Assembly: GCA_029959195.1 (NCBI GenBank)
Contig: CP114123.1
Location: forward strand, 372,001 to 436,000
From: Dictyophora rubrovolvata
Lineage: Eukaryota > Basidiomycota > Agaricomycetes > Phallales > Phallaceae
Length of the DNA stretch: 64,000 nt
Reading direction: 5' to 3'
Shown here: piece by piece, positions 1 through 64,000 of the stretch
Numbering within the stretch: the stretch's first letter is position 1
Layout of the letters: every line of letters begins with the position of its first letter
Notes under the pieces: model-generated
What the model was told of the DNA's origin: nothing
Seen by the model: the letters and a program-made list of their open reading frames with translations, nothing else
Databases searched by the model: none
Translations under genes and position numbers: made by a program

Positions 1-1479
1 CCAGTGGTGCAGGGATAACTCCAGAAGCGACAAAATTATGTAAGTTATTTTGCATCATATATAAGACCATGGGGACCAACTCACGGCCTCACATTTCTTT
101 CCCCCCTTTCCACCACCTGCATCATATAGAACGCTAAAGTAAGTGTCCGAGTCTTGAATGTGACACCATGCTCACTCATATTTAGACGACATACTGCCAG
201 CAACGTTTATAAAGTAAGCATTTTACGATGAATATGTCTTGTTGACCCAGCACACTCACTTGTTTTTGTAAGATTAGGTCCCGCCGGCATTATATTATCA
301 GAATGAAGTAAGTGTTTTGCAACGAACTTATTTATTGGTTGGGTGCGACTCTGAAAAATTCCTCTCACAGATAACTGTGCAATAAGAAGTTATGTACATC
401 TGGAATATATATTAAATATGATGAATAAAAAATTGCTACCTTGTTTTTACGGCTTAAGGGCACTTAAAATGACTGAATCAATAGCAGTATTTAAATCTGC
501 CTAATCAACCTGAGTCCACCAGATTTACAGCATACGTGCCAGATTTGCAAAGTGCGTCCAGATCCTCACACACCTCCCAGATCACGCCAAATTTGCCTGA
601 CTATCCCAAAGTTACCTGATCATGGTTGATCGTCTTGGACCTCCCTGACCTGACCGGCGTCGGGGCTACCTGATCAGGCTGGCCTCCTTCCGGATCTAAG
701 TCTTCGGCCTGATCAGCCCAATCAGGCTCGGTCAGGAAAACCCCCGAATACCCCTTCCTGACCGAGCCTGAAGGCCTGATCAGACGCGTGATATGTGCAC
801 AACAGGAGCGAACAGGAAGGAAAGGGAACCAAAGGATGAGTGTGAGTCAAGGAAAATAGTGTAGGATAGGAATTGTAAATGTAGAGAAAAAAAAAAATAA
901 AGCTTATTTGCTCGAATTCAGACTGAGGGAAAAGCTGCGATACAAAACTGAGGAATTCGATGATATTTTTGGTCTTAAAACCGCGGATTTTATATACATG
1001 AGTAACTCAGTGTCTGAGTGAAAAACGGAACACTTGTGATCTAAATGTGAACAAAACGAGGTAAAACCATGTGGAAAAATGAATACATGGTCTGGGGATT
1101 GGAATTTAAGAGAAAGGAAAAGGGTTTCGCCGAGTGATTAAAATGTAAAATAGGGAGAAAACATGAAAATGGAATGTGAAACCAAGAAAAAAAACATGAC
1201 ACGGCCTTTATAATTGTCTTAGGGAACACAATGTCGGCGCATATAAGAGGGACGGGCTGTGCGAGTATTGGTTATTCCGGCTCGGGTAGTACTAAGCCCG
1301 AAGCGTCAATTTCTACGGTTTCTCCTTGTACGGCGTTTTCGCGCGCAACACGCGGATCCGGCACTGTTGGATTTTGCGACATATGCATTAAGAAATGACT
1401 TACTTCTCAACTTTAGTTTCTCTGGTATGCCTTGTCCATTCGTTAAATTGGTTCCCAAAAAAATGAAAACTAATACATG
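1..1479. other. Low-information stretch left of the first gene fragment
   Basis: No gene is supported here; the short open frames lack any recognisable domain. Positions about 510-790 are rich in short direct and inverted copies of CTGATCAGG-like and CCTGACC-like words, which resembles a transposon subterminal region, but no terminal inverted repeat or target duplication could be paired. The right edge near 1,440-1,480 is where homology to the DUF6533 family starts abruptly. Confidence 0.4.
722..771. repeat. Perfect 17 bp inverted repeat (hairpin)
   Basis: Arms 722-738 and 755-771 are exact reverse complements (core GGCTCGGTCAGGA) around a 16 nt loop. Shorter partial copies of the arm sequence lie on both sides, including CTGATCAGGC at about 670 and 775. 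This may be the end of a decayed DNA transposon; no protein supports that. Confidence 0.7.
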
Positions 1480-2290
1480 TGTTAGCTGAAGCTGCCCGGG
1501 TTTTACTCAGCAATAACATCTGTCTTATTCTCACTGACCTCCTTATATTCAGCATTTGTATGTGGAAGGTTTGGGGAACATGGAAATTGAAACGTGAGGT
1601 GGGGATTCAAAGTGAGCATAGTCTTGCTTCCGTACTTATTAGCCAAAGTAAGTTTTGTCATATAATATCGATGAATCTCTGGACAAGTTTTGAAAGTGAA
1701 TATCAGGTGTCTTAAGATGGTGGTAAGCACTCAATTTCGTGCCGTGATAATTTCTCAAGCTATGGGTATTCAAGCTTTGTCATTGTGCTTTGCACCACAG
1801 GTGCAGTCTTAGAGGTGAGTTTGGTATAGCAAATTTAGTTTGTATTTCCAAGCTACAGCTGTCATTCTCTCCCCAGTCTCTAATTGCAGATGTAATTGTC
1901 TTTTATTGTCAATTGTTGTCACCTCATTTGGTTTAGTCTTCAGCCTTTTTTCTAGTCTTATCGTAAGGATTTACTGTTTTCGAAAATAAGTATGCAAGAC
2001 TCATCCTTTTTACCGCATGCATAAGTCTCATCCGTATTCCAAGCTTGTCAAGCATTCTTGTAGCCGATTTTGCACTAGACCTTCGCAACTTAAACTCTGC
2101 TAAAATTGAGGCTGGAAATGTGTCCTTACCGCCGCTCCAGCTTTCGAACGTTCTTCAACATGTACGTCAATCTCTCGTCATCGGACTGGCTACTCCCGAA
2201 GAATCGAGTGGGGAAGACTTAGAGGGCGATGGCAACCATGCCCATGAAATTTCTGGATTTATAGATGACATCCAGCCTGCCCAATGCTAA
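1480..2290 (+). pseudogene. DUF6533 family membrane protein, 5'-truncated copy A
   Basis: This is the 3' half of the DUF6533 family gene found five more times to the right, here on the opposite strand. Recognisable parts are the membrane segment around ICMWKVWGTWKLK (about 1,503-1,660), the short splice region near 1,711-1,735, and the last coding block with SSILVADFALDLR (from about 2,045) ending in DIQPAQC at 2,290. The exons carrying the conserved EIEHIW core are absent; homology stops near 1,480. It is the most diverged copy, for example with an altered acidic tail. It points tail to tail at the HDAC gene. I infer an old, non-functional remnant, confidence moderate. Confidence 0.6.
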
Positions 2291-2759
2291 AAGCCGCATG
2301 TTTTCTGCAAGTGATTACTGCTCATAAATTGGCTGACTTATCCCTCTGGTTTGATAAATAGATAAATAGATATAAAGATCGAACACAGGAGAATGTCCAT
2401 GCGCATACATCTAGATGTGAGAATTTGATATGTTGAATTGTAAATACATCCCGACTTTCACGCTTCTTTATTTATCACCAATTTTTCCGCTGTTTCTTAT
2501 TTATCATGTACTCGAGTCCGGATTCACATATTGACATTCAAGATATTGTTTAATTGGTGAATACCTCTCTGCTCCCTCAACGCATCAACATGTAATCAAA
2601 TCATCAAGACAACGTGACTACATATGCTGAACACCTAACACAAACAAAATAAAGATATTTTCCTCAACGTTTATTGACTTTGTAGTACCAGTACATAGAA
2701 TACATCGATAGTTATACACTAAAAATCTATCACATTACAAATAACACAATGAAAAAGTT
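2291..2759. other. Convergent intergenic region
   Basis: AT-rich spacer between the DUF6533 fragment and the HDAC stop codon. It should hold the HDAC 3' UTR (minus strand); nothing else is recognisable. Confidence 0.5.
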
Positions 2760-4727
2760 CTACCTCGTCTTCCAATATTCGGCTGCCCCGTTAGGGGGTA
2801 AAAAACTAAAACGACTCATTGATGAGATCTTGCTCTGCACATCGCGCTGAATGGGCGCAAACGATGCAGGACTTCTAAAGAACTTGCGCCTTGAGGAGCG
2901 GGAAGTTTGAAAGCCGTTTATAAACATTCGTTGTCTACGCGCTCCTCCTCCATCTGAAGTTTCAGGTGAACTTGGGTCTGACATCATGTCCACGTCCTCT
3001 AATTCGGATTCCGAAGGAGAGTCTACTCCTATACGTCCTTCGTGCGCTCGTCGAACAATCTCTGTATGTCGACACACAGTGAGCGATTGCAATGACAATT
3101 GGGAAGAAAGAACCACGAACTTTGTATCCGGTCGTCAAGATCACTCAATGCAGCAGGGTTAAACTCCATGCTCTCGTCCTCGTCTTCTAAATCTTGCGGC
3201 TTCCTACCAAGGATGTCAGCAAGACTCTGTCTCGGAACTTCTTGCAGCTGAACAGAAGGTGCATGTGGTAGCTTGTGTAAGTTATTCATGACAACTTGCC
3301 TGCACAGCGTTAGCGTAAGGACCGTTACATCCCGAATTAGGAGACTCACAACACCCGATCTAAATAAGAATCACGAGCATTCACATCGTCCATGTTGTTC
3401 TCTACAATCTCTAACCGATATCGCGGGCCAAACCATTCAAAGTATTCGTTCCACGGTAGATTACGATCAATCTCGTCCTCTATACCCAACGCGCAGGCCG
3501 TTTCGTAAGTCCATAACCGCGCGACGTTCTTGGTTGTATAGCCCCCTCCTCCGAGCAAGATAAGAGGCAGGCCTGTTTTGCGCAAGTGCTGAACGCACAT
3601 GGAATGTCCTTCCATCGTGACGTTGAAACAACCGAGCTTATCTCCCGCCAGAGAATCCGCGCCACACTGTAGAACGACGACTGCCGGTCGATACCATTCC
3701 AGGACACTATCGATGATCTGTCAATGTAACATATGTTGAACCTCATCATATTGCCAAAATGATGGATGTACGCCAACGTACCGGTACAAAGACCTTTTTA
3801 AGTCCATCGTCCGTCAATCCGTCTCTCAGAGGTACATTCAGCGAGTACCCTAGTCCTTTCCCCATTCCAATATCACTAACAGTTCCCGTTCCCGGAAAGT
3901 ATTCTCCAAATTTATGAAAACTGCACGTCAAAACCCTGTCGGTAGTGTAAAAAGCTTCCTCGACTCCGTCACCATGGTGGCAGTCTATGTCGATGTATAA
4001 TACACGGGAATACGTTCTCAAAAGTTCTAAAATGGCTAGCACGATGTCGTTAATGTAGCAGAAACCTGATGCTTCTCTCTTTTTGGCATGGTGCAGACCG
4101 CCTGCCCAGTTGATCGCGATGTCTGCTTGACCGTCATTTATCATGTGTGCCGCATCTGCAATCAGATCGGTCAGGTGTTACGATACGTATATATACTTAG
4201 AGCTTGATCTCTTACCTACCGAACCGCCGGCTGATATAGAACAGAATTCAAACACGCCTTCAAATGCTGGGTTATCATCTCCTATCAAGACTCCAAGCCA
4301 CATTAGACCGGGTGAATAAAGATGGGAAGACGGATACTCCTACATCGTTGACCACCGATAGTCAACTCGTCGCAAGTCTCTGGAGTAACTTTGTTCAAAA
4401 AATCTATATATTCGTCGGTGTGGAAAGCGGTCATGTCCTCGGGTGTAGATCTGCGAGGCCTCTGTGGAGAAAGTTGAGAATTACGGTTCATAATTAACGA
4501 GTCATATAAACTGCAGTAACATACCAAAACCTTCATTCTGTCTAACATGTCATACGCAGAAACTAAATCGTGCGTCATACGTATGCGATGTGGCTTCATA
4601 GGATGACCCAACCCATAAGAGAAAGATCCGACGTCGGCTAGAATTTCAATGTCTACTAAGTGAAATTGATTGATTTGGCTGTTCAACACTCACGATCATA
4701 AAAGTATGCAACTCGTTTTTGCGGCAT
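2760..4727 (-). CDS. RPD3: Class I histone deacetylase, Rpd3/HDAC1 type
   Basis: Zinc-dependent lysine deacetylase, expected to remove acetyl groups from histone tails within Sin3-type corepressor complexes in the nucleus. The start at 4,727 gives [11 protein letters not shown]; splicing out a short intron joins it to [18 protein letters not shown]. Further exons contain [20 protein letters not shown], the metal and catalytic block DIDCHHGDG (about 3,960-4,010), the [12 protein letters not shown] stretch, [17 protein letters not shown], and the GGGGY motif near 3,530. The tail (about 2,760-3,250) is acidic then basic, ending at 2,760. Several introns of about 50-75 nt interrupt the frame. All catalytic residues I can check are present, so this looks like the functional copy. 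Rpd3 is favoured over Hos2 because of the KRVAYFYD and [12 protein letters not shown] sequences. Fragments of related sequence recur to the right. Confidence 0.92.
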
Positions 4728-5040
4728 TAATGATGAGAAAGGAGTTAGAGTTGAGAGGGACTGCGAGGTCAAAAGGAGATCACGTGCACGCTAATTACGT
4801 AATCGTTATCAACTGTCACAACAACGCTGTTCTTCCGACACTCCCTCAACAAACATCATTGCTATGTATGTGGTCATATTATTGTTCAAACGATGTTTTA
4901 CTGATGAAAATTTGCAGAGTCCTTCCTAATAATTGTCTATTTACCTCTCAAGAACTTTAAACTTCTGAGTGGTTCTCTAAAACCCAACCAAAACCTCGCC
5001 AATACACTCACCAAAACAAAGACCCCCTTTTTGCGACGCC
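4728..5040. promoter_or_regulatory. Divergent promoter region between HDAC and CHS5
   Basis: About 310 bp separate the two start codons, so this stretch must hold both 5' UTRs and promoters. No clear TATA box was found. The stretch AAACTTCTGAGTGG...CCCTTTTTGCGACGCC lies just before the CHS5 start. Confidence 0.5.
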
Positions 5041-6530
5041 ATGACTAAATCAAAAGACTCTTTCACTTTCACAGTTGGGAAATTAGGTTAGTTCATTTTG
5101 CTTGCGTCCTGGAATTCCAGCTCTGAAACGTTCGTAGACGCGGGGATGGCTGTAAGAATGACCGCCCTTATTCTCGAAATCTTTGTATTGTACTTATCTC
5201 GCGTGAACAGATCCTAATCGGCGACAAAGCCCATTTGATTGAATTCCCCTCTATTTTGTTACCCCCAGGGGTATCCTCCGGCTCTATAGTCAATATCGCT
5301 GTCTATCGAAACATTGCGGAAGAAAATCGACAGAAGGAAGAGTTTTGGAAGCTACAAGAGGAAATATATCAGGCTTTTGGAACTCAAAAACCGGAGAACC
5401 CCGAGTTACAGGTCTGATCACAAACCAAGTTCGAGGAGCTGATTGTTCTCTTACCTTCTCTCCTAGTTGCGTAACGTTACTCAAACATCAGTTACTCTGG
5501 AATGGGAACCCATAGAAGTTGGTACTGCTAAAATCAGATCACTGGATATCTTCAAAAATGGACAACGTGTAGGAGCAGTTTCGCCGCCGCTTCGAGATAC
5601 TCACACAAGACTGTCCGGGTTGGAGGTGAATAAGGATTATACTTTCCAGCTCATTCTGCGTACAACTGCTGGAACATACCCCTCCAATATTTTACGAGTT
5701 CGCACACATACAATCTACGATACTTCTGGAATATCAGTTTGCTTTGGAAACGTTGAAGATCCGGAGTTGCTGGAAGGAGCCAAGGAGGCTTTGAAGGAGA
5801 TGAGCGCAAAATGGAGCGACAAGATTCAAATTGACACAACTCATTTTGTGTGTACTACGCCTAATCCACCTAATGCAAGTCCTACGCAATCAAGTTCGAA
5901 TCTCGGCGGTGTGGAATATCAGCGCGCTGTACAAATGAGCATACCTATCGTACAACCGCATTGGATCCTATCTTGTCAGAAAGAAAAGAAGTAAGTCTTG
6001 AGCATCAGATTCTCGTCGTTGTTATGCATCTCACGGAATCACCTCCAAACAGAATGGTACCAATCGCCAATTTCTACCTTGGTACCAAACAGGCTCCATT
6101 CTCCCGATCTCAGTCATTGCAGCTCTCTCGTACCGATATCACGGCTTCCGGCTCACCAGCTTCAAATAACCATCGTGCATCGATGCCTGTGATATCGACG
6201 ACAACGCCGCCCATCAAAGCAAATCAAAACGGAGAGACATCCACTACAACACCAATAGGGAAAGGGGCTATGAATAAGGAGTTCAAGTTCCCTCGAGCGG
6301 CACCACCGATTGCGGAAGAAGCTCTTGCAGAAGCGGCAGAGGATCCCAAACCACCATCTGACATTGAACATGAAGCTGAAGAGGCTAATGATAATCCGGA
6401 CAAGCCGTTTGTTGTCACCCCACCGGAAGTATTTACCCCGCCGGTTGTCCAAAAGGATGAAACACCGGGTCCAGAACCAGATTACGGAGATGACGATGTT
6501 GGACCGACTGTTGAAGTTGACCTTAATTAG
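5041..6530 (+). CDS. CHS5: Chs5 exomer subunit (FN3 + BRCT)
   Basis: Scaffold of the exomer coat, which carries selected cargo such as chitin synthase from the trans-Golgi to the surface. Five exons fit: 5041-5086, 5138-5151, 5211-5411, 5467-5990 and 6053-6530, giving 420 residues. The N-terminus reads VGKLDAGMAILIGDKAHLIE, the Chs5 dimerisation region. An FN3 domain follows (about residues 88-175, TSVTLEWEP to FQLILRTTAGT), then a BRCT domain (about 178-262, ISVCFGNVED to IPIVQPHWILSC). The family motif MVPIANFYLG crosses the last splice junction. The tail is low complexity, acidic and Pro-rich, as in Chs5 homologs. Exon 2 is a 14 nt microexon that is needed to restore the KLDAGMA sequence. 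The next gene, Ski8, follows closely on the same strand. Confidence 0.92.
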
Positions 6531-6743
6531 TCTACATATTGTACTCTTTTTTTTTCGATATATATACCTCGGTTGGCGATTATGCATACTATGATCCTTC
6601 CCTTGAATTCAAAGTCCGACAGTTTTCATTTCGCGAGAGCAAACTGCAGCATGGTGAGCGTAAACACACAGCGTTCTGCGGACACCATCTGACACGAAAT
6701 TATCCGCCCGGATCAGAGTTTACAGTTCTTACACAGTCATGAT

Positions 6744-7993
6744 TCTTCAGAAAGTATGCACACTTCCGTTTCCACTTATGGTTTGAACCGTGCACGCTCG
6801 AATACGCTGAACGTAACGCGCTCCACACAGACCACAGCGATGCCGTTTGGGGCGCCCGATGGACTGCAAAAGATACAGTTATTACAATATCGGCGGATGG
6901 GTCAATTGCTCAATGGAACGCGTCTGACGGCCAGAAAGTGAATGGCCTTCCACCGCATACTTTAGGCTTGGTCTCGCTCTCCGTACAAGAAACTGGGGAC
7001 CATGCGTTGTTTAACACGCTGGAAGGGGTAACCAAGTTGTGGAATTTTTCGGATAATTCTATTGTTGGCTCGCACGAGAGCTTTAGTAAAGCGTCTGGAA
7101 AGTCCAAGCAAGAGCCAGGTGTGTTCAACTCGCTTTCTCTCAATGTGCCAGATACTCACAGATTTTTGGTACATAAGTTTGGGCCGTTTCTCTACATCCT
7201 AATTCACAGACATATGCTTCAACGGGTTCTGACGGTGGTGTAACCATACGATCAACCTCTTCGTCGGATTTTGGGAGCGGTATTCACCATTTGTCGCCAG
7301 GCAAAGCAAAATATGGGATTAGTCTGTCTCATGTAAGACCTCCTGTTATACCCCAGCTATTCTATAGTGTATTTATTTTTACTTCTCAGAGTCCCAACGG
7401 TTCAAAAATCGCTCTTTCTACTGAAACGGGTCAAATATACATGTTTGACCTTGAATCATCTCAATTACTCAACACATATACCTCTCACGCCATGTGTGTA
7501 CGGTCGCTAGCGTGGTCGTCAGATAGCCAGGTGACAATAAAAAAAAACTTCGTATCTGCCATTCTTTTCGGACTCATGTGGATCCGAGTAGCTTTTAGTG
7601 TCAGCTTCGGACGATAAACGGCTAATCATCCATGACGTGCGCAATGCGGGAAAGGGAGGAGGTACAGTCACTTCCCTCAGCGGTCATTCGTCCTGGGTCC
7701 TAAGCGCCTCGATATCGCCGGACTCAAAACTCATTGCTTCTGGGTGAGTAGCAGTATTCCTATAAACTAGTCTCTTTGTGCGTGATTCTAAAATGCATGC
7801 AACTAGTTCTGCAGATCGTACAATAAAAGTTTGGGATATGGCTGCTAGGGCGGCTGTGTCTACCATACAAAACTCGAGTGAAATATGGGCGGTTTCTTGG
7901 AGGCCGAAACCAAGTTCTGCTGGACCTGGAGCATTCGTAAGTGGCAGTGACGATGGGAGTATTAAATGGTGGAGAGGAGCAGGTATGGGATAA
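6744..7993 (+). CDS. SKI8: Ski8 WD40-repeat protein (5' end unresolved)
   Basis: WD40 propeller protein of the Ski complex, which feeds mRNA to the cytoplasmic exosome; in fungi the same protein also assists meiotic Spo11. Exons: up to 7118, 7178-7332, 7390-7530, 7592-7743 and 7807-7993. Repeats are visible as [75 protein letters not shown] and WAVSWRP...FVSGSDDGSIKWW near the C-terminus, the last typical of Ski8. The frame is open from just after a stop near 6,742, but no convincing ATG precedes HTDHSDAVW. The first codons probably lie on a short upstream exon, possibly one ending at the ATG-GTGAGC at 6652. An AATAAA signal sits at 8099-8104. Confidence 0.88.
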
Positions 7994-10229
7994 AACCAAT
8001 GCTTTGATCGTGGGGTTTGACAAGAGACGATAAAAAGAGAGTATATTTACTGGTTTCCCTGCTCTGATTGTGTTTACCCGTCTGGGTTATTACAATGAAA
8101 TAAATACTCATAAAGAGTTTTACAATAACCTGGTTGCTTAGTCACCCATAAATACATAGAGGCTTTGCAGTAAACATGGAAGACATGAAGCGGATGCTCA
8201 GGAAACCCAGCGCCCAGTGTTCTTTGAAGTGATCAATGTTGTTGCAAACCAAGGTTACATGTGAGTAAACGTTATTTATTGCCAATTATCAGGCATACCA
8301 AATATATCTAAAAAGATTATGAACCCTTATGACATTTTCGGACGACTACTCTATTGACCATGCAAGGACCCCGCAATATTTACACAACTCAGCAAAGTGC
8401 TTGAATTTTCAAAAAGTACCAGGAAGGAAGTGGGTATGTGGTTTCATTTGGTGTCTTCAGAGTCAGATTGTTCCCATAGTATTTCGACTAGCACCGCGGT
8501 GTAAAGTTCAATAAAGGTTTTGGAATCCTCTCGTTCGCTATATTTGAAAAGTGATTCATATTCCGGTGCATACTATTAACCTGGTGGGCAGCCGCTGATT
8601 TGACTACGCATTTATAGGTCCAATGTCGCCCTCCTAGCTTCAAGTGTGGCATCCCTGCAGGGTGAGGAGACATCTGCCTTCATTCGGATCTGCGTCACGG
8701 GCCGCATTCCTCAAAAAATCGGAATCATGCTTGAGCGATGCATGAACCAACATGATGTAAGGGTATATCACGTACCATTCAATGTCAATGAATCGAGTGC
8801 CGAAACTATATCACTGTTCAGCTTCCATGGCCAAGTTCGCGCACGATCTTTCGTCCGCGCCCGAAGGATTTCCTGCGAAAATTTTGGTCGTTAAGGCTTG
8901 ATGTTGGTGAGCTCGACAGAATTAATTGAGAACAAGATGGTGTAGTTGGTTGCATGAAAAAAATGAATGGTGGGATAACGGTTGCTGAGGATAATTTAAG
9001 GGTGAAAAAAGCGGTCGGTGGGGTTGAAATTAATCACGAAGAACGTATTTTTCAGCGTCCCAGTGTTAACGATCGGGGTTAAGAAAATCCCCAAGCTTCA
9101 AGGTCAGGTTAAGAGGTAAAGAAGGAATTCACTGACGCGGGGTATACAGAATTATTTATATCCTTTGGGGTGTGGTTCCGAGGTTCTTGAAAGTCATGTT
9201 TTTACTGTGTCGAATCATTCAAGTCGTCTATCGAGATTTATAGGTATATTCTTGATTCCCCTTAATATCAGATCTCTGGAAGGACATCGGCGATATACAT
9301 ACAGTGGGTTCGTAATTTCTGGAAACTCCGAGTCGTCAAGGGTCTCTTTGATTGCAATGTTCATTACTAGTGCCGATTCAAATACTTCACATGATGCATA
9401 TATTTAGCTCGAAAAGTCTTCAGGAGAATGGTCGTTAGTTAGAGATACGTACAAAAAATGGAGTTTATACTGACGTATTTTTCTTGTTTAATCCAGTCTT
9501 TACTAACCCCATTCGGAGCTATGGAGGAGATCTTATTGTCCTAGCATACCAGGGTGGTATCTTTTCACATACAACTAACCACGAAACAGAATGGTACGAT
9601 CGCATACCTCAATTTTTATAGTGTGCCCCACTACACTTATTGAATTGCAGAAATATCTCGGGAATTCAGAAGCCAGTCCTATTTTTTCCGATTCACGATT
9701 CGGCTCTTTAGCACCACAATTGAAATTGTTACTAACCTATCAACTTTCGCGCTAAAATTGGACTGCCAGCATTTAAAAGTAAAAATTGAAATTTCACATA
9801 CAGACATGTACAAAAAAAGTGTTGTTAATACCGACTGCAGCTGCGCCGTACTTTATAAAAATACACACTCACACGGGGTCAAAAGGAACGTGATCACCCA
9901 GCGAAAGGACTTCCCATGAACCTCGTTAAGTGACCTTTCCTTCGCTCTCTTTCCGAAATAGTACAATAGTGGTAATTTTTCTTGGACGAGGGCCCCCTTT
10001 GATTCTGCTTGATCAATGCACTTCGTCTGAAAATTTGAAAGCCTCCCACTCCAAACACATCGTGGCACCTTTTCCCGAAGTGCCAGCACAGTTAAATACG
10101 GCTGATCGGCGGGAATGGGAAAATCGGAGTCTCGTGCTCACTATGCAGCTCCAATTTCGACGATGGGTTTTTGGGTATTTATTGGGAGACATCCTTAGGT
10201 GAATCCCCAGAGTGCTCCAACGCAAAAAA
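7994..10229. other. 2.2 kb region without a recognisable gene
   Basis: Contains the Ski8 3' UTR at the left and the GDSL promoter at the right. Open frames of 60-90 codons on both strands show no domain, no signal peptide and no consistent splice pattern. It may hold old transposon remains, but I see no terminal repeats. Confidence 0.45.
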
Positions 10230-11626
10230 ATGGCTTTCAAAAATTTGGCATTGCTTATTTGGATAGCGACCACCGCGTCTGCCCAAGGTAAAGTCTTTTG
10301 TATTATTTTCATGGATTTGTTCACTTATCGAGTAGTGAACTTGGCAACGATCAAGCATATCTTCAGTTTCGGTGACTCTTGTAAGTTAGAATTCTCGAGA
10401 GAAGGAATCTAAAATGTTTATCAAAATGGGAAGATACGGATACTGGTTTCAGTCCCAGCGGACAGCTCGCAGGACCTACTATTTCGAACCCCTTAGGAAA
10501 TCCCGCCTTTCCGGGAATAACTAGCTCTGGCGGTGAGAATTGGGTACGTCACAGCAGATGAGCCAAAACACGTGTTCACCTTGGTGCAGGTTGGTTTTCT
10601 AATCGACACATTCAATCAAACCCGCACTTTTTCGTACAATTTTGCGTTTTCGGGAGCAACTCTTGATTCATCGCTTGCTGCTCCCTCTTCCTCTAACGTC
10701 GTATCCGTCCGTGACCAGATTGAACAAGAATTCATCCCTGGCCTCGGCCAAAAACCAGCGTCTGTGCCGTGGACGTCGGAAGACTCGTTATTTGTCATCT
10801 TGTGAGTGGGCATTACTACTTTTCTTCTAGTTTCGATGGGTTGATTTTTTTTTTCCATTTTCCTTTCCATTTTCCAGTGATGGAATCAACGACGTAAGTC
10901 TTCGAATCTCTCTCGCGCCACGTGGGGCCGTGGCTGTGATTTTCAAACTGATCGTTATTTTACGCGAATAATCAGGTGCTTAATATTGATGGTGAGAATT
11001 CCTGTTCTGTTGTGAGTCGAGGAATGATTCACGCTGGTTCTCCGCAGGGATGCCGAATCAAACTACTGCTCAAGAGCCTTTCTTCACGCTATACGCCACT
11101 CTGGTTGACGAGCTTTTCAACGTCGGTGCGCGAAACTTTTGTGAGTCAAAGTTTACTTCCGAATAATCAGCGAGCTTACTTCAATACTAGTGTTCGTCGG
11201 CGTTCCCGCTATCGATTTGACACCGTTCGTGCAAGAGCAAGGACCAAACAATCCAGCAGAAGCAAAAGCGTCTCTCGAATTATGGAATCAGAATGTTCAA
11301 GCCGTAGCCAGCAGTTTGAAAGCTAACCAGACCGGCGTGACTACCTTTTTTGCGGATATGGAGACATTGTTCAGAAGTATCGTTGCTGATCCTGAATCTG
11401 TTGGAGTCAGTAGTGCAGCGGATCTTTGGGTAATGTGGCTTTTGCCATTGTCATGAGGTTATGAAACTGATACTCCTTTTTTCGCCCCCTTTTTTTTTTT
11501 AGTTCAACACGCTTCATCCTGGTAAGTCGTGACTTTTGGTATGATCAGATCCGACTCTGACTCATTGTGTCAGTTCCCGCTGTGCACAAGGCCATGGCAC
11601 AATTAGTTGCGAGCGTTTTGGGTTAA
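10230..11626 (+). CDS. Secreted GDSL/SGNH esterase (CE16-like)
   Basis: Predicted secreted ester hydrolase, probably removing acetyl groups from plant cell-wall sugars. Ten exons join in frame to 286 residues: 10230-10287, 10336-10380, 10434-10543, 10590-10801, 10878-10893, 10976-10991, 11048-11140, 11191-11429, 11503-11521 and 11574-11626. A signal peptide (MAFKNLALLIWIATTASAQ) is followed by block I FSFGDSYTDTGF with the nucleophile serine, block II NFAFSGATLDSS, block III IFDGIND split over two exons, and the terminal LHP histidine block. The acid position three before that histidine is Asn (NTLH) where most SGNH enzymes have Asp. Three exons are only 16-19 nt. CE16 is the best fit by motif order; substrate is inference. 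Confidence 0.85.
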
Positions 11627-12814
11627 AACCTATATTTAGAAATTCGAAATAATAAGAGCATATCACCAGATATGGATTTATCAGCGAAAAATATTTAGCT
11701 GCGGACAACTGGATATGATTTTGCCAAGGTAATAAATAATAAATATCTGGGTGATGTGACTCGCCAAGCACGCGATACCGCGGTTGATCGGAACACCGTA
11801 CCCGGTGAACGCCCGTCCTGTTTATCAGTATGACTCCTACGCAAACAGGGTATATAAAGTGCGTTCTGAGGGGCTGAAAACCTCTTCCCAATCTCGAAAT
11901 GCAACGAAATTTGTTTTCCCTTCTTGACATCGACCTGAGCAACTAACTCGTACCACCTTACAGACTTTGGCCATTCTCAGCGTACTCGATTTTTATTCCT
12001 AGATTGGTCTTTCCCTTTCTGGTAGAGAGCTTGCGTGTCTTATCGACAGCGGACTCCGGCGATTCAAATGGGCGGTCAGAAGGTGGGTTTCCCGGAGAAA
12101 TTAGGACGAGGGATTGTACCGCCATTGGCTCACAGACGGGTCTGTACACGTACGCCTGCGCTCAAGTGATGTGTGCAGCTGCGCGCCGTAGTCTCCGTAA
12201 GGGTGCGTCGGTTAAAGTGAAATGTTGCGCTTCCTTCCTAATCAACGGCGACTTCGACCGCGCATTATGCGAACTCGGGTGCTTTGAGATATCTTAAGCT
12301 CTGGTCATTGCCGTCTGCTTTATCGATGCCATCGATTGCACAAACCCTCTGCCCTTTTGTTTCTTTTAGCCCAACTTTTTTGCACACAAATGCTGTGTTT
12401 GTGTCTTCTGCAACGAGGCGTGCATTAATGCGTACCTACACGGATTACGTCGTGCTTTGTCATTGCTTCTCGACGAATCAGATTGCTTTGATTAGGCAGC
12501 ACTTGCCATAGATAGTAATATGAGCGCTTTTTCATTCCTGTGCCGGTGCCGGGCTGTGTCCCGCCCATGAGTCAGATTTTCAGAGTCCGCTATATGAGCG
12601 TGAAATTTTTCCACTGCAGTGCACGCATAAAAGCTTATCGAGTCAGATTCCGCTCGGTTTAGTCTCTTTCTTGTTCCCTCATCTTTTGAGCTGAGAGTTG
12701 GATAGCGAGCGTCATCTAAATAGTTGGAGTCGTTCGCAGCTCATCTTCCCCCCCCGTGAGTGCTAAATTTTGGGCTTATTTAGACCATATAATCTTGGAC
12801 CAACATCGTGCTCA
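11627..12814 (+). promoter_or_regulatory. Promoter and long uATG-rich leader of the Gcn4-type gene
   Basis: A TATA box (TATATAAA, 11851-11858) could start a leader of about 930 nt. It would carry upstream ORFs at 11899-11946 (15 aa), 12068-12169 (33 aa), 12169-12297 (42 aa, start overlapping the previous stop as TGATG), about 12326-12511 (61 aa) and 12567-12662 (31 aa). A second TATA-like CATAAAAG at 12626-12633 could start a shorter leader without these. Gcn4 and Cpc1 mRNAs are known for translational control by uORFs; whether that applies depends on which start is used. A GTGAGT donor at 12756 could belong to a leader intron. Confidence 0.5.
12568..12574 (+). promoter_or_regulatory. Gcn4-type binding site TGAGTCA
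   Basis: Exact reverse complement of TGACTCA, the core element bound by Gcn4/AP-1 bZIP dimers, 241 bp upstream of the bZIP start codon. It could mediate autoregulation. A single 7-mer can occur by chance. Confidence 0.45.
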
Positions 12815-14332
12815 ATGGTTGTTGTCAGCCTTCCTTCCAGGTTGCCAAGCTTGTCGCAGCCTGCAGAAACAAATCTTTCAAGCTCTTCCTTTTCCTCTTC
12901 CGACATTCCCCCTCAACAAATAAATCAGTCTTTGCATTATTACGACCAAGATGTCGTTCGCGAACTGAGTATCCCGCCCGAGCAAATCTCCTCTGGCCCC
13001 CGTCGGTACCAACTTGTCAATGGATCATTTCCCCAAACGGCCGAAACTTCAAGTTTCCCCTTCCAATTCTCTCAACATGTTTCCTCGTTAAATTCTCAAA
13101 CAACTCGTCCTCGGACACCCCCTGTTAATTTTGTTTCTCAACATGGTCTTCCCACTTCACTGCCACCACCACCGCGTACAACATTCGTCGCAGAATCGTC
13201 AAATACAAACTCACAAGAACCATCAGACTTAGTTCGAATTCTAGACTCTATACTTCGCGGTTCATATAGCAATATGTTAGCAAGTAATTCCGATACCTCT
13301 GTTACAGGCGCAGATGCGCCTGCCGTAGAAAACAATGCTGGAGGTAAGTCGACGAAACGGAGCTTGACACCCGCAAAATTGAGAGTTCTCATACCTTCAT
13401 CAGTTGCCATCGATTTCGATTTTTCTCTCGATGACATACTCCAGCCTGATGTCTGCGAGGATAGTTTCCTCACGTCTCCCCAACTATTAGACCAGACTCC
13501 AGAAACTCCGTTCATCGATACTCCTTACGATGAAGATTTATGCTCCCCTTTCCTCGACGATGGCTCATATACTTATGGTAGTATGCCACCTCCTTTCGGT
13601 TCCATAGTTCAGCAAGCGAAGGAGGAAACCTGTGTAATGCCTGCTGTGACCATCACTCCGGTGCCGCCGCCCGCCCTTGACTCATTCGGTTCCCCACAGT
13701 ACATCACCTCCCCATTGTTAGATCCCGCCTCATATTTTCACAATGCTTCAAAGGTCGAGCCAGTCACTCCGGCTCTACCTTCTCTTGACGACGCATTGTA
13801 TAAAATCCCTCAGACTCCAGCTTTGTCGCCTTCACTTCTTTTCACACCCGCGCGACCGCCGATGCAGCTGCCACCGTCTAATGCACCGCCACATTCTGTT
13901 TCTTCCCCTGCCTCAATCACTAAACCGTCGCGACCAACGAAAACTCTTCCAACAGGGATTCGACGTGGAATTACACCTTCTTCACTCGTCCCTCTCGATG
14001 CCCCAACTCAATCTCGTAATTACACCGCTCCTTCTGCTACCTCTCGCAAATTGGTTCCCGCAGCGTTCAAAGCCAAAAAACGTGGGCGCTCTGAGGTAGA
14101 AGGTGGAGTTGATGAGGATGAAGACGAAATTTCACTCGATCCTTCAACAATGGGCGCGATTGAGACGAAACGAAGACAGAATACTCTTGCGGCGCGACGG
14201 AGTCGTATGCGGAAACTGGAGCACACTCGCGAACTTGAAGATTCTTTGACTGCCATGACTCAAGATCGCGATATGTGGATGACTCGAGCATATGAAGCTG
14301 AAAATAAGTTGCGAGCACACGGAATATCATGA
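12815..14332 (+). CDS. GCN4: bZIP transcription activator, Gcn4/Cpc1 type
   Basis: Regulator of amino-acid biosynthesis genes under starvation, by family knowledge. The open frame from the first ATG (MVVVSLPSR) to 14,332 gives 505 residues without a required intron. The N-terminal 190 residues are Ser/Pro/Gln-rich. An acidic and hydrophobic segment follows (FDFSLDDILQPDVCEDSF to PYDEDLCSPFLDDG, about residues 206-250), likely the activation domain. Pro-rich linkers lead to the C-terminal bZIP: basic region RRQNTLAARRSRMRKL with the invariant Asn and Arg, then a short zipper RELEDSLTAMT. Its position at the very C-terminus matches Gcn4. The 3' UTR carries a stem-loop just before AATAAA. Five truncated relatives lie further right. 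This is the only copy with both the full activation region and the bZIP. Confidence 0.88.
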   Translation: MVVVSLPSRLPSLSQPAETNLSSSSFSSSDIPPQQINQSLHYYDQDVVRELSIPPEQISSGPRRYQLVNGSFPQTAETSSFPFQFSQHVSSLNSQTTRPRTPPVNFVSQHGLPTSLPPPPRTTFVAESSNTNSQEPSDLVRILDSILRGSYSNMLASNSDTSVTGADAPAVENNAGGKSTKRSLTPAKLRVLIPSSVAIDFDFSLDDILQPDVCEDSFLTSPQLLDQTPETPFIDTPYDEDLCSPFLDDGSYTYGSMPPPFGSIVQQAKEETCVMPAVTITPVPPPALDSFGSPQYITSPLLDPASYFHNASKVEPVTPALPSLDDALYKIPQTPALSPSLLFTPARPPMQLPPSNAPPHSVSSPASITKPSRPTKTLPTGIRRGITPSSLVPLDAPTQSRNYTAPSATSRKLVPAAFKAKKRGRSEVEGGVDEDEDEISLDPSTMGAIETKRRQNTLAARRSRMRKLEHTRELEDSLTAMTQDRDMWMTRAYEAENKLRAHGIS

Positions 14333-14684
14333 CGGCGATCTTTCTTTTATGATCTTTGTTTTCTTCTCTAACTCCTTTTTTGTCCCAGTTTCCCTTTGCT
14401 TATTTCTATGACGGGGATTTATTATGTCCTCTATTCACGTATCTCTGCCGAATCATGTCTCTTTGTCTATTTTTCCACCAAATCCCCAAGTCCCCTTCTC
14501 GTCCCCTCTCTCAATTTCCCTTGATGTTTCCCCATTCGTTGCCCCACTATCCACAATCCACAATTCACAATCGGCGTTTCCTTAACCTATCCCTTCCCAA
14601 ATTATTTCTTTGATGTGAAACCGATCTTTTCTAAATAAGTTTTGAAATAGCGAAATGTACCGAAAATTGATCGTTGTTAAATAC

Positions 14685-14714
14685 CGTCGAGGATAGTGTC
14701 CTCGACGAAATAAA
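14685..14714 (+). terminator. Stem-loop plus poly(A) signal of the bZIP gene
   Basis: CGTCGAGGA (14685-14693) pairs perfectly with TCCTCGACG (14699-14707) around a 5 nt loop; AATAAA follows at 14709-14714. The block is repeated unchanged at 43148 and 60968. Confidence 0.7.
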
Positions 14715-15270
14715 GTGTTGCGTTAATTGTATTATTTGTTCTTCCCCGGTATTTAAAGTTTCTAAGTTGGTTGTGCAAATAACGACATGCGGGATATTTT
14801 CTCTCGAAAGAGCTTGATGCCCTTCGTGCAGCGGCACAGCAGTTGGCGAGCGATGAGTGAAAATATCAAGGCCAGCACAAATGTCGCTCGAAATTTAAAG
14901 AGATGTCATCGTACTGGCCGTTCTTCTTGTGTTGTACTTATGTCAGACGGTACTTGTATGCACAACCGTTGGCAATAAAGCTATGTCTTGCCGACGCGGC
15001 CAAGTCGGGTTTCATTCACTGTTATCAAGTGCCAGACTTGAATACAAATTTAATAAATATGAATCGGAAAACGAGGGCCTCTACAAGTCATGAGAATACA
15101 GATTTTAAACACTGAAAAGTTGGAAACAAGGTATAATTTGTCCCCGCATCATATTAGGTTTCTATGCACTTTAGGTGTTGAAATTTGAACTTTGATCTAT
15201 CGAACTGCGAAAAGAAAAAAAACGTTAATGACCCTTTGAGATCAAGATGGTGACACACAGATAATATGAT
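14715..15270. other. Array spacer between bZIP and DUF6533 B
   Basis: Shared spacer found after most bZIP copies. It includes a stretch with GCACAACCGTTGGCAATAAAG (near 14,960-14,980) that is the empty site for the MITE at 43.6 kb. No gene is recognisable. Confidence 0.5.
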
Positions 15271-16979
15271 CTAGTCTTGAGCAGGCTGGATATCTGAATC
15301 TTCAATAGATTCAAATCCAGGATTCTCATGGTCGCCTTCTACATTTATATTCTCAGCATCCGGAGTGGCCAGCTCGACAGTGATGGATTGGTGTACATGT
15401 TGAAGGACATTTGAAAATTGTATTGGGGGCAGGGATGCAATACTGGCCTCAATTTTGGCAGAGTTAAGGCTGCGAAGGTCTAGTGTAAAATCCGCTACGA
15501 GGATGCTTGATAAACTTGGAAAAAAAGTCAGGATGAGCATCATGGACGCCAATCAATAAAATATCCTTACCTGTTTTGGTAGAGAGTAAACCCTCGTGAG
15601 AAGCTTTGGAGAAAAACTGAGGACTAATCAAGTCAAGTAACTGTGATTGGCACGAGAAAATGGAGTGATTACATTATTAAACTGGGAAGAGAATGACAGA
15701 GGTGGTAGACACAAACTAATCTTGTTGTTTCAAACTCACCTTTGCTAATACTACATCTGTGATGGTAATGGCAGTGACAAAACTAGCAGGTCCATGACAA
15801 TTGAGAGATTATCATGCTACAGAACCTGTTCTGCTTACCAACATCTTAAGATACCTTGTTGAAGCTTATCTAGAGACTTGTGGATACATCATACATTAGA
15901 TAAGACTTACTTTGTTTAATCAATACAGACACAAGGCTGTGTGTACTTTGAATCCCGGCTTCATGTTTCAATTTCCATGTGCCCCAAACCTTCCACATGC
16001 AAATGCCGAATATAAGGATGTCAGTGAGTATTACACAGATATTGTTACTGAATGCAAGTATGATACCACCGGCTACACGTGTGTTCTTCACAATGAGCCT
16101 ATATTTTCAAAATAAGCATGAAACATACTGGGTAAACTGAAGGTTGATTGAGACATTGAATGTGTCAGAAACAAGATTGAATTACCGACCTTGTAAAACA
16201 CCCAGGAAATACTATTATCTCTAGATGAAGGGTGGAATAGTTGTAGTCACAATAAGACAATTCAATTTTCTTACGACCCAAATTCAGTATCGAGCTCGCG
16301 AGAAAACTAAAAATTAGTGCAATAGTAGAAATTTTGTTTTGGCATAAAGCATATGCTCGAGCATATAACAACCCTGGGATAGCTATTATTTCAATCAAAT
16401 AATATGTCTAATAATGATGGGTGCACCTTGAACACTAATAGCTACCAATAGCTGCATGCAGTTTGTTGCAAGACCAAGTATGTTACAGGTTCTTTGGATT
16501 TCTTTAATTTATGCGATTTGGATTAATATACCTTACCTTTCAGACTTGAAGTGATTGGAAATGATAACAATGAGTGCTTTTGATACTAATCAACATTTCA
16601 TTAGCTTACCAGCACGAAGGCGACTGCCACATCAAGTCCTTGCAGAGCTAAGATACCATATCTTGCAAAAATGTACAACCATGTAGGAAAACTGAATGGC
16701 TTGAACCATATATGCTCTATTTCTTGTGACAGTTTTAACAGGGCAGCATAGAAAGGAAGTACTGCAGTTTGTCCGAGGATTAGGTTTGTTGTCTTTGCAT
16801 CCAGACCGCTCACTTGTAGAACTAAAGAGAAGCAAATAGTAGATATAGCTAATATTCCCCGATTGAAATAAACATAAAATATCAGAAACAACTTGAAAGA
16901 CAGAAGCATACTTTGCATAATATTCCTGGATAATGGCATCTACCGTTGCAGCAGTTAGGTTATTATTTGTGCTGTTCAT
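15271..16979 (-). CDS. DUF6533 domain membrane protein, copy B
   Basis: Multi-spanning membrane protein of unknown function from a family expanded in Agaricomycetes. The start ATG at 16,979 gives MNSTNNNLTAATVDAII. The DUF6533 core lies at about 16,630-16,790: LPFYAALLKLSQEIEHIWF followed by PTWLYIFARYG. Later exons encode membrane segments around RAYALCQNK (about 16,330) and ICVILTDILIFGICMWK (about 15,990-16,060). The last block, with SSILVADFTLDLR, ends in an acidic tail DSDIQPAQD at 15,271. At least six introns of about 50-70 nt are needed; I could not fix every junction. It faces the bZIP gene tail to tail. The frame is open in each conserved block, so it may be functional. Confidence 0.7.
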
Positions 16980-18099
16980 ACTATCAAGGACTAGCAGAGG
17001 TTTAGAGTGATCAGGCTGTGAGTTGAGTAAGTCCACGTGGAAAGGCTAGATGTCCAAGCCCTTAAATACAGCTTCATACGACACGACTGGACAATTCAAA
17101 TTATCATTGAAATTGTGATGTTAATATTTCACTCGAGAAAACGGAGGAATTCTAGTGGAATGTGAGATCCGTTGGCAAGGCTCACTGAGTGTACTGAGTT
17201 CAGACCAAGTAATTATACAATATTAGCCGCCAGATAGAATAGCTGATATAGTCAATGTAAAGGGTATTTTGCACCGTAACTTGTAAGTGAGTTGACGCGG
17301 TTGCTCAGGACAGCTCCACACTGTTGACGAGTCTTAAAATTTGAACAAAAGCCATCAAATACTGCCGGGGCAACGGATACGAAAATGGATAGGTTTGATC
17401 TAATCCCAAATGGCACTTGCGGGTCTATTTCATCTGAATTCAATTTAGTAAAAAACTCCTCATTTGCCTGTAACCTATACCAAAAAACAATAAGACGCTA
17501 GTGTGTGCGTAATGATAAAGAAGATTCAAAGCCCGGAAAACAGCGTTGATGTCGACATAGAACATGAGCCTCCCTTGATGCTGATGTTGTCGAGGGTCTG
17601 GAGTCTGGACAATGTCCGTGTTCATGATGAGATAAGGTGTATATGGTATATACATACGAATTTACCTTAAAAGTTGTTCCTGTTTGATAACTGCACCACG
17701 GTTGAGGTACAAATGGCCAGGGGCATGAGTCGCTCAAGTCACGACACCGGCTGTGAGTTTGGGCAACAGCTGAGGACGTTCCGGTTTTTTCGTTACGATC
17801 GGGGTCTTTTTCAATAATAGCCATCCGTCTCCGATATCAATCAACAAGGCATCTGTTTACCATTGATTGAAAATTCCAAGAATAGAACGGAGCCATCGCC
17901 CAAATGCTTGGATGAATAAATTGATCCCACACTTGAGCAAACTGGTTGATCCATACAAACGCTGTACCTTTTGAATGATTTGAGCATGTCCATGATATAA
18001 AACAAGAACAATATGATATAGATTCCTTCCTTCCGTCATGAGGTTGGGTCGGGTTAATTTCCTGCCGTGCGGCATTGTGGAACCGGCTAATAACATTTG
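16980..18099. repeat. Array block upstream of DUF6533 B
   Basis: Two linked blocks shared with other units: 17,040-17,440 (also about 45,900-46,560, 53,700-54,240 and 63,480-64,000) and 17,510-18,000 (also about 46,970-47,450 and 54,580-55,000). The first contains the DUF6533 promoter side with the conserved words CACTCGAGAA and GTGAGATCC. The second has short open frames without a known domain and may be a dead gene of unknown kind. Confidence 0.55.
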
Positions 18100-18915
18100 A
18101 AGATGCTATCAATGATCTAATTATCACAACACATAGTCAAGACGATAGATGCGTACGACGAACCTGCGCAAAGACCTTAATTCCGTGAACCGACTCATTG
18201 AGATACATTCAGTGAGCGTCCCACCCTTCAATCCTATCAACAGACTTTCGACGGCCCCGTTTCCGGGAAACACTCCGCAGAGCGATGAAGATTACATGTC
18301 AGAACCTGGCCTGGACCATAGAAAGTTTCTTCGTTGCCGAGTTGACAGATACGTCGATATATTACGCGGGAATACGCTCTCAAACGTTCCAAAGGCGTTA
18401 TTGTGATATAAATATTAAATGTAGCAGAATCCCAATGCTTCTCTTTCTTGATACAGTGCACGTCGCCTGCGCAGTTGACCGTAATGTCTGCTTGCCCGTT
18501 ATTCGTCATGTGTATAGCATCCGTAATCGGAGCGGTCAATCACACATTCTATGTATATTCAATCTCTCTTGCCTATAACTGCACGAGCTGAAATGGAGTA
18601 GAGTTCAGACGCACCCTTGAACGTCATATCATCGTCTCTCAGCTGCGTTAGACCCGGCGCACTAGGATAAAGACGAAGACTCGCTCGCGTTGTTAGCCGC
18701 TGAAATTTAGCTCATCAGAGGTCTCCGGAATACTCGTCAGCATGGAAAGCAGTTGTGCCTGAGGTGTAGATCACAAGGTCTGTTGAGAGAATAAGTTTTA
18801 AATCAACGAGTGATGGATGTAACATACCACTGGTAAGACCCTCATCATATTTAGTATAATATACGCAGAGACCAAATCGTGCGTCGTGCGAATGCGATAT
18901 GGTCTCGTCCTGCTT
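18100..18915 (-). pseudogene. HDAC fragment, lineage II
   Basis: Decayed copy of the 5' and middle part of the HDAC gene at 2,760-4,727. Visible remnants include MTNNGQADITVNCAG and YSRVIY (about 18,370-18,510), the end of the catalytic region FPETGPSK, and the N-terminal [14 protein letters not shown] (about 18,840-18,910). The catalytic DxDxHHGDG block is destroyed. The intron between the HDAC exons is still recognisable at about 18,540-18,590, so this arose by DNA duplication and not from mRNA. Related copies are at 47.6-48.3 kb and 55.0-55.6 kb. Confidence 0.75.
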
Positions 18916-19567
18916 CAAGTTGTGGTGACGCGTTGACTCCGAAGGCCAGTTTTGTTCCTCCTACCCTGGGAACTACGGATGAGCAGCTCCGCGCATAACC
19001 CAACCACATCGATCTGATACCATACATGATCGTAAATGAAGCTCGAAAACGATCTACATGCAGGGGTCCTTTTCAAGGAACAGCTTGACAACTTACTCAG
19101 AGAAAGACTGATTCCGGAGTGACAGGAGATTGAGACTATTCAGTCTTTTGTACTCTGACAAATTTTGAGCGATTGGTCACCACAACCGATGTCGAAGCTT
19201 AACGTTTAACTTTATGCAAGTCGGCGCACTGGGCAGTTCGGCCGGGCGAGACGATTCGGAGTTTAAATGTGAATAGCGTAAGCAGACGCGGGAAAACTTG
19301 CCGACACTCAAAGCTTGCGACCAACACTAACATCGTTCCATTGCCCAAATTATTCATGCAAACTCTCCGTCGTCATTAAATGGGTCAACAGCAGTAGCAC
19401 GGACTTTAACCAGCCTCATCATTCGCTGTCATCGGTTCTATTAGTCGTACGTGGTTGGTAAGATAATCTTTCAACTTTATTGACGTCGAGATAGAATAAT
19501 AACTATTTAAACGTAGTGGAAGAATCCATTTCGAACTGACATATTTCCAACGGTTCTGCGATTTAAA
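18916..19567. repeat. Array spacer between HDAC fragment II and bZIP fragment
   Basis: Shares stretches with about 48,260-48,650, for example GTTTAACTTT...CGATTCGGAGTTTA and TTCCAACGG...CTGCGATTTA. No coding signal. Confidence 0.5.
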
Positions 19568-20100
19568 GGCTGAGCCAGTTACTCCCGCTCTACCACCTGG
19601 CGACAATCCCTCAGAACTTTGTCAACTGCGCTTCTTTTCGTACCGCCATCCACCGCACCACATTCTGTTCCTCCTTCTGTCCCAACTACTAAATCTTACT
19701 AATCAACGAAACCCTTTTCAATGGGTATTCGACGTGGAATTACACCCGCCCCTCTCCTTTCTCTCAACGCCCCGACTCAATCTCGTAACGACTGCTCCTT
19801 CTGCCGCCTCCCACAAACTGATATTCGCAGTGTCCAAAGCCAAACAAAGTGGGTGCTCGTGGGTAGAATGTGTTGGTGATGAGAAGGAAGGCGAAATTCC
19901 ACTCGACCCTTCCAGAATGGACGCGATTGAGATAAAACGAGGACAGAATACTCTGGCGGCGCGACGGAGCCGTATGCGGAAACTCGCTAACTTGAAGATT
20001 CTTTGACAGCTGTAACTTAAGATCGCGATACCATATATGTTGTCGATGGCTCAAGCCTACAAAACTGAAAAATTCGTTGCAAGCCCATGGAATATCGTGA
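19568..20100 (+). pseudogene. bZIP (Gcn4-type) fragment, class 2
   Basis: Homology to the intact bZIP gene starts at parent position about 13,759 (the GAGCCAGTCACTCC stretch) and runs to the stop. Large parts of the Pro-rich linker are deleted. The basic region survives as RGQNTLAARRSRMRKL (about 19,945-19,990), but the zipper is lost to a frameshift directly after it, with a stop at 20,006. Activation region absent. The sister fragment at 48,652-49,168 has the same left breakpoint. Confidence 0.8.
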
Positions 20101-20784
20101 CGACGATCTTGTCTATCTCCTCCGATCCCTAACCCCCAAGTCCCCTTTTCGTTCTCTCTCAATTTCCCCTCAATTTTTTAAATTCCCCCCTTCACCGCCC
20201 TCCGCTACCCCCAATCTACAATACCCAAATTTTGATATGAAACTGATCTCTCAAATATTTTTGAAACAGTGAATTAACTAACGTCGGAGACTATTGTCCT
20301 CGCGGAAATACGGCGTCGCATCAGCCGTATTACTTCTGGTGTCCTTCCTCGCGATCTAAGATCTAAGGTTGGTCGGGCGATTGATGTCGACGCGCGGGAG
20401 AGATGGTTAAAGTAGTCAACGTTGTCGAACTGACGCACGACAAAATGACATCGTGCACACGCTGTTCTTTCGTTGTACTTGTGTTAATGACTCAAACGGT
20501 TGGCAATAAAGCTATTAAATAATAATGTCTTGACGATGCGGCCAAGCTTCAGGCTAGTTTCATTCACTGTTATCAAGTGCCGAACTTGAATACAAATTTT
20601 ATAAATATGAATCGGGCAACCGAAGGCTTCTACAAGTCATGAGAATCAACAGATTTTAGATACTGAAAAGCTGGAACAAGTTATAGTTTGCTTTCGCATC
20701 GTAGTTGTTAATGCTTAAAATTTGATCCATCGAACTACTGAAAGAAAAATAATCGTTAAAAACCTTTTGATAAAGATATATGAT
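20101..20784. repeat. Array spacer (bZIP 3' region, unit 2)
   Basis: Degenerate version of the 14,333-15,270 spacer. The 3' stem-loop is damaged here (about 20,282-20,310) and its AATAAA is lost. No gene. Confidence 0.5.
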
Positions 20785-21737
20785 CTAGCCTTGAGCAGGC
20801 TGGATGCCTGAATCTTCCATAGATTCAAACCCAGGATTACCATGATCGCCTTCCATATTTATATTCTCAGGACCCGGAGTGGCCAGCTCAATAGTGATGG
20901 ATTGGTGTACATGTTGAAGAATATTTGAAAATTGGAGTGGTGGCAAGGATGCAATGTGAGCCTCAATTTTGGCAGAGTTGAGGTTGCGAAGGTTTAATGT
21001 AAAGTCAGCCATGAGGATGCTTGACAAACTTGAGAGGAATGTCAGGATAGGGTATCATGGACGCCAATCAACAAATATCCTTACCTGTTTTGGTAAAGAG
21101 AAAACCCTTGTGAGAAACCCTGGAAAATAACTGAGGACTAATCAAGTCAAGTGACTGTGATTGACACGAGAGTGATTACATTATCAATCTGGAAAAAGAA
21201 TGACAGAGCTGGCAAACACAAACTAATCCTGTTGTTTCGAACTCACCTTTGCTAATACGGCACCTGTGATGGTAATCACAACGACAAAACTAACAGGTCC
21301 ATGAATTGAGAGATTATCATGTTACGGAAACTGTTCTGCTTACCAACATCTTAAGATTGTCGCAAAAACCTTAACAGGTTTATAATCCTTTTGAGGTTTA
21401 TAAACGCTTTATAAACCTTGATCGGTAAGTTATATTGATTTAATTACTCTTCTCCGCAATATACTTTGATTTAAATATTGCGGATAGAGATTGAATTGGT
21501 AACTTAGCCGGAGGCTTGATGCGAGCGGATGCTGTGAGACGACGACTTGCGATCAGTACCGATATGAACTGGAGAAGAAATGAGAGAAAAGGAAGGGGAA
21601 GAGAAGGAGAAAGCGGAAGAAGGATTTTAACGAGCGGTGGAAACTGGGAAAGACGAGCGGTTCATTAGTGATTCACCTCGGTGGGAAAATATAAAGAAAT
21701 GCATAGAATTCAAAATGACGAATAAAAATATGGATCT

Positions 21738-24700
21738 TTATTGATATAACTCCTGCGAATCTAGGAAAAAACGTACAAAAGTGTCATTATCAACCACATC
21801 ATTTAGAAAATAGACTTTCTTTTTGCTTGGAGAAAAAAAGGGAATGAAGTGACAGCCTCGAATGACGTATTCGAGACAAATGAACTGAACGTCTTGTTCT
21901 TCAAAAGCTTGCATTCCTTCCCACCGAACTGACTTCAAGACTGATGGTACAAGCATTTTCACGAGTGCAAGGTCACATTATTGGTCCTTCGAATCTTTGC
22001 AGGTAAAAATGAATAAAAGCTGAGCAAATGAAATTGGGTTTGTGTTTATTGCGACAAAATCAAAGCGTGGGTGTCCATGGAATTCAGTATTGCAACGGAG
22101 GATGTCCTTTGATGGTCGCCAGTCTTCCATTGACCGAAAGGTAATGTAGAGACATTTGAAAGGTTGAATCTGAAAACAAGAATTGATCATGTTCATACAG
22201 AAACAGATATACGCGGCACTCACAGTAGTATTATGATTTATCGACGGCCTCTGTTCATCTGGGATCTCATTCATAAACTCCAGAAGATTTGATGCAAAGT
22301 GAGAGAAGTTGGAATCTGGTGAATTATTTTGTTCTACCTCGGATAATTTCATGGTGGCAGAAGGGGAGCCTAAGCTATAATGATTTTCGATTTCATGCTT
22401 CTCCCGCGCTGTGTCTTCATCAACGGGGTTTTCGTCATCCGCGGAGTTGCGCTCCTTTTCGAATTGATCGACAAACATTCGTATTTGGGCTATCGCCTCC
22501 TGATTTTCATCGATTCTGGTCATCTAACCATAGAAGTTATTTGGTTAATCTTTGAACAGTATAGATGAGATATTTTACCTGAGCTTCAACACTTTTGAAG
22601 TTTGTTTGGCGATATGCCTGCTTCACTTCTTGCTGGAAACCTTCACCAGGACGGGTTGAATAGCCGTCAATACATCCTTTCCGACGCAAATCGGCTAAAG
22701 CATGACGCATCATATGGTGTTTAGGATAGCTATATGACTTTCCATGTAATTCCGTGATATCCTTTACATTGTTAATTCGTCTAGAATATTAGAATTAATT
22801 CAGACTCACGGTGCAAAGCTTGTGATATTCGGGTATAACAATTTGTTCCAGATATAAAATATTACGTTCAGATATAACTTTGAGACTGAGAACCGCACGA
22901 AATATGCCACACCAACGAATTGCTTGAAAAATGGGAGATTGCGCTTGAAGAATTGGAGCGAGACATGGAATAATACACTGGAATAATGATTCATTTGAAT
23001 ATCATGCAAAAATTGTGTTGAACCATGTATACCTTTAAAATGTCACGAAAAGAGTTTCCGTCAGTATAATCTATTTTAGTGACATGATCAAAATGTTTTA
23101 ATCTGGCCCAAGGTGGTACTTGTGCCATGCTATGCTCGACGTTGAGTTAGATGATAATATACCAAAGTAATAATGAAACTCACTTTCGAGATAGTTGTGC
23201 TTGTTCACTAGCGTTCAAGACTTTCAACAGCAGGGGCCATTGGTGTTTCCCCCATTCGCCCGAGTCAAAAGAATGTAAAATATCATATGAATATGCATGA
23301 TAAGGACAGGATCTACACAATTTCCAAAAACAATTCTAAAGAGAGTTAATTATCCTTCAATAGAATAGTCACGATCTTACTGGTATCAAATGAAGCCCAT
23401 TATTTTTCAATAAAAGTTCAGCAGGCTTTTGCTGCAGCGATTTTGCTTTCGTGAAGATCTCGGCCATGCTTGTATCAGTACGTTCTTGATACGCGGTGAT
23501 TATGGAATGTAGTTCTTGTTGTGGAACGAGGCAACGTGGACAAGGATAGTTCGCACGACAACCTCGTGTTCCACAGAAGGAATAAGCCTCTTCTAAGTCG
23601 AGAGAAGCGATCAAAAGGCCGGGAAAAATAATACGGATCGTCCCATCACCACACATAATTGCTTCGCCAAAGATCGATCGGTTTTTGAGAGACCGGAGAA
23701 TTATGCTAAGAATTTTATGATAGACTTCACGTTTGTACTGTGCCAATTCAATAGACGAGAGCGAGTCATCTTCATTATGAGGGGAATCAGCTGGATCGCC
23801 AACCTAAACCATATAATCTAATTAGTAAAAATAATAATCGATGTTGAAAGAAAATTACGATGGGCATGTAACCAATTAATATGCCCCCTCCATTTCCCGA
23901 TGCATTCCGTATTTGGCTTGGAAGTGCACATGCGCGTAAGATAATTGGATGCATTTTTTTATTAGTGGACACATTGCTCTTATCAAGCCATATATGCAGC
24001 GGGAAATAACAGTGTGGATGCTCTGAGTCGGGATTAATAGAATCCTAAATTATAATGTTAAAGCAATATGATATGATTCTCAACAAAATTGTAAATACCT
24101 GATATTCCCACCACGCATCGCCTGAATTAAGTTCATCATATATTCGCGTGACTTCCTCGCCAACATGTAGGAACTTCTTCACCGGAAACCATGAAATATC
24201 TTCGGACAGAGTTGGATCCTGGACTAAATTCATGATCCACTGCCACGGATCTCGATATAGGAACTTGAAAGTTTGAGTTTTTCCTTGAAAGGTATGCGAA
24301 ACCTCAGCTTCGGTAAACTTCAAATAGATCAGACATACGGCAACGATCAGACGAGGAAATCAATTCATACTTGCTGGATAAATTTTCGGGCTGAGGTAAG
24401 AGAGTCTTGAACATCTTGATGTGTTCGGAATGTTAATGAGGAGTTCTTTGCCCATCCGCCGTGAATACCATTGAGAATCCTGTCTGTTATATCCTTCTTT
24501 AAACAGCCAGTCACTACGATTTCGGCAAACTCGAAGTCTGCGCGTGTGCGGAAAGGGGCCCATGGCCGTTCAGGATCAGGAGTGTGCTGAGAAACTGATG
24601 GTTTGTCGGAATTTGTTTTGGGAAACTGTTCTGTGTCTAGTGGGATGATTGTAGGCTCGTGTAGTTTGCTATGCGGATGATGTATAATCTCAATATATTC

Positions 24701-25131
24701 ATCTGAACTTGATGGTGTTACAGGGGGAGTAGAAGCTGATTCGTCATCTAATATTTGATCTAATATTTGATCCAGAAATTACTTGGTAAAATTTTGCATA
24801 AGCATGGATGATAACGCTGCTTACCATGCATATAAACGTCATCTACCATACCAACAGACCACGTGTTCCGATCGACACCTACACCCTCGGATACTTGTAA
24901 ATGTGAGCCTGGATATCGCTCTATATGGAATAATTTAGTTTGAGAATATTGAGATAGACCAAATGTACCCGTACGATCGTTCAGACCCAGGGTCGGTGTC
25001 CGAAGCACATTGTTGCGCAAGTGTTTGATTCTGCATGCCTCTTGATGTTTATCGAAGCGATGGTATTTCTTTACTTTGTTGCAGTATTGGCAAAATCGCT
25101 GGTGTCCTAATACTTTACGACTGCTGTGCAT
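21738..25131 (-). CDS. Plavaka-type transposase
   Basis: Cuts and joins transposon ends. From ATG 25,131 the protein begins with a C2H2-like finger, CQYCNKVKKYHRFDKHQEAC. Exons joined by short introns then give DPERPWAPFRTRADFEFAE, DPWQWIMNLVQDP, FPLHIWLDKSNVS, a region with GDGTIRIIFPGLLIASLDLEE, the Cys cluster CGTRGCRANYPCPRCL, PKHHMMRHALADLRRKG, and the C-terminal DWRPSKDILRCNTEFHGHPRFD. Every junction I tested kept frame, for roughly 950-1,000 residues. One in-frame TAA at 21,978-21,980 separates the last 80 or so codons (KMLVPSVLKSVRW onward, to 21,738); the homologous frame continues beyond it. The acidic residues in DKS and GDG are candidate catalytic positions. The kinase cargo is transcribed divergently. 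Confidence 0.85.
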
Positions 25132-25200
25132 GAGGGATCGACGTTATCGATTATACTGTGTTTTCATGCCTGAAAGCAGAGCAGTGAGCTCAGTTGACTT

Positions 25201-25213
25201 CACGTGACACGTG
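25201..25213. promoter_or_regulatory. Twin CACGTG E-boxes
   Basis: CACGTG at 25,201-25,206 and 25,208-25,213, in the 240 bp between the divergent transposase and kinase starts. E-boxes bind bHLH factors; use here is inference. Confidence 0.45.
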
Positions 25214-25368
25214 ACAGTAAGTAAACTTCACTGTTCCGCTTTTCCGTCCACTTGGGTATCCTCCCCACAAAGGGACGAACGAGAATGAGAGCAAGGAAAA
25301 GAGAGCAGTGGTACTTATTGGGACGTTTACTCCCATCCTGCAGCTGTGACATTTGCGGCTGCACATCC

Positions 25369-28300
25369 ATGACGGACGATACCCAAGTTCGGCCCCTATC
25401 TCCTCTTGCAAACTTGGGCAAGGGTGAATTTGGAAAAGTGAAGCTGGGTCTTCACTCTAAATGGGGCGAAGAAGTTGCTGTCAAGTTGATAAGACGAGGC
25501 AATGTTGATAACCATCTGCGATTGTCGAAAGTTGAATGAGAGATTGAGGTCCTTAGGGTAAAGTTTGTTTTCTTTGTTATTATTTGCTCATTTGTAATAA
25601 TACTTTTTTTTTTAGCTTCTTAAACATCCAAATATTGTACGATTATATGATGTAATCGAGACGGACAAGTACATCGGTATCATCCTTGAATATGCCTCTG
25701 GAGGCGAACTCTTCGACCACATCCTTGCGCATCACTTCTTGAAAGAAAAAGACGCTTGCAAGCTATTTGCGCAGCTCATTAGTGGTGTCTCGTATATCCA
25801 TTCCAAGAAAATTGTTCATCACGATCTCAAACTCGAAAATTTATTACTCGACCGCTCCCGAAATGTTATCATCACTGATTTTGGATTCGCCAATCGCTTT
25901 GAACATCATGCAGACATGCAAACATCATGCGGTTCTCCATGTTATGCGGCTCCGGAATTGGTCATTTCCGAAGGGCTCTATGTTGGCTCCGCAGTCGACA
26001 TTTGGTCTTGCAGCGTTATCCTCTACGCCATACTGGCTGGGTATTTACCCTTTGACGATGACCCAGCCAATCCGGAAGGTGACAACATCAATCTCCTCTA
26101 TAAGTATATCATCAATACCCCTCTTACCTTCCCGGATTATATCTCCACTGACGCTCGCGATTTGCTATCCCAAATGCTCATCCCGGATCCCAAACACCGT
26201 GCCAGTTTGGACAGCATCGATGGCTCGAAGCGTACAAGCACTTATTCGAACAAAGCACTGCTGAATTGGAACGCATCACATTGGAGCAACAGACTATGAA
26301 GCAGCAGGCTTATCAACGCCAAATACACACCACCGCCTCACAGCAACAGTCCCAGACCAAGGAATACTACAACTCATCTGCTACAAATGCACCTACACCA
26401 TGGCATGCCGTTGCTAGTGCCATCGTAATGGGTTCTAATCCAGAAGCCGAATCTTTTGTCGACTCGGCAGCAGCGAATGATACCCTTTCACCTGCTACAT
26501 CTACTGCTGAACATGACCGGAGCTCTACACGGTTGAAACGCTCCAAGTTTAAGGAAAAATGGGCCAAGACTCTGGACAAGGATAGAGAGACTGGTAGCTG
26601 GTGGAAGAAGACCAATCAACATCATACTCTTCAACTTGAGTATGCAGAGGACATCCCTGCCTCTCCTCAAGTTCCTATGCCTCAGCGTCCACAAGAGGCT
26701 GTTTCTGACATCATGACAACTACAATCGCTCCTCAAGCGGTCGCTGAAGCTGAAGATTCACCAGCCACACCTAAGGCGCATAAGACAGCTTTCGAGACAT
26801 CTGCCCAACAGTCTCCAAAGACGCTGACAGCCGCACATCCTATGCCTTCATCATTTGAGGCTCTATTTACTCCTCCCTCGTAACATGCTCAACAGTAACA
26901 GCAACAGCAACCCACGTTGTCTCAACCTAGTCCAGATCAGACCGTTCATCCTGGAGAACATGTTGCTCAAGTGCCCAGTCCTCAAACTATGCCGCGCAAA
27001 GCTGGTAAAGGTGGCAATGCGGAATCAACAAACTCTGGAGGAAGTGGTGGCAAGAGACTCCGTCAAGGTTTGTCAGTGGATAGGTTTGGGTTTGGTGTTG
27101 GAAAGAAAGCAAGCAGTAGCGTTACTGACATACCCGGAGAAGAGATGGTTCCCAATGGAGTGAAGAATAATGACATGTCGTCTTCCACGTCGGCTCTTGT
27201 CCCAAGCAGGAAAGAAAATCTCAAAGTCAACGGGACCGATACGAAGACGGATAGAGAATCTGAGCAGGAGAAAGATGATAAGAAGGCGAAGAATAGGCGA
27301 AAGACCTTAAGTTTGATGGTTGAGCCTTTGAGTCAGTAAGTAACTTTTGTGTTTTCTTTTAGTATCTCTGAGGCTGATGGTGCTTTGATATAGGACTATC
27401 AAAGAATGGAAGAACCACTCCGTCACCGTCAAAACTAACAAATCTCGGGATACTTCGCATTCCAATAAAGAGAAAGAGAACCAGAAAGAGAACCAGAAAG
27501 AGCAGGTGAAGGCGAAGAACGGCAAAAGACCACCGACTCTGACTCTTACTCCTATGCCGACCAGTGGCAGTACTGTGAAGGCTGATATACCCATCAATAA
27601 TATTCCTGAGGCACTGCTCAGTCCACTGCTGGGTGGTATCCACAATCCTACATTACCTCGAGCCTTGTTCAATAGCATCACCACCAACACTGGCGTGTCG
27701 ACTCTCTCGGCTAAAGGGGTGATGAATTGGTTTAGACTGCGAAGTCTCGGGAGGAGGAAACCTGAGATTCTCAGTGATGCTCGGGCAGAAGGTGCTTCAG
27801 ACTTCGTAAGTCAAGACACTTATCATTCCTTTTATTATTGTGTCTAGCTCTTTCAATCTGACAGGTCATTGTCAATCCTCCTGCTCCTTCCAACGTAACC
27901 ATCAGCTCTGCTTCCACAACTTCGCGCCGTACTCTGTCAGAGACCTCCAGCGCAGCTCCCTCCACAGCATCCCATATAATGTCGATCATGCGGACTGTTA
28001 CTTCCCCTCAATTCCCTCAAGTTCCTTCACCGTTCGCCTCTGCAAATGCTTCTCCAGCCCCTGTAACACCTAATTGCTTCGACGTTGTGAATTCATCATA
28101 GTGCCATTGATCAAGGAACTGTAACGAATGGTCCACCTGCCATGGTCTTTGCTCATGTCACCAAAGTCCTTCCAGGTATGGGTTTAGAGATGCAAAGGGA
28201 AGCCGAGTTCAAGTGGCGCTGTGTTCATGCTAAAAAGGATAAGCTGGGAGCGTTCAATGTTGTCGTAGGATCTGGAACTGCCGGAAGTGGCGGGGTACGT

Positions 28301-28575
28301 GATTGGCCATTATCTTTTCATGGCGTTGTCGTATTAATCTTTGTCATTGTCTGTGCAGGTTAACAAATGGAGTCTTCCTGTTCTATCTCATACACACTCG
28401 TCGGCAGGGGGGATGCTTCGGGGCCTGCTTATGTGTCGCACTACTTCACAGTCATTGTCAAACCCTTCCATACCACTGTGGCAACAACAGTCTGCTAACG
28501 ATACCTCCAATCATCTAAACACATACAATGGAGATACAGAACCAATGAATTCTAGAAGAAGCAGCGGTGATTGAT
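25369..28575 (+). pseudogene. Captured Kin4-like CAMKL Ser/Thr kinase, broken
   Basis: Host-type protein kinase carried inside the transposon. From ATG 25,369: glycine loop GKGEFGKV, VAVK lysine, an intron at about 25,559-25,615, then LKHPNIVRLYDVIE, the catalytic loop VHHDLKLENLLLD, DFGFANRF, and APE in GSPCYAAPELV. The long Ser/Pro/Gln-rich tail matches agaric Kin4-like kinases, including KWRCVHAKKDKLGAFNVV near 28,220-28,260, but the terminal KA1-like end is missing. Breaks: TGA at 25,537-25,539, a frameshift near 26,220 before ITLEQQTMKQQ, a stop at about 26,881, and HHD in place of HRD. Retained introns show capture of genomic DNA. It was probably a passenger without function at the protein level. 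Confidence 0.8.
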
Positions 28576-28778
28576 GGTTATAGTATATAAATATGTTTTT
28601 GTTATATCCAATTAAATGAGACCCTCTTATAATGTGCCATTTGAGGGTTTTTACTCTTTTGAAGTGTCTTTGTATCCTCATACTTTAAAGTCGAAGAGTA
28701 ACGTGTGACATGACAACGCCCAGACTGCTTATCCCTCCAACTTCTTCATTTCATTTACTGAACTTACTGAACATAAAA

Positions 28779-30805
28779 ATGCCACAATATACTGTTCCAG
28801 CACTCCTCAGTGATGATGATGATGATGTGACAGAGCTGAGTGAAGTAGTTGCGGTAAGATTTGAGATATAAATTTATCCACACTAACCCTTTTTAGACAT
28901 ATCGTGATCTCAGGGCCGATATAGCTATGTCATCAAGAGAGATGATCGCACGCGAGCAGGAAATTCTGGATTTGGAAGCAAAACTAAAGTTTTTGAAGAA
29001 GAGCAGAAAGACGCCCCAGCCTCCGCAAGAAGAACTCCCTACAAAAGACAGTGATAGATATAATGCACTTGGCAAACAATATGTTCTCACTGTATCACTG
29101 TGGCTTCATAATCAAAAAATTGCTTTCACAGTCAAAGAAGATCCAGGGTACAGGCCTAGCAGACGGTATCGTAATGACATGATCATGCAAGGCCAGTTGC
29201 GTGATCTCAAAGAATTAGTCCCAGAAGAATTACATGGCCATTTTGGCGATGTAAGATTTCAATCCAAGGTATTTATTCGTGTAACATTGATGACTCCTAA
29301 TTATTAATATTATACAGTTCATCAAAGGAATGAATCAACAACGAGCAACTGCCGTCAATCATATACGGAATGGGTTGAATATGATATTTGAAGGTTCAGG
29401 TTTTGCAATTGAGAAGGAAGAGGTGAGGCTTGAGCTAAATGGTTGGTCGAAAAAAGAAGGCAAGACCGGAAGCTTTCACTGGCTGGCACCAATCGCTTAT
29501 GAGGACTTCAAAGTAAATCCTGGCGATGGCCATACCAGACTATTCCATAATATGGTCATACTTCGCGTAAGTCTTATATTAAAAGAAGAATGCCAGTTAC
29601 TTACAAGATTTCTCTCAGACATATCTATTACTTTATTACGGAATACGTGGTTTAAAAGACTTCAAGACAGTGAGAGGCAAATATGGTGGTCGAAAACCTA
29701 TTGGGATTGTGTGGGGACTGAAAGAGGTTACTCCTACCATGCTAGCTATTATTGTGACGATTGTAAGCTCCAAGTATTTATTATGGGTTCTTATATTCTA
29801 AGTTGATTTGCGACCCTTAGCTTCGATGCGCGCTTACTGAGGATGATTTCAATGCCACGAAAACGGATTATGAGCCAGGCATTTCATATCACAAGTGTTT
29901 TAATACCTACATGGAGCTTTGTGCAAAACGCAGTAAGCATTTGCAGCTAGAAAGTACGCTTGAATGGGCCAATCGATTATTATATCCTCAACATCAAAAT
30001 GCCGATGACTCCTCTATTAATTCAGATCAAGAAGAAATAGATAAAGCTATGGGAGAACGGAGCTCGGATTACGAAGATGATGAAAATAGCCGGGAAATGA
30101 GGGAAATGAATGAGAATGAGAATGATCAGCCCCAAACAGATGTACCTAGGCCTCATCCTCATATAATATCTAGAGTAAGATATATTCAGATCATTACTTT
30201 AGCAAATCATCCAAAGACACTTTCAGAACAAAAGCACTGTGACATCCTCTACTGCACCTCCAGCCCCCAGCGCTTCACCACAAGCCCCTGCCTCTCCTGA
30301 ACATTCTGAACTTCTGGCTTCTCCTGAACTCCCGGCTTCTTCTGAACTCCCGGCTTCTCCAACTTCCACCTTATTTCCCACAACATCTTCAACTCCTGCT
30401 GTGCCCTCAGCTGCTCCTACTGGATCTCGTATTCCCGCCACTGGATCTCGTATTCCCATTGCTGGATCTCGTATTCCCATTGCCGGATCTCGTATTCCCA
30501 TCACTGAACCTCGTATTTCGGCTGGATCTCAGGCTTCCATAATGTCTCAAGCTAGTCCATCCACAAGCACAAGACCCTCAGCCATGACCGTTTATGGCTG
30601 CATTCCTGCTGCAGATAAACCAAGCATGCCACAAACTACACGTGCCCATGGTGGGCAAAAACGTGGCAACGATACAGCCGACACTGAAACTTACACACGC
30701 AGATTGAGATCAAGGACTAATTCGAATCCAGTGACTGAGAAAGATGCTATTAGGGACGTTAGAAAAGACGGTGGTCGAAAAGGGAAGGCTAAAGCAAAAA
30801 AATGA
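28779..30805 (+). CDS. DUF6698 family protein of the transposon
   Basis: Protein of unknown function, a family often found with Agaricomycete transposons. Six exons join without a frame break: 28779-28853, 28897-29250, 29318-29566, 29619-29762, 29821-30174 and 30227-30805, giving 584 residues. The N-terminus has an Asp run (SDDDDDDV) and a predicted coiled coil (REQEILDLEAKLKFLKK). The DUF6698-like core is about residues 210-390: FHWLAPIAYEDF, GIVWGLKEVTPTMLAIIV, LRCALTEDDFNATKTDY and WANRLLYPQ. The tail is Ser/Pro-rich with a 7-residue repeat and ends very basic (GRKGKAKAKK), suggesting nuclear localisation or DNA contact. The intact reading frame implies recent selection or a young insertion. 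A helper role in transposition is inference only. Confidence 0.75.
30421..30519 (+). repeat. 21 bp tandem repeat within the DUF6698 gene
   Basis: About four and a half units with core GGATCTCGTATTCCC encode GSRIPIA repeats in the disordered tail. Units are in frame, so length change would not break the protein. Confidence 0.8.
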
Positions 30806-30921
30806 ACATGGATTAGTTTAGTATTTTTTAGGATCCGACTTCCTTGTCCTCGATACATATATGTTTGACCAAATTCTATTACAACGTAACGTAATGACAA
30901 TTTGATTATACGTCCAGTCGA

Positions 30922-31574
30922 CTAGCAAAGTTCACAGCAATCGCGACTAGTAAAACTATGTAAGATATCATTATACATTGTTAGTCGCATCACTTCCTCC
31001 TTTTTCCGATCTTCATAATTATTCTGCATTATCTCATACATCGTTCGCAAGTCCTTTACAGTGTGTCTCAACTCTTTTATGAGTTCCAATGCAATGAGCG
31101 TTGGGTTGTCTTGTTTTTCTTCTGCTTCACGTCTGATATTTGATTCAGTACTGGGAGGGATATCCTATAATAAAACTCAGTTAAGCAAACGTTAATCAGT
31201 GTTGACAATTGGTGTACCATGGCATGTACATTGCTTTCCTCTCTGGTACCATGCTGAAATCCACCATTATTTTCAAGTTGTTGCAAACGGTTCGAGACTT
31301 TTGTCAGTCTTTCAGGTGTAGCACCTGTTATATATATTTTGAGTGGATAATCCATTTATCAGCTGCTAGACATACCGATACAATCTAAACAGATTTCAGA
31401 TATCATTCTCTGTCGACCAACTCCACCTTCATCCAAGCCCCAATTTGATTCAGAAGTCGGGAAAATGGCGGAATGATCGGATACACTGTCCTGAACTGAG
31501 ACTTGAGATTCCGTCTCAGGAATGATAGTATTTCCCGGAGAACGGGGATGGAAAACAGGTGTCAAATGTGGCAT
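30922..31574 (-). CDS. Small coiled-coil protein of the transposon
   Basis: Three exons (31376-31574, 31218-31324, 30922-31164) join in frame to 182 residues starting MPHLTPVFHPRSPG. The middle has a short helix (ERLTKVSNRLQQLENNGG). The C-terminal 80 residues form a probable coiled coil (IALELIKELRHTVKDLRTMY) rich in Glu/Lys, ending ELC. I do not recognise a domain. It is transcribed toward the DUF6698 gene, tail to tail, with about 115 bp between stops. Clean splice sites and an uninterrupted frame argue it is a real gene of the element. Confidence 0.65.
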
Positions 31575-32943
31575 GATACGAATGTTGAGCTTTGAATTTT
31601 GGTTTATTTGGCTCAAGCACGGTTCAGAATAGACGCCCGATTACAAGTTCCTTTCTAGCGGCTGAAGTTTTTTTTTTCACGCTCCGCTTTTCTCCTTTCT
31701 CCTGCTACTATCATACCATCACCGTTATGAGATTCAGCAGTGAACAATCCCAGTAAGTCATTTATACATTTTATATAGCATTCCTCGACAATTTTTATTA
31801 GAATGGATAGATATTGGAGTGTTCCAATATGCAATTTTAATGTATGTTAACACTTTTCTACTATCAGAAAGTCTCCTACGCATCTCATTTCTATTGCAGC
31901 AATCTTTCCAAACGAATAACCCCAAGATCAAAGACTTCAAAAAGAAGTGCGCCATTTCATCTCCCAGGCTGGAACCTTTCAGTTTAATTTATTTTTGCTA
32001 GATTTCCGCATTTAAATTGGGTGTGTCAGTCCATGATACTTGACTTGGACTTGATTAGCGGACCGGCTCTTTTTGATGAGCAACGTCGCTCATTGGAGAT
32101 GTTTCTGTGTGTAGCACCGTACATCTCTTTTTGCAAGCTTATGTCACAAGCTAGATCAAACACAGGCATCGCTCGATTATTTTGAAAACAAGAATGTGAT
32201 CCTCATGCCTCAAGCTCTTCCCTCCCGGTAATGTGTCCTGTGCATGTTTATCAATTCACAATTATACTAACGAAATTTTATCAGATTTTCAGGCTTCATT
32301 TTCAGGAGGTAAGGTAAGTAATTTGCCATCTCATTGGGGCTGTGGTGAAAATTAATGTCTTTCAAGTAGACTCCTTGCTAGACTATCACGTCGCACGTAA
32401 TATTATTCGATTAGGTATGCATTTAACTCACTCAATCTATAAATCCAATTAATTTCACAGGGTACTTGGATTTTCATCACTCACTCAGGTCCACTGCACA
32501 TCGCTTTTATAGTTCTAGTCGTTGAAGTTTTGATAGCTGGATGTGATTATGTAATCCACAAATGTTTATAAAGTAGATAGATAAGCGGCGATTTAGAATC
32601 TAATAACAAAACGTTGACTTTATAATCCTTGTCTGAACATACTGAAGTTTATTAACACATTGTGTCGTATAATAACCAAAGCAACATAAAATAATCTACT
32701 CGTTATACTAATTATCTTGAGCGAGTGTTCAAAAACTAAACCGGCCGATATTTAACCTTGAGTTGCAGTAAATGACTTAAAAATTGACCTCGTCCCAAAA
32801 TTATCCAAGTTTTTAGTTAATAATTCCGTCCTTAGGTTTGTTGGTGCCTTGAGTTAAAAATTTACGGTTAATAAATTGCCTCGGCGCCTGACAAGCTTTT
32901 TTAGGTTTATAATGATAAATAAACCTATTTCGATTTTTGCGAC
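31575..32943. other. Right subterminal region of the large transposon
   Basis: AT-rich. A few GT...AG pairs and short frames (for example near 31,758-32,001) could be a small gene, but no domain is visible. Near 32,830-32,930 the AGGTTTATAA-type words typical of the termini occur. Confidence 0.5.
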
Positions 32944-32996
32944 AATACCTTGTTTGAAGCTTATCCAGAGATTCGTGAATACATTTGACAAGACTT

Positions 32997-34188
32997 CATC
33001 AGGAAAAAAAGACATGGCTAAAAGTGGCTATATGGTCCGATATAGGCCGTGTAGGCCGTGTAGCCGTATTGCCATGTCCCCTGTTTTATTGGCCGCTGTA
33101 GTGCACCATAGCCAGACTCGGACTACATTGTTATATAGAAAGCAACACGATGCTACCAAAAAATGCCAAACATTTCTATATAGACCTACGTAGTACTATG
33201 ACAGGATTTATGAACTTGTTGCTTACACTTAGGTCTATTAGTTATGGATACCTCAGGTAATGCACACATGGATGGTTTGATTACAATAATGTCTGAATCA
33301 TTTATTAAAGAAAGTAATTACAACAGAACTATTGTTTTCATGATATGTATATATATCGTTTTTACTATCATCATCACTATCACTATCACCTTCACTTCCA
33401 TCCTATCCCTCTTGGCTTCCATCCTCCATTGCATTGTTAACTTACGTGATAGAGAGCGAGAAAGGAAAGGTTAGTGTCAATGATAAGGATGGTAAAAGAG
33501 GTGGACATACGAATATCTGCCGCCTTCATTATCTCCGTTGTTAGTCAATAAGCTATGGAACAATGAGGACAGTGACGGGTTTGGAAAAGCTAAAAAGTCT
33601 ATGTATGTGAAACTGACTGACTTGGGTAATAACTTGGATTCGACATTTCTTGGCGTTAGGAGAGGAGAAAAGGGGAGGGATGAATGAGGGCAGTTCTAAG
33701 GAGTTTGTGCAGTAAAATGACAAAATCTTCTGTTATATAAATTTTGACGGAATGAATCACCTGACTTGTTCAAACGTTTTTACACGTTCGTCATTCCTGA
33801 ATAATACCGGCCTTGTGTCTCCGGGACTTATATGTAGGGAACTTGAAAGTTTCGCAGGGCAAAGAGAAGGGTTGGAGAAGCAAAAGTTCATGCATTGAAT
33901 AGCACAAATACAGTCAGTCGAGGTAGTAATCAGGAGGCTAAAACATGACTCAAAAAAAAAAATATTAGACCAGTAGCTCCCGGTAGCTCCTGTAGCCACA
34001 AAGCATCACATAGTTTTACTTTAGATATGGAGGAATTATGGACAACAATGTAGCAGCGACGTGGACACAACATAGCTATGAACTGCTATAGAGTGTACAT
34101 AGCACCGTCACGTTACATAGCACAAGCGCGTGCATCATAAACGCTGACGGTTATATCGCGTTACTGCAAGACTTGAATTTTCCTGATG
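32997..34188. mobile_element. 1.2 kb non-autonomous DNA transposon in DUF6533 C
   Basis: Terminal inverted repeat CATCAGGAAAA at 32,997 with its complement ending at 34,188; TT duplicated at 32,995-32,996 and 34,189-34,190. Paralogs at about 44,815 and 52,575 show the empty site (GACAAGACTTACTTTG). Subterminal stretches repeat words such as TAGGCCGTGTAGGCCGTG (near 33,042) and variants of ATAGC. No transposase is encoded. The family is not recognised. Confidence 0.75.
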
Positions 34189-35272
34189 TTACTTTGCATA
34201 ATCAATACAGACGCAAGACTATGTGTACTTTGAATCCCGGCTTCACGTTTCAATTTCCATATGCCCCAAACCTTCCACATACAAATGCCGAATACAAGGA
34301 TATCAGTGAATATAACGCAGATATTGCTACTGAAGTCAAGTATGCCAGCATTGGCTAACATGTGTATTCCGTTAAAATGAGCCCAATTTTCAGAGATAAG
34401 CACGGAGCATACTGGGGAAACTAAAGGCTGCAGATTGAGACACCGAATGTGTAAGAAACAAGATTGAATCACCGACCTCATAAAACACCCGGGGGATATT
34501 ATTATACCTAGATGAAGGGTGAGATAGAGTTGCAATTAGAAAATTCGAGTTTCTTATCACACACACCAAGTATCAAGCTCGCAACAAAACCAAAAGTTAG
34601 TACAAAGGTAAGGATTTTGTTTTGGCACAAAGTATATGCTCGAGCGTATAATAGCCCTAGGATAGCCGTTATTTCAAATAGGTGATATGGTTAATAATAA
34701 TGATGGACACACCTTGTACACCAATACCTGCCACCAACTGCGTGCATTCTCCTGCATTAGCAAGAACGTTACAAACTCTTTAAATTTCTTTAATCTATGC
34801 AATTCTTCATAGTATACCTTACTAACCTTTCGGACTTGAAGCAATTGGAAATGATAACAATGCATGCTTTTGATACCAGTAAACATATTATTAACTTACC
34901 AGCACGAAGTCCATTGACAAAAGAAATCCTTGTCGAGCTAACATCCCATATCTTGCAAAAACGTACAACCATGTAGGTAAACTGAATGGCTTGAACCATA
35001 TATGCTCTATTTCTTGTGACAGCCTTGACAGGGCAGCATAAAAAGGAAGTACTGCAGTTTGTCCTAGGATAAGGTTCGTTGTTGTTTTTGAATTTAGATT
35101 GCTCACTTGCAGAACTGGAGAGAAGCAAATAGTAGATATAGCTAATATTCCCCGATTGAAATAAGCATAAAATATCAGACACAACTTGAAAGACAGAAGC
35201 ATACTTTGCATAATATTCCTGGATAATGGCATCTACGGTTGTGGCAGTTAGGTTATTGTTTGCGCTGTTCAT

Positions 35273-36589
35273 ACTATCAGGGTAATACTAATAGCGGAGA
35301 TTTAGAGTGATCAGGCTGTAGGTTTGGGGCGTCCAAATGTCAGGGGCTGGATGTCTAGGTTTTAAATATGCCTCGAGTCATATGTAAAGTAATCATTCAA
35401 ACTATCGCAAAAATCCCTCTTAATTAAGGACCTTTGACAAACTTTGATCTGGGGTGACCAGTATTTGAGACTCTTCCGATGCACTCAGTTGGGGTGACTA
35501 CAACTTACAAGACATCAACCCCGATTTGGAGGAGAGCATGAGATGGATACCTGTTGCTGATAAGTCTCGAAAGAGATTAAACAACAGCTGGCTCAATTGC
35601 TAAACAGCAGCAAAGGGGCTCAATTTTTCATTACACCTGTACGGCTGATATGAAACGGATCTTGAAGGCATTGTGTACTTGCATAGATTTGAACATCATT
35701 GCATGTTTTTCATGGGCATTCAAATTTATTTGAACCGGTACAAAGAACGAGCCACCGGGATCTTGTGGATGTCAGTGATCAAAAGAAGACATGATCAAGA
35801 GTTATTAAGTTTCGCCCGTCTCCACGAGTGCCTCTGCCTTTGCTTCCTGGACAGGACTCCAACTGGCAACTGCACGCCATTGTTTTGTTATTAGCGATAG
35901 CGTAAGGCACAATCCTTTTTTGAGAATGAAAAAAACTTCAGTGACTTCCAGTATTGAGTCGGACACCACCTACAATCCCTGCAGAGTTAAACCTGAGCTG
36001 TATCCAAGGTGAATATGAAGCTGGTGGTCATATCGATGCAGCCACTTAAAACAAGGGAAGAATTAGTAGCTTTGTTGATGGAAGTCCTCATTGAGGTGAG
36101 AGGATTTAGTGAGGATATTGCTTCACACCAACCCAGCATACGGAGTCAACTGTAAGCACTTCGTTCGACGTTACTTCAGCCCCCTTCCTGACTCAACTGA
36201 TCATCGATCAAGTCTTGAAATGTAGTGCATGCTAACAGGTCAACAGCTCAGGCTGTTATTGTTAGAATCCGGAGCACTAAGCGCCAGTATCACGCCCTAT
36301 ATGCGTAGTACAAGCGTGTCACCTCTCCCCTAGTCGTCATTACCGACCACTAGGGAAGAGGTGAGTAAACCACATCGATACAATAACATAGTGTACTTAC
36401 ACACCTGTAGACTAATTAACTTACAGGTAATATAAGTCGTCGTTACCGACCACTAGGGAAGAGACTAATTAACTTACAGTTATTGTAGAAATGAATTGAT
36501 ACTTTGGACAATGATGATAGCTGCCAGTCGCTACATCGGCATCATCTCTATAATGCTTGTGATTTGGAGCCTCGCCTGGAAGATGTTAC
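35273..36589. other. Unit-specific spacer, 1.3 kb
   Basis: The first 120 bp resemble the DUF6533 promoter side of other units. From about 35,400 to 36,480 the sequence is not shared with the corresponding place in the 54-56 kb unit, where an HDAC lineage II fragment lies instead. No convincing gene. Confidence 0.45.
36320..36479. repeat. Palindrome with 103 bp offset duplication
   Basis: Arms 36,320-36,334 and 36,349-36,363 (ACTAGGGAAGAGGTG) pair with one mismatch. The right arm and its loop are duplicated: 36,332-36,360 matches 36,435-36,463 with one mismatch. GACTAATTAACTTACAG also occurs twice (36,410 and 36,463). Confidence 0.7.
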
Positions 36590-37480
36590 ACCATTCTTGA
36601 AAAAGGATACCGCAATTGAGACTTGAGTGATCCAGTTAGTTCTGTCCAAACACGATCTAAGCATGACTTGCGTCCGTGTTGGGGGAAAATCTCACACATA
36701 GCATGTTCTTTCATCATGATATTGGAAGTAATCGACTTTATATCCAGCATGCAAATCCCACTGCATTGTAGAATGATGACCACCAGACAATACTGTTTCA
36801 ATTTTTTTCTAACCATAACATATGTACATTGAGTGTAGTCAAGATGATGAATGAACGGAAGGCACCTGTTTAGACTTCTCGTCCATCAAACCAGTCCATC
36901 CACCATCTCAACACAATTGACGGTGGTCTCCATTAACGGAAAATTCTCGCAGAATAGTGAAAACGAACATGTCAAAACCTGATCATTGTGGGATGCTTCT
37001 TTGGCCTCATCGCCGAGATGGCAGCGTGGTCGATGCATGATACACAGCAATACGTTTCCAAAGGTTCCATGAGCGTTGATACGATGTTGATGATGTAGCA
37101 GAATCTTGAATCTTCTTCTTTGGGCGTGGTGCACATCGCCTGCCCTCGCCTGCCCACTTGATTGCAATGGCTACTTGAGCATTAGTAGTTGGAATGGTCA
37201 GATGTTAAAAAATATACAAATGCATAGAGCTTAGTCTCTTACTTATTTAGCTGCTTAATAATTCAGACATGCCCCTCGAATGCAGGACTGTCGTCTCCTA
37301 TGAGGGCCCCAGTTACATTAGACCCCGATTAACTTCATATAAGAAATCTATTCATTCGGCATTTATGGGATGAGTCTAGGATTAACGAGCCATATTTTAT
37401 AACATACCAAAACCTTCATTTACCAGCATGCAAGATGTTGGTGAGATGGCTTCGTACTGGCTCATGAGCCAGAACATGAA
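36590..37480 (-). pseudogene. HDAC fragment, lineage I
   Basis: Decayed HDAC sequence. MKEHAMCEIFP (about 36,700) corresponds to [11 protein letters not shown] of the intact gene. VHHAQRR and DQVLTCSFSLFCENFPL (about 36,890-37,130) correspond to LHHAKKRE and [17 protein letters not shown]. Homology continues through a region equivalent to exon 2 and its neighbouring introns up to about 37,480. Stops and frameshifts are many. It lies directly upstream of the homeodomain gene, and the same pairing recurs at 55.6-57.6 kb, so the HDAC-I/homeodomain pair was duplicated as one block. Confidence 0.75.
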
Positions 37481-38728
37481 AGTTTTGTGACGCAGTAATG
37501 TGGGCGCCTGTGAATCATCCATTGCTGCCAAACTCATGACCAACTTCAGCCTCGACCATGTCACTAGCTAGTCTGTCTTCGTTGATGCCCGCTATGTGAA
37601 ACCAGAAGCCGCGATTGGTAAAACTCAAATTTGTGTGCATCGTAGAAGCTGATCGACTGGTATATAACAACAGATAGAGTAATATAGCTTATATTACGAG
37701 CAGCAGAATATAGCTAAAGAGTTCAAGGCGAAGCCTTGAACGTTAACCTTTAGGCGAGTGTGTGACTAAGCTAAAACTAACTACACAAGCGCTCACACTT
37801 AGTGGCGCTGTCTATCTTCAACAGTATACGTCACGTCGAAGAACAAAAAACAACCCTGAAGAGTAAGTTCCGGTATACAGGCAGTATCTAAGGATAATGA
37901 CGGTCTTACAGGTATCGCCTCAAGCAGCGCTGCCATGTGCCTCTTTAATGGAGCTTATTGCTTCCCCCAGGCCACACATCCTACCAAACTGCTGCTAACA
38001 TACTTTTCGTTCTGACTGGCATCTATTTTTCCCCGTATAAAGAGTCAGCGAGATAGTGGCGTGGTTACAACTTCACGGCTCAAATTCGTCCGGCCGAAAG
38101 AGGTATTTAATCAATATTCTAATCTACGTCTGAGGTATATATTTTTCAGTAAGACCCAAATATAGTATCATCAAGTATGGTTTTCAGAAGACGCAGTGTG
38201 TCGTCCTGCATCTACGGCACATGCTGTCCGGGAGAATCGCTGATATTCCTTCAGAACGAAGGCCGACGATCATCTCGCACGCATCGTAACATTACCTTGT
38301 CTTCCTATGTTGATTTTACGAAATTACCAGGCCCAGGTTTGTGAGTTTGTGCAAATAGTATTTTGAGTCGTACATTAGGCACAGTCCTAACAGGAAAATC
38401 AGTCGAACTAAATCATTTTGAGGATACATTTTCGACAACTAAGTGAAGCGACCAATTACGGCACAAACAGTAGGCTCGGACCAGGACCGAGGACAGGGAC
38501 AGATGGACGAAACGTCCATTTGCGCTAATGAAGCATTAAGGATGTCCTTGGACAAAGAGCAACGTCAGACCTACTGGAACATAATATAAAGGCTCTCAAG
38601 GCTAGGATTTTTCTCTCCTCAAGCTTTATCTCGCTTTCCTTTGGATTCTACCAATCTTCTTGTCCCAACCCTAAACCACACTTTGAATTCACATCCTCGC
38701 ACTTCATCTCCATCTCGACACATCGATA
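37481..38728. promoter_or_regulatory. Region upstream of the homeodomain gene
   Basis: Holds the promoter of the homeodomain gene. A perfect 9 bp hairpin (GTTCAAGGC, GAA loop, GCCTTGAAC) is at 37,721-37,741. No gene is recognised. The last 130 bp before the ATG are pyrimidine-rich, typical of fungal transcription starts. Much of this block is absent in the 56 kb copy. Confidence 0.45.
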
Positions 38729-39752
38729 ATGAGCAGTGGCTTAAAGATTCGAATTCCCGCCAGACGTTCCACCTTGGTCAATAGCGGCGCGTCATCTTCA
38801 AATCAACCGTTGAACAACACTGAAGATTCTAAACCGCAATCCGAAATGGAGGATGTCGAAATGGAAGAAAACACGGAGTCGCTTCCTGGGAGAAAGTATA
38901 CTGCGCGCAGTGGGAACCTCAGAAATCCCCCGGAGAGATGGGTTCAATGGGAAACAGACTTTCTCGAGAGGTGTTTCGAGACCACACGATACCCCGACCT
39001 TTCATTAAGGTCCGAGTGGGCCTTGAGTCTGACGGAGAAGCGGCTTAAAAATATCAAATCGAGTTCTGAAGATAAGGAGAATTTGGCAAAAATTTGGCAT
39101 TCACAGTACGTGATCGTCGTTGATTTAGAATGCTAATATTGAAAGGACGTTCAAATTTAGTTACAAAAGACGGCTTTCTAACTGGTTCAAGAATCGGAAG
39201 GCGAGGCTGAGGCAAGAGGGTGAGGTTCTTATGGAAGAAATTCCAGCAGGCCTCGATGAAGAAAGTCCAATCGCATCGCATCGCGTTCACAAAAAAATTA
39301 GCAACCATTCTGTTGTCCAAAAATACACGGTCACCAAAAACCATCGCTATTGCGAAGAGGACAATGAAGAAGTTCGTACCCGTCTCATCCTGTATGACTC
39401 ACCTTTAACTTTTTTCCAGGAATTCCGTGACGACTCGCCAGAGAGCGAGGAGGGCCAATCCGAATTAGATGAGCTCAAGGATGATATCCCTCGGCCCACC
39501 TGCTCGGTCGATGATGAAGTTTTACAAAACGGAAGCCGACTGGACGTTTTGGCCCATCTGGCGTCTTTACAACCACCTTTACCCGTAACTACCTCAGCGT
39601 GCCGCGACGAACCTATGAGCGAAAGCCAACCTCGAGCGCCCTGGACGCTTCCTGCATCTACGAGTCAGAACGAGTTTCTTGCCAAGTATGACGACGACGT
39701 GATTTATGGGGCTACGCTTTTGATGCAGCTGAAGATGGGCTACAAAGGGTAG
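38729..39752 (+). CDS. Homeodomain transcription factor
   Basis: DNA-binding protein of unknown target genes. Exon 1 is 38729-39105 and exon 2 starts at 39161. The joined sequence gives a homeodomain of about residues 65-145: helix 1 around WVQWETDFLERCFE and recognition helix RRLSNWFKNRKARLR, with the invariant Trp, Phe, Asn and Arg. An acidic stretch (SEMEDVEMEENTE) precedes it. The C-terminal half is acidic and ends in ATLLMQLKMGYKG. Without further splicing the product is 322 residues. A 48 nt in-frame stretch ending in CAG before GAATTCCG may be a second intron with donor GTTCGT, giving 306. AATAAA is at 39,854. Mating-type HD genes also use this fold, but no MIP or paired HD gene is near, so that assignment is not supported. 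Confidence 0.8.
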
Positions 39753-41274
39753 TGAGTGTACCAGGACGACTCACATGATACTTCTGTTTCTTTCTCTCCT
39801 TGCTTTGTATGTCTAGTTAAACGAGCATGTGTATCATCGTCCGAAATATAATCAATAAATGAATGCAACGAATCATCCCATGGTCATTCAATGGCTTACT
39901 ACTTCCCTTTGTCTAGCTCCCTCAAGGAGTTATCTCGGAAGCCATCGATTATGTTGCCTGTTTTCGAATGAAAGCTTTCAAGAAAAACATAAAAGGAAAG
40001 CGTATCACAATTTATTATCCCAATATGGAGTTGTTCCAATATCTTTACAGCTCGGACTTTTTATAGATGGCGCACGCTTGAAGGTCTTCACGTTACGACT
40101 AACCCGCAGTCACTATTAACGATGAGGTTTGAGGATGGACAATGTGAAGAGACCGTGTTTTGAAAATTGGAAAGAGTGTCAATGTTGAGAAACGGGGATG
40201 AGTCGGGATTGCTTTGTTAGGATTTATAGCTACCCAGACAAAGAAAAGTCCGGCAAAATCGATGGATGATACTCGGACTCCAATTTAGACTAAGCGCGGC
40301 CGGCCTTGACGGCGAAACTTCAATTGGCCAGGTAGCAAATGAGTTATAGAAGAGTTAAAAAGTCAGTGCTTCACTACTTCCGTAACTAAAATGCAGCAGG
40401 CATAATGCAGCTACTTGTCGGCTCTTACGAAAACGATTTGACTCTGGTACCTTAGGCCTTTAGGCTTTTCTCATTCATTGAGGGTGTGTAGTATTGGTAT
40501 CGTATTTATCTTTCGCGTACTTATGGTGGCGATATGTGGACGAGACTCCAAGGGCATATATGGTTAATGGGATCCAAATATGATTTCTGACACAGCGCCG
40601 TTCGGCGTCTCTGCGCGATAACTCAACGGATGTCCGAAGGCGATGATGACATCCAGAAAACACCAATCATTCGGTTTATTAACCCAGATAGAAATCCGAG
40701 ATAGGCCTGTGGGAAAATACACCGTCGGTGTTCAACGTAAACGAAGTTGTGCAGGGACCATGTGGCTAAAGAAACTGCAGACCCGACTCAGTTTGAGCTC
40801 GAATTTTGAAAACAAGGCTGTCCATCCGTAAAGGAAATCAGGAATAGAAGCTCCACTGCATATTATACAAAACAGACTTACAAATCCGGGCCACTTCCGC
40901 TAAGATAGTCAACAACAAGCTATCTCTGCTTCCCTCATATACGAAGCATTCACTAAGCAGTGAACCTATACAAAGCGAGCTGTCGCTGCATGGAGCAAAA
41001 CAGTGTGATATGTAGTGGATTCCGGATGTCTACTATGCGAGCAGAAAGGAAGCGTACCATATGAATAATGCTCCGTTATGAGATGGCGAGATTATAGCAT
41101 CCCCGGCCATACATGGAAACTGGGAACAGAAAATCGGCAAGCGCTGTATGCTTCAGAGATGATGGTGATGTGGTGTTGGTGGCTATCCTAGTCCATGAAT
41201 TCACTGTCATGTAATGGAACGTTTCTGTTAGTTGCTACTAGTAGGCCGTCTTGGAAGAGTTCGAAAGTAAGCTC
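39753..41274. repeat. Array block downstream of the homeodomain gene
   Basis: Shared with 57,600-59,100, and the part from about 40,490 to 41,200 also with 49,190-50,170. Conserved words include GGGAAAATACACC and GTGCAGGGACC. Short frames show no domain. It ends where the short HDAC N-terminal fragment begins. Confidence 0.6.
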
Positions 41275-41400
41275 GAAACCAACGAGCCATAAACGGAAAA
41301 ACATACCAAAACCTTCGGTTTATCTAACACGACATACGCCGAGATCGAATAGTAATAGGTCATGCGTGTGCGATGTGGACCTGTGGCTTCCTTGGGTGGT
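41275..41400 (-). pseudogene. HDAC N-terminal fragment, lineage III
   Basis: About 100 bp similar to intact HDAC positions 4,500-4,600: intron end, then the region for [17 protein letters not shown]. It is too short to encode anything. The same fragment precedes the bZIP copies at 50.2 and 59.1 kb. Confidence 0.65.
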
Positions 41401-41991
41401 TTGAACCAGAGAGTCGCCGGAGACGCAGTGCATGCGTGACATGCGTGACATACAATATGTGCGCTTGTGGGTTTCCTGTTCTTCCTCCTTCTGAGAGCAT
41501 AGCCTGCTCGACGAAAATTGCTTTTCCGTGACAGTAGAGTTGTTAGTCTCGTTTCTCAGCGTCATGGTTGACGGCGGAACAAGCGTATACGTTAACGGGT
41601 GCGTGTGTGTGTCACTGTCGTCTTTGAACTCTCCCCTGTAGTATTTTCTCTGGTCAAGTTCACGAGCCTTTCAATATAGGAACCCTATCGATATCACCAT
41701 AGATGTTTTCAACCGTAGGACGACTCAAAATTCTATCAGCACCATTTAAATATGCTCGAAAACCGCGACACGACGCAAACGAATTAGATATTCAAAGACG
41801 CCCGGTGCCTCAGCGGTACTGAGAGTGACATGCAGCCCTGCCGTTTGTCTTTGTCTGCATGCATGTAAATGAGTAAATCCGATACCCCTACCACATGCGC
41901 AAACACGCCTCCTATTAAAAAACAAACAAACCTGGAGGCAGGCCGAGCAAGACACACAGAGACCAGAGTGCTCGCACGCTCACGTCCTTTT
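41401..41991. repeat. Array block upstream of class 1 bZIP copies
   Basis: Shared by three units (also 50,231-50,848 and 59,176-59,754). It contains a short tandem repeat of CATGCGTGA (about 41,429-41,448) and, at the right end, a stretch reading ATGAGTAAATCCGAT that could encode a few residues (MSKSDTPTTCANTPP). It joins bZIP homology at a common breakpoint ending TTTTCAG. Confidence 0.6.
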
Positions 41992-42876
41992 CAGTTGTCA
42001 TCGATTTTGATTTCTTTCTCGATGACATACTCCAGCCTGATGTCTGCAAGGACATTTCCTCACGTCTCCCCAACTATTGGCCCAGACTCGAGAAACTCCG
42101 TTCATCGATACTCCGTACGATTTTTTGATGGTATACCACCTCCCTTCGGTGCCATAGTCCAGCAAACGAAGGAGAAAACTCGTGTAATGCCTGCTGTGAC
42201 CATCACTCCGGTACCGCCGCCCGCCCTTGGCTCATTCGGTTCCCCGCAGTACATCACTTCCCCATTGTTAGATCCCGCCTCGTGTTTTCCCAATGCTTCA
42301 AAGGTCGAGCCAGTCACCCCCGCTCTACCTTCTCTCGACGACGCGTTGTATAAAATCCCTCAGACTCCAGCTTTGTCGCCTTCACTTCTTTTCACACCCG
42401 CTCAACCGCCGATGCAGCTGCCACCATCTACTGCACTGCCACATTCTCTTTCTTCTCCTGTCTCAATCACTAAACCGTCGTGACCAAAGAAAACTTTTCC
42501 AACGGGTATCCGACATGGAATTACACCTTCACTCATTCCTCTCGATGCACCGACTCAATCTCGTAATTATTCACCTCCTTCTGCTACCTCTCGCAAATTG
42601 GTTCCCGCAGCGTTCAAAGCCAAAAAGCGTGGGCGCTTGGAGGTAGAAGGTGGTGGTGATGATGAGGAAAGCGAAGTTCCACTCGACTCTTCCAACAATG
42701 AACGCGATTGAGACGAAGCGAAGACAGAAATTGCGGCACAGCGGAGTCGTATGCGGAAACTGGAGCATACTCGCGAACTTGAAGATTCCGTGGCAGCTGT
42801 AACTCAAGATCGCGATATGTGGATGGCTCAAGCCTACGAAGCCGAAAATAAGTTGCGAATCCATGGAATATCATGA
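41992..42876 (+). pseudogene. bZIP (Gcn4-type) copy, class 1, unit 2
   Basis: Homologous to parent 13,401-14,332; the N-terminal 196 residues are missing. The Pro-rich middle is well kept (FGSPQYITSPLLDPAS, ALYKIPQTPALSPSLLF), but part of the activation segment is deleted. Reading stops at TGA 42,481. The basic region is damaged after ETKRRQ, and a frameshift separates it from the zipper. Not functional as a bZIP protein. The 3' stem-loop with AATAAA is perfectly kept at 43,148. Confidence 0.85.
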
Positions 42877-43147
42877 CGGCGATATTTTTCTATTGTGATT
42901 TCTTTTTCGTCGCAGTTTCCCTTTCCTTACTTCTATGACGGAGATATATTATGTCCTCATTTATGTATCTCTGCCGAGCCATGTCTCTTTGTCTATTTCC
43001 TCCAAACCCCCAAACCACCAAGACCCCTTCTCGTTTCCTATCTCAATTTCCCCTCATCTTTCCCCGTTCATTGCCCCACTGCCCCCAATTTCACAATTCA
43101 CAATCGGTGTTTCCTTAACCTATCCCTACCTCAAATTATTTCTTTAC

Positions 43148-43177
43148 CGTCGAGGATAGTGTCCTCGACGAAATAAA
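43148..43177 (+). terminator. Conserved stem-loop plus AATAAA, copy 2
   Basis: Same 9 bp stem and 5 nt loop as at 14,685 (43,148-43,170), AATAAA at 43,172-43,177, although the gene in front is broken. Confidence 0.65.
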
Positions 43178-43600
43178 GTGTTGCGTTAATTGTATTGTTT
43201 CTGGTGTTCTTCCTTGATATTTAAGTTTAAAAGTTGACTGAGTAATTGATGTGACGCGCGGGAGAGATAGTTAAACCAAACGACGTCAATATACTGTCGC
43301 TCGAAGGAATGTCATCATCATACACGCCGTTCTTCTTTTGTTGCACTTAAGGTCAAACAGTAGTATATAGAAGTCATTGAAGGCTGTTCTTTTAGTTGCG
43401 TTTATTGGATTATTTATGTCGTCCCTCCTTGCTACTTTGTTGGTTGAAGTCGGCACATCGAGGCAGGGCCAGGCGAGAGAGTTATTTAAAGCAGTGAACG
43501 TCAATCGGTCGCATGAAAGGAAGTCGTGTTTTCCTTGTTGTATTACTTACGTACGTACATCAGAGAGTACTTGTATGCACAGCTGTTGGCATTAAGGCTA

Positions 43601-43868
43601 TGTCGCAAAAATCGAAATTAAATTTTTTTGTTAAGCGAACGGATCAAGGCTCTAACTTGCATTATAAACAGTTAGAAGCAGCCAACATTCATATCAGACT
43701 GACAAGGCATTCAACACGCTCAATCAAGAGATTCACTCCTTATTCAGGCGCTTCTAAATCTGTGAACCCTGAGTTTTTGTTTGCTTGTTTCTATAAACTG
43801 TTTATAATGCAAGTTAGAGCCTTGATCCGTTCGCTTAACAAAAAATTTTAATTTCGATTTTTGCGACA
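43601..43868. mobile_element. 268 bp MITE with TGTCGCAAAAATCG termini
   Basis: Near-perfect inverted repeats of about 71 bp (43,601-43,671 and 43,798-43,868) with a 126 bp centre, flanked by TA at 43,599-43,600 and 43,869-43,870. The paralogous spacer at about 14,980 (GCTATGTCTTGCC) is the empty site. The outermost 13-18 bp match the ends of the 11.6 kb element at 21.4-32.9 kb, especially its right end, so it is probably a non-autonomous relative moved by the same transposase. Confidence 0.88.
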
Positions 43869-44187
43869 TATGGTCTTACGGGGCCAAGCCGAGTTTCATT
43901 CACTCTGTTATCTACCCGCCCTCTGCACACTCAATATAACAGGCTTTTCTCCAAGTTATCAAGTACCAGACTTGAATATAAATTAATATGGCAACCGAGG
44001 GCTTCTACAAGTCGTGAGAATCGACAGATTTTAAAATACTGGAAAGCTGGAACAAGCTATAATTTGTTTTCGCATCATAGGTTTATATGCGCATAGGTGT
44101 TGACGCCTAAGCATCAATCTATCGAACTGCCAGGATAAAAATAATTGTTAACAGCTTTTTGAGATAAAGATGACACACCAATATGAT

Positions 44188-45888
44188 CTAGTCTTGAGCA
44201 GGCTGGATATCTGAATCTTCCATAGATTCAAATCCAGGATTTAAATCATGATTGCCTTCCACATTTATATTCTCAGGATCCGGAGTAGCCAGCTCGACAG
44301 TGAGGGATTGGTGTACATGTTGAAGAACATTTGAAAATTGTAGTGGTGGCAGGGATACATTGCTAGCCTCAATTTTGGCAGAGTTAAGGCTGCGAAGGTC
44401 TAATGTAAAATCGGCTACGAGGATGACTGACAAACTTGAGAGAAAAGTCAGGATGAGGATCATGGACACTAATCAAGTATCCTTACACATTTTGGTAAAG
44501 ATTGAACCCTGCTGATAATCTCCCAACAAAGACTGAGGACTAATCAAGTCAAGTGACTGTGATTGACACAATAAAGTGGGATGATTACATTTTGAAGCTG
44601 GAGAAAGAATGTTAGCCTGCAAACACAAACTAATTTCCTTATTTTGAGCTCACTTCTACTAGAACTTCACCTATGGTGCTAATGACAATGACAAAGCTTG
44701 AAGGTCCACGAGTTGAGAGATTATCATCGTACAAAAGTTGAGTGCTTACCAACATCTTAAGATACCTGATAGTCACTTGTTAAAGCTTATCCAGAGACTC
44801 ATGTATGTTTGACAAGACTTACTTTGTCTAATCAATACAGACACAAGACTATGTGTACTTTGAATCCCGGCTTCACGTTTCAATTTCCATGTACCCCAAA
44901 CCTTCCACATGCAAATGCCGAATACAAGAATGTCAGTGAGTATTGTACAGATATTGCCACTGAATGCAAGTATGATATTACCGGCTACACATGTGTCCTT
45001 TCACAGTGAGCCTATATTTTCAAAACAAGCATGAAACGTACTGGGTAAACTAAAGGCTGATTGAGACATTGAACATGTCAGAAACAAGATTGAATTACCG
45101 ACCTTGTAAGACACCCAGGATATGCTATTATCTCTAGATGAAAAGTGGGGTAGTTGTAGTTACAATTAGAAAATTCAAGTTTCTTACGACACAAACGGAG
45201 TATCCAGCTTGTGAGAAAACCAAAAGCTAGTGCAATGGTAGGAATCTTGCTTTGGCACAAAGCATATGCTCGAGCAATTAATAAACCTAAGATAGCTATT
45301 ATTCCAAACAAGTGATATGTCTAATAATGATGGGCACACCTTGAATACCAGTAGCTCCCAATAGCTGCATGCAGTTCGCTGCAGAAGCAAGCATGTTACA
45401 AGTTCTTTGGATTTCTTTAATTTGTGCAATTCTTGAAAGTATACCCTACCTTTCAGACTTGCAGTAGTTGGAAATGATAAAAATGATTGCTTTCAACGCC
45501 AATAAGCATATTATTAGCTTACCGATGTGAAATTCAGTAACAAAGTAAGTACTTGCAGAGCCAAGCTCCCATATCTTGCGAGAATGTACAACCATGTAGG
45601 CAGACTGAATGACTTGAACCATATATGCTCTATTTCCTGCGACAGTTTTAACAGGGCAGCATAGAATAGAAGTACTGCAGTTTTGTTCTATGATAAGTTT
45701 GTCATTCCAAAAATAGGCTGTCACTCACTTGTAGAACCGGAGAGGATCAAGCTGTAGATATTGCTAATATCCCATAATTAAAATAGGCATAAAATATCAG
45801 ACACAAAGACAGAAGCATACATTGCATAAACTTCCTGGATAATGGCGTCTACAGTTGCAGCAGTTAGATTATTGTTTGTGCTGTTCAT
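44188..45888 (-). CDS. DUF6533 domain membrane protein, copy D
   Basis: Same gene structure as copy B; the start ATG at 45,888 lies in the conserved MNSTNNN context. The core reads FYAALLKLSQEIEHIWF then PTWLYILARYG (about 45,560-45,670). Downstream segments RAYALCQSKIPTIALAFG (about 45,230-45,290) and the membrane helix near 44,870-44,960 are readable. The final block, with SVILVADFTLDLRSLNS, ends DSDIQPAQD at 44,188 and carries a one-residue insertion (NHDLNPG). Exact splice sites were not all fixed. It may be functional; function unknown. Confidence 0.68.
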
Positions 45889-47574
45889 ACTATCAGGGTG
45901 ATAATAGCGGAAGAGTGATCAGACTGTGAGTTGAGTACTATGTCCACATGGGAGGGCTAGATGCCCGAGCCCTTAAATATCAATATCACAATTTCAATGC
46001 ATGATAGTTTATATTTTAATTGTTCACGTATGAGGCTGTATTTTATTTCACTCGAGAAAACGGGGGAACTCGCGTAGAAACTTGAATGTGAGATCCGTCA
46101 CAGCTGGCAAGGCCCATGAAGTGTCCTGAGTTCAAATCTCAGACAACATAATCATAGGACATTCAGCCTCCAGATGGAATGACTGATGCATTGGATGTAC
46201 AGGGTATTTTACATTAGACTGTCATTCCCGAGTCACCTAACCCGTTTCTTGTAATTGCAGGAGACTCATTAATTTTAAAAATGTAATTACATAGCCCTTA
46301 TGTCTCAACTTAGGATCACATATGCATTGATTGGTGCAGCGAGCCGCTAATCTTTTCAATTTGTAAGTGAGTTGCGCAGTTGCTCCAGTGGGTAGAATTA
46401 ACACTTAGACATCATAGGACAGCTACACAATGTTGATGAGTCTTAAAAATATTTGAGAAAGAGCCGTCAAACTGCTGCCAGAGCAACTGATACGAAATGG
46501 ATAGGTTTGATTCAAGTTTAATGGCGCTTGCGGGTCTATTTCAACTTGGGCTCGTTGACTCGTAACTTCCGCAGCAAAACGAATAATATTAGTCCCAAAG
46601 ACTTAATGGAGCTTCATTCGAGTCTGAACAAATATTTGAATTGATCAATTTAAATTAAAGCAAGAATCTCGTTGATGCCAATGATCGACGTGGAAAGGAC
46701 AAAAATGACTAGCGCTCTTACAATACACCGCCGATTAGTATACTGACAGGAGTAACTTTATAATTGTCAAGTCAGAATTCTGAAAGAATGAGGTTTGTTC
46801 TCCATTTTTAGTGATGAAAAACCTTTTGCCGAGGGCCTGTTTTGACCCGAGGTTGCCAGAGTCCGTCCAACCGTGGTTGCCTAAGTTCAGAAATGCCTGC
46901 GGTCCCTCTGCTTATAGTAAAAGTTCAGCTTTTTGAAGATAAAATTCCACGGATATCGTATCAAGTGATTTGTTAGTGTGTGTATAAGACGAAATCAGAG
47001 CCCGAAAAAAACAGCGTCGATGTTGATATGTCGAGATTCTGGACAATATCTTCACACTGAGATAAGGTATATATGGTATGTACATACAAGGTTGCCTTAG
47101 AAGCTGTTCCTGTTTTGATAACTACGCCACGCTTGAGGTACAAATTGCTAGGCATGGGTCGCCGGAGTGATGGTATTGGTGATGAGTTTGGTGGACAGCT
47201 GAGGAGGTTCCGGTTTATTCGTTACGAACCAGAGAACTCGGGGTCTTTTTCAATGATAATCCATCAAGTCTCCAACATTGATCAACAGCACAGCTGCCTG
47301 CCATTAAAAATTTCGAAAATTGAACTGGAAACCATCGCGCAAATACTTGAATAAATAAATCGATCCCACACTTAAGCAAACTAGTCGATACATACGAACG
47401 CTGTACTTTTTAGATTATTTTCTAGATCTGAGCACATCTTTGTTGATATAGGACAAGAATGCACAAATCCTTCCTTTCCGTCATGATGTTGAACCGGGTT
47501 TATTTCCTGCCACGTGGCATCGTACAACAACATTGAAGATGCCATCAATGATCTAATTATCACATCACATAGTC
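45889..47574. repeat. Array block upstream of DUF6533 D
   Basis: Longest version of the block seen at 16,980-18,099, including the CACTCGAGAA/GTGAGATCC promoter-side segment and the second block around 46,970-47,450. About 600 bp (46,200-46,900) align only weakly with unit 1. No gene recognised. Confidence 0.5.
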
Positions 47575-48270
47575 AAGATGATACATAGATGCATACGACG
47601 AACCGGCGAGAAGACCTCAATTCCATGAACTGAACCATTGAGGCACATTCAGTGAGTGCTCCATTCTTTCATATCAGAAGACTTTCGACGGTCTCCATTA
47701 CCGAAAATTACTCCGTAGAGTGATGAAGATTGCTGACAAAACTCGTCCTGGATGAGAGTTTCTTCGTCGCCGGGATGGCAGTCTAGGTGAATGTATAGTA
47801 CACGGGAATACGCGCTCTCAAAAAAGTTCCAAAGGCGCCATTATTTGTTGTAGCAGAATCCTGACGCCCTTCTTTCTTGATATGACGCACGCCGCCTGCG
47901 CAGTTGACCGCAATGTCTGCTTGACCGATATTCGTCATGTGGGCATCATCTGTGATCGGAGCGGTCAATCGCAATCTTTTATAGCTGCACAGGCCAGTTC
48001 AGACACATCCGTATCATCTTCTCTTAACCACGTTAGACCCGGCGCACTAGGATGAAGACACGAACTCGCTTACATCACTGGCCGCTGAAAGCCAGCTCAT
48101 CAGAGGTCTCCGGAATACTCGTCAGCGTGGAAAATAGTTATGCTTTAGGTGTAGATCACAAAGAATAAGTTTAAAATCAACGAGTGATGGATTAGGTCAC
48201 ATACCGCTAATACATGGTATGCAGAGACCAAATCATCCGTCATGCGAATGCGATATGAGCTCATCCTTTC
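47575..48270 (-). pseudogene. HDAC fragment, lineage II, unit 3
   Basis: Contains MTNIGQADIAVNCAGGVRHIKKE (about 47,880-47,945), the counterpart of [21 protein letters not shown], and traces of exon 2 near 48,090-48,260. Many indels. Same left and right limits as the copy at 18.1-18.9 kb. Confidence 0.75.
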
Positions 48271-48651
48271 ATACCCAGAACAGACTTTGAGTGATTGGTC
48301 GCCTTTGGCTCAAAAATTTCGATGTCGAAGTTTAACGTTTAACTTTCGGAGCAGGCTCGGCGAGACGATTCGGAGTTTACATTTGCCGAGAGCGTAAGCA
48401 AACACGGCACAGCTTTGCTGACAACACGCAATTCCAGCGCCCAAATTATTTATGCGAAATCCTCGGCAGTAGCAGTACGGGCTTGACTTTGACCAGCTCA
48501 TCATCATACACCATGGTTCCTCTCATCGGTGTTCTTGGTAAGCTAGTCAATTAACTCATTTGACGCCGAGATAGGATAACAACCTTTTTAACATAGTCGA
48601 ATGATACACTTGGAACTGGAATACTTCCAACGGCTCTGCGATTTAGGGCGA

Positions 48652-49168
48652 GCCAGTCACTCCCACTCTACAATCTCTTGACGACAAACCCACGCCCACC
48701 CACGCTCGCTCGACCACCGATACACCTACCACCATCCACCACGCCACTATCGCATTATATTTCCTCTTCTGCCTCAACCACTAAACCGTCGCGACCAACA
48801 AAACCTTTTCCAATATTCGACGTGGAATCAACGCCTGTGGTCACTCGTTCCTCTCAATGCCTGCTCCGCTCCTTCTGCAGCGTTCAAAGCCGAGAAACAT
48901 GGGTGCTCTGGGGGCGGATGATGATGGCAATGATGAGGACGGCAAAATGAAGGCAAAATGCTTTGGCGGCGCGTCGAAGTCTACAATGGACGTGATTGAG
49001 ACGAAGCGAAGGTAGAATACTCTGGTGGCGCGGCAGGGTCGTATGCGGGAACTGGAGCATACTCGCGAGCTTGAAGAATCGTTGGCTGCCGTCACTCGAA
49101 ATCGCGGTGTGTGAGTAGCTCGAGCCTGCAAGGCTGAAAATAATTTGCGGGCCTATGGAATACCATGA
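48652..49168 (+). pseudogene. bZIP (Gcn4-type) fragment, class 2, unit 3
   Basis: Starts at the same internal point as the 19.6 kb fragment. The basic region is mutated (VARQGRMREL) and a stop lies inside ETKRR-NTL. The zipper ELEESLAAV and the C-terminal RAYGIP remain readable up to TGA at 49,166-49,168. It is more decayed than the other copies. Confidence 0.8.
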
Positions 49169-50171
49169 CTGCGATCTTTTCTTTTATTTCTTCTTCAACT
49201 TTCCCTTTCTTAACTCCTTTATTTCCATGAGGGGCATCTTTCGCGTGCTTTTGATGACGATACGTCCAAGCGCATATATGGCTAATGGGATGTAAACGCA
49301 GGGGTAAGTCGACGTCAGGAAAATGGGATCTAATCTCATGACACGTCGTTGAGTATTCCTGCGTGATACCAACATCCAAAAAAAACACAAATTGTTCTGT
49401 AAATAGCCTTTATTGACTGGACATGTGTCAGTGGGAAAATACACCAGTGTTCAACGTAAACGAAGTTGTGCAGGGACCGAGTTTCCAGAGAAAGATCCAA
49501 CCCAATTTGAGCTCGAATTAGCAAAGGTCCGTTTTGAAAAGAAGGCTGCCCATCCGTAAAGAAAATCAGGAATAAAAGTTTCGCTGCATATTATATAAAA
49601 CAGACTTACAAATCCGGGTTAGTGGCGTGCATAAGTAACAGGAAAGAGACAGTCCATCTTTTTGTACCGGTGTAGCATCTGCCAAACCTAACGAGGGCGC
49701 TGTTGGGTCGCTTTCTGAGGGCGGAAATTGTGACTCAGTGTTCCAAATGAATGAAAAAGGAAAAGGCTTAGCGATAATACAAGCTATCCCCGCAAGTTCC
49801 CTCATACATATATGAGGCATTCACTCGTACTTTCCGGCGTTTCTGGCCATAATCTGAGTAGCGAACCTATACAAATCAAGCTGTTGCAAAATAATGCGAT
49901 AGGTGATTCCGGACACGAGAAGAAAAAAAGCGTGCCGTATGAAGAGTGCACTATTATGAAACGGCAAGGTTAGTATGGCATCCCTGGCTGCTGGCTGTAC
50001 ATGGAAACTGGGAATCGGAAGCCGCCGTATACATCGGAGATGAGGATGGCCATCCTAGTCTATGAATTGTAACGTAATGTTTTTGCTAGCTGCCAGGCCC
50101 CCTTCAAGCGGCAAGCCCCCCTTCAAGAGCTCGAAAAATGAGTTCAAACTAAGCAATCCATGAACGTAAAG
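49169..50171. repeat. Array block, unit 3
   Basis: Shared with 40,490-41,270 and 58,200-59,100. Here it follows a class 2 bZIP fragment directly, without the homeodomain gene, so that gene was deleted from or never present in this unit. Confidence 0.55.
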
Positions 50172-50848
50172 CATACCAAAACCTTTTTTTTATCTAATAT
50201 AACATACGCCGAGACCAAATAACAGTCTAGTCATGAGCCATAGTGAAAAGTCTTGTCTAGATCGCTATGCGTTTGTTTCCGGCGGAGACATAATGCATCC
50301 GTGACATCCGTGACATACAATATGTGTGCTTGTGGGTTCCTTGTTCTTCCTCTTTCTGAGAGCGCGCGGTCTGCACTTGACGAAAATTGCTTTTCCGTGA
50401 CAGCATACTTTTTAGTCTCGTTCCTCAGCGTCATGGTCGACGGCGGAATAACCGTATGCATTAACGGGTGTGTGTGAGTCTTACTCTCGTCTTTTGAGCC
50501 AACTTGAAGTTCACGAGCCTTTCGATATAGGCAACCCCGTCGATATCGCCATGCATGTATTTTACCGTAGGATGACTCAAAATACGAACAGAATTACTTA
50601 AATATGCTCGAAATCGGAAGAGCAAGTAATGCGACGTAAATGAATTCGATATTCAAAGACGCCTGGGGCCTCAGCGGTACTGAGAGTGACATGCAGTCCT
50701 GCCGTCTGTCTTTGCCTGCGCGCGTGTCAACGAGCAAATCCGACGCCCCTATCACATGTGCAAACACGCGTTCTATGAAAAACAAAAAACCTGGAGGCAA
50801 GTCGAGTAAGACACAGAAATTAGAGTGCTCATGCACTCAAGTCCTTTT
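50172..50848 (-). pseudogene. HDAC N-terminal fragment III plus bZIP upstream block, unit 3
   Basis: HDAC-like sequence is limited to about 50,172-50,230 (ACCAAAACC...CATACGCCGAGACCAAAT). The rest is the shared upstream block with the GTGACATCCGTGACATAC repeat near 50,300. No open frame of note. Confidence 0.55.
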
Positions 50849-51520
50849 CAGTTGCCATCGATTTCAATTGTTCTCTCAATGACAGCTCTGCGCGGACAAT
50901 TTCCTTACGTCTCCCCAAATATTAGACCAGACTCCAGAAACTCAGTTCATCGATACTCCTTATGATGAAGATTTATGCTCCCCTTTCCTCGACGGTGGCT
51001 CATATATTTATGGTAGCATGCCACCTCCTTTCAGTTCCATAGTTCAGCAAGCGAAGGAGGAAACATGTGTAATTGCCTGCTGTGACCATCACTCCGGTGC
51101 CGCTGCCCGCCCTTGACTCGTTCGGTTCCCCGCAGTACATCACCTCCCCATTGTTAAATCCCGCCTCGTGTTTTCCCAATGCTTCAAAGGCCGAGTCAGT
51201 TACCCCCGCTCTGCCATCTCTTGACGACGCATTGTAGTTGCCTTTGCTTCTTTTCACATCTGCCCAATCACCGATGCAGGTGCCACCATCTACTACACCG
51301 CCACATTCTGTCTCGATCACTAAACCGTCGCGACCAAAGAAAACTTTTCCAACGGGTATTCGACATGGAATTACACCTTCTTCACTCGTTCCTCTCGATG
51401 CACCGATTCGATCTCGTAATTATTCCGCTCCTTCTGCTACCTCTCGCAAACTGGTTCCCGCCGCGGTCAAATCCAAAAACGTGAGCGTTCGGAGGTAGAA
51501 GGTGGTAATAATGATGAAGA
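50849..51520 (+). pseudogene. bZIP (Gcn4-type) copy, class 1, unit 3
   Basis: Begins at the common breakpoint (CAGTTGCC). The acidic segment survives in part (TPYDEDLCSPFLDGG near 50,955-51,000). Several frameshifts follow, and sequence stops matching the parent after KLVPAAVKSKN near 51,480-51,520. The bZIP region itself is gone, replaced by the 61.3 kb-type spacer. Confidence 0.82.
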
Positions 51521-51946
51521 CCTCCTTGCTACCTGAGCGTTGAGATTGTTGAAGTCGACACGTGTCGAGGCGCAGGTGAGAGAGTTGACGCAGTCAACGT
51601 CAACACTTGGTTGCATGAAAGGAAGTCGTCGTATATACCAGACGGTCTACGGTACTTATATGCACAGCCGTTGCCGACGCGGCGAAGCCGAGTTGCAATT
51701 CACTGTTATCAATTAAAGTGTCAGACTTGAATACAAAATTAATAAATATGGATATGGTTGCCGAGGGCTTTTACAAGTCAACAGATTTTAAATGCTGAAA
51801 AGCTATAATTTCTTTTCGCGTCATAGGTTTCTAATGCACTTAATAGGTGTTGAAGCTTGAACTTTGGTCTATCGAACTGCGAAAAGAAAAAAAATCGTTA
51901 ATGACCCCCCAAAATAAAGATGGTGACACTGACACACGGATATGAT
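51521..51946. repeat. Array spacer, unit 3/4
   Basis: Nearly the same as 61,320-61,770 and recognisably related to 14,940-15,270. High similarity to the 61 kb stretch suggests recent duplication or conversion. No gene. Confidence 0.55.
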
Positions 51947-53657
51947 CTAGTCTTGAGCAGGCTGGATGTCTGAATCTTCCATAGATTCAAATCCAGGATT
52001 ATCATGGTCGCCTTCTACATTTATATTCTCAGGATCTGGAGTGGCCAGCTCGACAGTGATTGATTGGTGTACATGTTGAAGAACATTTGAAAATTGGAGT
52101 GGTGGCAGGGATGTGTTTCTAGCCCCAATTTTGGCTGAGTTGAGACTGCGAAGGTCTAGTGTAGAATCGGCTATGAGGATGCTCGACAAACTTGAGAAAA
52201 ATGTTAGGATGAGCATCATGGATGCCAATCAAAAAATAATCCTTACATATTTTGGTAAGAAGCAAACCCTTGTGAGACAGTCTGAAAAATATCCGAGGAC
52301 TAATGAAGTCAAGTGACTGTGATTGACACGAGAAAGTGGAGTAATTACATTCTCAAACTGGGAAAAAAATGACAGATCTCTTGCAAACATAAACTAATTT
52401 TATTGTTTTAAACTCACCTCTGTTAGGACTTCACTTATGATATTAATGACAACGACAAAGCTTAGAGATCCATGACTTGAGAGATTGTCATCCTACAGAA
52501 ACTGTGTGCTTACCAACATCTTAAGATACCTGATAGTCACTTGTTAAAGCTTATCCAGAGACTCATGTATGTTTGACAAGACTTACTTTGTCTAATCAAT
52601 ACAGACACAAGACTGTGTGTACTTTGAATCCCAGCTTCACGTTTCAGTTTCCATGTACCCCAAACCTTCCACATACAAATGCCGAATACAAGGAATTCAG
52701 TGAGTATACTACAGATATTGGCGCTGAGTGCAACTATGACATCACTGGCTGCACACATATTCTTTCAATGAGCTTAAATTTTCAAAATAGGTATGAAGCA
52801 TACTTGGGTTACTAAAGACTGATTGAGGCATTGAATGCGTAAGGAACAAGATTGAACTACTGACTTTGGAAGACACCCAGGAAATGCAATTATCACTAGG
52901 TGAAGGATGGGTAGTTGTAGTTACAATTAAAAAGTTCAATTTTCTTACCTGACAAACGGAGTATCAAGCCTGCGAAAAAACCAAAAGCTAGTGCAAAGGT
53001 AGGAATCTTACTTTGGCACAAAGCATATGCTCGAGCAATTAATAAACCTAAGGTAGCTATTGTTCCAAACAAGTGATCTGACTAATAATGATGCACACAC
53101 CTTGAATACCAATACTTCCCAATGTCTGCACGCATTCTGTTATAATGGCAATGATGTTACAAGCTCTTTGGTTTTCTTTAATTGTGCAATTTGTAATAGT
53201 ATAGCCTACCTCACCTTTCGGACTTGAAGTGATTGGAAATGATAACAATGAGTGCTTTTGATACCAATCAACATTTCATTAGCTTACCAGCACGAAGGTG
53301 AATGCCACATCAAGTCCTTGCTGAGCTAAGATACTATATCTTGCAAAAATGTACAACCATGTAGGCAAACTGAATGGCTTGAACCATATATGCTCTATTT
53401 CTTGTGACAGCCTTAACAGGGCAGTATAGAAAGGAAGTACTGCAGTTTGTCATAAGATCAGGTTTGTCATCTTTAAATTTAGATTGCTCACTTGTAGAAC
53501 TGAAGAGAAGCGCATTGAAGATATAGCTAATATTCCCCGATTTGAAATAAGCATAAAATTATATATCAGACACAAAGACAGAAGCATACTTTGCATAATA
53601 TTCGTGGATAATGGCATCTGCGGTTGCAGCGGTTAGGTTATTGTTGGTGCTGTTCAT
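51947..53657 (-). CDS. DUF6533 domain membrane protein, copy E
   Basis: Start ATG at 53,657 (MNSTNNNLTAATADAII). The core LPFYTALLRLSQEIEHIWF then PTWLYIFARYS lies at about 53,330-53,460. A later membrane segment is ICSILTEFLVFGICMWK (about 52,640-52,720). The last block has SSILIADSTLDLR and ends DSDIQPAQD at 51,947. A duplicated short stretch (ATATATC) near 53,560 may alter the intron after exon 1. Otherwise organised like copy B. Function unknown; open core suggests possible expression. Confidence 0.67.
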
Positions 53658-55000
53658 ACTATCGAGGGTAATTAATAGCGGAGATCTAGAGTGATCAGGC
53701 TGTGAGTTGGGCAAGTCCACCTGAAAAGGATAGATGTCCATTGAGCCCTTAGATACAGCTTTATATATCGCGGTTGAAGAACTTGAATTATTATTCAAAT
53801 GGTATTGATACCTCACTTGAGAAACAGGGGAATTTTAGCGGAATGTGAGATCTGTTGGCAAGGCCCACTAAGTGTACTGAGTTAAAGTCTCAGAAGTGAT
53901 CATCCAGAATTAGCCGATGTAGTTGATGGAAAGGATATTTTGCGCCGTTACTCCCACCCATCACGCTTCTGTAATTACAGATGATTCATTAATGTCTTGG
54001 AATATAACCTGCATAGCCCCTATGTCTCGATTAGTGCAGCAAGCTATTGAGGTTTTCGACTTAGCAGTTGTTCCTGTGAGTAGTAAAATCAACGCTTGAT
54101 ATCACAAGTTGATGAGTCTTAAACAAAAGCCATTAAACTGCTCCTGGAACAACTGATGCGAAATGGACGGGTTTGATTGGCACTTGCGGGTCTATCTCAT
54201 CTGAGCCCAACTTGGTAAAATTCTTCACTGGCCCGTAACTTCCGTAGCAGAACAATAAGATTAGTCTCAAAGCAGTGCTCTTATAATATGCTGCTGATTA
54301 TATCGACAGAAGTAATCCTATGATTATCAATTCTGAATTCCGATAAACTGACTTTGTTTACTTAGTGATGAAAAACCCTTTGCCGAGGAGAGCCTGTCAC
54401 TGGTTCGACCTGTCGAGGTGGAGTCGGCGCTCAGCCGCGGTTGCGCAGTTTCAGAAATACCTGTGGCCTCTCATATAGTAAAAGTCATTTGGGCTACAGC
54501 CTTTTTAGGATAAGATTCCGCAGATGTTGTATTAAAAGTATATGCCAAGTGATTTGTTAGCGTGTGGGCAATGATAAGACGAACTCATTGACAGATAAGA
54601 CGAACTCAGAGCCCGGAAAACAGTGTCGACATCGACATTGAACATGAGCCTTCGTTTGCGCTAATGTCGTCGAGACTCTGGACAATGTCTGTGTTCACGG
54701 TGAGATATAGTATGTACATGCGAGTTTACCTTAAAAGCTGTTCCTGCTTTGATGGCTACTACACCACTGCGCTCAGCTGAGGTTCCGGTTTGTCTGTTAT
54801 GAACCGGAGAACTCGGGGTCTTTCTAATGATAATCCATCAGTCTCCAACATCAATCGACAGCGCGTCTGCTAACATTGAAAAATCCAATAATGAAATGGA
54901 AAACCATCCCGCAAATGCTTGGATGAATAAGTCGATCACACATTTGAGCAAACTGGTTGATCCATACCTTTTGAATTATTTTCTGGATTTGAGCATGTCC
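53658..55000. repeat. Array block upstream of DUF6533 E
   Basis: Matches 16,980-18,000 and 45,900-47,450. A short direct duplication (GATAAGACGAACTCA, near 54,574 and 54,595) is specific to this copy. No gene. Confidence 0.5.
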
Positions 55001-55560
55001 ATGATATAAGACAAGAACAATATGATATAGAATCCCTTTCTTCCGTCATGAGTTGGGTCAGGTTAATTTCCTGCCGTGCGGCATTGTAGAACCGGCTAAT
55101 AATGATCCAATTATCACAACACATAGCCTAGACGATAGATGCGTACGACGAACCTACGCAAAGACCTTAATTCCGTGAACTGACTCATTGAGATACATTC
55201 AGTGAGCGTCCCACCCTTTCCTATCGGAAGACTTTCGACGGTCCCGTTCCTGGAAAATATTCCGCAGAGCAATGAAGATTACATGTCAGAACCTGGCCTA
55301 GGCCGTGGAAAGTTTCTTCGTCGCCGAGTTGGCAGCTATCTCGATGTATAGTGCATGGGAATACGCGCTCAAAGGGTTCCAAAGGCGCCGTTATGATATC
55401 TTTCTTGATATCGTGCACGCCGCCTGCGCAGTTGACCGCTTGACTGTTATTCGTCATGCGTGCAGCATCTGTAATCGGCTCGGGAGCAGCCAATCACACC
55501 CACGAACGTCGGATTATCATCAGTAGCATTAGACCCAGTGCTCTAGAATGAAGATAAAAA
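55001..55560 (-). pseudogene. HDAC fragment, lineage II, unit 4
   Basis: Shorter version of the 18.1-18.9 kb fragment with MTNNSQAVNCAGGVHDIKK (about 55,400-55,460) and NLHCSAEYFPGTGPSK (about 55,235-55,285). It is cut off near 55,560, where lineage I sequence starts, so two HDAC lineages are fused head to tail here. Confidence 0.72.
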
Positions 55561-55569
55561 CTCGCTTGT

Positions 55570-56450
55570 GCCTCGCCTGGAGGATATTACGCCATTCTTG
55601 AAAAGGATACCGCACTTGAGCAATCCAGTTAGCTCTGTCAAAACGCAGCGCCTTTTTATTTTCCTAGATCTAAGCATGACTTGCTTCCGCGTTGGGGGAA
55701 AATCTCACACATAGCATGTTCTTTCATCGAGCTTATATCCAGCAAGTAAATCGCACCGCATTGTAGAATGATGACCACCGATGAATATCGTTTCATTTTT
55801 TTTCTAGCCATAACATATGTACACCGAGTGTAGTCAAGACGATGAATGAACGGAAGGCACCTGTTTAGACTTCTCATCCGTCAAACCAGTCAATCCACCA
55901 TCTCAACACAATTGACGGTCCCCATTAACGGAAAATTCTCGCAGAATAGTGAAAACGAACACGTCAAAACCCGATCATTGTGGGACGCTTCTTTGGCCTC
56001 ATCACCGAGATGTCGATGCATGATACACGGCAATACGTTCTCAAAGGTTTCATGAGCGTTGATACGCTGTTGTTGATGTAGCAGGATCCAGATGTTTCCT
56101 CTTTGGGCGTGGTGCACATCGCCTTGTCTCTTGATCGCAACGTCTGCTTGAGCGTGAGTAGTTAACTGGAGCGGCCAGATGTCAAGAATGTACATGTGTC
56201 TAGGGTGTAATCTCTTACTTACTGAACCGTTGGTTAATACGGCAGAATTCAGACATGCGCCTCGAATGCTGGACTGTCGTCTCCTATGAGGGCCCCAGTT
56301 ACATTAGACCCGATTAACTTCGTATAAGAAATCTATTCACTCGGAATTTATGGGATGAGTCTAGGATTAACCAGAAATATATTACAACATACCAAAACCT
56401 TCATTTACCGGCATGCGAGATGTTGGCGAGATGGCTTCGTACTGTCTCCG
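55570..56450 (-). pseudogene. HDAC fragment, lineage I, unit 4
   Basis: Close relative of 36,590-37,480: MKEHAMCEIFPQ near 55,720, and [18 protein letters not shown] with VHHAQRG around 55,930-56,120. Breakpoints and many shared mutations match the 36.6 kb copy, so both derive from one already broken ancestor. Confidence 0.75.
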
Positions 56451-56583
56451 TGTCATGAGCCAGAACATTAAAGTTTTGTGACGCATGTGATGTGGGCGCC
56501 TGTGAATCACCCATTGCCGTTAAACTCATGACCGTGCTATCCGAAGCAAGTTCAACTTCAGCCTCGACCATGTCACCAGTCTG

Positions 56584-57596
56584 TCTTCGTGCAGTGGCTT
56601 AAAAATTCGAATTCCTATTAGACGTTCCACCTTGGTCAATAGCGACGCGTCATCTTCAAACCAACCATCGAGCAGCGTTGGGGGTTACAAATCGCAATCC
56701 GAAATGGAGGATGTCGAAATGGAAGAAAGTATACTGCGCGCAGTGGGAACATCAGTAATCCCCCGGAAAGATGGGTTCGATGGGAAACAGACTTTCTCGA
56801 GAAGTGTTTCGAAACAATGCGATACCCCGACGATTCGTTGAGGTCCAAATGGGCCTTGAATTTGACAGAGAAGCGGCTTCGGAATATTAAGACCAGTCCT
56901 GGAGACAAGGAAAATTTGGCTAAAATTTAGCATTCACAGTGCGTTGATCGTCGTTGATTTAGAATGATAATATTGAAAAAGACGCTCAAAATTAGTTACA
57001 AAAGACGGCTTTCTAACTGGTTCAAAAACAGGAAGGCGAAGCTAAGGCGAGAAGGTGAGACTTTTGTGGAAGAAAATCCAGAAGGCCTCGAAGACGACGA
57101 AGAAAGTCCAGTCGCATCGCCTCGTATCCGACAAGTTTGTAACCATTCTGCGACCGTTGGAAAACACAAGGTCACCAAAAACCATCGCTATTGGGGGGAA
57201 GACGATGATGAAGAGGTTCGTACTTAGTCTCATTCTGTATGACTCACTTTTAACACTTCCCAGGAATTCCGCGACGACTCGCCAGAAAGCGAGAAAGGAC
57301 AGTCCGAATTAGGTGAGCTCGAACATGATACACCTCAGCCCACCTACCCACTCGATGATGAGGTATATCAAAACGGAAGCCGGTTGGATATTTTGACCCA
57401 TCTGGCGTCCTTACAACCACCTTTACCAGCAACTACTTCAGCATGCCGCGACGAACCTATGAGCGAAAGTCAGCCTCGTGTTCTACTGACGTTTCCTGCG
57501 TCTACAAGTCAAAACGAGTCCTCTGCCAAGTATGACGACGACATCATATATGGAGCCACGCTATTGATGCAACTGAAGATGGGCTACAGAGGGTAG
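56584..57596 (+). pseudogene. Homeodomain gene copy, broken
   Basis: Paralog of 38,729-39,752. The ATG is lost (GTGCAGTGGC in place of ATGAGCAGTGGC). A 25 nt deletion between GAAA repeats near 56,728 shifts the frame before the homeodomain. A TAG replaces the Trp codon near 56,928, just before the intron. The recognition helix RRLSNWFKNRKAKLR and the complete C-terminal half are still readable, ending ATLLMQLKMGYRG at 57,596. The 48 nt stretch before GAATTCCG also holds a TAG here, which would be harmless if that stretch is an intron. Overall a young pseudogene, since most codons match. Confidence 0.85.
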
Positions 57597-59100
57597 TGTA
57601 GGGCGCGACTCCGAGACATGCCAATGCTCCTTCTCTGGCATGTTCCGGTCTCCGCTTCCTTCTTTCCTGCTTTATATGTCTAGTTAAACGAGCATGTGTA
57701 TCATCATCCCAAATATAATCGCTAAATGAATATAACGAACTACCCCATGATTCAATGGCTTACTACTTCCTTTAGACTTTGTCTGTTAGCTCGCTGGAGT
57801 TGTCTCGGAAGTCATCGATTATTATTGCTTGTTTTCGAATAGAAGCGTACCACAATGTATTATCCCAATATTGAGTTGTTCCATTACCTGAGGCCGAACC
57901 CCTTTATTGTAAATGGCATACCGCAAGGGCTTGATGTTACGACTCGCCTACCATGAAGCCACAGATCAGGATGAACAATTTGACCAGACGCCTTCTAAAA
58001 GTTGGAAAGAGTTTCATGGTTCAAAAACGGGAATGATACCAGGATTACTTTGTTTTATTCATAGCTACCGGCAGAGCAGACAAAGTCAAAATAAGTTTAG
58101 ATTCTTATGAAACATACTTATCTCATATACAAAATGCAGGCTGCGGAAATTTACGGAACGAGGAGGTTTTCAGCTATGTTTGCATAGATTTAGTAAAACA
58201 CTGGAATGCGACTTGCCTCATTTCGCTTACTCGAACTATCCCTGTTTATCTTTCGCGTGCTTTTTTGGTGGCGATACGTGGGATGAGACTCCAAGCGCAT
58301 ATATAACTAGTGGGATGTAAATGTCAGGGAAATCGACGTCAGGAGAATTGGATCTAATCATGATTTCTGACACAGCGTCGTTCGGTATCTCTGCACGGTA
58401 ACTCAACAAATGTCTGAAGGTGATGACGACATCCAGAAAATACAGATCTTTCCGTTTATCAACTCAGATGGAAATATGTCAATGGGAAAATACACCAGTG
58501 TTCAACGCAAACGACGTTGTGCAGGGACCGTGTGGCTAAAGAAACTGTAGATCCGATCTGATTTGAGCTCGAATCAAGGAAGTTCTGCTTTGGAAAGAAG
58601 GCTGACCATCCGTCAAGGAAATCAGGAATAAATGTCTCACTGCATATTATAAAACAGATCTCCAAATCCGGGTTGACGGTGAGCCACTTCTGCTAAGATA
58701 GTCAACAATAAACTATCTCTGCTTCCCTCATATTAATACGAGGCATTTACTCCCGTACCCTCTGACGTATCCGGCCACAATCTGAGAAGTGGGCGTGCAC
58801 AAGTCAAGCTGTTGCTGCATGGAGCAAGACAATGCGATAGATGATTCTGGACATGAGCAGAATAAAGCACGCCTGCCGTATGAAGAGTGCTCCATTATCA
58901 AATGACAAGATTAGTATGGCATCCCTGGCCGTACATGGGAACTGAGAATAGAAAATAGAAAAGCGCTGTACGCACCGGAGATGATAATGGCTATCCTAGT
59001 CCATGAACTGTAACGTAACGTTTTGCTACCTGCTAGTATGTCCCCGGTCCCCTTCAAACCGCCCTGGAAGAGTTTTAAAAATAAGCTTAAAATCAGCGAT
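57597..59100. repeat. Array block downstream of the homeodomain copy
   Basis: Counterpart of 39,753-41,274, similar along most of its length. No gene recognised. Confidence 0.55.
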
Positions 59101-59104
59101 GCGT

Positions 59105-59175
59105 GACCAAAACCTTCATTTTATTTGACATGACATACGCCGAGACCAAATGATAGGACATGCCTATGCGATGTG
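59105..59175 (-). pseudogene. HDAC N-terminal fragment, lineage III, unit 4
   Basis: KPHRIGMSYHLVSAYVM is readable on the minus strand, matching [17 protein letters not shown] of the intact HDAC. It keeps more of the coding frame than its two sister fragments. Confidence 0.75.
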
Positions 59176-59754
59176 GCTTCAGACTCGTTGTGTGGTTTGA
59201 ACCACTGACCGGCGGAGTCGTAATGCATGCGTGACATGTGTGACATACACTATGTGCGCTTGTGGGTTTCTTGTTCTTCCTCTTAGCGTATCCTCTCGAC
59301 GAAAATTGCTTGTCTATGATGGCAGTCTCCTTTCTCAGCATCATGGTCAACGGGGGAAACAACGGTATGGACCAACTGGTGTGTGTATCTCTCACTCTCG
59401 TCTGTACCCCAAACCCTTTTACTCTCTTTAGTCAAGTTTACTACGAGCCTTTCGACATAGGGCTAGGGGGATGTATTTCACTGCAGGATGATTCAAAATT
59501 ATAGTAGCATTACTTAAATGAGCTAGAGAACGGAAGAGCGGGCAACGCGACGCGAGTGAATTCGACATTCAAAGACGCCTCGGAGCAAGACTGAGAGTGT
59601 CATACAGTCTTGCCGTCTGTCTTTGTCTGGGTGTATGTTTATAACGAGAAAATCTGACACCACTGTCATGGGCGTAAACGTGCCTTTTGAGAAGAAAAAT
59701 ACCTCGAGGTAAGTCGAGCAAGACGCGCAGAGATTCAGGTGCTCACGTCCTTAT
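59176..59754. repeat. Array block upstream of class 1 bZIP copy, unit 4
   Basis: Counterpart of 41,401-41,991. Only this copy has an intact GTAAGT donor at 59,709, placed 49 nt before the CAG at the bZIP breakpoint; the sister copies read GCAAGT and GCAGGC. Confidence 0.55.
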
Positions 59755-60645
59755 CAGTTGCTATCGATTCCGTCTTTTCTTTTAATGACATACTCCAGCC
59801 TGATGTTTGCGAGGACAATTTCCTCACGTCTCCCCAACTATTAGACCAGACTCCACAAACTTCGTTCATCGACACTCCTTACGATGAAGATTTATGCTCC
59901 CCTTTCCTCGACGGTGGCTCTGGTAGCCACCTCCTTTCGGTTCCATAGTTCAGCAAGCGAAGGAGGAAACCTGTGTAATGCCTGCTGTGATCATCACTCC
60001 GGTGCCGCCGCCCGCCCTTGACTCATTCGGTTCCCCGCAGTACATCACCTCCCCATTGTTAGATCCCGCCTCGTGTTTTCCCAATGCTTCAAAGGTCGAG
60101 CCAGTTGCCCCCGCTCTGCCATCTCTTGACGACGCATTGTATAAAATCCCTCAGACTCCAGCTTTGTCGCCTTCACTTCTTATCACACCCGCTCGACTGC
60201 CGATGCAGCTCCCACCATCTATTGCACCGCCGCATTCTGTCTCGATCAACGAAAACTCTTCCAACAGGTATTCGACGTGGAATTACACCTTCTTCACTCG
60301 TCCCTCTCGATGCGCTGACACAATCTCATAATTATTCCGCCCCTTCTGCTACCTCTCGCAAATTGGTTCCCACCGTGTTCAAAGCCAAAAAGCGTGGGCG
60401 CTTGGAGGCAGAAGGTGGTGGTGGTGAGGACGAAGATGAAGATGAAATTTCACTCGACCCTTCAACAATGGGCGCGAATGAGACGAAACGAAGACAGAAT
60501 ACTCTTGCGGCGCGACGGAGGCGTATGCGGAAACTGGAGCACACTCGCGAGCTCGAAGATTCTTTGACTGCCATGACTCAAGATCGCGATATGTGGATGA
60601 CTCGAGCAATATGAAGCTGAAAATAAGTTGCGATCGCAGTTATGA
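59755..60645 (+). pseudogene. bZIP (Gcn4-type) copy, class 1, unit 4, bZIP domain kept
   Basis: Least decayed copy. The activation segment reads NDILQPDVCEDNFLTSPQL to PFLDGG, then a frameshift; the Pro-rich middle is open from 59,978 to 60,331 in one frame. A second shift puts the last part in the frame of a 176-codon ORF, 60,084-60,614. That ORF contains RRQNTLAARRRRMRKL (Ser to Arg at the position before the invariant Arg) and the zipper, ending at a frameshifted TRAI instead of TRAYEAENKL. If expressed, it would be a DNA-binding region without activation domain. Start at ATG 60,084 is possible but unproven. Confidence 0.8.
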
Positions 60646-60967
60646 TCTTTTCTTTTATGATTTTTGTTTTCGTCCCAGTTTCCCTTTCCTTGTTTCTATG
60701 ACGGGGATATATTATGTCCTCTATTCATGTATCTCTGCCGAATCATGTCTCTATTTTTCCCCAAACCCCCAAGTCCCCTTCTCGTCCCCTCTCTCAACCT
60801 CCTTGATATTTCCCCATTCGTTGCCCCCACTATCCACAATCCACAATTCACAATCAGCGTTTCCTTAACCTATCCCTTCCCAAATTATTTCTTTGATGTG
60901 AAACCGATCTCTTTCAAATGGGTTTTGAAATAGTGAAATGTACCGACATTTGACTGTTGTTAAATAC

Positions 60968-60997
60968 CGTCGAGGATAGTGTCCTCGACGAAATAAA
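60968..60997 (+). terminator. Conserved stem-loop plus AATAAA, copy 3
   Basis: Stem-loop 60,968-60,990 and AATAAA 60,992-60,997, identical to the block at 14,685-14,714. Confidence 0.65.
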
Positions 60998-61770
60998 GTG
61001 TTGCGTTAATTGTATTACTCTTGATGTTCTTCCTCGATATTTAAGCTTCTAAGTTGGTCGAGCAATTGATATCGACGCAATAATAACACGCAGGATATTT
61101 TTCCCTTGAAAGAGCTTGATGCGCTTAGCTGTGCAGCAGTTGGCGAGCCATGAGTGAAAATTCTATAAGCCCTCAAGGTCATTCCACTGTCGCTCGAAGG
61201 AACGTCATTGTACACACCTTTCTTCTTTTGTTGCACTTAGGTCAAACAATGGTATACACAGTTAAAGTCATTGATGGCCTTTCTAGAGTTGCGTTTATTG
61301 TGTTACTTCTGTTGTCCCTCCTTGTTACCTGAGCTTTGAGATTGTTGAAGTCGACACGTGTCGAGGCGCAGGTGAGAGAGTTGAAGCAGTCAACGTCAAC
61401 ACTTGGTTGCATGACCGGAAGTCATCATATATGCCAGACAGTACTTATATGCACAGCCATTGGCAACATTGGCTGTTAATCATTTCCTGCCGACGCGGCG
61501 AAGCCGAGTTGCAATTCACTGTTATCAATTAAAGTGTCAGACTTGAATACAAAATTAATAAATATGGTTGCCGAGGGCTTTTACAAGTCATAAGAATCAA
61601 CAGATTTTAAATACTGAGAAGTTGGAACACGCTATAATTTGTTTTCGCGTCATAGGTTTCTATGCACTTAGGTGTTGAAGCTTGAACTTTGATCTATCGA
61701 ACTGCGAAAAGAAAAAAATCGTTAATGACCCCCCAAAATAAAGATGGTGACACTGACACACAGATATGAT
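60998..61770. repeat. Array spacer, unit 4/5
   Basis: Combines the long spacer seen at 14,715-15,270 with the 51,521-51,946 version. No gene. Confidence 0.5.
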
Positions 61771-63464
61771 CTAGTCTTGAGCAGTCTGGATGTCTGAATC
61801 TTCCATAGATTCAAATCCAGGATTATCATGATCGCCTTCCACATTTATATTTTCAGGATCTGGAGTGGCCAGCTCAATAATGAGAGACTGGTGTACACGT
61901 TGAAGGACATTTGAAAGTTGCATTGGTGGCAGGGATTTATTGTTAGCCTCAATTTTAGTAGAGTTAAGGCTGCGAAGGTCTAGTGTAAAATCAGCTACGA
62001 GGATGCTTGATAAGCTTGTAAGGAAAGTCATGATAAGTGTTACGGATGCCAACCAAAAAATATTCTTACGCATTTTGGTAAAGAGTAAACCCATATGACA
62101 AAATCTGGAAAAGGAATGTGGACTAATCAAGTCAAGTGACTATGATTGACACAAAAAATGGAGTGATTACATTTTGAAACTGGGAAAAGAATAACAGAGC
62201 TTGCAAACACAAATTAATTTTAACTCACCTCTGTTAGGACTTCAGTTGTGACGCTAATGACAATGACAAAGCTTGCGGATCCATAGCTTGAGAGATTACC
62301 ATCGTACAGAAACTGTGTGCTTACCAAAATTTTAAGATACCTGATAGCCACTTGTTATCTAGAGATTCATAAATACATTTGACAAGACCTACTTTGTGCC
62401 ATCAATACAGACACAAGACTGTGTGTACTTTGTATCCCAGCCTCGCGTTTCAATTTCCATGTACCCCAAACCTTCCACATACAAATGCCGAATATAAGGA
62501 TGTCAGTGAGTATATTACAAATATTGTCAATGGATCCAAGTATGACATCACTGGCTAACATGTGTATTCTTTTACAATTGGCCCAAATTTTCAAAATAAG
62601 CATGAAACATACTGGGGAGACTAAAAACTGACAATTGACACATTCAATATGTAAGGAACAAGATTGAATTAATGACCTTGTAAAACATCCTGGGAATGCT
62701 GATACAGCTAGATGAAGGATGAAGGATGAGGTGATTACAGTTAAAATTAGTAAACTCAATTTTCTTACAATACAAATGAAGTACTAATCTTGAGAGAAAA
62801 CCAAAAGCTAAGGCCACAGTTGCAGGGATTTTGCCCCGGCACAAAGTATGTGCTCGAACGACCATTAAACCTAAGACAAGTACTATTACTGTTTAATTGA
62901 AATAACTCATTATGATAATATGCACCTTGAACACCAATATAGGTCAAGACTGACGCAAAGCTTGTTACATTAGCAAGCATGTTACAAGATCTTTAGATTT
63001 CTCCAATTTATGTCAATCAGAATGAGTAGGATATCTTACCTTCCTAGCTTTAAGTTATTTAAAATCAGAGTTCGCAGATGCCATGACACATAACCAACCT
63101 ACCGGCACCAAGTTTACTGCCAAATTAAGTACTCCCAGAGCCAAGGCCCCATATCTTGCAAAGATGTACAACCATGTAGGCAAGCTGAATGACTTGAGCC
63201 ATATATGCTCTATTTCTTGTGACAGCTTTAACAGGGCAACATAGAAAGGAAGTACTGAGGTTTTGTTTTATAATAAAGCTTGTCATCAAACATCTAAATT
63301 GTCACTCACTTGTAGAACTGAAGAGAAGCCAATTGAAGATATTGCTAATATTCCTCAATCAAAATAATATCAGACACGAAGAGAGAAGCATACGCATACT
63401 TTTCCTGATATTCCTGGATAATGTTGTCTACAATTGCAGTTGGGTTATTGTTTGTGCTGTTCAT
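61771..63464 (-). CDS. DUF6533 domain membrane protein, copy F
   Basis: Start ATG at 63,464 in the MNSTNNN-like context. The core FYVALLKLSQEIEHIWL then PTWLYIFARYG lies at about 63,130-63,240. Later segments are GKIPATVALAFGF (about 62,795-62,830) and ICNILTDILIFGICMWK (about 62,460-62,545). The final block, with LTSLSSILVADFTLDLR, ends DSDIQTAQD at 61,771. The exon 1 region is slightly shortened relative to B. Organised like the other copies; function unknown. Confidence 0.67.
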
Positions 63465-64000
63465 GATATCAGGGGCAATGACGGAGAATTAGGGTGATCA
63501 GGCTGTGAGAAGTTGGGTGTCTCCACAAGGAAAGGCTAGATGCCCATGCCCATAAATATGGTTATGTCGGGATTGGATAATTTCAATTATTGGATATTAA
63601 AATTGCCATTTTGATATCTCACTCGAGAAGGCGGAGGAACTCACAGTGGAGTGTGAGATCCCTTGGCAAGACCCACTAGGCTAAGCATACTGAGTTGACG
63701 TTTCAGACCCGGTAACCATAGGACTCTATCAAGATGAAATAACTGATTCTGTGGAAGTAAAAGGTATTTTGCACTGTTACTCTCACCTACCATGCCCCTT
63801 GTAATTGCAGGGAATTGAGAGTGTAATCTTCGTATCCCAAGTTATGCCTCAAATTAAACTAGGATCACATTGATTAATGCAGGGAGCTGTTGATTTTGTT
63901 AACTCGTGGGTTGACGCAGTCGCTCTGATGAGTGAACTCAACACCCAGGCATCACAAGACCATTCAATGCGCACTGTTGATGAGTCTTAAAAATATTTAA
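63465..64000. repeat. Array block upstream of DUF6533 F, cut by window edge
   Basis: Matches 45,900-46,440 and 53,700-54,120, including the CACTCGAGAAGG and GTGAGATCCC words. The array therefore continues beyond the window. Confidence 0.55.

Follow-up and report, generated by a model that had tools for sequence, protein, structure and literature searches.

The window analysed here, 64,000 nucleotides of the Dictyophora rubrovolvata genome, belongs to a tandem array of multi-gene blocks that has probably grown by stepwise local segmental duplication. As judged from sequence, genes of the DUF6533 family, the family of SNB1, would be the constrained cargo of this array, carried along with mostly decaying passengers. 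The process is a known one and the cargo is unusual.

Extent and structure of the array

Self-comparison of positions 12815-64000 revealed the off-diagonal repeat blocks that a sequence-only reading of this DNA had described: multi-gene blocks, about 60-94% identical, follow one another head to tail in one order and on one strand. The alignments span hundreds to thousands of bases with E values below 1e-10, which rules out chance. The range given in that reading contains such blocks but is too short, since the array, including the adjoining contig, covers about 105 kb, from -18.9 kb to +86.5 kb in window coordinates; two 10 kb stretches beyond it contained no array match. The repeated order is an HDAC piece (minus strand), a homeodomain gene or a second bZIP piece (plus), a spacer with HOS3 and RPD3 pieces (minus), a bZIP piece (plus) and a DUF6533 gene (minus) (Table 1). 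Hence the recurrence of four families in fixed order stands, but the array contains a lipase-like gene as an additional family and the HDAC pieces come from two genes. Tandem repeats are prone to assembly errors, and a 3.8 kb inverted pair in the array is 90.5% identical, as an assembly artefact or merged haplotypes might produce; most copies, however, differ by about 8-43%, each with its own indels, which makes simple assembly error unlikely, and the assembly consists of 11 contigs for 28.2 Mb. An artefact is thus extremely improbable.

Table 1. Features of the array in window coordinates
Feature	Positions	Strand	Remarks
Partial DUF6533 copy, inverted	1505..2284	+	
RPD3/Clr6-like class I HDAC, full	2816..4727	-	parent of RPD3 pieces; PF00850 E 8e-79
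Full bZIP gene, 505 aa	12815..14332	+	sole full copy found in genome
DUF6533 copy A	15271..16979	-	open exons; PF20151 E 2e-9
RPD3 piece, type II	17601..18911	-	16 stops in protein match
Second-class bZIP piece	19187..20110	+	truncated, broken
DUF6533 copy B, 3' half	20764..21357	-	
12.8 kb insert in DUF6533 copy B	21358..34188	.	between exons 8 and 9
DUF6533 copy B, 5' half	34189..35320	-	one donor (after exon 6) altered
RPD3 piece, type I	36569..37582	-	
Homeodomain gene, 306 aa	38729..39752	+	3 exons: 38729-39105, 39161-39371, 39420-39752
Spacer	40566..41990	-	HOS3 5' piece 41607-41825, HOS3 3' piece 41490-41603, RPD3 5' piece 41243-41378
bZIP copy C	41991..42876	+	5'-truncated, broken
DUF6533 copy C	44188..45888	-	open exons
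RPD3 piece, type II, and weak lipase piece	47035..48267	-	lipase protein E 0.005
Second-class bZIP piece	48284..49190	+	broken
Spacer	49400..50847	-	HOS3 and RPD3 pieces
bZIP copy D	50848..51521	+	truncated, bZIP domain lost
DUF6533 copy D	51947..53657	-	open exons
RPD3 piece, type II, and lipase piece	54606..55500	-	lipase by DNA similarity to unit F only (protein E 0.99)
RPD3 piece, type I	55570..56590	-	
Homeodomain copy	56591..57600	+	broken: start lost, 25 nt deletion, stops
Spacer	58346..59748	-	HOS3 5' and RPD3 5' pieces; HOS3 3' piece not found
bZIP copy E	59749..60614	+	truncated, frameshift near end
DUF6533 copy E	61771..63464	-	open exons

Constraint on the DUF6533 genes

Seven DUF6533 copies (A-G) of graded divergence lie in the one array, and all seven exceed the curated cut-off of PF20151 (37.8 bits for copy A, the cut-off being 24.1). 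They are multi-exon genes, and in A, C, D and E all ten exons are free of stops; in F and G stops occur in late exons under the borders drawn. Over the six pairs formed by A, C, D and E, 5313 exon sites hold nine indel runs, each of length 3 and none of them frame-breaking, and the introns hold 91 in 4723 sites, 80 of which break the frame. The splice AG and GT are retained at most borders, as far as copy G, which is about 60% identical. Exon borders were taken from the alignment, with open frames in view when they were chosen, and replaced scripted gene models that were dropped for disagreeing among copies. Under these borders two of the eleven exon joins, 7/8 and 11/12, are out of phase, so that a continuous frame is not established, and our confidence in the duplication explanation was lowered slightly on this account. 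The dN/dS ratios are 0.53-0.60, third-position excess is not significant in any of the six pairs, and a neutral simulation of four exons put the per-copy probability of finding no stop at 0.07, 0.08 and 0.03. The array had been described as built on regulatory genes and, its few intact members aside, as made of fragments. Neither description is borne out: the exons that are open across units, with largely conserved splice sites, are those of DUF6533 copies A, C, D and E, whereas truncation has affected the bZIP, RPD3 and HOS3 copies, most of which are also broken.

The bZIP copies

The single intact bZIP gene, the intact HDAC beside the array and the one homeodomain frame in the window were all recovered as first reported. 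The full bZIP protein exceeds the cut-off of PF07716 and its best PDB matches, although weak (E 0.0035), are GCN4 chains; the gene may be called GCN4-like. Besides this copy the array holds seven 5'-truncated ones, and all 18 bZIP matches found at E up to 1 fall inside the array. The truncated bZIP copies and other regulatory copies could themselves be functional, for example as dominant-negative bZIP forms, and the amplification could be driven by them. An open frame of 212 codons that includes the bZIP region survives in copy F, third-position excess in four of the six pairs of truncated copies indicates that these have not been neutral throughout, and two homeodomain frames are full. On the other hand, six of the seven truncated copies carry stops or frameshifts within their matched part, F itself is broken once farther upstream, D is without the domain, and the differences among RPD3 type I pieces are even over codon positions, which leaves functional copies as a very unlikely driver. 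The RPD3 type II pieces, compared with their parent, show third-position excess in two of three cases.

Origin of the HDAC pieces

By sequence similarity, the HDAC pieces go back to two local parent genes placed at the ends of the array, an RPD3/Clr6-like gene on the left and a HOS3-like gene on the right. The former lies to the left of 12815-64000; its best PDB match is Clr6 and its best relatives over the domain are Clr6, HDAC1/2 and RPD3, the last exons of the model being uncertain. The latter has HOS3 as its best relative (7wjl, E 4e-68). Compared with all HDAC loci found in the genome, the longer RPD3 pieces matched the local gene best in five of five cases, and the HDAC matches of all four spacers were confined to the HOS3 and RPD3 genes at the array's ends; an origin from distant paralogues is rejected. 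An HDAC gene on C10 is also touched weakly by two of the five longer RPD3 pieces. As the claim of common spacers and breakpoints implied, the HOS3 5' and RPD3 5' pieces stand in one order in four of four spacers, and in three of the four the HOS3 3' piece adjoins the HOS3 5' piece. Such common internal junctions point to one ancestral unit. NCBIfam, a prokaryote library, gave no match for two proteins.

Chimeras of unrelated genes are typical of capture by transposable elements, and the units are such chimeras, so that an element, for example a Helitron or one of the Pack type, might have captured the gene pieces and multiplied them. A 3.5 kb homeodomain-bearing block of the left end of the array has a second copy on C6, and the insert that splits DUF6533 copy B ends on its right side in a 1.2 kb high-copy repeat; both would suit an element. 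Placed between exons 8 and 9, this insert has displaced about 54 bases, of which two come from exon 9; it includes a segment colinear with C4:2659.6-2672.8 kb and a kinase part 93% like C11, and a common 9-mer lies about 45-50 bases inside both ends. At its borders, however, neither a terminal inverted repeat of at least 7 nor a direct repeat was seen. Moreover, the parents are local, the units are in tandem and in one orientation, and dispersed copies were not found for bZIP or lipase, the seven lipase matches (E up to 0.01), like those of bZIP, lying inside the array. Capture by an element is therefore unlikely.

Order of duplication and possible exchange between units

Rooted on copy G, the most distant, the DUF6533 tree separates F, then E, then A-D, with A, C and D set apart from E at 99/99; this branching order is the physical order read from right to left. 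Together with the tandem same-strand blocks and the constant order in the spacers, it bears out the local amplification by stepwise block duplication proposed from the first reading. For the check proposed there, whether all families branch in one order, the bZIP tree differs from the DUF6533 tree in the place of unit E, which it groups weakly with A. The DUF6533 data reject that grouping (p 0.0018), and the bZIP data do not reject the order of the DUF6533 tree (p 0.117). Identity between A and D rises to 0.94 in one 200-column stretch and that between C and D to 0.95 in another, which is suggestive of exchange between copies. Units B to E show the two alternating sub-types. In unit F, however, a second bZIP piece occurs together with a homeodomain copy, and unit E has RPD3 pieces of both types. 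Sub-types formed by loss from a composite unit would hence fit as well as, or better than, alternation.

Under stepwise local duplication, the original locus, in a basidiomycete-type genome, would have contained genes for a DUF6533 membrane protein, a divergent homeodomain protein, a GCN4-like bZIP protein and a lipase-like protein, with the RPD3-like and HOS3-like HDAC genes at its ends. Rearrangements would first have joined pieces of neighbours into a chimeric unit, as the common order and junctions and the local parentage indicate, and unequal exchange between repeats would then have multiplied it in tandem, consistent with the single orientation and with a tree that follows the physical order. 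The frames, splice sites and indel pattern point to selection for open DUF6533 exons, which most units retain, and for the homeodomain frame, which is open in two. The bZIP, HDAC and lipase pieces would be passengers, mostly decayed to judge by their frames and presumably functionless, and the two sub-types would go back to a composite unit, such as F, that lost one part in some cases and another part in others.

The homeodomain gene and the mating-type locus

Full frames of the divergent homeodomain gene occur twice, once in the window and once outside (h38 and h-13), with a dN/dS of 0.25 between them. The full protein scores 19.4 bits against PF00046, below the cut-off of 22.9, and the domain stretch alone 23.6 bits; five of five members of the family match this profile at E up to 1, and in the PDB it is homeobox chains that match best (E 0.0004). 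The array resembles the basidiomycete HD mating-type locus in having homeodomain genes with DUF6533 matches nearby. It differs in that its homeodomain gene belongs to another family, absent from the nine PF05920 matches, and it lacks the linkage to MIP and a KN-type homeodomain. A cluster with KN-type homeodomains stands beside an M3 peptidase, presumably MIP-like, at C3:2058-2114 kb; that cluster is likely the mating locus, and the array as mating locus is ruled out.

Outside the array, two of five loci of this homeodomain family (C3:2892 kb and C3:369 kb) have a convergent DUF6533 match within 3 kb, and no DUF6533 match lies within 40 kb of the remaining three. The chance of two in five having a match within 6 kb is 0.025, calculated from 150 typed positions and for loci that are perhaps not independent (the C6 locus shares a block with the array). 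It is conceivable, though doubtful, that genes of this homeodomain family have long been paired, in convergent orientation, with a gene for a DUF6533 membrane protein, and that the array is a local expansion of this pair; such a pairing, if true, would be a testable receptor-and-regulator module.

Comparison with known systems

Unequal exchange between repeats forms clusters of tandem segmental duplications. The array shares with them the same-orientation blocks, common junctions, graded divergence and hitch-hiking pseudogenes, and differs in its cargo, a DUF6533 gene with RPD3, HOS3 and GCN4-like pieces. Our literature search found no comparable array; a four-gene HSP20 tandem cluster has been reported in Coriolopsis trogii. 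Pieces of HDAC and transcription factor genes may mimic a new regulatory cassette when they are for the most part debris left behind by local duplication.

DUF6533 proteins are a large and poorly known basidiomycete family, and seven graded copies in one place should be useful for spotting their constrained parts. According to one study (PMC10949477), SNB1 (Snowball) of Coprinopsis cinerea contains the basidiomycete-specific region DUF6533 and is predicted to have seven transmembrane helices, one member of the DUF6533 family is required for mushroom development, and most Agaricomycetes have one to three copies of the snb1 family. The array copies resemble this family in matching PF20151. They differ in setting and number: here the wider DUF6533 domain has 153 exon-wise matches across the genome (E up to 10, with 150 of 217 candidates scored), together with a tandem array.

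Extent and organisation of the array

The sequence-only reading had placed a tandem array of bZIP, DUF6533, HDAC and homeodomain modules at 12.8-64 kb. Self-comparison of the window showed the array to be real, this interval being filled with long off-diagonal blocks and direct repeats in up to five copies, but its range had been drawn too short: once flanks of 20 kb (left) and 30 kb (right) are included, the repeats begin near -18.9 kb and end near +86.5 kb. A weak HOS3 piece (30 residues, E 0.007) follows at 87.4 kb, and two 10 kb stretches beyond the 114 kb compared (L066, L067) gave no match. No comparable array appeared among the papers listed in a partial literature search. The inverted pair, 90.5% identical, is among the younger events.

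Features of the array and related loci (window coordinates, the window being C7:372001-436000 in a genome of 28.2 Mb and 11 contigs, unless another interval is named; types I and II, two kinds of fragment of the left-end RPD3-like gene; spacer, block with HOS3 and RPD3 pieces)
Feature	Position	Content
Left end, inverted		two further homeodomain copies, one lipase copy
Unit A		full bZIP gene, DUF6533
Unit B		RPD3 type II piece, second-class bZIP piece, DUF6533 interrupted by insert
Unit C		RPD3 type I, homeodomain gene, spacer, bZIP piece, DUF6533
Unit D		RPD3 type II piece and weak lipase piece, second-class bZIP piece, spacer, bZIP piece, DUF6533
Unit E		RPD3 type II and type I pieces, broken homeodomain copy (h56), spacer, bZIP piece, DUF6533
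Unit F	outside window	lipase piece, second-class bZIP piece, homeodomain copy, lipase copy, spacer, bZIP piece, DUF6533
Unit G		HOS3 gene, DUF6533
Insert in DUF6533 copy B	21358-34188	12.8 kb; colinear, in pieces, with C4:2659.6-2672.8 kb (67-82%)
Inverted pair	-18430 to -14707; 66897 to 70603	3.8 kb
Self reverse-complement matches	43599-43870; -9281 to -8699	78%; 83%
Frame between HDAC and bZIP gene	5467-5991	fibronectin III and BRCT domain
L065	C6:716-726 kb, 2321-5633	3.5 kb block, 72% to -10.8 to -14.1 kb; decayed homeodomain copy
L062; L063	C3:2886-2896 kb; C3:365-375 kb	DUF6533 match at most 3 kb from homeodomain-family gene, convergent
Likely mating-type region	C3:2058-2114 kb	M3 peptidase adjoined by homeodomain cluster; three DUF6533 matches at 2072-2081 kb

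Origin and order of the units

The left HDAC gene best matches Clr6, HDAC1/2 and RPD3, and the right one HOS3. The local RPD3 gene was the best match of all five longer RPD3 pieces, two of which also weakly matched an HDAC locus on C10. HOS3 5' and RPD3 5' pieces stand in constant order in all four spacers, the HOS3 3' piece adjoining the HOS3 5' piece in three, and this common chimera argues for a single founding rearrangement and later duplication. The two sub-types earlier seen to alternate do so from B to E, while unit F bears features of both; loss of different parts of a composite unit would be the simpler account.

In the DUF6533 tree, rooted on copy G, F splits first, ahead of A-E, then E, then A, C and D (A, C, D versus E, 99/99; A+D, 76/80). 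The copies follow one another along the chromosome in the same order, which the tree resolves above the level of A-D; the weak bZIP tree departs from it for E, grouped with A (63/43). The DUF6533 tree rejects that grouping (p 0.0018); for the bZIP data, the DUF6533-type order is not rejected (p 0.117).

The DUF6533 gene and its passengers

One study gives DUF6533 as specific to basidiomycetes (PMC10949477), and the C3 homeodomain genes adjoining an M3 peptidase are in keeping with a basidiomycete. Contig C7, 8.6% of the genome, holds 51 of the 150 DUF6533 matches that were typed. About twelve short exons make up the gene, a structure that conceals it from an eye seeking long frames. With borders taken from the alignment of copies, exon lengths in A, C, D and E are the same or differ by threes, and the ten exons tested contain no stops. 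Across the six pairs of these copies, which are non-independent, exons carry nine indel runs in 5313 sites, all of length 3, and introns 91 in 4723 sites, 80 frame-breaking (exons 4, 9 and 11 counted on the intron side). Splice AG and GT are conserved at most borders, with exceptions, as aligned, such as the acceptors before exon 11 (F) and exon 12 (C, G). Since two of the eleven joins (7/8 and 11/12) are out of phase as drawn, a continuous frame is likely. Stops occur in exon 11 of F and exons 11 and 12 of G.

With dN/dS values of 0.53-0.60 for A, C, D and E, and with no significant third-position excess in any of the six pairs, the constraint is moderate. Neutral simulation over 212 codons gave 2.5, 2.4 and 3.3 expected stops for C, D and E, against none observed (P = 0.07, 0.08, 0.03). 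In copy B, the exons to the left and right of the insert are open, and one donor is changed. The insert takes the place of some 54 bases lying between exons 8 and 9, including two from exon 9; its kinase part is 93% identical to C11:378.6-381.9 kb, and it terminates in a 1.2 kb high-copy repeat with six other full copies elsewhere (97-99%).

The single intact bZIP gene of the earlier reading was borne out, the other seven copies being 5'-truncated and matching nothing of the first 153 residues. Stops or frameshifts interrupt the part that matches in six of the seven. In copy F an open frame of 212 codons, including the bZIP region, is retained, with one stop farther upstream. Of the six pairs formed by C, D, E and F, all truncated, four retain third-position excess, so that decay either postdates a period under constraint or had its signal blurred by later exchange with the full gene.

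The array is best explained as local segmental duplication, which would multiply units bearing a constrained DUF6533 gene, the passengers carried along mostly decaying.

Homeodomain genes

Two copies, h38 within the window and h-13 at C7:358-359 kb, show complete 306-codon frames in three exons; h56 is broken. Copies h67 and h-15 are open for about 250 codons using the borders of h38, and their third helix reads WV, not WF. Relatives map to C1 and C3, in two places each, and to C6. A homeodomain/DUF6533 pairing is possible, and is the part of the array story worth following. The Pfam match covers 47 profile positions over 70 residues, with about 23 extra residues ahead of the third helix, a feature reminiscent of HNF1.
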